From: Amphiura filiformis
Lineage: Eukaryota > Echinodermata > Ophiuroidea > Amphilepidida > Amphiuridae
Direction: 5' to 3'
DNA: 64,000 nucleotides
Assembly: GCF_039555335.1 (NCBI RefSeq)
Contig: NC_092635.1
Coordinates: 48,318,052 to 48,382,051, forward strand
Part shown: positions 1 to 64,000 of the stretch, one piece after another
How positions within the stretch are numbered: position 1 is the first letter of the stretch
Layout: each line of letters opens with the position of its first letter
Program-made: the position numbers and the translations under genes
The notes under the pieces: generated by a model
What the model was told of the DNA's origin: nothing
What the model saw: the letters and a program-made list of their open reading frames with translations, nothing else
Database searches by the model: none

Positions 1-1125
1 TAAATATTGGATTGAATCATTCAATATTTGGTGAACACTTAAATGGAAGCAGGTTAACATGACGTAAACTTTTAGACAATGTTCAAATTCATGGTAGATT
101 GGTTTGGGCATTTGTTTTTTGTGTAAAGGTGTAATAATTTAATAAATAGGCCCAAGTAAATTTTAAAAATAGGACCTGCTTTACTTTTAAAGTTTACTTA
201 AATTCATCAGAACTTGGGGAGGACATGTCAAGTCAAATGCCACTTGCTTTAAATGCATGTTTAACAAAATAATCATCAACATGATCAAGGATGCATGCGA
301 TTTCCTGCATTTAAATGCAAAATTAATTTTCAAAATGTTAATTCTTTAAAACTTTTTCCTAGCAAGTGTAATGCAAGTGGCTATATGATTTGTGCTGTTT
401 GCAGTATTTGGAAAATGGAAGATGAATTCAGATTTTCACATGTGTTTTGCACATTTTTTGCCATCTATTCATAGACATAGGCCTAGGCTACAGTGATTCG
501 AAAAAATATTAAACCACTCATGGATGCTACCATACGCACTCTTGTTATTAAAAAGTCTGATGCAGCAGCCGGTCGAATAAATGTCGGAGCTTCTGCAGAG
601 TATGCACATACATGCATTTGACACCATGCGACGCTCAGCTCGTACTAATTATATTTACATTTATTTATAAGCTTAGCCATGATGTAGATCATGCATTTCA
701 CACATGTACATCTGCATTTGCCTGTCTCTCTGCCGTGGCAAAACATGCGTACCACGGCTGACCATGTTATGCAAAAATAAATGTTGAAATATAAATAAAT
801 GAAAGAATGAGTGAAAATGAAGTATGAGAGTGCAATTAGCATGATTAGTACTACTAGTAGTGTCTAGTGTAGAATGAAATGAATAGGATAAAATTTATCG
901 TGCATAAATAATGTAACAAAAATGCATAGATCGTGCCAGCTGATGCAAGGATTCATGCCAAGTGATGCAAGTTAAAATGATAGTGATATTTTGTGGTCGA
1001 GGTCCTCTTCTAATATGACTTTTTATATAAATATTTGTCATTTTCTTTTGTTGAATCATCGTGAACATGATGAAGCCGAAGTGACCATCATTCATGCCCA
1101 GTCATAGCACCTAGTTTTTACAAAC
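1..1125. other. non-coding stretch, left edge
   Basis: AT-rich DNA with no convincing exon. Short open frames on the minus strand here lack splice sites and look random. A TAGGCCTA octamer lies at 478-485. Later exons of the proline-rich gene that begins at 1506 should lie in or beyond this stretch on the minus strand, but I could not recognise any. Confidence 0.5.
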
Positions 1126-1506
1126 CTGGATACCAGGACGAGGTCGCGGAGCTGGCCTTCCAAACTGTGTTTGTTGTGAAAATGGTTTTTGAGCCCCCAA
1201 CCCACCATGAATGTGACTTGGGACAGCTGGACGAGGATGGGACTTCTGTTGTGCAATAAGTGATGGGGGAACAGCAGACGAATGTGGTGGAATAGACTGT
1301 GCTGTAGGAACCTGTTGTTTCGGTGTATCACTATCAAAAGCACCAACGACTGCTGGTCGAGGCTCTAAACATGGTTCTGGAGGCACTGTCACTGGTTCCG
1401 GGACTGGTGTATGCATGGTAGCTTTGCTTGGAACTTCTGCTTCCTGTCCTTCTGCAGTCTCTCTTTCTCCCATTGGAGCGCTCGGGGTTTCTCCTCCCTC
1501 AGACAT
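1126..1506 (-). CDS. first coding exon of an unrecognised proline-rich protein (partial gene)
   Basis: An open frame of 127 codons runs from ATG at 1506 to a donor-like CAG|GTTTGT ending at 1126; a second possible donor ends the exon at 1134. The protein begins MSEGGETPSAP and is rich in Pro, Glu, Ser and Gln, with a basic Pro/Arg stretch (GRPAPRPRPG) near the exon end. I see no signal peptide, membrane segment or domain, and it looks disordered, as in many nuclear or scaffold proteins. Codon quality and the promoter-like sequence about 190 bp upstream support a real exon. Without splicing the frame would stop at 1111. The rest must lie to the left, largely off the window. I do not recognise the family. 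Confidence 0.55.
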
Positions 1507-1693
1507 GTCGCAAATAAATGTCTCAAACAAGCCCAAGTAGACAAGTAAACGTTCTCAAACTTCGCTGAAGTAAAGCAGATGCTATCTATTTCACTTCTAG
1601 TCTATTAGACAGCTTGCAATTTCTCAGGAACACATTATTTTTTACAGAAAATTTCAGTACTAAATCGCGATAAATTTCACGATGTCTTTGCGA

Positions 1694-1722
1694 GAAAGAT
1701 GGCGCTGAGAATGACGTCATTT
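1694..1722 (-). promoter_or_regulatory. CRE plus YY1-like promoter element
   Basis: A perfect palindromic CRE (TGACGTCA, 1712-1719) lies 6 bp from AAGATGGCGC (1696-1705), a YY1-type motif often found at transcription starts of housekeeping genes. They sit about 190 bp upstream of the ATG at 1506 and probably form the core promoter of that minus-strand gene. The pair could also drive a divergent transcript on the plus strand, but no plus-strand exon is evident. Confidence 0.5.
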
Positions 1723-1899
1723 TTCAGTCGATGAGGACGCCCTATTTCACTATTTTAGATCCAGGGGGTGGCGAACAGATGCCAGCTGAATCTCAGAACT
1801 ATAAAATAAAAGCTTATTTAGGCCCTAATACAACAATGTAGTTCGTTTGTTTTCATGGTTGATTTTAGGTTTAACTCAAATGATTTAAATCAAATGATT

Positions 1900-2215
1900 T
1901 TTGTAATCACTGATTTAAATCAACTTTTTCATTTCTTACCATTTTCGATTAAAAGTTAATTCGTTTATTTTATCAAGCAACTATAAGATCAACTCATATC
2001 ATGTTCTGATTCAAATCAACTTTTTCATTTCTAACCATTTTCGATTAATTTTAAGTATTTTATCAAGCAACTAAGATCAACCCATATAACAAGATGTTCT
2101 GATTTAAATCAGCTTTTTCATTTCTGGCCATTTTCGATTAAAAGTTACGGTAATTTAATTTATTTTATCAAGCTACTAAGATGATAGATCAACTCATAGC
2201 CTATAACAAGATGTT
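1900..2215. repeat. three-copy tandem repeat, ~100 bp unit
   Basis: Three consecutive copies share the core ATTTAAATCAACTTTTTCAT, then CCATTTTCGATTAA and TTTTATCAAGC, each ending near ATGTTCTG. Copies begin near 1905, 1990 and 2098 and differ by small indels. No coding potential. Confidence 0.8.
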
Positions 2216-2250
2216 CTGTTATCCCTCGGAGAAGACAAACCGTTTGTCTT
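2208..2250. repeat. perfect 25-bp hairpin, related inverted copy at 5066-5108
   Basis: GAGAAGACAAAC and GTTTGTCTTCTC face each other with one base between. The adjoining GTTCTGTTATCCC-CGGAGAAGAC sequence recurs inverted at 5066-5108, so the two sites could be outer ends of one old foldback element about 2.9 kb long that later took in other elements. That last step is inference. Confidence 0.45.
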
Positions 2251-2607
2251 CTCGGAGTGTTCAAATATTGGGTCATTTTTGATATAATAACCACTGGTCG
2301 GCATTTTTGACAAGAAACTCATTTTTTTTAAATGACAAGCCAATCTTACTGTGATGAGTTTGTCTGCATTTTGATAAAGAGCTAGAGAAATCTATTAATT
2401 TCAACTATATGTCCCCCTCCGAATATTCATACTTGTCAAATTTGAATAGATTCTATTCATTTGTGAGGAGTAGGTGTAAATTGTGCGTTTCATTATCACT
2501 GACTTCATACATGTTTCAGAACAGAAAGGCATGCCGGGAAGGCATGTCGATGGAGGAAAATCAAACAACTTTTTTGGGGTCTAAAATTAAAAATGAGGAC
2601 TTGGGTA

Positions 2608-3665
2608 CTATTATATACTGCGCCAATAAATTATCCTTACACTTGGACAAATAATCACAATTCCCAATCTGAACAATATTGGGGTAAATTTGTTTTTTTA
2701 ATAGATGCACTAGCTAATCCTGCACATTATGACACCACATTGAATCCAATGTGACTTCAAGAAGCAAAGTTACAAGCATTTTGATTAGACGAATTAAGGT
2801 CCAGTTTTGAAAGTGACAAACTGGTCTATTCAAAACTCCACAGACTAGACATCTGGTTTGAGAGTGGTGAATGGCTAATTTATGCGTTTGGCTTTGATTT
2901 AAAACAAAAGGAACAAAACAAAACTGAAACAAAAGAACTGACAAATAAAATGAAAGTTATGAAAAGTACAGAGAAGTAAAGACTGAAATAAAAACTGCTT
3001 TAAGGGTAGACGAGGTGTTGTTGGTCGAAGCAACCAAAAAAAATCGATTTTCATTCTCTAGATCAATAAATTATTGACAAATAACACCTTGATGTTTTGC
3101 AAAAGTTCATTCTACAAATTATATAATTTGAAAACTTGCTTAATTTATTGTTGTTAATGAATTATGTACATTTTACAAAAGTGTTGTTGTTTCAGCCCTC
3201 TTTACAACATAACTCAAGAACCACAGGACCTACAAAATTATTTCTGTGATATTTGAATTCTTCTACACGCTGGCAAGGAAACGGGCAATGCAATTTTTGC
3301 CAAAGCTCATAGTACCATTCGCAAGATGTTGTGAACTACCAAATCGCAACACTTTAAAATAGTGTATTACCTTAAATAACGCTTCATTGAAGAAACTGTG
3401 TTGTCTCTTTGTTTCGCTTATTGGAATCTTTTTGCGCCAGTTGTATATAGGCCAGTTTGTCACTTTTAAAACTGGACCTTCGTCTATTCAATTGCTTGAT
3501 GTAACTTTACTTCTTGAGGTCACGTTGGATTCAATGTGGTGTCATAATGTGCAGGATTAGATAGTGCATCTAATTAAAAAAACAAATTTAACCCAATATT
3601 GTCCAGTTGTAAAATTGTGATTATTTTTCCAAGTGTAAGGATACTTTATTGGCGCAGTATATATA
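2608..3665. mobile_element. long foldback element with a nested TTAA element
   Basis: Inverted arms of about 215 bp (2608-2830 and 3448-3665) share, among others, CTTACACTTGGA/TCCAAGTGTAAG and CTGCACATTATGACACCA/TGGTGTCATAATGTGCAG. The spacer is occupied by a second element starting with TTAAGGGTAGACGAGG at 3000. Neither part codes for a recognisable protein, so both look like non-autonomous DNA transposons. Confidence 0.65.
3000..3345 (+). mobile_element. TTAA-type MITE, copy 1 (one end lost)
   Basis: Begins TTAAGGGTAGACGAGGTGTT and matches the inverted copy at 16870-17266 over about 340 bp, including the stretch with GTTTCAGCCCTCTTTACAAC. The right terminal repeat is missing or eroded. The TTAA target is typical of piggyBac or Kolobok-like transposons; which superfamily cannot be settled without an autonomous relative. 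Confidence 0.65.
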
Positions 3666-3802
3666 CCCCCATAAGTGCACCATGTATGCCTACGTTTTGT
3701 CTCTTATACTTCCATGCTTGCACTGATCCATGCAGTGGTCCCTTTTATTTACTCCTTATTTACTACCAGGTTGCAACAGGTGTTAAACGTTGCGCCCTAG
3801 TA

Positions 3803-4291
3803 CACTGTTAAAACACTGTTTAAATTTTTTCTATTTAAAAAGACGTTGTTTACAGTTTTAAACAACATTGTTCAGTTTTATGTTACAACATGTTGTCTTA
3901 AACAAGGTTGTATAAGTTTTAAATAATGTTGTTTCCCCAAGCATCATATTCACCAGTCCATCAACTGAGTGAACAAGGAATAGGCCTAGTGATACATTCC
4001 CAAAGCTCTCAGGTGAGCAAAAATAAGCTTTGAGTAATTGTTTAACTTTCTTCATCATGTTGTTTATAAGTTTTATCAGCTTGCAAGATTTTAAACAACC
4101 GCTGTTTAGCGGGTGCGTCGCTCAACCTAAAAGTAAAATTAAACAACTTGTTTAAAAATTTAAATGTAAGTTGAACTTTTATACAAATTTTTATCGTAAA
4201 CAAGTTGATTTTTAAACAAGGTTGAGCGATGCACCCGGTAAACAGCGGTTGTTTAAAAGTTTCAACAACTCGTAGTTTTGTTCTAACAGTG
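3803..4291. mobile_element. TA-flanked MITE with CACTGTTA ends
   Basis: Terminal inverted repeat CACTGTTAAAAC / GTTCTAACAGTG between TA dinucleotides (3801-3802, 4292-4293). Inside, a second inverted pair (about 4094-4130 and 4217-4255) folds around CAACCGCTGTTTA. A second element with the same ends lies at 59988-60460. Probably a Tc1/mariner-type non-autonomous element. Confidence 0.65.
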
Positions 4292-4293
4292 TA

Positions 4294-5783
4294 GGCCTAT
4301 TAAAAATAGGCAACGTGAGCGTGAGTCATAACAACTCATAGGCCTAATAATATACCCTTATGTACATAGCCAACTAATAACTTAGGCCTAAAAATGCTAT
4401 TTCAGCTCCATTTTTTTTAAATTAAATGGTCGAGTCAGTATTTTTTTTCTGGACCATGGCCCTAATCATAACACTGCCTTATTAAACAGGGACGTAGCCG
4501 TGTAGTCAGGAGGAGGCGGGAAAAACTGCCCCCCCCCCCCCTCCCCCGAAATTTTTTAGGGATAAAATGTGGACGGCAAAGAGTAAATTAAAATGACTAA
4601 AAATGGGACAAGAAAATGACAAATGGGACAAAAATCTGGCTTTGCCCCTTACACTAAAATCCGGGACTAGCTAAATACATATGATACTGGCTGCATATAA
4701 TAGGCATACATTGAGAGGTAAATATATAGGCCCTATCATAGGTACATATATCTAGTTAAATGTCCCGAGTTAAGATGGATTTGGCCTGATAAAAAAATTA
4801 AAAATTCCGTAATAAAATAAATAGTTTTCCTGAAAATCAAAAAATTTGGGTCGTGAAAGAAGTTCACTTTCGTTATCAATATCAATGAAAAAATACAGAC
4901 ATAAAGGTTGAAAGACCTTTAACTGAATATGTTTGGGCCCAATATAAACCATATGATAAATATTCTGCAGAAAACATTTTGTCACGGTTCTTATGTGTTC
5001 CAGCCATGCCAGTAAAACAAAATCAAGAATGTAGGCCTACCCCGATGACCAAAAAATTTAAATTTGAATTGTTCGTCTTCTCCGAGCTAGGGGATACAAC
5101 AGAACCTTTTCAAAATTGAACTATCTTGTCAATTAATGAGTTGAAGATTGAAGAGACTGAGTTACTTTTTAAAATAAAACGGAAACTATTCATTTTGATG
5201 ATAAGATTGTCGGTTCAAACTTGATAAATATACTTATCAAAATGAACGATATATCTCATCAAAACGAATATAGTACGGGATCAAAAATAAATGAATAGGG
5301 ATTCTATTCAGAAAAATGAAAAGTGTGAAATTAGAGTAACGATAATCTTCATGGCCATGGTTAAGATTATGGTCAAACTAACCGGGTTTAAAGTAATTTG
5401 GCTTAAACTGAGATGGGCCGGCCTATAATAACATCATATGAATAATACTCGATTTTTTTTCTGGGATACTTTATACAAGCATGTTCCATGCGTATCTCTC
5501 TTGAGAATTAGTTGCCTCTTGGCATTAAACTTGAATTCACATTAGTCATGTATATTGAAATATCCTTCAGCGATATGTAAAATCATCAAGAAAGAAACTT
5601 ATCCCGATAGATACCACCTGAATGCATGGTAAAGATCTAATTTTTACGACATTTCCGAGCTACAATTTTACACCAATTGATTGTCATTTCAATCGGCAAA
5701 GGCATAAAGGTAAGATACAAATGTTCTTCTATTTCCTGGATTTCGTCTATCTTTTTATTTTCATACTGATGTATACGATATAA
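4294..5783. other. non-coding stretch with dispersed repeat fragments
   Basis: No exon seen. 4490-4640 carries a fragment (C-rich tract, then GGACGGCAAAGAGTAAA) that recurs at 42338-42480. Three TAGGCCTA octamers lie at about 4292, 4338 and 4383, and another at 5032. The rest is AT-rich unique sequence. Confidence 0.5.
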
Positions 5784-5789
5784 CTTAAA

Positions 5790-5872
5790 GGTGCGCGGTG
5801 GTGCAGCGGTCTAAGATTTCGACTCATAATCGCGAGGTAGCTCGAGGTCGTGGGTTCGAATCTCGTTCTCAA
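5790..5872 (+). repeat. tRNA-like sequence, Met(CAT)-type, SINE head or tRNA pseudogene
   Basis: Pol III box A-like TGGTGCAGCGGTCTAAG and box B GGTTCGAATC are correctly ordered. An anticodon-like loop CTCATAA sits between imperfect stems. Acceptor pairing is poor, so a functional tRNA is unlikely; a tRNA-derived SINE head fits better. Confidence 0.5.
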
Positions 5873-5924
5873 AGTGCTAATATTATTTATTGTAACTTTC
5901 CTAATGACCAGTAGCGTACGCAAG

Positions 5925-6195
5925 GGGAGGGCCCATGGGAACAGTAACACCCCTCCCGGCTCTCCCTATATTTGTCATTCAATCGGGGGAAAGTGCACCC
6001 AGTCGCAGTGGCGTGGGTTTTCAAAAGTCTGGGGAGGGGGCACGGGACTCGATAATTCCCCCAACCGTTCTAAAATGTTCGGCTCACTTCGCTCGCTGTA
6101 TAGCTAATTTCCAAATTCCCCCCGATTGGGTGCATTTCCCCCCGACTAACTGACAAGAGGGGGACACATGCCCCCCCCCCCCCTCGCACGCCATT
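5925..6195. mobile_element. C/G-rich inverted-repeat MITE
   Basis: Ends resemble one another in inverted orientation (CAGTAGCGTACGCAAGGGG against CCCCCTCGCACGCCATTAC), with G- and C-tracts inside and an internal CAGTGGCGTGGG motif like hAT MITE ends. Open frames across it come from the compositional bias, not from a gene. Confidence 0.45.
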
Positions 6196-6340
6196 ACCAA
6201 GTCGGAGGAAAGGAAACTACAAAGGAAATTTAACATTTCCTTTTTTTTTCTTTTGGTCGAGCCAATATGCATCCCTTAAACGGGCATTTCGTGATATATA
6301 GGCCTACATCCTCCCTCACCCCACACTTTTCTCAAAAAAG

Positions 6341-7145
6341 TTAAGGGCTTGGATAGCGACGTTTTCACGTATTTTTTCAATTTTGTGGGATCTGAGAGCC
6401 GCCTCAGAGTCACACCAAATTGCATCTTGAATACGAGGAATGTTCTTCTGATATTAAATAATTTAGATTTTTTGAAATTCGCGATATAATATAAATTTTA
6501 TCAACAAATTATTAAAAAGTTGTATAAATCTAATAATGTACTTAAAGTGTATGTATAGCTGGGATGAAAAGGTGTCCATCATATTAAAATTGTGACCTTT
6601 TATATACATTTTTAGGTCTTTCAGGGAACAAAAATTAGTATCTTCAATACGAAAAATCAGAATGGTCGGCTTTTTATATCCCAGCTATACATGACTTTAA
6701 GTAGGCCTACATATCATTACATAGGCTTAGGAATCGGGGGGCTTGGGGGGGCTCAGTCCTTTCAATAATTTTTGTGCGGGGCTGGAATACCTTTCAGCCC
6801 CCAATAACCCTAGGTAAAGTTTAAAAATTGTGGGAAAATGGGTGTTTGTCTGACTCGGGAAACCCCCCTCGGGCACCCCCAGGGTGGCCCACCAAATTCT
6901 TTTCAAGTTTCAGCCCCCCCCCCCATGTTGAAAATCTTCCTAAGCCAATGCATTAGATATATAAAGTTTACTTCGAGGGACTGTTAAATGTTAAACATTT
7001 CAAAAATGTAAATTTTTAATAATTTGCATCAAATTTGGACTGTATTATGGCAATTATTTGATATCAGAAGGACATTCCACGTATTCCAAATACAGTTTGG
7101 AGTGTCTGATGTACTCTCAGGTCCCACCGTGAAAATACTGTTATG
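6341..7145. mobile_element. long palindromic TTAA element, copy 1 (diverged, with nested insertion)
   Basis: Starts TTAAGGGC and carries family landmarks: attgcat..gaatacgaggaatgt, AAGTGTATGT-agctggGATGAAAAGG near the left centre, and the mirrored CCCAGCTATACATGACTTTAA on the right. It is the most diverged of five copies (others at 8726, 19778, 32080, 63645). About 225 bp of unrelated inverted-repeat sequence (6724-6949) sits in the right arm. Confidence 0.65.
6724..6949. mobile_element. small MITE nested in the palindromic element
   Basis: Ends GGCTTAGGAA / TTCCTAAGCC face each other and enclose G-rich then C-rich sequence. It interrupts homology between the surrounding element and its relatives, so it arrived later. 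Target duplication unclear. Confidence 0.5.
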
Positions 7146-7149
7146 ACTG

Positions 7150-7700
7150 TGCAAAGATGGGTGACCGACCCCTTGTACATGTTGTAGAACGAAATTATAA
7201 CAGTAGACTAATAGTGGTCTACTGGTCTATACCCGTGGCATAGGCCTATCACATGCATGATTCGCGAACGCAAAATCGGAATCAACTGAAATTTTGGGAG
7301 AATAAGTTTTTTCATTGATATCTCTGAAAAATTTCATGAAAGGAGATGCTAGAAACACAAAATATACTCCTTTAAAACATGCACACAATCTAAAATGGGG
7401 GCGGTTACGGATCAACCCATAACATCATGGATCGAGTCATGCCCCTTTAAATACATGCATGGTTTAACCATCAAAAGTCACCCACATCGCATAGTTCAAC
7501 GACATTAAATACAAACATGTTTACCATGTTTACCAAGAGAAAATGATGCTCATATGTGAATATCGACTAAAGCAACTGGATAAAAACTATACAGAAATAG
7601 TTTTTCATAGTATTGGAGACTATCATGACGTCACGTCAGGAAAACTTGATTGAACCTGGCTCTATAGTCTTCGGATCGAAGTTTTACACCCCAATCCCAA
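7150..7700. other. non-coding stretch with a dispersed repeat
   Basis: 7250-7400 is an inverted relative of 41630-41780 (shared segments include CAACTGAAATTTTGGGA and a TTAAAGGAGTA-like end). No exon seen. A TAGGCCTA octamer lies at 7240. Confidence 0.45.
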
Positions 7701-8155
7701 CACTGTAACCTAAGTTTTGTTTTTTCAAAAATTCTTGCTTCAAGTTGCTTGAATATGATAACACTAATGCGGCAACTTTCAAATTCTCTAATATTTTACT
7801 GAGCAAAGTATTTTTACCTGATGACCCTTTTTTCAAAACTTATACCAAATGACCCCCTTTTTCAAGCTTATACCCAATTACCCCATTTTTTCATATTGTT
7901 ATAACCAATGACCCCCCCTTTTTTAAACAACAGTGATACACTCTTAAAACAAAAAATGACCACGTAGTAGGTAACTGTGCACCTTAACCCTAAATTGTGG
8001 TGACCCTTTTGTGGTTAAAATTTAACCACAATTTAGGGGTAAGATTTATTAACTACTACATGGTCAATTTTGACCATTTGATTTAAGAGTGTAGGCACAT
8101 ACTTCCCGACTTCGGTAAGAAGCTACCCGTCACTTCTAAAGTTGAGTGCCCCCCC
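7700..8155. repeat. dispersed repeat (copy near 34000-34240) split by a MITE
   Basis: Shares GACCCCTTTTTTCA-type lines and CACTTCTAAA-TTGAGTGCCCCCC with 34000-34240. A short TA-flanked MITE (7939-8091) separates the two halves, which dates the MITE as younger. Confidence 0.5.
7939..8091. mobile_element. 153-bp TA-flanked MITE, CACTCTTAAAAC ends
   Basis: Near-complete hairpin: CACTCTTAAAACAAAAAATG at the left faces CATTTGATTTAAGAGTG at the right, and the centre pairs (TAAATTGTGGT / ACCACAATTTA). Flanked by TA at 7937-7938 and 8092-8093. Too short to code. Confidence 0.7.
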
Positions 8156-8725
8156 GTGTTACCCACTTGAACTTGAAGCAGAAACTGGCATGAAAGAAAG
8201 GCAACAATAAATAAATAACAAAAACATTTATCAAAATAAAAGAAAACAAAATGAAACAACATCAAAAATATTAATAAATTAGTAACTTTAGGTCAACGTC
8301 ATCATTATTATAAGTATCATCAATTACCATGGCAACCGATACAGCGAAAACGTGGAAAGGTGTGAATTTGTCACTCTCATGTGTTGTCAACTAGCTCACC
8401 ACGTGAAATGTGTTGATGAAGCAAAGAGTTCGGGCTAGTTTGATGAAAAGGAATTTTTATATACACTGTTTTTAATTTACTAATTTTCTTTTATCCTGTT
8501 ATTTTCTTCATTTTCGTTCTCTGCATGCAGGCACCTACTGACATGCACTGGCTGCATCAGTAAACTGAAAAGCACTGAACTTGTCGTTTGGGCAGGGGTA
8601 AAATAGGTAAGTACTATAGTAGCCTAAATTTATTACTGTGCAATGTTTTAACAAACTTTATTTCAAATACGTTGTATATATAGGATCATCAAATTGGCTC
8701 GAAACATTAAAAAAAATATATTTGA
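8156..8725. other. non-coding stretch
   Basis: AT-rich, no splice-bounded frame and no clear repeat. Nothing to annotate. Confidence 0.4.
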
Positions 8726-9395
8726 TTAAGGGCTGGGGTATGAACGTTTGGACAGTATTTATTTTGGGACATTAGAGCACATCAGACATATCGAATTGCA
8801 TTCTGAATACGAAGAATGTCCTTCTGATATGAAATAATTTTGATTTTTTGAAATTCGCAATTTAATACACATTTTATGGCAAATCATTAAAAATTGATAT
8901 TTTTGATATTTAACAGTACTCGAAGTAAACTTTACAAATCTGATGATTTATACTTAAAGTGTATGTAGGTGGGATGAAAAGCCGACGATCAATTGAAAAT
9001 TTTGACCTTTCGTATTGGAGATATGGATTTTTTTTCCCAAAACACCAAAAAAAAATAGGTCTTTTTGGGAAAAAATCCATATCGTCAATATGAAAGGTCA
9101 AAATTTTCAATTGACCGTCGGCTTTTCCTCCCAGCTACATACACTTTAAGAATATATCATTAGATTTATATAATTTACTTCGAGGACTGTTATATATCAA
9201 AAATTTGAAAAATATTAAATTTTTATAATTTGTCATAAAATTTGTATTATATTGTGATTTTCAAAAAATGAAAATTATTTGATATCAGAAAGACATGCTT
9301 CGTATTCAGAATGCAATTCGATAGGTCTGAGGTGCTCTCATGTCCCTCAAAAAATACTGTCGAAACGCAATAAACGCTCATTCTAGATCCCTTAA
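8726..9395. mobile_element. long palindromic TTAA element, copy 2
   Basis: Two arms of roughly 330 bp meet near 9050. Left arm carries GAATTGCATTCTGAATACGA and AGTGTATGTAGGTGGGATGA; the right arm carries their reverse complements. Flanked by TTAA at both ends (8726-8729, 9392-9395) with GGG/CCC next to it. No transposase. A non-autonomous foldback transposon able to fold into a very long hairpin. Confidence 0.8.
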
Positions 9396-10454
9396 TAGTG
9401 ATCATATTCTAAACACATATACATGTACCGTATTTGATTAATTGGTCCCGTAATAAAAGAATGTTTTGCCACTAAGTGATGTGCTTGTATTTGGATATTC
9501 TGATTTCTCCGTATATTATTCGAAGAGTTTGTTTGCAAAAGGCGCTAAATCCTTGTGTCACATTTTTCTGGTATAATATTTTAACATTTTTAAGTTTAAA
9601 TGACATTAAACAGTTGGAATTGATATGTTTGTAACTCTAGCCTATGTTCAACATCATTTTGTCACCTAAAAAAATTCACCAATCCTAAGTTCAAAAATGG
9701 CTGCCATTGGATTTAGCTCCTTTTGGAACAAAAACAAAAGTTTTTTTAATATTTATTATTTTCTTCTTCGTACGTGGCGGGTTAAAGAGATTTGCAATTA
9801 TTTTTTTTAAAGATAACCAAATGTTTTTATAACTATTCTAGTGGTCCAATGTTATTAGATTGGCAAATACTCTTAGGAATACACACAAAGCAGCCTTTGG
9901 AGTTAGTGCCTTTTGAAACAAACTCTTCATTTGAAAAAGTGAAGAGCAAATATTTCTGAAAATAATTCTGAAATATTGGCTGTTGAATGTTTTTTGTAGA
10001 ACGTGATTATAAAAATCTGCAACATTGGTAAAATGTATCTCATCTTTGGTATACCAAAACCAGGGACCGAAATCAATTAAGGATTCAATTTTAAGGAATG
10101 AATAAAATATCATCAATATTATACTTCCGAGCAACACGTTTGGAATATTTTGTATTTTCTTGCCAATGAGCGATAGAGATAGGTACGGAAAGCCATCATG
10201 TTCATATCACGAAGACAATATTAAATCGGGACCCCTGATGAAAACAAAACGAAAACGCGAGTCATGAGTTTTGTCCATGGGGATTACATCCATGAAACGA
10301 ACCCGAGGGTGGGACATTCACTAAAAATGGTGACGGGATGTGCGGCCACATTGACCCCGTTTTTTAACCCCCTCTCACGTCACCCAGTGACCCCTTTTTC
10401 TTTTTTTTCTTTTTACTCACCACCAAAAGATCCCATTTTTCAAGAACTTTGAAA
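9396..10454. other. non-coding stretch
   Basis: No gene recognised. A 99-codon minus-strand frame at 9838-10137 shows no family resemblance and no splice context. 10310-10440 holds a repeat line (GGGATGTGCGGCCACA, then CCCC- and T-rich) related to 11905-11955. Confidence 0.4.
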
Positions 10455-10703
10455 AACGTTCTCCTGTTTTTTCTCTCAAATCCACAAATGTCATTACTTT
10501 TCTTCAAATTTTGCAAACTTATTCAAATTTCGATAACATTGAACAGTTTGTTTCAAAATGTCATATCAACAGACCCCCCCCCTTTTTTTTTGCGCCTTCT
10601 CATTGAATGACACCATTTTGACACCATTTTATGGTGTCAACGCTCTCACCGAAAGATTCCTATTATACATTTAGTTTCGAACTGGTGTCGGCACAGCCCC
10701 GTC
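10455..10703 (+). repeat. direct repeat A (first copy)
   Basis: About 249 bp nearly identical to 11208-11453, starting AACGTTCTCCTGTTTTT and ending GGCACAGCCCCGTC. Joined directly to block B at 10702-10704 by a shared TC. Contains a small inverted pair, GACACCAT..ATGGTGTC. Confidence 0.9.
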
Positions 10704-11208
10704 GACTCTGGTCACCGACATATTTGGGACCCCCCCTTCCGAAGAAAATGCCAGCCCCCTAAGGCTCTACTTTACAGACACCAGTTATCGTTCGATTTCG
10801 GGATTTTGATATCAAATTGGATCGATATAACCGTAAATGTACGTTTGTCCCCATGCATTACAATCCACTATCCATGGCGTTACGCACGAGGTAATTATGA
10901 GTCGACTATTTAGGTTGTGTCCAAAACGCAGCCTTCAACATGTTCAAGTTTCGAGAATTTAACAGTGTTTCGAGAACGAACAGGGTCAAATAAAGTGACC
11001 CCGGTAAAGGGATAAAATTTTGACCACGTTAATGTTTTAAGAGTGTAGAGGTGGTAGACCGTTGTTCTTATTGATCAACACGGCAGCAAATAAAAAACCG
11101 TTAAAATATGGACAACCCATTTCAACCATGTTGGTCCTTAACGCAGAACCGTAAAAAGGCATATTATACAAAACTGCGAGTGCACTATTTTAACAAGCTG
11201 ACATATTA
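10702..11208 (+). repeat. direct repeat B (first copy)
   Basis: 507 bp, nearly identical and equal in length to 13915-14421, from GACTCTGGTCACCGACATAT to AAGCTGACATATTA. Only a few substitutions separate the copies (for example CCATGG against CCGTGG), so the duplication is recent or the copies are allelic in origin. Confidence 0.92.
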
Positions 11209-11453
11209 ACGTTCTCCTGTTTTTCTCTAAAATTCACAAATGTCATTACTTTTCTTCAAATTTTGCAAACTTATTAAAATTTCGATAACATTGAACAGTT
11301 TGTTTCAAAATGTCATATCAACAGACCCCCCCCTTTTTTTGGCGCCTTCTCATTGAATGACACCATTTTGACACCATTTTATGGTGTCAACGCTCTCACC
11401 GAAAGATTCCTGTTATACATTTAGTTTCGAACTGGTGTCGGCACAGCCCCGTC
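11208..11453 (+). repeat. direct repeat A' (second copy)
   Basis: Second copy of block A, starting right where block B ends and leading into the 5' part of the C1q gene. Confidence 0.9.
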
Positions 11454-11536
11454 TGCTTCAAAAGTCGAGTGCTCTCCGGAAACGAAATCCATTTTTTGAG
11501 ACTAAACAGCTACTCGTATGTTTTTTTTCTTTATAG

Positions 11537-11599
11537 GGTCAAGATTTTGATAATCTTACAGCGAAAGTAGTCAACATTACCTCTACAGAAGACTCAAAA
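11537..11599 (+). other. probable 5' UTR exon of the collagen/C1q gene
   Basis: 63 nt bounded by a good acceptor (TTTTTTTTCTTTATAG|GG) and a donor (AAAA|GTAAGT). It has no ATG, and joining it to the acceptor at 12337/12338 gives a leader with an in-frame TGA (12351-12353) just before the start codon at 12360. A still earlier exon is implied by the acceptor but not identified; it would lie in or upstream of the duplicated blocks. Confidence 0.55.
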
Positions 11600-12359
11600 G
11601 TAAGTTTTTATTTTTTTTAAAGATGCTAAAAGGAGCCTCACTGAACAATAGGCTACATTAAAACGATAACGGTCACAAATTTTGGACATCCCGTGTGACG
11701 ATGATTTGCGGCACGCGGAGCTGAAAAGTACCGATTTTGGAAAGCAAGCAAAAAGGGGGAGCAAGATATTGTTTGGCAGGTCGAAAGGAGGAGGCAACGA
11801 TTTTTGGCACACACTACGCTCGCACCATCTATGATATTTGTCTCGTATCCCAGTTGTATCGTAGGCCATTAGCTGCCATTCAAGGTTTGAATATTAGATA
11901 ACTGAAATGTGCGGCCACACCCTGGTAGAAGGTGTACGGGGATGTGCCACGGTTTAGGGGTACCTTTTCAGCGATTTTGGGTATTGGAAACCAAAAGTAC
12001 AGATATGAGTTCAAAAAAGTAGGTATAGAGAAAGCCGGCATTCTAAAGCCTGCGAACAATTAAACCCCATGCGATATAGACGAGCGTTCGAAATAGTCCT
12101 TCGAGAAGGAGGGGATGGGGGCTCGGCGAAGCGAAGCCAAAGGCCGAGCAGCGAGCTAGCTATATATATAGTATAGGCCTATAGTTTCTAATATCGGCCG
12201 ACGAGAGTTTGAATGACTAGTACGAAACGTTAGCCGTTAGGAACAGATCCACAAAGTCCCCTATAAGTTACCCCTTATCAATGGTTATCATAATCATGAC
12301 AATGAGCCGTTATGTATATTTTTCTTTTCTGTTTCAGGAAGAGATACAATTGATCTTAC

Positions 12360-13289
12360 ATGATGATGTCTTTTGCTTCGGCCTTTGCTGCCTTCTTAGT
12401 TCTGATTTCCGTCACATTGTCACTGTCGCCAAACCCAAACACGACACCAAACACGACGCCAATGTCACCGACCGAACCAGCAACGACAACTTCAAATGCC
12501 GAACATTACGAGGAGTACGACGCAAGTAGACCTACTTGTAAGACATGCTGTCATGGCTTGCCCGGTCCGCCGGGCGTTCCGGGGGTGCCCGGGTCATTAG
12601 GAACGTATGGAATGCCAGGCCCAAGAGGAAAATCCGGTCTTCCCGGTGACCCCGGATTAAGAGGAGAACGAGGCTTCAAAGGCTTGCCCGGTGAAGCCGG
12701 TGTGGCCGGACCAGTCGGCCCTGTGGGACCCCCTGGTTTAGACGGAGTAAAAGGCTTGCCCGGAATTGCCGGGCCATCCGGCCCGTCCGGCTCTATAGGA
12801 CCCCGTGGTTATACAGGAAGATCCGGAAGGCCAGGTTTTTACGGTCAGAAGGGAGTGCGCGGATATCCTGGAACACCAGCACGGCAGCAACGTAAAGTGG
12901 CGTTCAGCGTTTCTTTGACGGACAGCTTTTCGGTTGATATGCCTAGTGGGCGTATTATTGTGTTTGACGAGATCTTCACGAACATAGGCGAAGGTTTCAA
13001 TATTTCGGAAGGAAAATTCAAATGCCTAGTACCTGGAGTTTATGTGTTCATGTATAATATAGGCCTCCAGGAAGATCAACCAAATATTGGTTTGATGAAG
13101 AATGGCGAACGGATGTCAACGGTGTACAGCACTCGTCGAGGTGCCGACGAACACGGACAAATGAGTAGCGGGCTCATCCTGCCACTAGTCTACGGTGATG
13201 CAGTCTGGATAGAGTTTCTTGATGAAAATGGAAGGCAAATTTATAGTGACCAAAGTCGAGTGACAAATTTCTCTGGGTTTCTGTTGTAA
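12360..13289 (+). CDS. secreted collagen-like C1q-domain protein
   Basis: 309 residues in one coding exon. Order: signal peptide about 1-23; Thr/Pro-rich linker; cysteines 60, 63 and 64 placed to bridge chains; 36 uninterrupted Gly-X-Y triplets (66-173); C-terminal C1q head (about 178-309) with the family signature: aromatic F202, N208, G210, G218-KFKC-PG-YVF, GD-VW and terminal FSGFLL. Such proteins trimerise through the head and triple helix and act extracellularly as lectin-like, complement-like or matrix factors. The length matches C1QTNF/adiponectin-type proteins. The start is set by an acceptor (TTTCAG at 12332-12337) and an in-frame stop just upstream. AATAAA at 13324-13329 is a likely polyadenylation signal. 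Which C1q subfamily it belongs to is open. Confidence 0.93.
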   Translation: MMMSFASAFAAFLVLISVTLSLSPNPNTTPNTTPMSPTEPATTTSNAEHYEEYDASRPTCKTCCHGLPGPPGVPGVPGSLGTYGMPGPRGKSGLPGDPGLRGERGFKGLPGEAGVAGPVGPVGPPGLDGVKGLPGIAGPSGPSGSIGPRGYTGRSGRPGFYGQKGVRGYPGTPARQQRKVAFSVSLTDSFSVDMPSGRIIVFDEIFTNIGEGFNISEGKFKCLVPGVYVFMYNIGLQEDQPNIGLMKNGERMSTVYSTRRGADEHGQMSSGLILPLVYGDAVWIEFLDENGRQIYSDQSRVTNFSGFLL

Positions 13290-13323
13290 GAGTGATATTA
13301 AAGTGAAGTCGTGACAGACAAGA

Positions 13324-13329
13324 AATAAA
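13324..13329 (+). terminator. polyadenylation signal of the C1q gene
   Basis: Canonical AATAAA 35 bp after the stop codon, implying a very short 3' UTR. Confidence 0.6.
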
Positions 13330-13626
13330 AGTAACGAGCGACGTTTAAAAATCTGAAAAAATATGACAAAATGCCGAAAAATGGCAACTGCCCATGTTGC
13401 TGAAAACAGCTCTATGGGATCTTGTATTGGCAAGAATAATGAATGTCCGATTAAAATTTATATACATTGGTCAACTTGGAGGATGTGTGAGTAAGCTCTT
13501 CCAAAATTTGACACTGAGCCAAAATACCAACGTTTTGTCTGCTATTTCGCAAATCTGAACGAAATTAAGAAATTTTATTAGACGTTATGTGCTGAAAGAG
13601 CTCGGAAACCTCGAAGTTTGTGCTAT

Positions 13627-13975
13627 CTTTGTAAGGGGCTGGCATTTTCTTCGGAAGGGGGGCGGGGAGGGGTCCCAAAAATACAGGGGGGGGGGGGTAA
13701 CTTCACAATCAAAATGTGCGTACAATCTATTATTTTTCTTCACTATCACTTTCTTCGCTCTTAAGTTTTGGCGCGCTCCGCGTCTTAGTTCCGGCAATGA
13801 ATAATTTGTCTTGAGTCTGTGTAGGCGGAAGGGGGGAGGGGTCATAAACATTTTCGACCCAAGATAGGGGGGGTCGTAAAAAAAATTTGCCCGCGATAGG
13901 GGGATCATAAAAAATCGACTCTGGTCACCGACATATTTGGGACCCCCCCTTCCGAAGAAAATGCCAGCCCCCTAA
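13627..13975. repeat. foldback of block-B start with G-rich MITE-like middle
   Basis: GGGGCTGGCATTTTCTTCGG at about 13635 is the reverse complement of the opening of block B' (CCGAAGAAAATGCCAGCCCC). Between them lie G-tracts (13685-13698). This suggests block B begins with one arm of an inverted-repeat element whose other arm lies just left of it. Confidence 0.6.
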
Positions 13976-14421
13976 GGCTCTACTTTAAAGACACCAGTTA
14001 TCGTTCGATTTCGGGATTTTGATATCAAATTGGATCGATATAACCGTAAATGTACGTTTGTCCCCATGCATTACAATCCACTATCCGTGGCGTTACGCAC
14101 GAGGTAATTATGAGTCGACTATTTAGGTTGTGTCCAAAACGCAGCCTTCAACATGTTCAAGTTTCGAGAATTTAACAGTGTTTCGAGAACGAACAGGGTC
14201 AAATAAAGTGACCCCGGTAAAGGGATAAAATTTTGACTAAGTTAATGTTTTAAGAGTGTAGAGGTGGTAGACCGTTGTTCTTATTGATCAACACGGCAGC
14301 AAATAAAAAACCGTTAAAATATGGACAACCCATTTCAACCATGTTGGTCCTTAACGCAGAACCGTAAAAAGGCATATTATACAAAACTGCGAGTGCACTA
14401 TTTTAACAAGCTGACATATTA
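13915..14421 (+). repeat. direct repeat B' (second copy)
   Basis: Second copy of block B, downstream of the C1q gene. Its left junction (AAAAAATC|GACTCTGG) differs from that of the first copy (CCCCGTC|GACTCTGG) and shares only TC. Confidence 0.92.
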
Positions 14422-14681
14422 GCTCATATTATTTCCTATATAAGAGTAAAATGCACATAAGGAAATTTCTTTGATTTTCTTAAAACATCATTGTCAGCTG
14501 TAAAAAGAACTGAAGAAAATGTTTAACAGCATTTTAACGCACCATGTTTATGCTTCCAAAAACGTGTTCGCGCTCTTTTTACGTGTGTGCCCCCTAAAAA
14601 TTATGCAGAGTGATTGCTTTCTCCTTGTTTGCATTATGCATGCAAACCGATGAAAGAAATAATGCTGCTATGTATTATATA

Positions 14682-15255
14682 CACTAAGCCAAAAAAGAAA
14701 CTGATAATATTTCATAAGGTCATATCCTGCGCATCAAAATGAACCAAAATTTCACACAGGATTGCTTCAATACTCTACTCTAAACACATGTCAGTAACCA
14801 AGAAGTTGTCCAACGTACACAACAGCAAAATACACTGACATTGAACAGCTTCCTGGACAACATTCACAGCCCAATAATTGGCACTCAGCACAGGAAATCT
14901 GTGAGAATGCGTATAAGATCCTTACACAGATGACAATTTCCAAAGAGTAAGTGGAATAGTGTGGAACGGGCTAATTTCTACTTTTCACGCACTTTCTTCA
15001 AGATTCCACTTACTCACAGATTTCTTGTGCTGGGTACCAATTATTGGGCTGTGAAAAGTGTGAATGTTGTCCAGGAAGCTGTTCCATGTCAGTGCATGTT
15101 GCTGTTGTGTCAGTTGGAACTGCTTGGTTACTGACATGTGTTTAAAGTAGAGTATTGAAGTAATCCTGCATGTGTATAATTTTGGTTCATTTTGATGCAC
15201 ATAATTTTAAGATATGACCTTGTTAAAAATTATAAGTTTCTTTTTTGGCTTAGTG
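14682..15255. mobile_element. 574-bp TA-flanked foldback element
   Basis: Arms of about 210 bp end in CACTAAGCCAAAAAAGAAAC / GTTTCTTTTTTGGCTTAGTG, with TA on both sides (14680-14681, 15256-15257). The inner arms pair as well (ACATGTCAGTAACCAAG / CTTGGTTACTGACATGT). No transposase. The long repeats and TA target fit a Tc1/mariner-superfamily relic. Confidence 0.8.
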
Positions 15256-15257
15256 TA

Positions 15258-16200
15258 TCAGAACCAAATGCAGTACCGATTAAATTTTAGATTCTCATGG
15301 GGGGGGGGGCGGCGAAATCTGTTTTGTTAAATTATCAATATCCTGATTGTGGCGTCTTATTTTGGACATCTAAACCTATACATTTGTTTCTCAACTTTCC
15401 GCTACTCGCTATCCAAATTCAATTTCACTCCAAATTGAAGCTATAATACTAATTGCTTAGTATCGAGGATTTGTATATAAAAGTAAAACATTAAATTGCT
15501 CTGAAGAAGCATGCGTGCAATGCAAGGAAAATAAGCCTGGTGGTCCCGGTGAGCCCTTTAATTAATATAAAACATCATTTTCAATTTTCTGCTAAAAACA
15601 CTGCAATTTTGACATTTTACTGAAAGCTGAAGCATACGATGTTTGTATTATCGCCTACATGTATTGCAATAGATTTTGGTAGCTATCATGCAGATCATGT
15701 TAAATGCGCCATAGTTGGCAGAGATACAGTACAGAGCTAATCATATGCATTATAGGCTATGGAGCCATTTTATAACAGCACCCATATTTGTTGGGAAAAT
15801 GTCATTGAACTTTTATACAGTGGTCAATTTTTGCAAACTTGCTCGGACTTGGTTTAGTACAACAATAATGTGTTCATCTGGTCATAAGGATTCGGGAAAA
15901 GTATAGTTTTACTTACCTGCGATTTACGGTTATGGAGTTATGGGCAAATAGGTAGCAGTGTGACGTCACATGTCTAATTTGGGCTCCACATTGGGCGAAA
16001 ATGACCATTGCTCCGGTGTCGTTGAAACGGGTCTCAAATTATTCGTCTTACCATGAGAAATCAGAAAAGAAAAAGAATAGTTTGTTCTATGTATGATGTT
16101 TGTTACACAGCAAAATAGGACAATACCCATCGAATCGCATTGAGTTCTATACCGGGTTCTATATCAGTTTCTATATCGAGTCATTTCTGACCTTGACAAT
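15258..16200. other. non-coding stretch
   Basis: No gene or clear repeat seen apart from a short G-tract near 15300 and AT-rich sequence. Confidence 0.4.
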
Positions 16201-16202
16201 AT

Positions 16203-16378
16203 CAGTGGCGTAGCGTCATAGGGGCACGGGGAGGCACGTGCCCCCAATCGATCCGATTTTTTTTAAAATCCCATAGGAAAATTGGCGAAAAACGGCGTGT
16301 GCCCCCAATCAGATCCGGTGCCCCCCAATCATGGTCGGTGCCCCCCCCCCCGCCAAATGTGATGACCCACGCTACAAC
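16203..16378. mobile_element. C-rich inverted-repeat MITE (GTGGCGTAGCGTC ends)
   Basis: Left end CAGTGGCGTAGCGTCATAGG faces right end GATGACCCACGCTAC. CAGTGGCG is a common hAT MITE terminus. Internal copies of GTGCCCCCAATC repeat three times. Confidence 0.5.
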
Positions 16379-16869
16379 TATCATTTTTCTGATTTCTTGC
16401 AACAAGATGAATAGTTTGAGACCATTCAACAAAATCTTTTTTTTAAAGTTTTATTTTCGCCCCTTCGGAGCCAAAATTAAACATAAAATTATGATGTCCT
16501 AGTACCGTACATCATAGATACCGTCAAAGTATAGGCCTACTTTTATTGAATCCTTATGGCCAGAGGATGACGATGGTGTGGGTCATGAGCAAGTTTGAGT
16601 AACTTTAAACTTGACCCCTGTGTAAAGTTCAATGACCTTTTTCCACTAAGCGGGGTGGGCGTGGTGCTGTTGAAATGGCTCCATCAGATGTAGATACTAT
16701 TACTCTGCCAAATACGGCAACTTTAACATGATTTGCACGATTAAAATCTCTTGAACTATTAGGCCTATAAAGCCTGATTCTGATTGATTAAACAAAATTA
16801 TTTGATAGATACATAGCTTGACGAATCTAGACTCCTGTGATTTCTAAATGTGTCATTGTATATATTCTA

Positions 16870-17266
16870 TTAAGGTTATACGATGTATTGTTGGTCGAAG
16901 CAGCAGAAACAGAAAAAAAAGTAGTTCACAGCATCTTGCGAATGGTAGTGAGCTTTAGCAAAAATTGCATTGCTCAATTCATAGCGAGCGTGTAGAAGAA
17001 TTCAAATATCACAGATAGGCCTATACTTTTGTAGTCCTGTGGTTCTTGAGTATGTTGTAAAGAGGGCTGAAACAACAACACTTTTGTAAAACGTATATAC
17101 ATAACTCATTAACAACAATAAATTAAGCAAGTTTTCAAAGTATATGATTTGTAGAATGAACTTTTGCAAAACACCAAAGTGTTATTTTTCAATAATATAT
17201 TGATTCAGATAATGACAATCTATTTTCTTTGGCTGCTTCGCCCAACATTACCTCGTATACCCTTAA
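16870..17266 (-). mobile_element. TTAA-type MITE, copy 2 (both ends present)
   Basis: Ends TTAAGGTTATACGATGTATT and AATGTTGGGCGAAGCAGCC (read on the minus strand) with TTAA at both edges. Homologous to the plus-strand copy at 3000. It carries one extra AGGCCT at 17024-17029 relative to that copy. Confidence 0.7.
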
Positions 17267-17269
17267 GTG

Positions 17270-18980
17270 TATAAATGGCATAGCAACTAAAAATAAAAAA
17301 ACACATTCTATATATTTTATTTGTTGGTCAGCTATTACAACACCATGGGTTGCCCTATCGCTATGATCACTAGCTGATGGGGAGAGTGCCCTATAATGCA
17401 CGTAATTTTGGTCATAGTGGAAGATCAGCAAGAGCCAATTAGATAAAAATTGATAGTTAATTCCAAAATATTTTTTATTTCCGATACACTTAGCCATGGA
17501 CATTGTACGTTGATACAAATCTTTTATGAGTATGATTATTTTTGAAACATTATTATATTGATGTTCATTCGTATAATTGGCATATTACTATGATTATAAC
17601 ATCATATTCCGAATTTCCAGGGCGATTTTCAAACAAATTTGACCTATTAAATTATTTTATCACTGGGCACAACAGTTATTGATATGAATCTAAGGTGGGT
17701 TAGTTTAAACACATAATGACATGACGATCGTGCTTGAAACGTGATAATTATGACGGTTAGTGCCCAAAATTCGCCAACTTCGAATTTACAAGTAACCATG
17801 GCAACGCTGTGTTTTGACAACTTTCTTTTTCATATTGCATAACAAATTTCTGAGCAAAACTTAAATATTTTGTCATTTTTTATCTCTTATCGAGCATGTC
17901 GAGTCAGGGTTCACAATGATGAGAATCAACCATGTAATGTATGTCAACTATCATGATTATACTCAAAGACAATCAAATTTCCTTGTATTATACATAATTT
18001 AATTGTACAGTTTTCTATATAAACGTGCTGTGCATGTGATTTGCATAAAGAATAGATTCCTATTTAAATGTTAGTTTTCACTGATCTAGTGTCCACTTTT
18101 AATTTTGAGCTAAACAAATGAGGTAAAACCAATCTTGCTATTTCATTCCAGCGCCTACAATGCGTGTATTAACTTTCCGATCGTATTTAATTATTTTGAT
18201 GAATATTGGCGTAGCTTCACACAGCTAGGACGAATAAACAAAGCGTAAGACGAATAGCGATATGTACACAGTTTATACGTCAAGATGTAAGACGAATAGC
18301 GATATGCACACATTTTATACGTCCGACTGATTCAATGATTCAATAATACACATGTCAGTACCCGATGTCTTTAGCCACCACTCGATCGGTGAACTCTGAA
18401 TAAAACCGGAGATCTCCGGTTTTAATATAAAAACTTAAATTTTACTTTAATTATAGCACTTCGGGCTAAACAGTCTTTTACATGGTATTTTGGTACACCA
18501 TTGGCCATTTATACAATCATGCAAAAAATAAATTCAAAATTGAGGGCGTCGCTGTGGAGAGCAAATCACACCTATCATAAATACAAGGGTGGGGTGTGTG
18601 AAGGGTGTTGGGCAGTGATAACACCAGGGGACATGGTGGGCATTTCCCCCAGTCAAAATAAGAAATCGGCAACTTTTTGTTCTTGTCCCTCCTCCTTTAT
18701 CCTCCCTCCCGAAAAAAAAAATCCGGTGACGTATGGGGCCAGTGTTTTTTTATCCAAAAATTCAGTGCTATCATGGGTTGTAAAAGTGTGTGTTTCTTTT
18801 TCCAACAAGTAAATCTTACATTTATAGGCCAAACGTACGTGTTTTTATCCCACGTATTTCCGTGGTGGTATTAATTTTGCACATCAGTATACAATTTTCT
18901 TATTTTGAGATACTTTGAACGTTGACGTCCTTAAAATGCTATACCTCTATAGACACCCAATGGTATGAACTTCGGTGACG
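17270..18980. other. non-coding stretch, upstream of the EGSG gene
   Basis: No exon seen. A two-copy tandem repeat (GTAAGACGAATAGCGATATG) lies at 18243-18325. The last few hundred bases are the presumed upstream region of the gene whose TATA boxes begin at 18981. Confidence 0.45.
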
Positions 18981-19011
18981 TATAAAAGTGAAAATATTTC
19001 TGCTATAAAAG
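18981..19011 (+). promoter_or_regulatory. two TATA boxes of the EGSG-repeat gene
   Basis: TATAAAAG occurs at 18981-18988 and again at 19004-19011. Either would place transcription start near 19012-19036, just ahead of a spliced leader exon that ends at a strong donor (19138). TATA-driven promoters usually mark regulated, tissue-specific genes. Confidence 0.5.
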
Positions 19012-19138
19012 TATGTCAAGTAATTCAGAGGAAAGACATAATTCACATCGCTGCTGAAGATATCAGTTTGCCATAGAGGAATATCCCTGTCCAGTTTGCC
19101 ATATTATAGAGGAATACTCTGTTCTTCACAGCCTACAG
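19012..19138 (+). other. probable 5' UTR exon of the EGSG-repeat gene
   Basis: Lies between the TATA boxes and a consensus donor (CTACAG|GTGAGTGTT). It contains at most a short upstream frame starting near 19013. The intron to 20687 holds a palindromic TTAA element (19778-20451). The exact transcription start is unknown. Confidence 0.5.
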
Positions 19139-19777
19139 GTGAGTGTTTGCTACATCAAAGTTCTCGCTCTCTGTCTTTGTTTTTTCTAGTTCACCCCTTA
19201 TCCTTTTCTACCTCCTCTCGCTTTGTATAGGCCTAAATATGTCTCTCTCCCTCCACCCACCCCTCTCACCCTCTCCTCACTCTGTGCTCTACGTTATCTT
19301 TATAACTTTTGTTTTCTCTAGAACATACGTGTTTTAATGGTATTCAACTATTCACATCGAAAATTGTTTCGCCGAAAAATGCCTTTGTCGTAATTGTGGA
19401 GAAAATTACAGCATGGACATTTTACTGATGTGATATACGTTTAACCAAAACGTATATTTTCCCTGTTCACTTATTTTCCTTGATGATACTTTTATAATTT
19501 ATTAACCAAGCTAATCATATAATTTCACATCTTACACCGTATAAAATATTTTTTTGTTCTCGTCCCCTCCCGCCTCAATTTCTGGGATTTCCAAAAATTT
19601 GAAGAATTGGAATGCTTTTCGAAAACTTCATACAATATGTTTATTAGAGAACAAGGATCAATTTCTATAGTTTGTCTGTGGTGCTCTATAGGGTTGATCC
19701 CTCTCAGAATCTCACTTAAAAAACACTCCCTGATCAATTCATAACATTTTCCGTCAACAAATTAATTTCATGTGGCC

Positions 19778-20451
19778 TTAAGGGAACTGGATGGAATGAG
19801 CGTTTTGAGCATTTCGACAGCATTTTTTGTGGGACATGAGAGCACATCAGACCTATCGAATTGCATTCTGAATACGAAGAATGTCTTTCTGATATCAAAT
19901 AATTTTCATTTTATGAAATTCACGATATAATACAAATTGTATGACAAATTATTAAAATTTGATATTTTTCACATTTTGGAGATATAACAGTCCTCGAAGT
20001 AAATTGTATACATTTAATGATATAGTCTTAAAGTGTATGTAGCTGGGAGGAAAAGCCGATGATCAATTGAAAATTTTGACCGTTCATATTGAAGATATGG
20101 ATTTTTTTCCCAAAAAGACCTAATTTATTTTGGTGTTTTGGGAAAAAAATCCATATCTTCAATACGAAAGGTCAACATTTTCAATTGATCGTCGGCTTTT
20201 CATCCCACCTACATACACTTTAAGTATAAATCATCACATTTATAAAGTTTACCGCGCGTACTGTTAAAGATCAAAAATATCAATTCTTAATAATTTGCCA
20301 TAAAATGTGTATTACATTGCGAATTTCAAAAAATCAAAATTATTTGATATCAGAAGGCCATTCTTCGTATTCAGAATGCAATTCGATATGTCTGATGTGC
20401 TCTAATGTCCCACAATAAATACTGTCCAAACGTTCATACCCCTTCCCTTAA
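19778..20451. mobile_element. long palindromic TTAA element, copy 3
   Basis: Flanked by TTAA at 19778-19781 and 20448-20451. Arms carry GAATTGCATTCTGAATACGA and its complement, and the centre pairs around ATATGGATTTTTTTCCC. It lies in the first intron of the EGSG-repeat gene, so it would be transcribed as a very long hairpin. Confidence 0.82.
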
Positions 20452-20719
20452 CCATGTTAACTGACAATAATCATCATCAGTCGGCTGCGGAGCAGACGAC
20501 TACAAGCTTTCTACAACTGTTGCGATCTTGGGCAAGCGAAACAGTCTTGTTTGGCTGCAGCATCCCTTCAGTATCTCCCAGGGAGTGCTGGACATAATTA
20601 TTGCAAAGGCATTGATCTTGTTTTCCATGTCCTTGGTGATTTATATGTTAAATATATTAATGTCTTCGTTTGTTTGTTTCTTTACAGTACTATTACTCCT
20701 CACCAAAGAATATAACATC

Positions 20720-23236
20720 ATGGATCAGTCCACGTGGTCAACACGTTTATTTTTCATCCTTCACATCCACATTTGTACAAGTTATGTTATCCAACCAATT
20801 ATTGAACGAGACATTGAAGATGCCGAGAGATCCTTTAATCAAGAAAAACTTGTAGCACATGATGAAAAATCATCGCAAACTTTCAAACCATTGTTTTCAA
20901 ATACTGAAGACGAAACTTTTGATCAAGTAGTATTTCTAACATCGTACGTTTCCGAGATCATTGAAGACAATTATATTGGGAGTCGTCTAACAAAAAGATC
21001 ACCTGGTAAGCCAAGTGAAGGAAGTGGTTATGGATCGCAACGTCCATCCGAAGTATTTGAATTGCCTTTAAATCGGCGGCCCAATACTGAAACACAAAAT
21101 CTACCATCAAATGTTGGTGGTGTTATCAGTGAAGGGAGCGGCAACGACAACGCGATTCCTAGAACTGAATTTTCTCCCCAAACTGAAATGCTGCGCCAAG
21201 ATCCGCAGCCTGGATTTAGCGAAGGGAGCGGCGACAATTCACGTGCTAATGCCGACAATGTATCATCATCAGACACTGGACGTAGTGGAACACAACAGGA
21301 AATGGAAGAGCATCGTGAATTTCCTTCAAATCGGCAACCCAATACAGAAACACAAAATTTACCATCCGGGTTCGATGCTGTCATAAGTGAAGGGTCGGGC
21401 AACGAAGACCCAATTCCTAAAGCTGAATTTTCGCCACAAACTGAAATGTTGCACCAAGATCCACAGCCTGGCTTTAGCGAAGGAAGCGGTGACAATTCAC
21501 GTGCTAATGCCGACGATGTATCTTCATCAGAAACTGGACGTAGTGGAAGTCAGGAATCGGAAAAGCATCGTCAAATAGAATTTGAATTTCCTTCAAATCG
21601 GCAACCCAACACCGAAACACAAAATCTACCATCAAATGTTGGTGGTGTTATCAGTGAAGGGAGCGGTAACGACAACGCGATTCCTAGAACTGAATTTTCT
21701 CCCCAAACTGAAATGCTGCGCCAAGATCCGCAGTCTGGATTTAGCGAAGGGAGCGGCGACAATTCACGTGCTAATGCCGACAATGTATCTTCATCAGAAA
21801 CACGACCGAGTGGAACTCGGGAAATGGAAGAGCATCATCAAATAGGGTCTGGATTGTCTTCAAATCAGCAACCCAATACTGAAACGCAAATTTTTCGCGT
21901 CATAGGTGAAGGATCGGGTAACAGAGACCCAATTCCTAAAACTGAATTTTTGCCAGAAACTGAAATGCTACGCCAAGATGCGCAGCCTGGATTTAGCGAA
22001 GGGAGCGGCGACATTTCACGTGCAAATGTCGACGATGCACCATCATCAGAAACTGGACGTAGTGGAAGTCGGGAAATGGAAGAGCATCATCAAATAGAAT
22101 TTGAATTTCCTTCAAATCGGCAACCCAATATTGAAACACAAAATTTACCATCTGAATTTGATGGTGAAATAAGTGAAGGATCGGGTAACGGAGACCCAAT
22201 TCCTAAAGCTGAATTTTTGCCAGAAACTGAAATGCAACGCCAAGATCCGCAGCCTGGATTTAGCGAAGGGAGCGGCGACAATTCACGTGCCGACGATGCA
22301 CCATCATCAGAAACTGGACGTAGTGAAAGTCGGGAATCGGAAGAGCATCATCAAATAGAATTTGAATTTCCTTCAAATCGGCAACCCAATATTGAAACAC
22401 AAAATTTACCATCTGGATTTGATGGTGAAATAGGTGAAGGATCGGGTAACGGAGACCCAATTCCTAAAACTGAATTTTTGCCAGAAACTGAAATGCAACG
22501 CCAAGATCCGCAGCCTGGATTTAGCGAAGGGAGCGGCGACAATTCACGTGCCGACGATGCACCACCATCAGAAACTGGACGTAGTGAAAGTCGGGAATCG
22601 GAAGAGCATCATCAAATAGAATCATCAAATCGGCAACCCAATATTGAAACACAAAATTCACCTTCCAATATTGGTGAAGGAAGCGGTAATGAGGACCTTG
22701 AATTGCCAATTCCTGAAGCTGTAATTCCGCCAGAAACTGAAATGCTGCGCCAAGATCCGCAGCCTGGATTTAGCGAAGGAAACGGTGACGATTCACGTGC
22801 TAATGATGATGATGCATCATCATCAGAAACTGGACGTAGCGAAACTCAGAGAATGGAAGAGCGTCTTCGTCCTCAGGGTGATTTGGACTTTTGCCAGTTT
22901 TGCCATTTATGCGGACTCCAATTGAGCAATGACCATTTCCTTCGCTGGCAAACTCTCAATGAAGCATCATTATTGCCACAAACTCATGGAAATCAGGAAA
23001 ATGAAGACCATAGTGCCCAAGAAGGTTCCTATGACTCATCAATGCGACCGCAAGCAAATCGAAGAAGAGAGGACCAGAATCCTAGTGATAATACTAATAC
23101 TGACTCTAGAGAATCGCGGAAAAATCGCGGAAGAGACGATCAAAATCCTCATGAAAATTCAGATTCCGAAAGATATTTTGGAAGTGCGGGAAGCGGTGGC
23201 GAATCTGAAGAACTACGACCTGGAGTACTCCAGTAA
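20720..23236 (+). CDS. secreted EGSG-repeat protein, probable glycosaminoglycan-bearing proteoglycan
   Basis: 838 residues from ATG 20720. I chose this start because a strong acceptor (TTTCTTTACAG, ending 20687) precedes it and a hydrophobic signal peptide follows at once (LFFILHIHICTSY); the open frame to 20528 is intron. A basic KR site (about residue 93) is followed by seven tandem repeats of 84-90 residues, each with RQPN-ETQ, an EGSGN site, an acidic/Pro linker, PGFSEGSGDNSR, and SSETGRS. I count 14 EGSG and one EGNG, each in an acidic setting, the pattern xylosyltransferase uses for chondroitin or heparan chains. The tail has one Cys cluster (CQFCHLCGL) and an Arg/Asp/Asn-rich end. No known domain. 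ATTAAA at 23245-23250 may end the transcript. Glycosylation is inferred, not shown. Confidence 0.8.
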   Translation: MDQSTWSTRLFFILHIHICTSYVIQPIIERDIEDAERSFNQEKLVAHDEKSSQTFKPLFSNTEDETFDQVVFLTSYVSEIIEDNYIGSRLTKRSPGKPSEGSGYGSQRPSEVFELPLNRRPNTETQNLPSNVGGVISEGSGNDNAIPRTEFSPQTEMLRQDPQPGFSEGSGDNSRANADNVSSSDTGRSGTQQEMEEHREFPSNRQPNTETQNLPSGFDAVISEGSGNEDPIPKAEFSPQTEMLHQDPQPGFSEGSGDNSRANADDVSSSETGRSGSQESEKHRQIEFEFPSNRQPNTETQNLPSNVGGVISEGSGNDNAIPRTEFSPQTEMLRQDPQSGFSEGSGDNSRANADNVSSSETRPSGTREMEEHHQIGSGLSSNQQPNTETQIFRVIGEGSGNRDPIPKTEFLPETEMLRQDAQPGFSEGSGDISRANVDDAPSSETGRSGSREMEEHHQIEFEFPSNRQPNIETQNLPSEFDGEISEGSGNGDPIPKAEFLPETEMQRQDPQPGFSEGSGDNSRADDAPSSETGRSESRESEEHHQIEFEFPSNRQPNIETQNLPSGFDGEIGEGSGNGDPIPKTEFLPETEMQRQDPQPGFSEGSGDNSRADDAPPSETGRSESRESEEHHQIESSNRQPNIETQNSPSNIGEGSGNEDLELPIPEAVIPPETEMLRQDPQPGFSEGNGDDSRANDDDASSSETGRSETQRMEERLRPQGDLDFCQFCHLCGLQLSNDHFLRWQTLNEASLLPQTHGNQENEDHSAQEGSYDSSMRPQANRRREDQNPSDNTNTDSRESRKNRGRDDQNPHENSDSERYFGSAGSGGESEELRPGVLQ
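21050..22860 (+). repeat. seven-copy coding tandem repeat, 251-267 bp unit
   Basis: Units begin near 21050, 21310, 21580, 21850, 22095, 22355 and 22615 by the CCAAT-GAAACACAAA landmark. Repeats 1 and 3 are almost identical, as are 5 and 6, which points to recent unequal exchange. All length changes keep the frame, so selection for the protein is likely. Confidence 0.9.
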
Positions 23237-23257
23237 GAAAAATGATTAAATTTTTAC

Positions 23258-23526
23258 CAAGCCCGTAACCAGTGGGGCTGGGGTCCAAAAGTTCCCTTTT
23301 TTTTACCCAAAAGTCCCCTTTTGACCCAAAAGTTCAATTTTTGCGAGCGTAGCGAACGAAAAAATTGGGGTTTTTTTATGCCTTTTGGTCAAAAAAAGGT
23401 CCAAATTTTGGAAAAAAAGTCCACCTTTTCCAAATCCGCCCGCCTAGTCCAAAAAGGTTCAAATCTTGAAAAAAAGTCCACTTTTTCAAAATCAGCCCCC
23501 CCTAAAAAATCCTGGTTACGGGCCTG
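23258..23526. mobile_element. hAT-type MITE (CAGGCCCGTARCCAG ends), copy 1
   Basis: Terminal inverted repeats CAAGCCCGTAACCAG / CTGGTTACGGGCCTG, same family as 55224-55496. Flanking octamers ATTTTTAC and ATTCTTAA match at six of eight bases, consistent with an eroded 8-bp duplication. It starts only about 20 bp after the stop codon of the EGSG gene and may set or replace its 3' end. Confidence 0.75.
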
Positions 23527-23593
23527 ATTCTTAAAGCATTGTAATGAAAAAAACTTCAATTGATATAGTCGAAATAACCAAAGTTTGTATAAT

Positions 23594-23938
23594 CCCAGCA
23601 AACACAAAATGCTTTTGACCTCATTCGCAAAAGGTTATAAAAGGTTGTCAGAAAACGTTTAAATGTCGGGTTATATAAAGGGTATAAAACGTTTTTATTA
23701 CATTAAAAACATTTTGATAACTTACTGCAAATATTTTAACATAATGTTATTCAAGTGTGGATGAAATATTTGGCAAAAAGTGTTTGCAAAAAAATAGTGT
23801 ACAATAACATTTTGAAATGCGGTTGTAATGTGTTTTCATGACCTTTATATAACCCGACATTTAATGTTAAATAAAACATTTTTACCTAAACCAAAACCCA
23901 AAATATAACATGTTTAAACCGTTTTTGTGTTTGCTAGG
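23594..23938. mobile_element. foldback MITE with CAGCAAACACAAAA ends
   Basis: Left CAGCAAACACAAAA faces right TTTTTGTGTTTGCT. Inner arms also pair, with AATGTCGGGTTATATAA opposite TTATATAACCCGACATT. A relative at about 31940-32930 is split by a palindromic TTAA element. Confidence 0.7.
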
Positions 23939-24063
23939 ATGTGCTGCCGGTATATGTCTGCACCATAAATATATGTATTAGTTTTTTAACATTACCAGCT
24001 ATTACCCGACAACTAAAGAGAGAGTAGATGTCAAAAATCGAAGGTAACCGGCCGCAATGTCGC

Positions 24064-24416
24064 AATGTAAAAATGTGAACCAAAAGAGTGGGTATCCAAT
24101 CCAAAAAAAGGTAAAAGTCACTCCAACAGAGTGAATTTAACTCCACATTTTCACTCTGAAAGAGTGAATTTAACTCCAAAAGAGTGACATTTTCACTCTT
24201 CAAGGATCCATAAAGGATCACTCCAAAAAGAGTTGTACCGGTACCTCTCATGGCTCCTTAAAGAGTGGACATTTCACTCTTTTGGAGTGAAATTCAACCT
24301 TTTTGGAGTGAAAATCACTCTTTTGTAGTGGAATTCACTCTTTTTGGACTGAAATTCACTCTTTTTGGAGTGCATGAATACTCACTCTTTTGGTTCACTT
24401 ACATTTCAACATTTCA
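24064..24416. mobile_element. foldback MITE built of GAGTG/CACTC units
   Basis: Ends GTGAACCAAAAGAGTG / CACTCTTTTGGTTCAC. The interior repeats short lines with AGAGTGAATTTAACTCC on the left and ACTCTTTTGGAGTG on the right. Confidence 0.65.
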
Positions 24417-24419
24417 GAA

Positions 24420-25737
24420 GTTTGTCTTCCACTGGGGTGTATGGATTTCAACTGATATACGGTAGCCCATTAGATGTAACAATATTGCTAAGAAACGATG
24501 TGATAAGAGCTTAACATTTTGTATGTAATTCTAAAGTTAAACAACTTGAAAATAGCAACACAGAGAGTAACTTTGACGGCTTCTATTATTGAAGTATATT
24601 TAAAATTACCGCATTTGCCTCTTCTGGAAAATTTTAAAAGCCTTATAGTAAATATATTTATTTATTTATTTGCGATATTTGTAAATTATTGCCTATGTTA
24701 TGTCAAAGAGTTACTGTTCTTTGCATGTTAAATTACGGTTTATGTAAAGAATTCAACATGTAGTGACAATTTGTGAAACCTAAATGATATTAAAGTTAAA
24801 GAGTATAACAAAAGTATATGTGGTCACAAAGTTTATTATAATTTGGAAATACATCATATTATAAGACAGTATGCTTTGACTATATTTATAAATACCTTTT
24901 TATACGCACGTGACCACCTCCGCGCTGCCATAACAGCTTGTAGACAGTAAGTATCGAAGTGACCTTCTAGATAACGTGTGGTCTTCCTACACACTTGAAT
25001 GCAAAGGCGGAACAACATGAGACTACTGTGGAGCAAAATTGTCTGTTTTCTTCAACTTTGTGATTATATTGTAAACGTTTCCGTCGTCAAATACTTTAAT
25101 GTTGTTTTTGATAACATGTTACAAATTCGGAATCCCCCATGTGTAAGAATTTTGATATCCAATTAATACTTAAATTTGATGATATTTATCTACATGTAAT
25201 AGAGTTCCTATCCTTTTCTGTGTAGTGGTCGATGCATGAGGATTTGGTCACGCTTGCTTGTCTTGGTATGTCGTGCCCATGGGTCACGTGCGTATTTATA
25301 AAAACGTATCTTTAAATATAGTCGAAGCATACTGTTAGATGAGTTCATCAACCCTTAGAAATTTTTCAACTGTGTTCGACGTTTTGTTTTTTAAACAAAT
25401 AATAAAAACAAACAACTTTTTTGATATTAAAACGAATAATATTACTAGTACAATAGTAAGCCTTTTCTACTCCGGGCGCTTAGCGCTCACTAATAATGGA
25501 TGACGGGTACAATGATCCCAACTCCCTCTCATCAAATGATCTCTTTGGTGTTTTTCTGTCACCAAAAAGACACTTTTTTTCAAGAATTCAAAAGAGGGGT
25601 GCGATTCCAGGGTTGAAAACTTTTAGTAGCTTCTTGACATGAGAAAAAGGTTATTTGGGATCGAGTCCCATAAGCACCATATACCAATTTGTTTATAAAA
25701 CGATGATAACTAATTCACATACTTCAGGTGACAATAA
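24420..25737. other. non-coding stretch between convergent genes
   Basis: AT-rich DNA between the 3' ends of the EGSG gene (plus) and the Kelch gene (minus). No exon or repeat recognised. Confidence 0.45.
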
Positions 25738-25743
25738 TTTTAT
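25738..25743 (-). terminator. polyadenylation signal of the Kelch gene
   Basis: Minus-strand AATAAA (TTTATT on the plus strand) starts about 20 bp after the stop codon, implying a very short 3' UTR. Another site further left cannot be ruled out. Confidence 0.45.
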
Positions 25744-25761
25744 TCTAATAACATTTCGGCA

Positions 25762-26765
25762 TCACGGGAGCTTATGCAGCGTCATTGCACAGCACGCGAT
25801 TCCCGTATACGCTTTTGGGAACATTTCGAGTTCACTCCACTCATCTTCCTCAGTATCATAACATTCTACAGACTGCAAGTACGCCTTTGTGTCCCAGCTA
25901 TAACCACCTATGACGTAGATGCGTTTTCCAAGTACGCAACTGGCTGCTTCTGCCCGAGGTTCACCCATTGGTTTCAGAACAGACCAAGTGTCTGTTCGTG
26001 GGTTATAACGCTCAATGTTAGGTACACAGCGCACTTCGCCCGTATCGTTATCAAGTGTGGCACCCCCGGCAAGATAGAGGTTTTCTCCTACTGATGAGAG
26101 GAGAGCAAAGAAACGAGGTGTTGTCAACGGACGTCTTGGTTCCCAGGTGTCTGTATGTGGGTTGTAGCGTTCCACTTTGCAAAATATTTTACGATTACCT
26201 GAAACATGTAAAAGAAACATTGAACATCGATCAAGATATTTTAGGGTTTGCAAAATAAACATCATTGTCACCATCATCACCATCATCATCAGCATCCTCA
26301 TTAGCAGCAACAAAATCATCATCATCCGCAGCAGCATAAACATTATCATCGTCGCCACTGTCATCCCGGGCCGTCATTGAGCAAATATTTATCATAATTT
26401 GGTCTTTCAGAGCGCGGTAAAATATTACACTACATCTTTTTTACAGAGATCATTACCATGATTGTAGTAAAAGACGGTGCTGAAACTGGAAAGTTCACTT
26501 TGCCAACAGACTTGTCATTATTGTAAGTTGTCATGGCCATCTCAATCATCGTGATCACTAAATCGTATAATGATAATCTTATCTAATCATCGTCATCACA
26601 ATTGTCATCATCATCATTATCATTATCATTATCATTATCATTATCATTATCATTATCATTATCATCAGCATAAGCATCTTCTTCAACATCATCATCATGT
26701 GATTATCTTCTTCAGCAGCAACAGCATCAGCCTCACCACCACCGGTCATCATCATCACAATCATT

Positions 26766-26796
<31 letters not shown>

Positions 26797-26804
26797 CAAT
26801 CATT

Positions 26805-26855
<51 letters not shown>

Positions 26856-29800
26856 GTCATCGTCATCACCACCACCACAATCATCATCATACCTGATCCT
26901 CCAATTGCGTAGAGTTTCCCATCATGAGTTGCCACGGCAACACCTCTTCTCGCATCACTGAGTGGCGACACTTCCTCCCATTCGTCCTTATTTGAGTTGT
27001 AACGCTCCACGTCTGCTAAAGAACATTGGTCATCGACCCGTCCACCTAGAAAGATCAAGTTCAAAATGAATCATTTTGTCTTCTTCCCGAATCTCACTCA
27101 AAATTTAATTATTTTGATATTGGATGGAAAATGTCTCTTGTCTTGTCCAAAATGTTGCAAGTGAAGTGATTCTCTTCATTTTAGTCAGTAATTAAGTCGC
27201 CATCTTATCACGATATAAGCTTATTTAATTAACACACACACTCTTAGAAAAGGGGTTTAATAGCTGTCCTGTATGTAGAACCCTCAAGAGAAAATGGTTC
27301 TTGAAAATTTAAAGAACCAATGGTTCTTGCTGGCCTTTCCATAACCCTTCTCAGGTTTAAAATGGTTCTTTCTGACCTTTTCAGAACCCTTTTCAAGTCT
27401 GAAATGGCTGTTTCTCTTCTTTATAGAACCATTTAAGGTTTCACATAGGCCTACAGGACAGCTCAAGAACCATTTTTGGTTCTACTTAGAACCGTTTTTT
27501 CTAAGAGTGCACATACACGTCATGCTATATTGTTCCTTCCCTCCATTATTTGGTACGAATAACAATAACATACCATTCGCAAACAAAAATTGGCGACAGT
27601 GTCTCCAGTCCTGCACCAGTAAAATTTGGAGTCCCGCAGGGATCTATATTAGGGCCCCTCTTTTTTACATTGTACGTCAACAACTTATCAAGTGTTAATC
27701 TAAAATAAAAAAATAAATATTGTCCAGTCCTGCACCAGTAAAATTTGGAGTCCCGCAGGGATCTATATTAGGGCCCCTCCTTTTTACCTTCGTCAACAAC
27801 TTATCAAGTGTTAATTTAAAATAAAATAATAAATATTAAACATTTCCCTGAACCCGATCTTCACCTTCAAACCTTCCGTTTTAATATTGTATCAGTATGC
27901 TTTCAACGATATTAAGCTTGAGCCTGGTCCTAAAGGCCCTGTTATTTTCCGCACGGAATGATCGATTATGCAACTCACTCACCTACAGCATAGATTTTCC
28001 CATCAAGTACGGCAAGTTGGAAGCTTTCCCTTGCATTGATCATATCGGCAACTCGTAACCATGAGTCCGTACGGGGATCATATCGATACATGGTACGTAA
28101 TGGATAGGCATTGGTTTGAGCAGTAGTCCGACCTCCGGCTAGGTAAAGAAAACCTCCTAAACATGCAACTGAAAATCATCAAAGTAAATATCATTGATTG
28201 TCATTGAACATGTTGATCCAATGATATCGAGTTTTCTATTTTCGAAACGCCAATATTTCAACAACAAGGCTATGCTATTATATTCAAGAAAATATTTTGA
28301 AGAGGAAAAACGATTATCAATGAATCGATCAAACATGATCTTCGGGACTACCATAAATGCTGCTATCATTAATTATTAAAACAATGTCACTGGGGCATAT
28401 TGATACCAAGTGAGGAATGTGGACGCCAGTTCTTCTAATTATATTTCTATACTTTTATCACAAAACATTACCAAATACCAAAGAATATATAAGGAAGCCA
28501 ATTATTTATGCCCGTCAATTATTGTAATCAAAAATTCCTAATTCCAAATAAGGTTAATGTTGAACTTCAAGTGATTTCTTCATATTGAAATTAAATCGAA
28601 TAATCTGTAAAAATTGAAACACGGAATTTTTGCAATATTTCTGGAAATGTTGTTCATTCATTCAGCTGGGACGAATATACCTAATCCGTCTCAGGTTCAA
28701 AGATATTAAACACAGATCTTGTCGTGAGTTCTTAATTTATTCTACAACTTTTTTTCAGCCAAAAAATATCTGAAAGTAAACGACTCCGGACTCAAGACAT
28801 TCGTGATTGTTTGTCAAAACAAATACCAATTATCCCAAACCGGGCCCAAACCAAACAAAACAGACGAACACATACAAACCCTTCACTAACCAACAAACAA
28901 ACACATATCTACGAATTTGTTTGTGTTCTCTAAAAGACGCTACCACCAACCGGGGGCTCTTGGTTTTAAATAGGGATGTGCGGCTGGGATTCCGAAAACA
29001 TACCCAAAAACCTGATTTGACAAGACCCCTAAAAGATCCATTTTCGGTTATTTCTATTCAAAATTAAATTTGCTGAAAACAATTTAAGAATATGCACATT
29101 TTCCAGATTTTGAAAAAAAAACCCATATCACATCTCAAAACATAAAATGCAGTTTTCTGAAATCAAAAATCGGAAAAAGCCTGAAAATACCCCTCAAATT
29201 TGTCGCACATCCCCGCTCGCGAATTATTTTACCGTAGTTCACATTAATATTGATCGGAGATTATACCGTATTCACTAGTAATAGTATATCGTGTGTTTGC
29301 GCTTTATTCCGTAATCAATAAGTATGTTAAACAGACGCATTTCTTGCAGAGCTACTCGTAGCACAGTGGTAAAGCGTCTGACTATGCATACATAGGTTGT
29401 TGGTTCGAACCCCGATCAATCCTTTGGTAGAATTTTAAATCTAATGTATTTAATTTCTTTTTGTTAAGTAAGAAGAAATTAATCGCAATGTGGTGGAACC
29501 TAGCCTATAATACATGTAACACTATACATGTACATTATGCATTATAAGTTTCTCCTATTCAAATGTTAACTACGGAAAAAAATATTGCTCCCCGCTCCCA
29601 CCTTTCCACTAAGAATTAACCCTCTCCCCGGGCTACCAACCTGCATGATGATGCCTGGGCTGTTTCATATGTGTCAACGTCTTCCAATTCCTCTCTGTTG
29701 GGTTATAATATTCCACACTACTTGAAACAGGATCCTTTGACCGACGCGGATGCCCACCAAGAGCAACCAGTGTAGTCGTCTTCACAGATGACCTTGGAGT

Positions 29801-31324
29801 GGTCCTGCAACTCTGTAACACAGCTTGTCTCTGTGGAAGGCAATGATAATGCAAGGCTTCCTTAACTAATGCCTCACAAGGAGGAATGCCCATGAGGAAG
29901 TCCACACTCTCCACATGATCCACTAAGTCAGGTGGTCTTATCAATGGAAGACGAATATTTTCAAGTAACGTCTCCGCATGGATTAGTCTTTGTTCCCTAT
30001 CAGCATCAATCCATCTCAGGAGAGCTTCGAACACCTGTAGCTCCGAATCAACCTCAAGATCATCTCGACGAAGCAACATCATCAACATACTTTCCGTTAA
30101 TTCAAGAAACTCATCCATCTCGGTTATCTTCACGAAATTCTTCGCAGCAAGCTTGCACGCTATTTCAGCAACTTCACCAAGCTCAAAAACCTGAGCAAGA
30201 GCTATGGTCACGAGACAACTAGTGACATTCAGGTTCTTTATCAGGAAGTTTGAACACGACTCCAAAGCAGATGGTATCCGCAGATACGTTGCTGTATTCA
30301 GGATCCTCTCGACATTCTCAGAGGTAACTACAAGATTACAAGTGTACATAGACTCTAACAACAATCTCATCGTCTCCAAACTGATGCCTTTTAAAGTGTA
30401 CATAAACTGCTCTTCCTCTTGATTGTCTTCTTCTCGTGTAAACAATTCGTAGAAGTATTCACTGGACGCAGCGAGAATGATCTTATGAGCCCCAAGTCTG
30501 TGAGGACCGATGGCTAGTACTACGTCGAATAACTGCTTCTTACGCCAGATTGTTGCTATTGATGTCAGCAAAGCAGACATCTGAGGGTTACTGCTTCTGG
30601 AAGGTGACAGCAGACTGTGGTTAGACGTCTCAACGATGGTGCTCAAGCAGCTACCTTTTGGAGGTATCTTCGGAAGAATTGGGTTCGGCAATTCAAACCA
30701 GTGTTTACGTTCCGGCTCTGGTTTCGATTTTGCTGAATGTAACCTTCCAGAAGAATTAAAGGACAGCCCTAAATGACTTGTTGGACGATCAAAGTTATTG
30801 TTCCAAGATTCCCTTGGTGAGACTCTTTGATTACGCTTACTGGCCGTAGTTGATGATGGTCTATTTCGACCTGATGGTATTCTTTGTTGCGGGGTCATTG
30901 AAGAAGGTCTACTACTAGATGTAGTTTGACTAGCAGGTGATATCGTATAGGTTTGTGATCTTAACATCCCTGTTGCAGTCAAAGATGGTTGATTTGACTT
31001 CTGCTCTGCTGATCTTCGTCTTGTCGCACTGGACACCGTATCTCTTGATATTCCACCAGATGATGGCATCTTCTTCTTACTCTGATGATGATGTTGTGAG
31101 CGTCTTCCAGATGAAGACACGTTAGTGCGAGCACTGGGGACACTACTACGAGCACTGCTTATAATTTCTCGTCTTGTTAAAGTCAGATTGGATGAACGTA
31201 GCGATGTGGTGTCTGCTGATGATGAGAGTGACCGTTCCGCGGTGGTTGATTTTAACCTTTGCTGATGACCACCATGGCCATGATGACCATTTGAAATTCC
31301 TCTAGGTTTGTTCATTATGCTCAT
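25762..31324 (-). CDS. BTB-BACK-Kelch protein (Kelch-like family), complete
   Basis: Four coding exons on the minus strand: 31324-29641, 28168-27983, 27045-26893 and 26198-25762. Every junction has GT/AG and splits a codon after its first base, so the frame holds; the product is 819 residues. Residues 1-250 are a Ser/Thr/Arg/His-rich disordered arm, unusually long for the family. BTB about 253-362 (LFDVVLAIG..LGAHKIILAASSEYF), BACK about 367-470, Kelch repeats from about 518 to the end with diagnostic GG and W (YLAGG, YAVGG, YAIGG, YVIGGYSW). BTB/BACK proteins of this type join CUL3 ubiquitin ligases while the Kelch propeller holds the substrate; some bind actin instead. Substrate and ortholog are not assignable here. 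Introns hold simple repeats and RT fragments but leave splice sites intact. Confidence 0.93.
26600..26890. repeat. intronic microsatellite, CATTAT then CAT/TCA repeats
   Basis: About ten ATTATC units (26610-26670), then two long runs of trinucleotide TCA/CAT. It ends only a few bases from the donor of Kelch exon 3 (26892). Polyhistidine or polymethionine frames here are by-products. Confidence 0.9.
27239..27509. mobile_element. foldback MITE with CACTCTTAGAAAA ends
   Basis: Left CACTCTTAGAAAA faces right TTTTTTCTAAGAGTG. Inner arms pair over AGCTGTCCTGTA-TGTAGAACC and repeated AGAACC/GGTTCT lines. The right arm carries an extra AGGCCT (27448-27453) that the left arm lacks. Lies in Kelch intron 2. 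Confidence 0.7.
27590..27835 (+). mobile_element. LINE reverse-transcriptase fragment, tandemly duplicated
   Basis: Two copies (about 27597-27712 and 27722-27832) encode PVKFGVPQGSILGPL, the RT motif that precedes the catalytic aspartates in non-LTR elements, followed by LYVNNL in the first. Only this motif is kept, so it is a dead scrap in Kelch intron 2; the clade is unclear. Confidence 0.8.
28380..28971. other. Kelch intron 1, right-hand part
   Basis: AT-rich intronic sequence with no recognised element. 28800-28920 is A/C-rich. Confidence 0.45.
28972..29213. mobile_element. MITE with GGGATGTGCG ends
   Basis: Left AGGGATGTGCGGC faces right GTCGCACATCCC. The interior is AT-rich with partial self-complement. 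In Kelch intron 1. Confidence 0.55.
29350..29422 (+). repeat. tRNA-like sequence, SINE head or tRNA pseudogene
   Basis: Box A-like TAGCACAGTGGTAAAGCG and box B GGTTCGAACCCC are in order within about 73 nt. Acceptor pairing is not convincing. In Kelch intron 1, opposite to the gene. Confidence 0.5.
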
Positions 31325-31935
31325 CGCCTGGATCTCTAATTTCCAGTCAGAAATTGAGGCAATCTTACAGTTCAGAAACCAATTTTAGCTTCCATTTGGC
31401 TTGTCATGCTTGTTTAAACGACGTGCAGGGTTGTTTTATACACACATCGATTTTTGACTCGTGTTGTTGTCATAGCGTAACAATGTAATGAATTATTATG
31501 GTATGGCGCTGAATGACGCGTATGAAGCTCGCGCGTCAGACATAAACGCATTTTATACGCACCACATATTACGCGTCAAGTTGGGTCAAATTTTGTCTTT
31601 TTCAGAAAATCACGACCACTATGATAAAATATGCTAAACTATATGATCAGAAAAGTTATTAGTAAGACTAGCAATGCCGATGTCATGTAGGCCACATTGG
31701 TGTACGATACCAGTCACACAGTGCAGTGGTATAAAAACATAAATATTGATCAAATTTTATAATGTCACAAGTCAATTGAATCAATGGATTTCTCATTGAT
31801 TTTTTCAGACAGAATGTTGAAGTTACTTTTCTAAAATCGATTATAATTTTTTATAATGGAAAATTCATCCAAGCGATGCCAAATTAGATTTATTTAAATC
31901 GTGAAAAAAATGTTACTACAGATATGTCAATTTAA
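31325..31935. other. upstream region of the Kelch gene
   Basis: Should contain the minus-strand promoter and 5' UTR. CG-richer sequence with TGACGCGTATGAAG and GCGCGTCA lies at about 31513-31540. No TATA box is evident. No coding exon seen. Confidence 0.4.
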
Positions 31936-31939
31936 AGGT

Positions 31940-32935
31940 AATACCAATCTACCATTTACAAAACGTTTTACTGACAACGTTTTATTGTCGGGTTATACGT
32001 ATAGGGTATAAGAACATTTTAATAGTGTCCCAAAAACATTTTTGAAATTTTGATGCAAAACATTCTAACATAATGTTATTTAAGAGCTCTGGTATGAACG
32101 TTTCGACAGTATTTTTGTGGGACATGAGAGCTCATCAGACATATCGAATTGCATTCTGAATACGATGAATGTCCTTCTGATATCAAATAATTTTGATTTT
32201 ATGAAATTCGCGATATAATACAAATTTTATGACAAATTATTAAAATGTGATATTTTAATTTTTTTGATATTTAACAGTCCTCGAAGTAAACTTTATAAAT
32301 CTAATGATATATATACTTAAAGTGTATATATGTAGCTGGGATGAAAAGCCGACGATCAATTGAAAATGTTGACCCTTTATATTGAAGATATACATTTTTT
32401 CCCCAAAAGACTTTTTTTTGTTGGTGTTTTGGGGAAAAAATGAATATCTTCAATACGAAAGGTCAAAATTTTCAATTGATTGTCGGTTTTTTCCCCCATC
32501 ACAGTTACATACACTTATTATCATTAGATTGATAAAGTTTACTTCGAGGACTATTAAATATCAAAAATATTAATTTTTAATCATTTACCATAAAATGTGT
32601 ATTATTATCGCGAATTTCAAAATTATTTGATATCATCAGGATATTCTTCGTATTCAAAATGCAATATGTCTGATGTACTCTCATGTCCCACCAAAAATAC
32701 TGTCCAAACGTTCATATCCCACACCTTGACAAAATATTTTGCAAAAATGTTTGCCAAAAATATTTTACAATAACATTTCGAAAACATTTGAAAGGTTGCT
32801 ATAGTGGTTTATTTTTCTTCATGTAAAATGTTATAAAAACGTTTTCATGACCTCTTTTATAACCCGACAGTTAAATGTTAAAACGTTTTGAATAAAACTG
32901 TGTTTATAATATAACACGTTTATAACGCTATAGAC
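31940..32935. mobile_element. foldback MITE (relative of 23594-23938) split by a palindromic element
   Basis: 31975-32079 and 32730-32935 align to the two halves of the element at 23594 (shared TGTCGGGTTATA, ACATAATGTTATT and TATAACCCGACA). The break corresponds exactly to the TTAA at 32080, where palindromic copy 4 begins. Confidence 0.65.
32080..32729. mobile_element. long palindromic TTAA element, copy 4 (nested)
   Basis: Left TTAA at 32080-32083, right TTGA (one mismatch) at 32726-32729. Family landmarks GAATTGCATTCTGAATACGA and GTAGCTGGGATGAAAAGCCG are present with mirrored partners. The interrupted host element proves insertion and gives the TTAA target directly. Confidence 0.8.
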
Positions 32936-32939
32936 TATT

Positions 32940-35845
32940 AATTTATGTTTTGAAGGAAGATCCGGCAACAACTTAACCATGTTCATCCCTACTCCATCCC
33001 CCTCTTTTCCTATGAAAATGGTGATTTTTTTTTTGGTGGAGCTCATTCCTGTACATGCAATTCCTGCCTAGTGATGCAGGCTTACATAATACTAGGTCTG
33101 AAAGTTTCGATTTTGTAAGCCAAAATGTGTCCAAAACCGGCGATTAACCCACTTTGTTTCACACAATGTGCTCTAGTCAAATGCACATCTTTGGCTCTCA
33201 TTATGGATTATGATACTGGCAAGATGAAACAAAGTTGTAGTTTTGGGACTTATTTTTAATTAAACGAGTTCTTTCAGTTGTCTGAGGGGGCAAAGACAAC
33301 ATAATTCCTGGTAGGAATCATTCATTTCATGAACTGAAATTTCGACATTTGGGGGGGGGGGGCTAGTGAGAATTGGGCCAAATTATAGCCTGTGCATGGA
33401 GCTACAAGAAGAATTGGAGCAAGATCCAAATGTGCCCCCCCACAAAGACCATTCTGGAATTGTTTTGTAAAATATGGCGTTTTATATGAAAGCTTCCGGG
33501 GTATTTTGTCGAACTCGTCATCACAAACCTTAACCATATACATACGAATGTCCCTTCACGTTTTCCAGATTAATCGTACATGTTTTTCGGAGTTGACATT
33601 GAGTAAAACACATTTTATGGAAGATCATAGCAAGAAGTTGAAAAATATTCCAAACTTTTGCCCATAATTGTGCAAACATATCGGGGAAGGTGAAGGTGGT
33701 GGAGGAGGAGGAGGGGGGGGGAAGAGGTGGTGGAGGAGGAGGAGGAGGAGGAGGGGGGAGGACGTAGAATATAGGAGAAGAGATGTTTTATATTTCCACA
33801 CGGATTATTCAAAGAATGTGATCTTACCACACACCTTTTCTTGCTGTCCAAAATCACCACGTAATCATTAATTTCGAGGGAGCACTCAACTTTTGATGTG
33901 ACAGGTCAGTGTGCCTATCAATAGGCCCCTTTTTAAAGTCGAATATACCCGATGATTGACCCCACCCACCCCCTTTTTTTTAAGGTTTGGCTCGAATTAT
34001 ATCCTCAAAATGCCATAAAAATAATGCAGAAACTTTCAAATTACAAAAAATTGCTCAGTTTTCACAATTGTCTACTCAATGACCCCTTTCTTCAACTGGA
34101 TTTTAAATCAAATGATCCTTTTTTCATTTGTTTAATACCAAATGATCCTGTTAGACAAAATTTATAAATGACATACCGTATTCCCGAAGCTGGTAGGAAC
34201 ATTCTAGTCACTTCTAAACTTGAGTGCCCCCCCCCCCATATTCCACACCAAAATTGCTCATTTGTGTCAGATCAAAATAATTAGTCATGTTGAGATGCCA
34301 TTTTTGGCTCCAAGCTTGCTTGACGAGCCATCGTGATCGCACTAAGTGGACGGTGTATTTTGCTTCATTTTTCGGCCACTTCCGATGGTGCTTTTTTATG
34401 CTAAGGTTATTTCTGTGTGCGATATGTGCTTTTAAAATTGAGTTCTAACTTTCTAAAAGTTATTTTTCAATCGATTGAACTCCATATTGGGTTGAAATGA
34501 GGTGGGAAAAGTAGTTATTTTATGAAAGAAAAGTCCGAAATCGTCATGAGAAACGAGCAATTTCAATCGCTTTGCTTGGTTCCCTGTGTGTGCTAGAGAT
34601 TATTTTGGTCTGTATAATTTTTAAAAGTTGTGAGAAGATGACGGAAATAGACGGATTGCACTATTTTTCTTTGGCAAGTCAAGTGCACCTGTTATCTGAA
34701 CACGGACCGAAAAGTCATGCAAGCTGTTCGTATTTCGTCACGCTCTTTGTAGATTTAATTGTTAGAATATAGTTAAAGACAGTAAATTAAACCATATTGT
34801 GGACGTGATTCGGAGGAAAAATTATATTTTCAATGGGATTTACCTCTCTTCGCAAAATTGAAAATTTTTCGTATTTTTCTATAGCAAAAACAGTCTAAAT
34901 AAATGATGTTCCACTTTACCCAACAATTTTATACTTCAGAATATCAAAGATTAATATGTTTTCTCCTGAAAAACAACATAGTTTTTAGGCCAGGACTTCT
35001 TAAGAAATTCAAGACCACGGTTTAGATCGATGTTACATCGACTGTGCCGACCAATCTCGCCATTTTTTACTGTTTATTTTGGTTTCACCACACAGGTCAT
35101 GACCTTACGGCGTATTGATTGATCATGTTGATTCTGATTGGACGGTCCCAAGGTTATCACAGTTATGAATGAATAATTCATAAGGGGGTGGCAGAAATAG
35201 AAAAGTTGAAATAAAATGTACATAATTATTGAATTAAAATGTGACTGAAATTAGTGGTTTCAGATATCATTGATCATGTTGATTGAAAGTTGCCAAGTTT
35301 AAAGCCATATTATAACATTTTCAAACAAAATAGATTAGCATTTCTTTGCCACAAAATGTTAGCTTTTACTGTCAGATATATCCCCTTTTATTTTTGAGCC
35401 GAACAACTGCGGCAAAGCAAAGAAAATTGGAATTTACTACCAGCGCACATGTCGCCAATACGTACCTCTCCTTCGGTCATGTTGTGGTACGACCCTTTGT
35501 TGTGTATATCACCGTCCCACACACCGTTTGTTATGAACATCGTGTATGCGTTCGACTAATAATTCCATCGTAATAATAAAGCGCCGGTTCCGGCGTTTTA
35601 TTCAAAATCTCGGATTTTGACAAAACTACAGCACCTAGAGTCTTGATTTTTGCAGGGTATATTAGTTTAATAAAGTACAATTTAATCGTGTAAAAAAGGG
35701 AATTTTAACAATTCAGTGAGGGTGTCTTCCTCAGCAAATGTTATAATATATGGCTTTAATGTTTTGCTCTAGGCTGTGCAATATTAATCATGAGCTAAGT
35801 TTTTGAGAGAAATCAAAAGGAACGTCAAGCAATCAATGACAGCCC
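32940..35845. other. gene-poor stretch with dispersed and simple repeats
   Basis: No exon recognised. A GGA/GGT-rich purine tract lies at 33692-33770. 34000-34240 is related to 7700-8155. 33340-33440 holds a G12-like tract and repeat scraps. The remainder is AT-rich and featureless. Confidence 0.45.
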
Positions 35846-35866
35846 GGGGGGGGGGGGGGGGGGGGG
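35846..35866 (+). repeat. G21 homopolymer
   Basis: Twenty-one guanines in a row, followed within 25 bp by runs of A. Likely to form stacked quadruplexes and to be length-variable or mis-sized in an assembly. Confidence 0.9.
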
Positions 35867-35929
35867 AATCACTTAAAAAAAAAATTCCCCAAGAGAAAAA
35901 GTTACAAAAAAAAAAAAAAATTGACCCGA

Positions 35930-38640
35930 TTGCTTCCGGAAATTAGTAACAACTGTCGTATAGGCATGAAACTGGGGTGGGTACAGTCACAGGGAGTCAA
36001 ATTTTGGAAGGTCAATTCAATTAGTAAAACTATCGTATGGGTATGAAACTTGGTGGGTACCGTCAACATTTATAGCCAAATTTTGTGAAGGTTATTTCAG
36101 GGTCACCAGAGGTCATCTGAGGTCAAGTTAGTAAAAACTGTCGGATGGACATGAAACTTGGAATACAGTCAACATTTGGAGTCAAATTTTGGAAGGTCAT
36201 TTCAGGGTCACCAGGGGTCCTCTGAGGTCAAATAACTAAAAACTGTTGGATGGGCATGAAACTTGGTAGCTACAGTCAACATTTGGAGTCAAATTTTTGG
36301 AAGGTCATTTCGGGGTCACCGGGGGTCATCTGAGGTCAAATTAGTAAAAACTTATATGGCCATGAAACTTGGTGGGTACAGTTAGAGCCAAATTTTGGGA
36401 AGGTCATTTCGGGGTCACCATGGGTCATTTGAGGTGAAATTAGTCAAAACTGTCGTATGGGCATGCAACTTGGTGGGTGCAGTCAACATTTAAAGCCAAA
36501 TTTTGGGAAGGTCATTTCGGGGTCACCAGGGGTCATTTGAGGTCAAATTAGTAAAAACCTGTCGTACAATGTATGGGCATGAAACTTGGTGGGTAGGCCT
36601 ACAGTCAACATTTAGAGCCAAATTTGGGAAGGTCATTTCAGGGGTCATCTGAGGTCAAATTAGTAGAAACTGTCAAAAGGGCATGAAACTTGGTAGATAC
36701 AATCAACATTTGGAGTCAAAATTTTTGAAAGCCATTTCAGGGTCACCAGGGTTCTGAGGTCAAATTAGTAAAAACTGTCGGATGGGCATGACATTTGGTG
36801 GGTAGTCACCATTTAGAGCCCAATTTTTGGGAGGTCATTCCAGGGTCACCTGAGGTCATCCAGGGGTCATTTGAGATCAAATTAGTAAAAACTGTTATGG
36901 GTTCATACCACTAAATCCGCGTGTGAAGCGGTTTCCGGTAAAAGTTTATCACGACTATAGTCCCAACTTTGCATAAAAAATGTGCAAAATCGGTACAATA
37001 TTAACAATTTTAGTGTTGCAAATCGTGTTTTGCTAGAACTTGTGAATGTGATCTCCACTAATTTGAACAGAAAACGCGAAAATTTGAGTGATGTTTACGA
37101 TGATGAGCGCATGAACACACGAGGTCAAAACGCGGTTAGCAGTCAGACGTAAACACGGGAAAATCGGGTCTTTTTATATAGCGCTATTTTTCTCAAAAAG
37201 TAGACCTAAAATATGGTGTCATTTTCAGATATGTTATGCAGAATTTTGTTCTGATTAAAATGATATCAAATATATATTTCAAAGTAAGACGTAACTCGAC
37301 TTATAGCCTAAAACGTGACCCCTGTTTTGCACGTAAAGTCTATGGAAAGCTATTTGGTGGCATGTACCCTTATATGTGCTTGAAACTTGTTAAGTACAGT
37401 CAACATTTGGAGTCAAATTTTTGGAAAGTCATTTCAGGGTCACCATGGGCCATCTGAGGTCAAATTAGTAACAATTGTCGTATGGGCATGAAACTTGGTG
37501 GGTACCAGAATGGACGTCTGCAGATCCGTCGGATAACGCTTTTTCAATGGGAAATGAACTTTGCTGCTTGGATGATGTCACAATGAGGTTAGCATTTATT
37601 CCGTATTGAAAAGCGTGTGCAGACGGATCTGCACTCGACATCCCTCGTACAGGCAACATTTGGAGTAAAATTTGTGGAAGGTCATTTCGGGTCACCAGGG
37701 GTCATCTAAGGTCAAATTAGTAAAAACTTTTGAATGGGCATGAAACTTTGTGGATACAGTCAACATTTATAGCCAAATTTTGGGGAGGTCATTTTGGGGT
37801 CACCAGGGGTCATCTGAGGTCAAATTATTAAAAACTGTCGTATGGGCATGAAACATGGTGATACCGTCAACATTTGGATTTAAATTTTTGGAAGGTCATT
37901 TTGGGGTCACCAGGGATCATTTGAGGTCAAATTAATAACAACTGTCGGATGGGCATGAAACTTGGTGGGTACAGTCAACATTTGGAGTCAAAATTGTGGG
38001 AGGTCATTTTGGGGTCACTAGGGGTCATTTGAGGTCAAATTAGTAAAAACTGTCGGATGAGCATTAAACTTGGTGGGTACAGTCAACATTTGGAGTTAAA
38101 TTTTGGGAAGGTCATTTCAGGGTCACCTGAGGTTATCCAGGGGTCATTTAAAGTCAAATTAGTAAAAACTGTTATATGGGCATGAGACATGGTAGGTACA
38201 GTCAACATTTAGAGCCAAATGTTTGGAAGGTCATTCCAGGGTCACCATGGGTCATCCGAGGTCAATTTAGTAACAGCTGTCATATGGGTGTGAAACTGTG
38301 AGTACAGTCAACATTTGGAGTCAAATTTGTGGAAGGTCATTTCGGGTCACCAGGGGTCATCAGAGGTCAAATTAGTAAAAACATTTGGACAGTCATGAAA
38401 CTTGGTGGATGCAGTCAACATTTGCAGTCACATTTTTGGAAGGTCATTTTGGGGTCACCAGAGGTTATCTGAGGTCAAATGAGTAAAAACTGTTGGATAG
38501 GCATGAAACCTGGTGGGTACAGACACTATTTAGAGCCAAAGTTTTGGAAGGCCATTTCAGGGTCACCTGGGGTCAACTGAGATCAAATTACTAGTAGTAT
38601 AAACTGTCGTATAGGTATTAAACTTGGTGGGTACAGTCAC
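35930..38640 (+). repeat. ~20-copy tandem repeat, 108-bp unit rich in AGGTCA-type half-sites
   Basis: Unit: GAGGTCAAATTAGTAAAAAC, then TGTCGTATGGGCATGAAAC, TTGGTGGGTACAGTCAACAT, TTAGAGCCAAATTTTGG and GGTCATTTCGGGGTCACCAG, ending GGGTCATCT. About 20 copies in one direction, moderately diverged, interrupted by about 480 bp of unique DNA (36900-37385) and a 145-bp foldback insert (37506-37650). Stops in all frames: not coding. Confidence 0.92.
37506..37650. mobile_element. 145-bp hairpin insertion with GTAC duplication
   Basis: Breaks a 108-bp unit at GTAC, which is present on both sides (37502-37505, 37647-37650). Arms pair: CTGCAGATCCGTC against GACGGATCTGC, and CGCTTTTTCAAT against ATTGAAAAGCG. 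Because the tandem units give the empty site, the insertion is exact. Superfamily unknown. Confidence 0.7.
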
Positions 38641-38649
38641 TAATTAATT

Positions 38650-39183
38650 ATAGCCAAAACCTTATTCAGACAACACTATTCTTGACATTAGCTTATGTAA
38701 TTTGATACATTTTGATAAGTTTCGGTCCATTTGGACCCATTTCTATCCAATTCCACCAGATTTGATTCATGTCGCTAAATAGTAATTCCCTACATTGATT
38801 GATGTATTCTTGTATGCTCTGCAAATGAGATAGCTACCAACCAACCAGATGTACCCATTGAATGTGATCTGTCACATTGCACAATCGACTCCAAGAACAA
38901 TTACTTTCACTGTCACCAAAAGCGCAGAGCCACAGCGCCATTGGTGCTCTTGTTCAGGTTGCTATGGTGACACAATAATTATGACTTGTGTGTGTTATGT
39001 GTAACCAAGTAACCGACGCACCCAGATATGTCAAACAATTCCAAACCATTAAACATTATTATCGTGATATCCTAATGGTATTCAAAACAAGAAACAAAGC
39101 ATACACTTCACTTTTATGTGAACTTTTATATACCAAATTTAATCCAAACATCATTGGTACAGAAATTCAACACTGGAATCAAA
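38650..39183. other. non-coding stretch
   Basis: No exon or repeat recognised. Confidence 0.4.
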
Positions 39184-39185
39184 TA

Positions 39186-39792
39186 CGAGGGGGTATCAAA
39201 AAGTTTTAGAAATCGCCCAGAAGTGAAAGAGCTATATCAATGAAATTTTGTCAGTGCAATCACTGGTCCTTATGTACACTATGGTGCAAAAATGGTCTCA
39301 TAAGTATGTTTACTTTTTTTACAGGCGACGCTAGATGCTAATAACCTGCTGTCCCAGTTACTGCCCATAAACTGCAAGATTGAGAAAATTGAGGCAAGCA
39401 GCGTTATTAAGATCCTGCTTTTGAAGGGTTGCAGTGCCTAGAAAATTGATGATGAAATGAAAGTTATCTTTGGTGGTGATTGTGATATGTCACTAGCACT
39501 GTTGCTTTTTGGAAAAGGAATTTTTATTTCATCACAGATTTTCTGGGCATTGTAACCCTTATATTAAATGGAACTTAATCATGCTACATGCCTCAATTTT
39601 CTCCATTTTGCTGGTTATATGCGGTTACATAGGCAGGTACTGACATCTAGCGCCTGTAAAAAAGTAAACATACTTATGAGACCATTTTTGCACCATAGCG
39701 TACATAAGGACCAGTGATTGCAATAACAAAGTTTCATTGATATAGCTCTTTCACTTCTGGGCGATTTCAAAAACTTTTTGATACCCCCCTTG
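39186..39792. mobile_element. mariner-type relic, copy 1 (head-to-head)
   Basis: 607 bp between TA dinucleotides; ends CGAGGGGGTATCAAAAAG / CTTTTTGATACCCCCCTTG. Both halves encode the mariner transposase N-terminus (KIEASSVIKILLLKG on plus from about 39380; KIEACSMIKF on minus from about 39610), so it is two 5' ends joined head to head. Each reading frame is interrupted by stops and the catalytic domain is absent. Non-autonomous. Confidence 0.82.
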
Positions 39793-39794
39793 TA

Positions 39795-40234
39795 CAAGCC
39801 ATTTATCTACATGTTTTATATTTTAAGGCACATATAAAAACTTCCACAAAACTTTCTTATTATTTATCTTTGATTATGTGATTACCCTTTGAAGTTTCTG
39901 TCAAACAAAATATTTGTTTTTATTACACAATGAACATACTTCTTTTAAAACAAACCATGAACATTGGAACTTGTTTCTTAGAATTTATGTTCAATAGGAT
40001 AAAAAAGGCTACCAAACAATCTTTGAAAATGATGTCATAATTAAACTGATTTCATTTCATATACAAGTTGTGCTGTACTGACCAAGGAGGCAGCTGCCCT
40101 CCCTATGAGATATCTCCCCCTCCCCTTCGATAAGAGATTAAGCCGGATGAAGTATTAAGCATATTATGTATATTGAAGGGATGCAGTGTTTTTACCAATG
40201 ATCATACAGAACAAATCAAAAAGTATCCTCACAC
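39795..40234. other. non-coding stretch
   Basis: AT-rich; nothing recognised. Confidence 0.4.
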
Positions 40235-40611
40235 TTAAAGGCACATTCAGTGATTTGCTCACCCGGACGATCGTAAAAATCATCAAAATTCAGTTTTTGG
40301 TACCTTTGTCATTGTCATAGATGTGCTAACATAGCCTGTAAATGGTTCAGCCGAAAGCCGTGTGTTTAAGACAAAGTAAGACATTTTACACGAATCTGTA
40401 ATTTAGATACTGACAGTATCTAAATTAGCTACATGTATTTGAACGGGGCTTCAACTTCGTCAGTACTGCTGTTTTCTTCGTTTTTTGCCTAATTTGGCAT
40501 TTCAAAAATACCAAATGACAATTTGAATGACTTATACTTCACTTTTAAGTAATTTATAAACAATTCTAATTTTTTTACACTTGTGCTGGGATCACTGAAT
40601 GGGCCCTTTAA
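40235..40611. mobile_element. TTAA-flanked MITE, TTAAAGG ends
   Basis: Left TTAAAGGCACATTCAGTGAT faces right ATCACTGAATGGGCCCTTTAA. TTAA is at both borders. About 377 bp, non-coding. Confidence 0.65.
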
Positions 40612-41189
40612 TCAATACAGAGATGTAGAATATAGATAGTTTGCAAACTTTACAAACAGAACTTATATAAAGCAGCATATACACACACATTTTATAAACA
40701 AGTAATAAATATATATTCAAGGTGATTTTTTTCTTAATATTTACAAATTTGGAATATTACAACAAAAGCTCTTCAAGATTTTAAAGCATTTTTTAAAAGT
40801 CAAACACTACCTTCAGTGGTGCACTGACCAAAAAAAGGGGGGTCAAGTTCTTTGAAATACCAAAATTTGTGTTGTGATGGGCACCTTCCTCTTGGCCTGT
40901 TTTAGGCCTAAAAATTACCCACATTTTGGTTCATTTTAGCATCAAACTGCATCACATTTGACCAGGTAAAGTCAAATTGGTAGCAGATCAACAAAATGAT
41001 TGTGCAATTCTGCCCCTCCCCAGCAGCAGTGCTGTATGGTACACCACTGACTAACTTAACCAAATACCTTGCAAAGATATACACAAAAACAATGACACAA
41101 ATTTGTGTTCGATGCCTGGGTCCAATGGTTTGTAATCCCATAAAACCATCACATGATCATAGCCATATAAGACTATTGATATTACTCTA

Positions 41190-41508
41190 AAGGTAAAGTT
41201 AAAGGAGTCGAACCTGCATTTTTTACAGGACGGAGTGCTCTCTCTTACATTAGCGATTAGGCTAGACTCAATGGTGAAATGTTGCTGTGGGGATCGCCAC
41301 ACCTCCACAGTGAGTCTCTTACCTCAAGTTCCCAGCATTTTAAGAATGCCAGTACAGATTTATACACCTGAATGGAGAGGAGTAATCAAGCTAGAGTGCT
41401 TTTAATCCAAGGGCACAATATGATGGTGTTGTCGGGGCTTGAACCCACAACCTTCCGATTATGAGTCTGAGCCAGTTCCATTCGGCCACCGTGCTCCCGA
41501 TATTGCTC
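41190..41508 (-). repeat. tRNA-derived SINE
   Basis: Minus-strand head (41508 to about 41415) has box A-like GGTGGCCGAATGG, an anticodon-like CTCATAA and box B GGGTTCAAGCC. A body of about 220 bp follows and holds a second box B-like GGTTCGACTCC near 41210. Size and order fit a SINE; the family is unnamed here. Confidence 0.6.
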
Positions 41509-41627
41509 TGGATGATGTGTTTTCTATCTTACAGTTACACTCTGTGAATACTTGGTGATACTCAACGTAATCATGTTAATAGAGTTATTGAATCATTGTA
41601 TGTATTGATACGGTTCCAAATATGACT

Positions 41628-42690
41628 TAAAGGAGTATTTTGTGATCCTAGCATTCTCTTTTTATGACATTTTTCAGTAGATATCCACAAAAAAAGCTTA
41701 TTCCCAAAATTTCAGTTGATTCTGATTTTGCGTTTGCGAGTTATGCATGATTATGTGTATTACACTGCTCCATATGCCACTGTTGTAATTTGTAAATTCA
41801 AATTTGGCGATATTTTTGCCAAACGAATTAATCTGCAAGAAAAATTTGGTACATAAACATTATGTAGCCAGAGGTATCCAATGGTATAAAAATCTCAACT
41901 TTTTTTGAGAAAAGTGGGGGATGAGGCTGTGGATCACGAAATGCCCTTTAAAGAGGATGAAAGTGACCATATTTTTTACCCTTCCAATAATATGTGTAGA
42001 AAGACATTTGAATTTAGGTGCCCTTTCACATATTTCACCCTGGCTTTTTGCAGGCATAATTATAAATTCTTCCGTTCATAAACAAGAGGGGTCTGGCTTC
42101 CGTAAGGATTCTCTTCCAATACTCTTTTCAAGCAAGTCATCTTGCAGCAGGCTTCTATTGCACAAAGTAAATTCATGGGTTACATCCTGAGTCTTGTATA
42201 CTACCTGAGTTTTGCACTGCTGGTGCTCACTGCAGATCTACTGCCTGGGTGTCCAGATAGGGGCCTGCAAATGTTGGTGAAAAATAAACAAACAAACCCA
42301 AATATAAGGTAAAGTGAATCAAACAGTTTTTTACAGTGCTGTAGCCAGGGGGGTCAGGGAGTATTTCCCTCCCCCTGAAAATTTTCAGGGACAAAATGGG
42401 GACGGCAAAGAGTAAAGCATCATTAAAATGACTGAAACTGGAACAAAAAATTGACAATTGGGATGAAAACTTTGTCCCACACCATGGAACAAAAACATAC
42501 AGGGATGAAAAATACTTCAGTTTGCTTTCAAAATGCTTGGCCTGTATTAAAAAGTCTCAGCTATTGCAACTGTTATGGGAACATGTCATTTACATTATGG
42601 AAACTATCACATAAAGATTGTTTGACATTACATTTGTGTCTAAACATTTCAAAAGTTGCTCAATTTCTCACACTGATTTCTAGGAAGTGT
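41628..42690. other. dispersed repeat fragments
   Basis: 41628-41780 (TTAAAGGAGTATTTTGTGAT..) matches 7250-7400 inverted; 42338-42480 matches 4490-4640. No exon recognised. Confidence 0.45.
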
Positions 42691-42695
42691 TTGTT

Positions 42696-42884
42696 AGGCT
42701 AATCCAGTTGAAATCCATACACCCCCTATGAAAGACATGTCCTTAATCTTCCCTCACATGGGTGTGTAGATTTCAAATGGAATCATCCATTCAGGTAGCT
42801 CCATTTACAATTTACACCCCCTGTGTGGAATATTAAGGTAATGTCTTCCATAGGGGGTGTATGGATTTTAACTGGAATAGCACA
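42696..42884. mobile_element. foldback MITE with GGCTATTCCAGTTGAAAT-type ends, copy 1
   Basis: Arms AATCCATACACCCCCTATG / CATAGGGGGTGTATGGATT and inner pairs around ATTTCAAATGGAAT. Relatives at 45401-45692, 47735-47815 (part) and 50765-50972. Confidence 0.7.
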
Positions 42885-42991
42885 ATGCGCTTCTTTTGAC
42901 ATGCAAAATCAATGCCTCTGAGACATGCTAAAAAAGCATGTATTTCAAGGGTTTAGGGCACAAAGGTCCTAACTGCAATAGCTGCCAGGTG

Positions 42992-43169
42992 CAGTGGCGG
43001 CGCCATCGGGGGGCATGGGGGCAAATGCCCCCAGTCAGAACTCTTGCCCCCCTGTTGCCCCCCCAGAAAAAACCAAAAATTACTGAAAATTTCCACTTTT
43101 TGATTTTGCCCCCCTGAAATTCACTTTGCCCCCTAATGCCCCGAAAAAAATTTCCTGGCGCCGCCACTG
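42992..43169. mobile_element. hAT-type MITE with perfect 8-bp duplication
   Basis: 178 bp. Ends CAGTGGCGGCGCCA / TGGCGCCGCCACTG are perfect inverted repeats, and GCCAGGTG flanks both sides (42984-42991, 43170-43177). The intact duplication indicates a young insertion. Non-coding, C-rich core. Confidence 0.9.
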
Positions 43170-43177
43170 GCCAGGTG

Positions 43178-44062
43178 TCATATTTTTAGATAGTATATAA
43201 TATAAAATAAAGAACTTGTCAAAATATCTATGGGCTGATTGGGGCAGCTATTCCAGGCCTTTTGGGGCTGAATCCTTGATTTGCTGCTGTTGTAACAGTA
43301 TATTCAACTTTGAAGTTGATTCATAACTTCATGAAAACACACAATGTGTTTAATCCAATTGGAATATTCCTCAGTTCCAAAGCACAATGTTTTGATATTT
43401 CACAATAACTGCTGCACAGTCATTAACCTCTAATCAAATTCCTAAATGATCAACATAACATCAATTTCAGAAACGTGTGACAGGGTTTAAACAAATATTC
43501 CCATTCACAATTCTTACGTGCAATGCATGAAATATTCCCATTCACAATTCTTACGTGCAATACATGAAATATTCCCTTTCACCATAATTCTTACATGAAA
43601 TATTTCCATTCACAATTCTTACGAGCAATACCTGACACACAAAACATGCAACATTAAGTTGTTATGTCTCATTCTTCAGCAGGCACTGACTTATTCTCAT
43701 TTGTATGTTTTATAAGCTTTATTGATATTAAAAAATATCAAACAGGATGCAAAATTGATACAAGGGAAGAAATATCAAACGCAAATCTTCCATTACAGTG
43801 AGAGCATTGATTCTTTTGATATTTTGACTTAAAAACTGCAAAAAAGTTTGTTTTCTGATGACAATACCTACAGATTTCAGAGTTGAGTTTGATGGAAATC
43901 ATTTTGGCATGTCAAAATACTGTCATTTGATAATAAAACTCTCTCATAGACCAACAAAGATTGAGCACTACGTGTGTAAATAAAAAATCATGACAAAACA
44001 TCAGATTATTATTATTGTTACAATTATATTCAACAGTTTCACATAACTTGTTATCATTCAAA
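43178..44062. other. non-coding stretch with a short tandem repeat
   Basis: 43490-43640 carries three to four copies of a ~43-bp line (TTCCCATTCACAATTCTTAC). No exon seen. Confidence 0.5.
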
Positions 44063-44134
44063 GGGCTGATAGCTCAGATGGTAGAGCACTGGTCACACAA
44101 ACCAGAGATCGCTGGTTTGAATCCAACTTCAGCC
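44063..44134 (+). tRNA. tRNA-Val(CAC)-like sequence, possibly a pseudogene
   Basis: 72 nt that fold as a cloverleaf: GGCTGAT/TTCAGCC acceptor with one mismatch, D arm GCTC/GAGC, anticodon arm CTGGT/ACCAG around CACACAA, T arm with one mismatch. Box A TAGCTCAGATGG and box B GGTTTGAATCC are good, and a T-run follows. Position 33 is A instead of the invariant U, which argues for a pseudogene or SINE head. Confidence 0.5.
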
Positions 44135-44139
44135 AAATT

Positions 44140-45400
44140 TTCTTTGCTCCGCGCATTTATTCAACAAACAAGCCCAGTATTGGTTCATTGGTTCTTGAGA
44201 TAGCTCTTGATATTTTGAGAAAAATATCTCAAATCTTGGACTTTTTATGTTGAAGCCTATGGCTAGTACGCAGAGCATTAATTTTACATCATCACAAAAT
44301 CTGCACATTCCATTGAAGGTGAATGACATAATACAAATTCCAAGACATGTACATCATTCTAGTACTTTGGCCATTGAACTTCAAAAAAGTAAATATTACA
44401 AAATATTGTTTTCAATCAAATATATAGTGTAGTATAACAAGTAATATTGATATGATTGTTGCTAACAACAATGTAACACTGATCTGATAGAGAGAGGTCA
44501 TGCATGTGTGTAATTCAAACTTGTTCTTCGTCATGACCAAGTCGTTTTGACATTCTCAAGACAGTGAAAGTAACAATGAATCTTCAAAAATCCAAAATTT
44601 ACGTAGATCTATGCCCAGATTATAGAATTAATATTATCACATATAAAATATTTGCCATTTTCTGCAATTACTTTTCTCTGATGAAGGCACCGGATGAATC
44701 AACCTTCCTTTTATGGAACCCAATCAAGGGTCAAGGAGAGTTTGATTGACTGACACAAACTAGTCTTTTTAATTCATTCTCAGATTAGGCCATCTTAATT
44801 TAATAGTTTGTCTCATAGTCATAGTAAAATTGTCCGCTTTTTGCGTGTTGTTCAGTTTTTTCCTGCTGTTTTATTTTTTTCCAAATCCACCACACAAAAA
44901 TCTCATGTCTGACATCGCCAGATGTCAAATTAGCCTAAATCGTAAATCTCAATAAAATTCTTTATCTTGATCACAGTGAACCCTCCTTGATAGATGAAAA
45001 GGTGGGCTACTCTTGTCAAAAAACTCATCCAACAGATATGAAAATTAAAGTAAAAAAAAAACACTTTAAAAATGCATCCTGCATTACGTATTTAACTTGG
45101 GAAAGACTTTGAGACAAGCTATAAAATTAAGATGGCCTTATAGTATTTGTCACAGACATTCATTTTACCCCTTTTGAAATATCAGGGAAGGGTCTTTAGC
45201 TTTCTTCAACCTATAAGTTGGGAAAATTATTTGTTTTTTTGTACCATGCAACTTATGCTAGCGTAAATATGTGTGCACAAGTCAAAAAGCACACATCCAT
45301 GGGTGCCAAGCCCAACTGTGTGCACACCTTTCTTTACCAATGCACAATGTTATGAGTCTTACCACTTAATAGGTTGAACGAAGTATTAATGTTTATAAAG
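44140..45400. other. non-coding stretch downstream of TPGS2
   Basis: No exon recognised. 44762-44795 is half of the MITE seen complete at 46163-46294 (AACTAGTCTTTTTAATTC). Confidence 0.45.
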
Positions 45401-45692
45401 TTGGTTAATGTGCTAATTCCAGTTAAAGACCACGCTCTCCTGTGGAAGATTTTGGAAATATCTTCCACATGGGGAGTATGAATTTCAAATGGAATTAGCA
45501 CATTAACCAACTCTATTTGAAACTCACCCTCCCTCTGTAGAAGATTCAGGTTGAATCTCTGTCAGTAGGTGTATGAATTTCAAATGGATCTGTCTACTGT
45601 GTTCATTCCATTTGAAATTCATACTCCTCCTGTGGAAGATATTCCCAAAATTTTCTTATACAGGGGTAGTGTGGATTTTAAACGGAATAGCC
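45401..45692. mobile_element. foldback MITE copy 2, two adjacent hairpins
   Basis: 45401-45512 pairs end to end (TTGGTTAATGTGCTAATTCC / GGAATTAGCACATTAACCAA). 45585-45690 is a second related hairpin with ATTCCATTTGAAATTCATAC. It ends about 50 bp from the last TPGS2 exon. Confidence 0.65.
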
Positions 45693-45741
45693 CAATACAC
45701 TGAAACAAGTGTGATATAATACTAGATACATCTGGGCATAC

Positions 45742-48700
45742 TTACTTGGCAGCAGATGCCAGTCGTCTCTTCTGACTCTGTTGAGTACCTGATTTAACTC
45801 TGTAAAGGCAAAGATTATATACATAAAGAAGGCATAATTATCCTGATCTTGATAAATAAATCTGGGGTTTTATAGTGCATGATGCCAAACCTACAGGGTT
45901 AAAAATTCTTAAAATTTCTGAATTTCATTACCATATTTGGAATCAGCATGAAAAATGCATTAAAATTAGTACAAACATGCCTAGTATTGGTTCAGTGGTT
46001 CTTGAGATAGCTCTTGATATCTTTTCATATTGAAGTCTATATGGCCAGCATAGCATTAAACACATCTTAAGTTAGTCAATGTCACAACTTTAGAGATTTA
46101 TAGTTGTATGCATCGTTAGTAACGGAGAAACAAGAGAACCCCATCAAAATGTTATAATGGAAGACCGAATTAAAAAGACTAGTTTGCATCTGACGTACTA
46201 TCAACCAGACCAAAAATGCCGTACTGCACAGGTCTCCAACCAATCACAACGCACCGTTGCCCTGAGGTCGCAAACTAGTCTTTTTAATTCGGTCAATTAT
46301 AGCTGTTGTGTTTTTTAGACATATTTTGGCAGATTTTTGACAACTGTCATCAAATTTAGCCAGAAGTATTTTGGACGATGTAATATTGGAAAAAATGAAT
46401 TTGGATTAAACATTGTTCACCCTTATCTATAAAACAATGAGTTAACAACATAGCGAAACCTGTCTGTGATCGTATTAATGATGGAACTTTCTTTCTTAAA
46501 CACACAAGTCTATAGGAATATTAGGCAATTCTTGGCTAAGAAGGAATTACTCAGCAAGCTTGTAGCCCTGCGATACACATACGCTCGTATAATGCCTTAT
46601 AATGAGTACACGCTTAATACAATACATTGAGGCAAAAGGTATGTTCGAACTTGGCCAAGAATGACCTAATTTACCATATAGTTTATTTGTCAAAAATTTA
46701 AGAAATCCATTTGCGATAAAATTCTGAAGGAATAACTTACTTTCTTTCTGTCTTATTCTTAAACACCTTAGCTGCATCTAATTTAATAGTTGGTATTGGT
46801 CCTGTGGTATGTGAGTCCGGGTCTATTCCAAGCTCTCCACTTACAAGTGCTCTCTCTGGAGCATACATGTTGAACCATTGCTGTATTTTGTGAATTAAAA
46901 ACATCATTTACGTCAGTCATTTATAGGGGAGTACTGTATTATATACAGCGGAAACCATGTTCACACAAAATTGTCAGGGCCTCAGATTTTAATTTGTGTT
47001 GAAAGAATTTTTTGTTATCATGTCTTTATAATGCACACAATTTATGCTTGGAACTTTTTTTGAGCTATCAGGAATTTTATGTAAACAGATTTTGTGTTAA
47101 CAAATTTCCACTGTATTATATACGTTAAACCTAACTAAACATTTTCCAAACATTACACCACTGTGATTCAAGATAATTTACTAGGGTTGCACAACCGAGT
47201 CGGCAAAAAGTAGTCGCGACTATTAGCCTTAGTCACAACTTTTGACTATGCCCTGTTAATAGTTGACTAATGACTACTATCTATTGCTAACTGGTGTCTC
47301 GCATTGGCAAGCCATATTACATAGCCTGGGATAGTTGCATGACAGAAAACTGTAAAAGCATGCATGGAAGAGTTATTTTAGGATTGTGGTGTTCTATATT
47401 TATTTATTTGTTTACATTAAATTCATGTCTACTGAATGATAAATTGCATCCTCATGTGATACAACTGCAAAACAGTGATATTGTTTTTATTGTATGAACA
47501 AACAGGGTGATAAATAGTAGGACCTACCTTAGCCTGTGGAGTGAGCCCTATATCAGTGAACACATATTGCCACTGTGGAAGACCAAGGTGCATTAACATC
47601 AGTCGGAAATAATGAGTAAATGTAGGAGCCAAGAAATGCCAGCGTAGGGCTCGGTCTAGAAACCACACCTCTGGTATACGTGGTGCTGCTGTACCTAAAT
47701 GTATAACATTAACAAAGATAGACATTCAGAATGGACTGTTCCAATTTAAGTACACACTCCCTCTGTAAAATATCTTCCACAGAGGGAGTATGAATTGCAA
47801 AGGAAAGTAGCACAACATTGCTAATTACGCAAATCAGCTATGTATTCTATATCACCAAATTGGCATAATTTTGGTTAATTTTTGTTAATTTTTCAAGGCC
47901 CATGGTGACATATCTCTCACAGGTCTGAAGACAAATCATAGTATAGATTAGAGCATAATAACTGCGCAACAGTTGTTTGGAGGTCTCTTACAACAAGTCT
48001 CGCTCTTACACTGTTGTTAATTTTGCGATCAGAGTGTCATCGCTCATATATAGCACTTTCATCTCCAACCTTTAAATCAAATTATAACAAGAGTTACTTC
48101 AAACTGCAGCTAATACAAAGTTCTTTCCCCACACTAAAATACCAAACCAAAATTTGCAGACTTTGCTCTCATGAACTTGAGTAGATCATATCATTATGAA
48201 TTCGGCAGACAGCCGAATCCGGATTCGTTTTCTGGATAAATTTATGTTACACATGAATTAATTTGATTAAGAGAACAAGAAATCAAACAATTTAGCTCTA
48301 TATAGATGGCAGTCATATCAATTTTTTAACAGTCTTCAGCATAAGTAAGTGAAAGAGGGTGGCATGCTGGGTTTGCTGACGATGCAGCGCAGTACGGACG
48401 ATGATGATCACCGTTCAAAATTAATACGCTGCCCTCTTGAGATGAGTGTACTAAAAGCTGAATACGGATTCGGTTGTCTGCTGAGTTCATGACGATATTG
48501 TACACAATAAATCATGTCTAGATCTTGTTTACCTGGTTTGGTGTCCTTATACACTAGGCAGACTTTCCCATGCCCATCACACGGGTCCAACTCAAATACA
48601 CAACTCCGCTGATCAAAATGTGGATGATCACACACATTGTCTGCAAGAAAAATATTAATACTTGAAAATTATGCGGTTTGAAAATTACCTGGCACAAAAG

Positions 48701-51700
48701 CCAGGATTATTGCTTAAAAAGGACCATGCAAAACATTATCATCAATTTTGAGGTAATGACTCTGGTCCAAAAGCATGGAAACTTGTTCAGTAGGCCAAAA
48801 TACTTGGCTGTAGATGTAGATAGAAAAAAAACCTTGAACACAAGGGAACAAGCAAAAAGTTTGATGATGTCTTAAAACGAAAATCATTTCATTAGGACAG
48901 CAGGGGGACAAAAAAGTCCAATTACGTTGGTAAAAAAACTAGTTAAAATATCAGTCAAACTTGATCTTTAGGGTTGGAATGTTTAAAATTTCACACTTAC
49001 ATTTCAGGGAGGGAGGGGTCAGTCTCCTAACTAAAGCACTTTCATTTATAGGAAGTTGTTTTAAAACCTTTGGTTTGTTCCTGGTTCCTTAACAGGTGCA
49101 AAGAATTATTACCTTCTTCCTCACTGTCATAATCGATCATCTCCAGTCCATTATTAGATGTTGTTGATGGCTTCTCTCCTGCAAGTTTCTTGACATCTGT
49201 GATGCTGTTGATCTCCATCCGACCCACTGGCATTGAGTTCTCTACAATCAAAACAATATAACAATCATTAGCAGACACTTCTCATCATGTTGCCGAAACG
49301 TACAAAGTGGATATTTTTAGATCAGAAAATTGACTTTTAAAATGAAAATACAAATATTCACTGTCTTCCTACTCAAGTGTCAGAATTTTGCTACTGTATA
49401 AATAGCAGCATCTAGATTGCCCAAGGCTCAGCGGCACAAAGACATACCTCCAATGGCTACTGTATAGGGCCTAAACATTGAATGCATTCAGATTTCCCAA
49501 AGCTTAGCGGCACAAAGACGTATATCCATTAGCTGCAGTATAAATTATTGCATCTAAATTACCCAAGGCTCAGCAGCACAAAGACGTATCTCCATCAACT
49601 GCTGTATAAGTGATTGCATCTAGATTACCCAAGGCTCAGCAGCACAAAGACGTATATCCATTAGCTGCTGTATAAGTGATTGCATCTAGATTACCCAAGG
49701 CTCAGCGGCACAAAGATGTATCTCCATTAGCTACTGTATAAATGATTGCAGCTAGATTACCCAAGGCTCAGCGGCACAAAGACATATCTCCATTAGCTGC
49801 TGTAAAAATGATTACACCTAGATTACCCAAAGCTCAGCGGCACAAAGATGTATCTCCATTAGCTGCTGTATAAATGATTGCATCTAGATTACCCAAGGCT
49901 CAGCGGCACAAAGACGTATCTCCATTAGCTGCTGTATAAATGATTGCATCTACATTACCCAAGGCTTAGCGGCACAAAGATGTATCTCCATTAGCTGCTG
50001 TATAAATGATTGCATCTAGATTACCCAAGGCTCAGCGGCACAAAGACGTATCTCCATTAGCTGCTGTATAAATGATTGCATCTACATTACCCAAGGCTTA
50101 GCGGCACAAAGATGTATCTCCATTAGCTGCTGTATAAATGATTGCAGCTAGATTACCCAAGGCTCAGCGGCACAAAGACATATCTCCATTAGCTGCTGTA
50201 AAAATGATTACACCTAGATTACCCAAAGCTCAGCGGCACAAAGATGTATCTCCATTAGCTGCTGTATAAATGATTGCATCTAGATTACCCAAGGCTCAGC
50301 GGCACAAAGACGTATCTCCATTAGCTGCTGTATAAATGATTGCATCTACATTACCCAAGGCTTAGCGGCACAAAGACGTATCTCCATTAGCTGCTGTATA
50401 AATGATTGCATCTAGATTGCCCAAGGCTCAGCGGCACAATGATGTATCTTCATCAGCTGCTGTATAAATGATTGCATCTAGATTGCCCAAGGCTCAGCGG
50501 CACAATGATGTATCTCCATTATCTGCTGTATAAATGATTCCATCTAGATTACCCAAGACTCAGCGGCACAATGATGTATCTCCATTAGCTGCTGTATAAA
50601 TGATTGTACCTAAAGCTCTACCCACAGATCTAAATCAAGGGGTTATATGAAAGAAGGAACTATATATGCAATAACTGCCCTACTGTACACATCTAAAAAT
50701 ATGACACCTGGCAGCTATTGTAGATGGGATATTCTCGCCCCAACATTTCAGCAAGAGTAAAAAATGGGCTATTCCATTTGAAATCCATACACCCCCTAAT
50801 GGAAGACATGGTATTAATCTTCTACAGAGGGAGTGTGAATTTCACATGGGGTAACCTGAATCATGTGAATGGGTGACTCCAATTGAAATCTACACCCACT
50901 GTATGGGATGTAATTTAAGGTCATGTCGTCCATATGGGGGGTAAATGTATGGATTCCAACTGGAATAGCCCAATGTTTTTCTCACCATCTAGTTTGACAC
51001 TCCATCTGAGCAGAAGGCCGTCTGATGTCAGGTAGAAGTGTTTCAGATCATCTGGTAGTAAACAGGAGTTCCTCTGTTCCCAGGTCACCAACTGATGGCG
51101 CTGTGCTGGAGGTAGATGAGACAAATGCACATCGCAGATGCTTGGCCGCTTTTCTGTAATTAGATAAGGTACCAAACTCATCATTTGATTTACAGATCTA
51201 CCTTTTTAACACTTAAAATTAGACTTCCACATTTAAGGTGACATGTTGTAAATTACCCTATACTCATTCTCCTACCAGTCTAATGTCTGCACCTACTGAA
51301 AAAAAATGAGAACAGGTATGACTATGGGTTTACATACTAAAAAATACTTCCTGTCGGTCAGAGGCCAGGCTTTTGCTCCATCTATCACTAGTCTTAGGAA
51401 ATTATGTTTTTTGTAAACTTGAGCAGTGAGTCCTAACTTTAGCAGTGAGTCCTAACTTTAGACTGCCAGCATGCTTTCAGTCCTTTACATACCGGTACTG
51501 AAATTTACATCATAATGATAAATGAAGATACTGAGTTACATTTACTGGAACTAGCCTAACTTATGCTGTGCTTACTCTAGCTGGAACTCTAGCTTTGAAT
51601 TTGAACACGATAGTTTGCATTTGACACTACATGTAGAGTCTGTTGCTGTCGTTTTTAGGTTGAAAAAACATCAATAGATTTCGAAATACGATAGCTCTAC

Positions 51701-54278
51701 AGTGAACTTAAATGGCAAGCAAATTATCCGAATTTTGAGCCATGATATTTAACATGTTTAAGTTCACGTGGTGAACTACAACATTCAACTGAATGAACAC
51801 AGCCGGATGTATATTATTTGAATACACTGCGCGTTGTATGCCAGCGTTTGTGACTGTGCATGCGTAATGCGGATGTGAATCCAACTTGTGATTGGTTAGT
51901 ATTGTATCCAAGGTTGTGCGTTTGCGTTGTAGTTTGAAATACATGATATACGATCACAGTTGGACCGTGTATTACATGTAGGCTGTTGAAAGCTGTGTTC
52001 TTTCAATTCCTAGTATACTATACACAAACAAACTACCCCCATTCAAGCTGTACGAAGTTAGAAATAAAGGATCCAGTTAGCATGCCAGGCACCACTAAGC
52101 ATACAAAGTGCATTTCTTCATTTTTTTACTAACAAAGCATAACAGACAGTTGGGTACAAACCGGTTTTGGAGCCTGCATGTAAGATAATAATTCGGCTAC
52201 CTTTGCCTGATGGACCTTGTTGTCCACCACTTCCATTTTCATCTAACCAGCATTTGCCGACAGAATGGTTGGCATTCAGCCATGTTTCATCCAGATATAT
52301 ATAATTGAACGTCCAGTAAGTCTTAGTTTTTGCATTGCTCTTATAAAATTGTGTCTTTTGACGACAATATCGGGACGTTCTTTTACTTGCTCATTTGATG
52401 GGCGCTTAGAATAAATTTAAACATAGCCCATGTTTTTTTTAATTCTTCTTAAAGTAGTTTTCAAGTGATTGAAGTATATATAAGCAGATAGGTAAATAAT
52501 GACAAAATTTATAATGATATATGATGTTTACACGGTCATGACGGTGGCCGATGATACCGGTAGATTCGGCTTAGCAACCACCGCTGTATTTTCTTGCACC
52601 AAATTACATTGTATCGCGTTATATAGTGAACAAAACACACAAATAAACACACATCTTAACAATTTAGAAATATTTAATGCACACTTTATTTATTTGTATT
52701 TATCTGTGTAAGCCTTACTTTAATTGTTTTTATTTTATTATTTTCAAAAGCAGACAACGCCATTATTTTGTTATTGTCTTTCGCTAAACCCCCTTTGTTG
52801 ATCAAGTGCATGCCGTGTGGCGACCATTAAATTAACTACTTTCACACCGGGTAGGAGCACCCCATCGTACATGCATGCAGCAAGTGCATGTTCATTTCAG
52901 GTCATTACGCTCTGCCTCTTGTGACTGTTTTGCAGGGCGCGCGCGTATACATTTACATGCAACATCATGCCACCGCTGAAGTTCTCTGGTATTTACTATA
53001 GTCTTGTTGGTTCAACAGTTTAGCCTCACTATAGGTATCATAGGCAAACCTTAGTTAACACATTTGCTAGTCAGCCAAATTCGCCTAGACCGGAGCCCAA
53101 ACACAATACATATTTACATAGAAATTGGACAGGCTGGTCAAGGAAACCTACATAAATATGTTTTCTATACTTCACTTGACCCAAATATATGATTTTTTAT
53201 GGTGATAAGACAATGGCACATGGAATTTTAGAGGGATTTTGATAGCAGTTCCATTAAAAAAAGCTGCTATCATCATGAGACTAAGATCTAGAAACACCAC
53301 CAAAATGCTGTTTTGGGGAATTTTGCTGGCAGAATCTTTTTGATGAAAGTCAATCTTTGACAAGATGTAACTTTGCTACGGAAAGTGCTATGACAAAAAG
53401 GTTTTCAGTTTTGGCTTTCTTTACTCAAGGGCTTTAATTTGATATATAAAATGATGCAGTTTGATGGCAAATTTGAATTCACCTAGCAGGCCTACTCACT
53501 ATTCATTACAAGGGCAAGGCGAGGTAAGCTTTAGTTCACCACGTAAACTTATGGCTCAAAATTCGGACCGCTCGCCAATAAGTTTACTGCTTTCTATGTT
53601 TTGAAATTTGTTGACGTTTTAACGATCCCCGATTCTCGGTCGCTTATTTTAGCCGTGTCACGTCACATGCATGACGCTGGTGGGTACCAACCAAACTTCA
53701 GAAAAAAAACCCTCGATCGCCGATAACGATGTGATATGGGACTTACATAGGATTACACAGAGATATTTCTTGCCAAAATTTGACCATTTCTAGGCAAGTT
53801 GGCCCTACTTTGTCTGCGTTATATGAAAAAGGACAGTCTTAAGTAAGTATAAGTGCAACGCTTTTGATGTTTTGGGAGACTGGGTCGGGAGGGATCAGAA
53901 CAAAAAAATGATGGAGCCTATTCTTGACTGTGTAATATTCCTTCAACCAGTTGCCGTGCGGTAACAGTCTTATGCTAGTTTCATACTACCCTGCCGCTTG
54001 CCGCTGAGCGGCGTGGCGCACGCGCATTGCAGACAAACGGACACAATAAAGGCTTGTCATTGGTTGAAACGCCCTGCCGCTTGCCGCAGCGGCAAGCGGC
54101 AGGAAAGTATGCTGGAGGCTTTATACGATGGACAGATAGTATCAGTTTGTGAATGAGGACATCGTATAAGTTCCTTGTACTAGTCTAGGTAAGCTTACAA
54201 CTGCATGAACTTACCTAACGATCTTGCAACCCACAGCGTAAGCCTTTCGAACAGATCAGTCCCAGAAGATTTTGACAT
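45742..54278 (-). CDS. TPGS2: tubulin polyglutamylase complex subunit 2, complete
   Basis: Seven coding exons on the minus strand: 54278-54215, 51153-50986, 49241-49113, 48640-48533, 47694-47528, 46880-46741, 45799-45742. Phases match at every GT/AG junction; 277 residues. TPGS2 is a non-catalytic subunit of the complex around TTLL1 that adds glutamate chains to tubulin in axonemes, basal bodies and neurons. From memory of the human protein, matching blocks run in order: FERLTLW, TWEQRNSCLLPDDLKHFYLT, RWSVKLDENSMPVGRMEINS, PHFDQRS-VFELD-C-G-GKVCLVYK, EVWFLDRAL-WHFL, HLGLPQWQYVFTDIGLTPQA, KQWFNMY. The tail is Lys/Ser-rich and about 20 residues shorter than human. The ATG at 54278 fits the family's N-terminus. 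The stop TAA lies inside a donor-like AAGTAAGTATG, so a longer spliced tail is possible. Confidence 0.95.
46163..46294. mobile_element. 132-bp MITE with GACCGAATTAAAAAGACTAG ends
   Basis: Perfect inverted ends of about 25 bp (read on, ..TAGTTTGC / GCAAACTA..). In TPGS2 intron 6. A half copy lies at 44762-44795. Confidence 0.75.
47735..47815. repeat. partial foldback MITE (family of 42696) beside TPGS2 exon 5
   Basis: ACACTCCCTCTGTAAAATAT and ATCTTCCACAGAGGGAGTAT form a short hairpin about 40 bp upstream of the exon 5 acceptor. Confidence 0.55.
48191..48493. mobile_element. MITE with GAATTCGGCAGACAGCCGAA-type ends
   Basis: Left CGGCAGACAGCCGAATCCGG faces right ACGGATTCGGTTGTCTGCTG. Located in TPGS2 intron 4, its right end about 40 bp from exon 4. 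Confidence 0.6.
49385..50615. repeat. ~18-copy minisatellite, 66-bp unit, in TPGS2 intron 2
   Basis: Unit: TGATTGCATCTAGATTACCC, AAGGCTCAGCGGCACAAAGA, then YGTATCTCCATTAGCTGCTG and TATAAA. About 18-19 copies, mostly above 90% alike by eye, in one orientation. Blocks of several units repeat as a higher-order set (for example 49737-49980 recurs near 50135-50350). The first copies are more diverged, as in arrays growing from one side. Confidence 0.93.
50765..50972. mobile_element. foldback MITE (family of 42696), copy 3, next to TPGS2 exon 2
   Basis: TGGGCTATTCCATTTGAAAT at the left faces CCAACTGGAATAGCCCA at the right. Its edge lies about 12 bp inside the intron from the donor of exon 2 (GT at 50985-50984). 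Confidence 0.75.
51160..52150. other. TPGS2 intron 1, left part
   Basis: AT-rich intronic DNA; nothing recognised apart from a short duplicated GAGTCCTAACTTTAG at about 51427-51463. Confidence 0.45.
52150..52410 (-). pseudogene. DDE transposase fragment (Tc1/IS630-like), broken
   Basis: The minus strand encodes NEQVKERPDIVVKRHNFIRA, then, in another frame, YIYLDETWLNANHSVGK and GPSGKGSRIIILHAGSKTG. YLDETW with the first catalytic Asp and the P-GKG-R-I-LHAGS motif are typical of IS630/Tc1-type transposases that often occur as host-genome relics. A frame break lies between the two parts near 52304, and both ends of the gene are missing. It sits in TPGS2 intron 1. Confidence 0.75.
52411..53970. 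other. TPGS2 intron 1, middle part
   Basis: No exon or element recognised. Confidence 0.4.
53971..54123. mobile_element. GC-rich MITE with a perfect 31-bp palindrome
   Basis: Outer ends TGCTAGTTTCATACTACC and AAAGTATGCTGGAGGC are imperfect inverted repeats. At 54073-54103 the 15-base arm CCTGCCGCTTGCCGC is mirrored around one A. It lies about 110 bp into TPGS2 intron 1. Confidence 0.65.
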
Positions 54279-54800
54279 TGCTTCCCTTTAAGCTAGTTAC
54301 ATAAGGAAAGATGTAATCTACTATTGTTTTACGAGTTCTGTTGTATATATAAGCAACAATCAACAATCAATTTACTGCAGTTGTGGAGGCTGCCATTTTT
54401 AAATTGTTTCTAGATTTACTTGATATGCAATCATTTTTATCTTATCTTTTGCATTAAACTGTACTAAAATCAACTAATTTGTTGAGGTATAAAGTGTAAT
54501 GGCTTCTGTTTTCTTCTACGTGATCCAATTTTGTATTAAAATAATGTGTTTTGTTTTGCTTCATTTATTTATTGTATAATATTATCAAAAGATCATAAAA
54601 CAAAAACACAAAACTTGGTGGCGCTATTACAAAACTTAAACAGACATCTGACAGACACAGTACAGGCAGTACAGGTGAACAGACACGACAGACACAGATA
54701 TGACAGATCTGAACAGTGTTACTGTTAATACAATTAGCAAAGTTTTAGATATTTTCCCGGATATTTTTAGTCGATTCATTTGGAATTGCATATAAAGAAT
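54279..54800. promoter_or_regulatory. presumed TPGS2 promoter region
   Basis: Lies upstream of the TPGS2 start codon on the minus strand. No TATA box or clear motif can be named. Assigned by position only. Confidence 0.3.
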
Positions 54801-54809
54801 AAAGAAATA

Positions 54810-55195
54810 AATAAAAAAGAATGTAGGAAAGGAAGAGAGAGCTAAAGAAAGAAAGAATTTCCAGAAAGAAAGAAGAAAGAGTTCCAGAAGGAAAGAATTT
54901 CCAGAAGGAAAGTTTTTCCAGAAAGAAAGAATTTCCAGAAAGAAAGAATTTCCAGAAAGAAAGAATTTCCAGAAAGAAAGAATTTCCAGAAAGAAAATAA
55001 GAAAGAAAGAATTGAAAGAAAAAAAAAGAAAGAATGAAAGAAAGAAAGAATGAGAGAAAGAAAGAATGAGAGAAAGAAAGAAAGAAAAAAAGAAAGAAAG
55101 AATGAGAAAAAGAAAGAATGAGAGAAACTAAAGAAAGAATGTCAAGAAAGAGAGAATGAGAGAAAGAAAGAATTTCAAGAAAAAAAGGACAGTGA
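54810..55195 (+). repeat. purine-rich simple repeat (AAAG)n with GAATTTCCAGAAAGAAA units
   Basis: Runs of GAAA plus about nine copies of a 15-17 bp AAGAATTTCCAGAAAG line. Resumes at 55550-55660 after a hAT MITE, so the MITE split one tract. Confidence 0.9.
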
Positions 55196-55223
55196 TTTAT
55201 AGTGCGCTACGCACAGGCACAAC

Positions 55224-55496
55224 CAGGCCCGTAGCCAGGACTTATTGGGGGGGTCTGATTTTGAACAAGTGGACTTTTTTTTTCAAAATTTGGACCTTTT
55301 TGGACTGGAGGGGCGGATTTTGACATTTTTTTTGACCATTTTTTCCCGCAAATGGGACTTTTTGGGTCAAGACGCATAAAAACCTATATTTTTTCGCTCG
55401 CTACGGTCGCACATAGGCCTATGGGACTTTTTGGGCATTTGGCATTGGGGGGTGCACCGCATCCCCAGCACACACACCCCCCTGGCTACGGGCCTG
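55224..55496. mobile_element. hAT-type MITE (CAGGCCCGTAGCCAGG ends), copy 2
   Basis: 273 bp with perfect 16-bp inverted ends CAGGCCCGTAGCCAGG / CCTGGCTACGGGCCTG and an exact 8-bp duplication GGCACAAC (55216-55223, 55497-55504). Core shares lines with 23258-23526 (..GGACTTTTTTTTTCAAAA..). Young and non-autonomous. Confidence 0.92.
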
Positions 55497-55664
55497 GGCA
55501 CAACGCCTAGACGTTGCTCCACAAGCCGCAGCACACTTGACAGAAAGAATTAGAGAGAGAGAGAGAGAGAGAGAAAGAAAGAATTTCAAGAAAGAGAGAA
55601 TGAGAGAAAGAAAGTATGAATTTCAAGAAAGAAAGAAAGAATTTCAACAACAAAAAATTGAGCT

Positions 55665-56370
55665 TTTGAAACTACTGATAAGGTATCAGTGCTGAAATTA
55701 TGCAAAAGACGGGAACTCACCAGAAAGTGAGCAAGCCGAAAAGTGGCGAAGCCAAGGCCAGGGTTTTAGGCTTTTTTGTAATTTTTAGTCCTTAACCCCT
55801 TGACCACCCCCCCCCCCCTTCCCCATCCTCTTCAAAAGTCCTGGTTACAGTTACGCCACACTGATTTGCAGTATTGTAATAGTGCTTTCCAATCTTTGAG
55901 AATCCTAAATGCTACATAGACAGCGAAAAAGCATGAAACATTAAAATATATAGGCCGGTAGTTTCCTTATACGCGTTGTGCTTGAGCCTCAGAAAATAGT
56001 CATCATAAAGCCTATGCTGAGCTATTTAAAAAGGCTAATTTTGTGAGGGGCCCGTGACGTGTAAGACTGTATTATAATACTATATAGATTTGAGTAACCT
56101 GGATTTTTTTTGTTTTTTTGTCTGAATTTATATAATTTGTATTTAAACACACATTAAACCTGTCTAAGATTATTACATCATGGGATTAGCTGCCAATCCG
56201 AATGGAATTAACTAATGATAATATTAATGGTAGGCCTATATTTTATACAATTTTATATAACATTGTCGACGGAAGTTATATATTTTTAGGTACGTTAAGC
56301 ATATTAAGATAAAGAACATCGAAAGATTAGATTACACAACAGAATTCAATTGAATTTAATTCTGTGGATC
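55665..56370. other. non-coding stretch
   Basis: No exon seen. Short C-tract near 55808; TAGGCCTA at 56232. Confidence 0.4.
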
Positions 56371-56399
56371 ACACATGTATAATGCAAACAAAGTGATTA

Positions 56400-56740
56400 T
56401 AGAAAAATAGGAACAGGAAATAGATGATGATGTGGAGGAAATGGAAGAGGGCCAGGACGAAGACGAAGGAAAATAAAAGACGAAGAATAAGAAGATTACG
56501 AAGTGGAACGCTCTTATTAAAAAGTTTTCTTGGCTGTTCTGTATATAGAAGAAGAAAAAGAAGAAGGAGAAGAATGGTAATAATGATGATGATGATGAAG
56601 ATGATGTAGAAGAGGATGATAAATAGGAAGGTGATGAAAAAGATGAAGATCAAGATGATGATGAAGAAGAAGAAGATGATGAAGAAGATATAGAAGATGA
56701 CGATGAAGAAGATGATAATGAAGAGGAAGATGATGAAGGT
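56400..56740 (+). repeat. GAT/GAA-rich low-complexity tract
   Basis: Irregular runs of GATGAT, GAAGAA and AGGA. Frames on either strand are monotonous (Asp/Glu/Lys or Leu/His/Ile) and carry no domain, so I do not call a gene. Confidence 0.75.
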
Positions 56741-56849
56741 TTGGAAAATAGACCTTTTGAAATGATTTTTCCATTTATATTTTTACAGATTAAGAATGTG
56801 GATAAAGAATTATGGGCCCCGGGCCCAAAACGCCAAAACAGAGAGCAAT

Positions 56850-58996
56850 GACAATGCTATGCACTAGGATCGCAATGACAATTCTATCTACTGAAGATAG
56901 CAATAACAATGCTATACACTAAAGATGGTAATGGCAAATGCTATCTACTGAAGATAGCAATGACAATGCTACACACTAAAGAAAACGATGTCAATGCTAC
57001 TTACTGAAGATATCAATGTCAAATGCTATCTGCTGAAGATAGCAATGTCAAATGCTATCTACTGAAGATATCAATGACAATGCTATCTACTTACTAAAGA
57101 AAGCAATGTCAATGCTATCTACTGAAGATAGTAATGTCAAATGCTATCTACTGAAGATAGTAATGTCAAATGCTATCTACTGAAGGTAGCAATGGCAATG
57201 CTTTCTACTGAAGATAGCAATGACAATGCTATCTACTGAAGAGAGTAATGTCAAATACTATTTACTGAAGATAGCAATGTGAAATGCTATCTACTGAAGA
57301 TAGTAATGTCAAATGCTATCTACTGAAGATAGTAATGTCAAATGCTATCTACTGAAGGTAGCAATGGCAATGCTTTCTACTGAAGATAGCAATGACAATG
57401 CTATCTACTGAAGAGAGTAATGTCAAATACTATCTACTGAAGAGAGCAATGTCAAATGCTATCTACTGAAGATAGTAATGTCAAATGCTATCTACTGAAG
57501 GTAGCAATGGCAATGCTTTCTACTGAAGATAGCAATGACAATGCTATCTACTGAAGAGAGTAATGTCAAATACTAACTACTGAAAATATCAATGTCAAAT
57601 GCCAGGCCTATCTACTGAAGATAGCAATGCCATTGCTATACACTGAAGATACCAGTGTCAAATGCTATCTACTGAAGATAGCAAAGTCAAATGCTATCTA
57701 CTGAAGATAGCAAAGTCAAATGCTATCTACTGAAGAATGCATTGTCAGTGCTATCTACTGAAGATAGTAATGTCAAATGCTATCATTCTGCTGAAGATAG
57801 CAATGGCAATGCTATCTACTGAAGATAGCAATCTACTGAAGATAGCAATGACAATGCTATCTACTGAAGAGAGTAATGTCAAATACTATCTACTGAAGAG
57901 AGCAATGTCAAATGCTATCTACTGAAGATAGTAATGTCAAATGCTATCTACTGAAGGTAGCAATGGCAATGCTTTCTACTGAAGATAGCAATGACAATGC
58001 TATCTACTGAAGAGAGTAATGTCAAATACTAACTACTGAAAATATCAATGTCAAATGCCAGGCCTATCTACTGAAGATAGCAATGCCATTGCTATACACT
58101 GAAGATACCAGTGTCAAATGCTATCTACTGAAGATAGCAAAGTCAAATGCTATCTACTGAAGATAGCAAAGTCAAATGCTATCTACTGAAGAATGCATTG
58201 TCAGTGCTATCTACTGAAGATAGTAATGTCAAATGCTATCATTCTGCTGAAGATAGCAATGGCAATGCTATCTACTGAAGATAGCAATCTACTGAAGATA
58301 GCAATGACAATGCTATCTACCGAAGAGAGTAATGTCAAATACTATCTACTGAAGATAGCAATGGCAATGCTATCTACCGAAGATAACAATCTACTGAAGA
58401 TAGCAATGACAATGCTATCTACCGAAGAGAGTAATGTCAAATACTATTTACTGAAGATAGCAATGTGAAATGCTATCTACTGAAGATACCAAAGTCATAT
58501 GCTATCTACTGAAGATCGCAATGTCAAATGCTACCTACTGAAGATAGCAATGTCAAATGCTATCTACTGAAGAAAGCAATGACAATACTATACACTAAAG
58601 ATAACAATGTCAAATGATATCTACTGAAGATAGCAATGTTATTGATATACAATGAAGATAGCAATGTCAAATGCTATCTACTGAAGATAGCAAAGTCAAA
58701 TGCTATCTACTGAAGATAGCAATGACAATGCTATACACTGAAGATAACAATGACAATGCTATCTATTGGAGAAAGCAATGTCAATGCTATCTACTGAAGA
58801 CAGCAATGTCAAATGCTATCTACTGAAGATAGCAATGACAATGCTATACAATAAAATAAAGATAACAATGGCAAATGATATCTACTGACGATAGCAATGT
58901 CATTGATATACACTGAAGATAGCAAAGTCAAATGCTATCCACTGAAGATATGAAAGTCAAATGCTATTTACTGAAGATAGCAATGACAATGCTATC
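56850..58996. repeat. hairpin satellite, block 1 (28-29 bp unit)
   Basis: About 75 units of GCTATCTACTGAAGATAGCA-ATGTCAAAT or the 28-bp form with ATGACAAT. In each unit GCTATC and GATAGC pair around TACTGAA, so the array reads almost the same on both strands. Variant markers (GGTAGCAATGGCAATGCTTTC) recur at about 57181, 57355, 57497 and 57954, giving higher-order spacings of about 173, 142 and 457 bp; a 456-bp block is duplicated (about 57440-57896 and 57897-58352). Confidence 0.93.
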
Positions 58997-59985
58997 AAAT
59001 TTATTTATGTATTATTTATCTATTCATTCAGCTACATATCAGTTATTAGTTACTTTTTAATTAATTTCATGATTAAGCCCATTTGCCTTCGAATTCCACA
59101 GAAAGGAAAATGGCAATAAATCAAATTATTTTTGACCCCACTTTTGCTTAGTAGTAGTAGGCCTACCCCCTGGCAAGTTGCATATTTTTGGCTCCATGGG
59201 TACTACTCTTGTTATAAGGGCTACATTGTTGACATTCAAAAATTCACATCTATTGCGGCTTTGTTAATTGTTCATCTTCCAGAACACTCATTTTAATTAA
59301 CAAGTTTATTTTTAATAACCCACAGATCTACAATAAATGACAATGCGCTACTTCATCAATACAGATCTACTGAGACATAACTTGGAATGTACTATACTAA
59401 ATTAACATGCATGTATAGGCCCATCGTGACGGCCCTGTCACATGGGAAAAACTAAGAAAAATTGCTGTTAAGCATAAGTAGACTTTATAAATGTGATTTA
59501 CGATGATTTCAGCAGATTGATCAGAATTTTCAATTTCTTAAATGGGCACAATTTCCTGCGATAAAAAGTTAGCAGAATTAGTAGTGATCGGTCAAAATTG
59601 AACAAGATTTGTAGTGATTAGTCAAAATTTAGCATAAGTTTATACGATTTCAAGCTATTTCACTATATATTGCAGATTGACAGAATTTGAAGCAACTTCG
59701 TAACATTTATGAAAATTAGCAAGATCTGTAGTGATCGGTCAAAATTAAGCAAGATTTGTTCTGATTGGTCAAAATGTATATTAATAACGTTTAACATTTG
59801 TTAGAGCAAATCATATACTTTGGCACCTATCTTCGTGTGTTCTCTTGTTTCTCTCATTGTTTCAACAGAACCCATGTTTTCCCCATTCAAAACAGTAAAA
59901 TAAACGCAACAATACAGTCATGCATACACAACATGGCTTCAGATTATAGGCCTACATTGCTATCATTTCTCCCAAGATGAGCCAA
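58997..59985. other. unique AT-rich stretch between satellite blocks
   Basis: No exon recognised. 59520-59780 repeats short lines such as GTAGTGATCGGTCAAAATT. TAGGCCTA occurs at about 59158 and 59947. Confidence 0.45.
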
Positions 59986-59987
59986 TA

Positions 59988-60460
59988 CACTGTTAAAAAT
60001 GTCCGTAAAAACAGTTTCCGTAAACTAACGGAAACTTTTTTAGTGGAAAATCAATTTTAATGAAAGAAATATCAACTGACCTCAGATTATGATTAAAGTA
60101 TTCTTATTTTCCAACATACATTTTCATACTTACAGTGTTAAACATTTTGTTAAATACAGTAAACGTGCTTCATTGACTTTTGTTGACGGAAATATTTCCA
60201 TTATTTCCATTAATTTTTCTGGCAGCAAAATTTCCAGAAGTTCCGTTTTCCACTGTATTTATTTTTTGTCCGTAGAAATACATACATTTTCTGTAAATCA
60301 AAACGAATTTTCGTAAAATATACGTAAAGTGTCTGTTACATTACAGAAAATATCTTATAACTATGGAAATAAAATGTTATTTAACGGAAACAAAAGAAAT
60401 ATTCTGGAAATTTTGCTGCCAGAAAATTCCGTAAATTTACGGAAATATTTTTTAACAGTG
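59988..60460. mobile_element. TA-flanked MITE with CACTGTTAAAAA ends
   Basis: Ends CACTGTTAAAAA / TTTTTTAACAGTG between TA dinucleotides (59986-59987, 60461-60462). Inner sequence is built of mirrored TTTCCGTAAA/TTTACGGAAA lines. Ends match the element at 3803-4291. Confidence 0.7.
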
Positions 60461-60462
60461 TA

Positions 60463-60860
60463 GAGGATAAGATACTTCTTTCCCTTTTTTGGTAATATCT
60501 TTATTGTTAAAATTTGCATAGCATTAATTAATTACTTGTAAATTACCTTCCCAAAGCAATAATTTTTAAAATTGTCGTTAGAATCATAAAATAATTTAGG
60601 CCTAATTAAGTTAATTCCACAGTTCAGAATTCGAAAATCAATTTTGAGAGTCATAAAAGCATACACAATTCGTGCATGATCAATTGCGCGTGAACAACTA
60701 GATGAAAAAGTGCTTTCAACTGGAACCTACATCTACTGTATGTGCAATATTGAACATTTGTTTTTACTAAAAATGCATTATTGTGAATATTGTCGTATGA
60801 ACTTCACATAAATTCATTAAGGTCATGGTACTTTGAAAAAAGTGTTAACTGCCAAAATAA
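60463..60860. other. non-coding stretch
   Basis: AT-rich; a TAGGCCTA at about 60597; nothing else recognised. Confidence 0.4.
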
Positions 60861-61555
60861 CACTAAAGATAGCAATGTCAAATGCTATCTACTGAAGTTA
60901 GCATTGAAATATGCTATACTCTGAAGATAGCAATGTCAAATGCTATCTACTGAAGATAGCAATGAAATCGCTATACTCTGAAGATAGCAATGTTAAATTT
61001 AATGTTGATAGCAATTAAAAATGCCACACTGAAGATAGCATGTCAAATGCTATCTACAGAAGATAGCAATAAAAACTGCTAAAGATAGCAATGTCAAAAT
61101 GCTATATACTGAATATAGCAATGTCAAATGCTAGGCCTATCTACTGAAGATAGCAATGAAAATGTTATAGTCTGAAGATAGCAATGTCAAAATGCTATAC
61201 TGAAGATAGTTTTAAGAAGTTTTATTATGGTTTATGAAAAAATGTTATACGCTGAAGATAGGAATGTCAAATTCCATACTCTGAAGATAGCAATATCAAA
61301 ATGCTATCTACTGCAATGAAAATGCTATCTACTGAAGATAGCTACGAAAAAATGCTATACTCTGAAGATAGCAATGTCAAATTCTATCTACTGAATATGA
61401 CAATGAAAAATTCTATACTCTGAAGGTTGAATTTCAAAATGCTATTTATTGAAGATAGCGATGTCAAATGCTATCTACTGAAGATAACAATGAAAATATT
61501 ATCTACTGAAGATAGTAATGTCAAATGCTAAATACTGAAAATAGCAATGAAAATG
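60861..61555. repeat. hairpin satellite, block 2
   Basis: About 24 units of the same satellite, more diverged and using TACTCTGAAGATAGCAATG variants. One unit carries CTAGGCCTATCTACTG where others have CTATCTACTG. The block ends at the 5' junction of the LINE. Confidence 0.88.
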
Positions 61556-63560
61556 TATGGGTGAATTTTCAAAAATCGGCTGGCCCCTTTCCTTTTGACC
61601 TGCCAAAATATAACACATCTTACCTTAAAAACTTGCATCATATAATTCACCACCCTGGGGTACACATAGTTATTGCACTCCCTTTTGACTGTTACCAAAA
61701 CTTTATTTCTTGTCCTTACGGACTATACCAAAGCCTTCGACATGATAGACCACAGAATTGCTGTCATCAATTTGTTGAAGATGGGCGTCTCCCCTGCAAT
61801 TGTGGAGTGGGTGATTGACTTCCTTTCCTCCCGTAAGCAAAGGGTTAAGTACACTAGCAAACCTTGTTCTGAATGGGTTACTCTCTCTGGAGGTGTTCCA
61901 CAAGGTACCAACATGGGACCTATTACCTTTCTTGCCATGATCAACTATGCATTGAATGATGTCCAGCATACAAACAACAGAGTCTGGAAATACGTTGATG
62001 ACCTGACAATAGGTGAAAATCGGGCATATAGTGATGATAGTGCAATCCAAGAGAATCTTGATGCCCTCACTGAGTGGTCTAAGAGCAATAAATTGAAGTT
62101 GAACCCTTCAAAATGTCAGGCCATGCAAGTTTATTTTGGTAAGAAGGCTACCCCACATGTTGATCTGTCCATTGATGATAAAAAAATAGCTGTTGTTGAG
62201 AAGGTTAAACTCCTGGGTGTTATGATCCAAAACAATTTATGTTGGGATGATCAAGTTGATTCAATGTATGTGAAGGCCAATCGTAAACTCTTCATGCTCC
62301 GTAAACTGAAGGAAGCATCTCTCTCACCCGAGGAGTTGTTATTGGTGTACAAGGGGTACCCCGCCCTGTTTTAGAGTATGCCGCCCCACTTTGGCATTCT
62401 GGTCTTACTCATAATCAGGTGGCCCAGCTTGAGAAAATTCAGAGACGTGTTTGCAAATACATCCTTGGTAGAAAGTATACTACCTATGCAGATTCCTTAG
62501 CTACCCTTGAACTTCATTCGTTGTCTGAGAGGAGACAAAACATCTGCAAGGAATTTGCCCTGAAAGCAAGCACGTCTGTGATGTTCTCACACTGGTTTCC
62601 ACCTTGTAAGTATCACTCCCACATGACTCTTAGAAGACAACCAACATTTGACTCTTTTAGATGTAGGACCAACCGATTTCAAAATAGTCCCCTACCATTT
62701 CTCACCAACATCCTAAAAGCAATGTAGTTTGATTTTATTGCCAGTCTTTTTTTGATATTGTTCCAAATCCAGTCAAGTGCAATTATAATGTGTTCTTATT
62801 TATTTGTATATTATTTAATGTTTGAGTGTTTTAATTATTAATGTACGAGGGGTATCCAAAAGTTTTTGACATCACCCAGAAGCGAAGGAGCTATATCGAT
62901 GAAATTTTGTCAGTGTAATTACTGGTCCTTATGTACAGTATGGTCCAAAAATGGTCTCATAAGTATGTTTACTTTCTTTACAGGTGGCGCTAGATGGGCA
63001 GTAGGCGCATAACCTTTTCATGATAAGATTCTCCACTTTCTTGAATTTCTTCACTGTGGCCGCATCATCCGAAAGTGATGGACGTCCACTTCTTGGCTCA
63101 TCTGTGAGGGACATGTGGCCAGTTTGGAAATTCCTTTTTCAAAAAGCACCAGTGCCATATGATGGGCAATCCTCACCGTAGATAGCTTTCATTTCATCAT
63201 AGATTTTCTGAGCATTGTAGGCCTAACCCTTCATATGCAGGAACTTAATCACGCTGCGTGCCTCAATTTTCACCATTTTACAGGTTATGCGCCTACTGCC
63301 CATCTAGCGCCACCTGTAAAGAAAGTAAACATACTTATGACACCATTTTTGGACCATAATGTACATAAGGACCAGTAATTACACTGACAAAATTTCATCG
63401 ATAAAGCTCCTTCGCTTCTGGGTGATGTCAAAAACTTTTGGATACCCCCTCGTATGTATATTTCATAATGCTATTTTTAATGTAAATGTCATGCAATTCA
63501 GCCGTTGGCTGCTATGTGATTTCTAATAAAATATACAATATACAATATACAATACAATTT
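61556..63560 (+). mobile_element. 5'-truncated CR1-like LINE with nested mariner relic
   Basis: Reverse transcriptase motifs run in order on the plus strand: DYTKAFDMIDH (about 61718), GGVPQGTNMGPITFL (about 61890), catalytic YVDDLTI (about 61993), KLNPSKCQ, LLGVMIQNNLCWD, then the C-terminal region LEYAAPLWHSGLTH..QRRVCKYILG. A one-base loss near 62358 shifts the frame between RT and C-terminal part. No endonuclease is left. The 3' region is split by a mariner relic (62846-63452) and ends in (ATACA)n-like repeats near 63530-63560. Clade assignment to CR1/L2 relatives is by motif style. Dead copy. Confidence 0.88.
62846..63452 (-). mobile_element. mariner-type relic, copy 2, inside the LINE
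   Basis: 607 bp, ends CGAGGGGTATCCAAAAG / CTTTTGGATACCCCCTCG, flanked by TA (62844-62845, 63453-63454). The minus strand encodes the mariner transposase N-terminus: KIEARSVIKFLHMKG (about 63275), YNAQKIYDEMKAIYGEDCPS and DEPRSGRPSLSDDAATVKK (about 63100), with stops between and no catalytic domain. Relative to copy 1 it carries an extra AGGCCT at 63219-63224. Confidence 0.85.
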
Positions 63561-63644
63561 ATATTTATATTTAGGTCAGGGGCTCCAAAAACTTCATATA
63601 CAGGTCGCCTCCCATAAAATAAAGCGCTAAATTATGATTTTGCA

Positions 63645-64000
63645 TTAAGGAATCTGGAATGAGCGTTTTGAGCGTTTCAACAGTATTTTTGGTGGGACAT
63701 AAGAGCACATCAGACATATCGAATTGCATTCTGAATGTACGAAGAATGTCTTTCTGATATCAAATAATTTTCATTTTTTGAAATTCACAATATAATACAA
63801 ATTTTATGACAAATTATTAAAATTTGATATTTTTCACATTTTAATATATAACAGTCATCGAAGTAAATTTTATAAATCTAATGATATATTCTTAAAGTGT
63901 ATGTAGCTGGGAGGAAAAGCCGACGATCAAATGAAAAATTTGACCTTTCATATTGAAGATATGGACTTTTTCCCCAAAAAAGACCTTTTTTGTGTGTTTT
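63645..64000. mobile_element. long palindromic TTAA element, copy 5 (cut by window end)
   Basis: Begins TTAAGGAATCTGGAATGAGC and follows the left arm of the family, including GTAGCTGGGAGGAAAAGCCG, into the centre at about 63970. The right arm lies beyond the window. Confidence 0.8.

Follow-up and report, generated by a model that had tools for sequence, protein, structure and literature searches.

Recurrent six-base insertions at TA sites in a 64-kb stretch of the Amphiura filiformis genome: probable excision footprints of a Tc1/mariner-like transposon

As shown in Table 1, the window (the whole analysed stretch of A. filiformis DNA, 64 kb long) contained 24 exact copies of TAGGCCTA, and these are probably footprints, TA-GG+CC-TA, left by the excision of a Tc1/mariner-like element that inserts specifically at TA and has 5'-GG...CC-3' termini. 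The initial annotation had counted about 24 octamers by eye against about one predicted by base composition and had proposed a comparison with shuffled and Markov expectations; run on the window, this comparison bore out both count and excess. Dinucleotide shuffles gave a mean of 0.36 octamers and at most 2, so that none of the 100 reached 24, and Markov models of order 0, 1, 2 and 3 predicted 0.74, 0.47, 0.41 and 0.52. The higher expectations at order 4, 5 and 6 (3.7, 13.5 and 23.3) arise because such models contain most of the octamer itself. When tandem arrays were masked, 22 octamers were left in 54,092 bases against 0.35 expected (Poisson 5e-32), and among 8-mers with at least five occurrences the octamer ranked second, behind poly-C alone.

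Table 1 Octamers, variants and candidate minor forms in the window.
Position	Strand	Feature
478..485		TAGGCCTA, exact match; GGCTA directly after (484-490)
3981..3988		TAGGCCTA, exact match
4292..4299		TAGGCCTA; opens with the TA that flanks the inverted-repeat element 3801-4293 (CACTGTTA ends) on its right
4339..4346		TAGGCCTA, exact match
4383..4390		TAGGCCTA, exact match
5032..5039		TAGGCCTA, exact match
6299..6306		TAGGCCTA; partner 41959, 12-base gap
6702..6709		TAGGCCTA in palindromic element; partner 20224
7241..7248		TAGGCCTA, exact match
12174..12181		TAGGCCTA; starts 186 bases ahead of C1q/collagen ORF
16532..16539		TAGGCCTA; partner 15842-15930
16760..16767		TAGGCCTA, exact match
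17016..17023		TAGGCCTA; repeat partner 3179-3300
19228..19235		TAGGCCTA, exact match
27446..27453		TAGGCCTA in one repeat arm; other arm near 27267
36594..36601		TAGGCCTA in single unit of 108-bp array
40903..40910		TAGGCCTA, exact match
55414..55421		TAGGCCTA, exact match
56231..56238		TAGGCCTA, exact match
59158..59165		TAGGCCTA, exact match
59947..59954		TAGGCCTA, exact match
60597..60604		TAGGCCTA, exact match
61132..61139		TAGGCCTA in single unit of 29-bp satellite
63218..63225		TAGGCCTA within 600-bp inverted-repeat element 62849-63448; copy 39189-39788 without octamer
57603..57610		CAGGCCTA; same satellite position as 61132
58059..58066		CAGGCCTA; stretch identical to surroundings of 57603
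49465..49473	+	TAGGGCCTA adjoining 66-bp array, candidate
1819..1827	+	TAGGCCCTA, 5-nt form, candidate; class enriched
4727..4735	+	TAGGCCCTA, 5-nt form, candidate; class enriched
2197..2203	+	TAGCCTA, candidate; BLAST: 5-bp insertion, second alignment: 10-base gap
484..490	+	TAGGCTA, 3-nt form; right TA of octamer 478 in common
8620..8626	+	TAGCCTA, 3-nt form, candidate; class enriched
9638..9644	+	TAGCCTA, 3-nt form, candidate; class enriched
11649..11655	+	TAGGCTA, 3-nt form, candidate; class enriched
15753..15759	+	TAGGCTA, 3-nt form, candidate; class enriched
29501..29507	+	TAGCCTA, 3-nt form, candidate; class enriched
37304..37310	+	TAGCCTA, 3-nt form, candidate; class enriched
41258..41264	+	TAGGCTA, 3-nt form, candidate; class enriched
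42695..42701	+	TAGGCTA, 3-nt form, candidate; class enriched
44931..44937	+	TAGCCTA, 3-nt form, candidate; class enriched
51552..51558	+	TAGCCTA, 3-nt form, candidate; class enriched

Comparison with repeat partners showed that the octamer is an insertion at TA. Eight of the 24 octamers had some alignable partner inside the window, and in six of these the partner was six bases shorter at a TA, while one was alignment-dependent and one unclear. Three aligned repeat pairs (36594, 61132 and 63218) showed a clean change from TA to TAGGCCTA, with the TA target duplicated on both sides of the filler. The octamer at 63218 lies in a 600-bp inverted-repeat element whose copy lacks it, a pair that the initial annotation called mariner copies and compared in the region of 39548; a gap of 6 bases was seen against both partner segments (39522-39615 and 39482-39372). 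In the 108-bp array, one of seven units matched by a simple pattern carried the octamer (36594); none of the 12 listed alignments, out of 18 spanning the site, had it in the partner, and the gap was 6 bases in nine and 7-8 in three. Among 32 matched units of the 29-bp satellite, one carried TAGGCCTA (61132) and two carried CAGGCCTA (57603 and 58059); the 12 listed of 95 spanning alignments comprised nine with a 6-base gap, the two CAGGCCTA units and one gapped otherwise. Since the matched array units mostly lack TAGGCCTA, the insertion is the derived state in the arrays.

The three other pairs named in the initial annotation also differed by six bases, each with a reservation: the arm near 27267 gave a 6-base gap against 27446 in a weak alignment (56/92), the partner of 17016 (3179-3300) was six bases shorter but had its TA substituted, and the total difference between 6702 and 20224 was six bases in a gap that the aligner split. 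The wording that every case is a change of six bases at a TA was therefore too strong, although it described six of the eight partnered octamers: the one at 16532 showed a 6-base gap against 15930 in one alignment and none in another, the one at 6299 showed a 12-base gap against 41959, and the alignment of TAGGGCCTA at 49465 to the 66-bp units had either a gap of 7 bases at the TA and one of 3 bases nearby or a single 10-base gap. A sequencing or assembly artefact is extremely unlikely; the data are a single assembled window, but the insertion is fixed in form, occurs at scattered TA in both unique and repeated DNA, and has a changed, duplicated descendant. We know of no sequencing or assembly error that produces such a pattern of fixed insertions at scattered TA sites.

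The TA duplication and the palindromic filler fit the trace expected of a TA-inserting element with inverted ends. A cut-and-paste DNA transposon with the Tc1/mariner mode of action would insert at TA and duplicate it, a staggered cut inside its 5' ends would leave both donor ends with a few bases of its termini, and the fusion of these ends by end joining would produce TA + GG + CC + TA. Both GG overhangs would presumably be kept, as they are unable to pair with each other. Alternatively, an element with 5'-GGC ends and a 3-nt overhang might pair through GC to give TA-G-GC-C-TA, and with a mismatch TAGGCTA or TAGCCTA. In the former scheme, one base less would give TAGGCTA/TAGCCTA and one base extra TAGGGCCTA/TAGGCCCTA, so that the minor forms may come from the same event. 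Such a footprint should have a palindromic filler of about 2-4 bases with length variants, and the window held GGCC 24 times, GGC/GCC 12 times and GGGCC/GGCCC three times, the variant sites being candidates individually.

Both minor classes were enriched. TAGGCTA/TAGCCTA occurred 12 times against about 4-4.6 expected (3.97 among G/C fillers), a modest excess that one of 100 shuffles reached, and TAGGGCCTA/TAGGCCCTA three times against 0.18. In a scan of all TA-N-TA words, TAGGCCCTA was outranked by three 5-nt words, and TAATGATA and TACATGTA were also raised. Neither of the variant sites with a repeat partner (2197 and 49465) aligned as one unambiguous insertion, and at 478-490 two scars have a TA in common. 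A purine stood next to the TA on 35 of 48 octamer sides against 53% expected (p 0.006), T at -2 was not significant (p 0.13), and the 3-nt class showed no preference (purine on 11 of 24 sides). The octamer bias runs in the same direction as the AT-palindrome target described as preferred by ZB and SB (PMC7913693).

The same variants bear on a direct micro-insertion without a resident transposon, in which the TA is opened by a nuclease that cuts at TA or by a domesticated transposase, and fill-in, addition of two untemplated G to each 3' end and joining yield TAGGCCTA. This is an unlikely origin: one side of the filler is indeed G and the opposite side C, the enriched variants are one G or C apart, and a convincing parent element was not found in the window, but untemplated addition would be expected to give more varied sequences and lengths, and the TA-bounded fillers GG/CC alone (23 vs 21.6), CCC (2 vs 5.7) and CCCC (2 vs 1.5) were not enriched; GC was likewise flat (11 vs 11.6). 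The terminal-transferase-like product offered in the initial annotation explains the fixed GG+CC less well than an excision footprint does. More broadly, it is rather doubtful that GGCC is written into TA genome-wide (an extrapolated 590,000 sites) by a TA-cutting process, host-run or domesticated, instead of by ordinary excision of a mobile element; this would be a new animal mutational signature.

One-mismatch neighbours of TAGGCCTA numbered 14, barely above the background of 9.0-11.6, and the scars therefore look young. Their mean divergence of 1.3-2.6% is compatible with the DNA-transposon burst at 2% described for A. filiformis (PMC11310086); the match is loose because the divergence interval spans zero to 7.5%. 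Almost undecayed scars and missing residents would also be expected if the scars were made anew in each body, through a programmed elimination that strips somatic DNA of transposon-like inserts and leaves TAGGCCTA at each junction, like ciliate internal eliminated sequences plus a scar. This is very improbable: three satellite units carry a scar at one position, two of them as CAGGCCTA in mutually identical stretches, for which inheritance is the easiest explanation, and the published assembly, possibly not the source of the window, is described as made from sperm (PMC11310086). We give equally little credence to a functional palindromic site that arose by chance insertion and that selection or biased conversion then maintained or multiplied. 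The exact octamer is enriched with little decay, and one copy lies just ahead of a gene (Table 1), but selection is unlikely to act in the satellites, arrays and MITE-like repeats that carry the identical six-base insertion, and the 3- and 5-base forms are enriched too.

An excision footprint remains the best-supported reading, given the TA duplication, palindromic filler, length variants, derived state and youth, although its parent element was not found in the window. The search for TA-duplicating elements with GG..CC termini suggested in the initial annotation, run on the window, gave no convincing resident with TA-GG...CC-TA inverted ends. At 63002-63295, exact 9-base arms no more than 3 kb apart were nested in a larger element, the outer ends of which are CGAG, and a 147-bp pair (46522-46668, 3/12 mismatches) shared tenth place among 1527 TAGG/CCTA pairs and looks fortuitous. 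No transposase was seen in the 25 ORFs scanned, out of 77 listed stop-to-stop ORFs of at least 75 aa.

The surprising part is the scar density, one footprint per 2.7 kb, or about 590,000 scars per genome as extrapolated from one window, if the window is typical. To our knowledge, no genome has such a footprint density. With 1000 copies genome-wide, 0.04 residents are predicted in the window and 5.5e-5 excisions per copy and year would be needed. A family of few copies that has been active for about the past ten million years would be enough, because scars accumulate move by move while the number of copies does not change. The genome may thus hold a dense record of one transposon's travels. If the footprint reading is true, scars far outnumber residents and form a near-complete log of the transposon's past sites; a simple pattern search could then count how often the element excises, which targets it chooses and how the breaks are repaired in the germline of a wild animal, the burst could be dated, and the effect of excision footprints alone on a genome would be open to study. 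Otherwise the animal has a hitherto unknown micro-insertion process that is highly uniform.

Among known systems, ciliate internal eliminated sequences are TA-bounded DNA removed by transposase-like enzymes, and their excision leaves one TA without filler, whereas the octamers have a filler and at least one scar looks inherited. PIF/Harbinger elements and Tourist MITEs have ends that often start with GG and a three-base duplication, TWA; they were rejected as the source, as only two bases (TA) are duplicated in the clean pairs 36594, 61132 and 63218. The Tc1 footprint is TACATGTA. Elements of the Tc1/Tc3 type and the IS630-Tc1-mariner group with a 2-nt stagger, such as ISY100, are alike in TA target, duplicated TA and a short remnant of the ends. 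The initial annotation's statement that no described system does this was too strong, since Tc1/mariner elements are described as duplicating TA and leaving footprints of 2-4 bp (PMC7913693), and the ISY100 cut as lying two nucleotides in from the 5' ends of the element (PMC2170065). The ligated ISY100 donor described there keeps two filler bases only, with the junction TATATA (PMC2170065), whereas the filler here is GGCC and we infer the parent. Sleeping Beauty and mariner are described as cut three nucleotides inside the 5' ends (PMC7827188), and the reported footprints are 0-3 bp for ZB (PMC7913693) and 0-4 bp for Passer (PMC9976928); unlike in these systems, the major form here is four bases long instead of three and is the same at many sites.

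The octamer TAGGCCTA, in which GGCC stands between two TA, was found 24 times in the window, whereas dinucleotide shuffles gave a mean of 0.36 (maximum 2 in 100 shuffles) and Markov models of order 0-3 predicted 0.41-0.74. Expectations at orders 4-6 were high (3.7-23.3) because such models contain most of the word itself. Among the palindromic octamers of the window it ranked first, above AT-only words, and 22 octamers were left in 54,092 bases when the tandem arrays were masked, against 0.35 expected. Chance or composition as the origin of the excess was therefore rejected by the shuffles, the Markov models and the array-masked count, and the enrichment beyond base composition proposed in the initial annotation held in this window. 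The observation is real and strong. Gaps between octamers of less than 1 kb numbered 12 versus 7.4 simulated (p 0.02), and those of less than 500 bases 6 versus 4.1 (p 0.2). The five ORFs treated as coding, which total 6,631 bases, contained no octamer; this says little, since about 2.5 were expected there at random. Runs of eight C or G had 60 overlapping occurrences in the whole window, versus 1.6 expected outside arrays.

All 24 octamers and two sites of the one-base variant CAGGCCTA (57603 and 58059, in the 29-bp satellite) were aligned to the window with 60 bases of flank. Six of the 24 (starting at 6299, 16532, 17016, 36594, 61132 and 63218) had a partner, that is, a repeat copy alignable across the octamer site; 6702 and 27446, from the pairs first noticed by eye, were aligned separately, which brought the partnered octamers to eight. 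The other 16 had no partner in the window, and insertion was judged on the eight only. At six of the eight, the partner had six bases fewer. The difference was clean at 36594, 61132 and 63218, while the TA of the partner was substituted at 17016, the alignment was weak at 27446, and the gap was split at 6702. The partner gap at 6299 was 12 bases, and 16532 showed a 6-base gap in one alignment and none in another. The earlier claim that six bases are inserted at TA in every case thus stood at the first three loci and, with blemishes, at the next three; it did not extend to 6299, and at 16532 it depended on the alignment. Of 717 distinct entries for indels in the self-alignments overall, 28 were exactly six bases long, and nine of these 28, at six loci, were octamer insertions (the two CAGGCCTA sites counted in). 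The octamer was carried by one of seven matched units of the 108-bp array and by one of 32 matched units of the 29-bp satellite, with CAGGCCTA in two further satellite units. Because the short form predominates in these arrays, insertion rather than deletion is the derived change there, as had been supposed. Selection for a putative binding site does not account for one and the same insertion being present in satellites, arrays and MITE-like repeats.

Tc1/mariner elements insert at TA, which is duplicated. The best reading of TAGGCCTA is that it is probably an excision footprint, and to this extent the initial annotation's idea of a TA-target transposon was upheld, although the parent element was not found in the window. 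A two-base stagger at ends 5'-GG...CC-3', with both overhangs kept, would give TA-GG-CC-TA; since GG overhangs cannot pair, we infer that both would stay. Alternatively, the octamer could arise from a three-base stagger at ends 5'-GGC...GCC-3', with the overhangs pairing through GC. Under this three-base scheme, overlap of all three bases with one mismatch would give TAGGCTA/TAGCCTA, and trimming of one side would give GGGCC and GGCCC.

Of the fillers between two TA that consist of G and C alone, GGCC (24 versus 0.34 expected) was accompanied by GCC/GGC (12 versus 3.97, 12 being reached by 1 of 100 shuffles), GGCCC/GGGCC (3 versus 0.18), CCG/CGG (7 versus 3.68) and CCGG (3 versus 0.36), with a few others as single cases; CC/GG (23 versus 21.56) and GC (11 versus 11.55) were flat. 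When all TA-N-TA words were scanned, TAGCCTA topped the 3-nt list and TAGGCCCTA was just fourth in the 5-nt list; TAATGATA and TACATGTA were also raised, possible repeat copies included. Compared with 66-bp array units, TAGGGCCTA at 49465 showed a 7-base gap at TA and a nearby 3-base gap, or a single 10-base gap, and TAGCCTA at 2197 appeared as a 5-bp insertion in one alignment and with a 10-base gap in a second; as variant insertions both are suggestive only. At 478-490, TA-GGCC-TA-GGC-TA held two scars with a common TA. Joining through short overhangs gives a main product plus one-base losses and gains, matching this variant spectrum, whereas non-templated G addition at cut TA sites, which would produce GG+CC too, should vary more.

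A window scan for inverted TA-GG...CC-TA ends (12-base arms, up to 3 mismatches) returned four pairs and no parent: one lay within a larger element and two lay between octamers; the fourth, 147 bp long at 46522-46668, shared tenth place by score among 1527 TAGG/CCTA pairs and was rejected as chance-like. The pair 42851-50798 was discarded because it belongs to the several-copy TAGGGGGTGTATGG repeat, and TA-flanked inverted repeats because the pairs listed (24 of 76 found) show other ends, such as CACT. The TA-flanked pairs 3801-4293, 59986-60462 and 7937-8093 end in CACTGTTA or CACTCTTA. Two 600-bp elements, at 62849-63448 and 39189-39788, carry long inverted arms whose complementarity is 98% and 96%, and three of their four outer ends read TACGAGGGG; as parents they were rejected by their CGAG outer ends. 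TACATGTA (8 versus 2.0) is a possible footprint of CA...TG ends; as the footprint of the CACT-ended elements it was rejected, since it was absent from the 6-bp indels listed. No transposase was detected by a Pfam scan of 25 window ORFs. If the window is typical, one window having been counted, the 1.57 Gb genome would hold about 589,000 octamers, which over 10.6 million years equals 0.055 new ones per year per haploid genome. A total of 1000 copies would supply this rate if each were excised 5.5e-5 times a year, and they predict 0.04 residents per window-sized stretch, so that the parent's absence there is less damaging than it appears.

One-mismatch neighbours of the octamer numbered only 14, two of them the CAGGCCTA pair, versus 9.0-11.6 expected with octamers masked from the background, and an old decayed motif was rejected on this count. 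The neighbour excess gave a mean scar divergence of 1.3-2.6% (interval zero to 6-7.5%). Passages of the A. filiformis genome paper (PMC11310086) describe a 1.57 Gb, sperm-sequenced genome and a burst, mostly of DNA transposons, at 2% divergence, to which the authors, using 1.885e-9 as the neutral rate, assign an age of 10-15 million years. The scar age is compatible with this burst and is no proof of a connection. The 29-bp satellite forms two blocks, 56840-58996 and 60862-61555, and its stretches 57543-57670 and 57999-58126 are identical, 456 bases apart. The scar sits at one and the same place in three satellite units, and in two of these it begins with C and the surrounding stretches are identical to each other; judged from this arrangement, at least one scar looks inherited. 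Programmed somatic loss of inserts, which would account for both the absent residents and the fresh scars, is opposed by this scar and by the sperm origin of the published assembly, as passages of PMC11310086 report it.

Coding and repeat-derived features of the window
Feature	Position	Strand	Remark
Collagen/C1q ORF, intact, 309 aa	12360-13289	+	94% identical (290/309 residues) to Amphiura filiformis protein
902-aa ORF, SEGSGD-rich repeats	20528-23236	+	sub-threshold Pfam hit only
Kelch-repeat exon	25762-26364	-	Pfam scan
BTB/BACK exon	29633-31324	-	Pfam scan
Reverse-transcriptase fragment	61673-62374	+	directly after second satellite block

The BTB/BACK and kelch-repeat exons and ORF 26579-27064, which resembles kelch on inspection by eye and continues into trinucleotide repeats, are possibly one kelch-like gene. 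The best named relatives of the BTB-kelch ORF were from sea stars (54-55%), behind other proteins (63-79%), and no A. filiformis protein was among its 18 hits. By these protein matches, that of the C1q/collagen ORF included, the window belongs to A. filiformis or a near relative. For the 902-aa ORF, none of 7989 scored candidates reached E 0.001. Around the C1q gene, 10761-10911 and 13974-14124, 3213 bases apart, have identical ends in common and may represent a direct duplication.

In viral contigs, octamer pairs and control-octamer pairs were both present among the matches listed, a triple-octamer pattern matched one stretch, the 108-bp array word did not occur, and the reverse-transcriptase fragment had no relative. 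The satellite word was absent from bacterial and archaeal genomes. The literature matches listed, which cover the literature in part, contained neither a description of TAGGCCTA or GTAGGCCTA as an insertion nor a genome with comparable octamer density, and TAGGCC with brittle star gave no match under the same partial coverage. To our knowledge, no genome has such a footprint density.

The base beside TA was a purine on 35 of 48 octamer sides versus 53% expected (p 0.006); the next position was not significant, and the 3-nt class (TAGGCTA/TAGCCTA) was without base preference. According to passages of PMC7913693, ZB and SB favour an AT palindrome, with which the purine agrees. The same passages give Tc1/mariner footprints of 2-4 bp. 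Sleeping Beauty and mariner cut three bases inside the 5' ends in the relevant part of PMC7827188, and ISY100 cuts two bases inside in that of PMC2170065. The ISY100 overhangs are described there as able to pair, with the ligated donor TATATA keeping one, whereas the octamer would keep both. Since no parent element turned up, the octamer was not placed in any family; in its manner of working, it is like a Tc1/mariner excision footprint.
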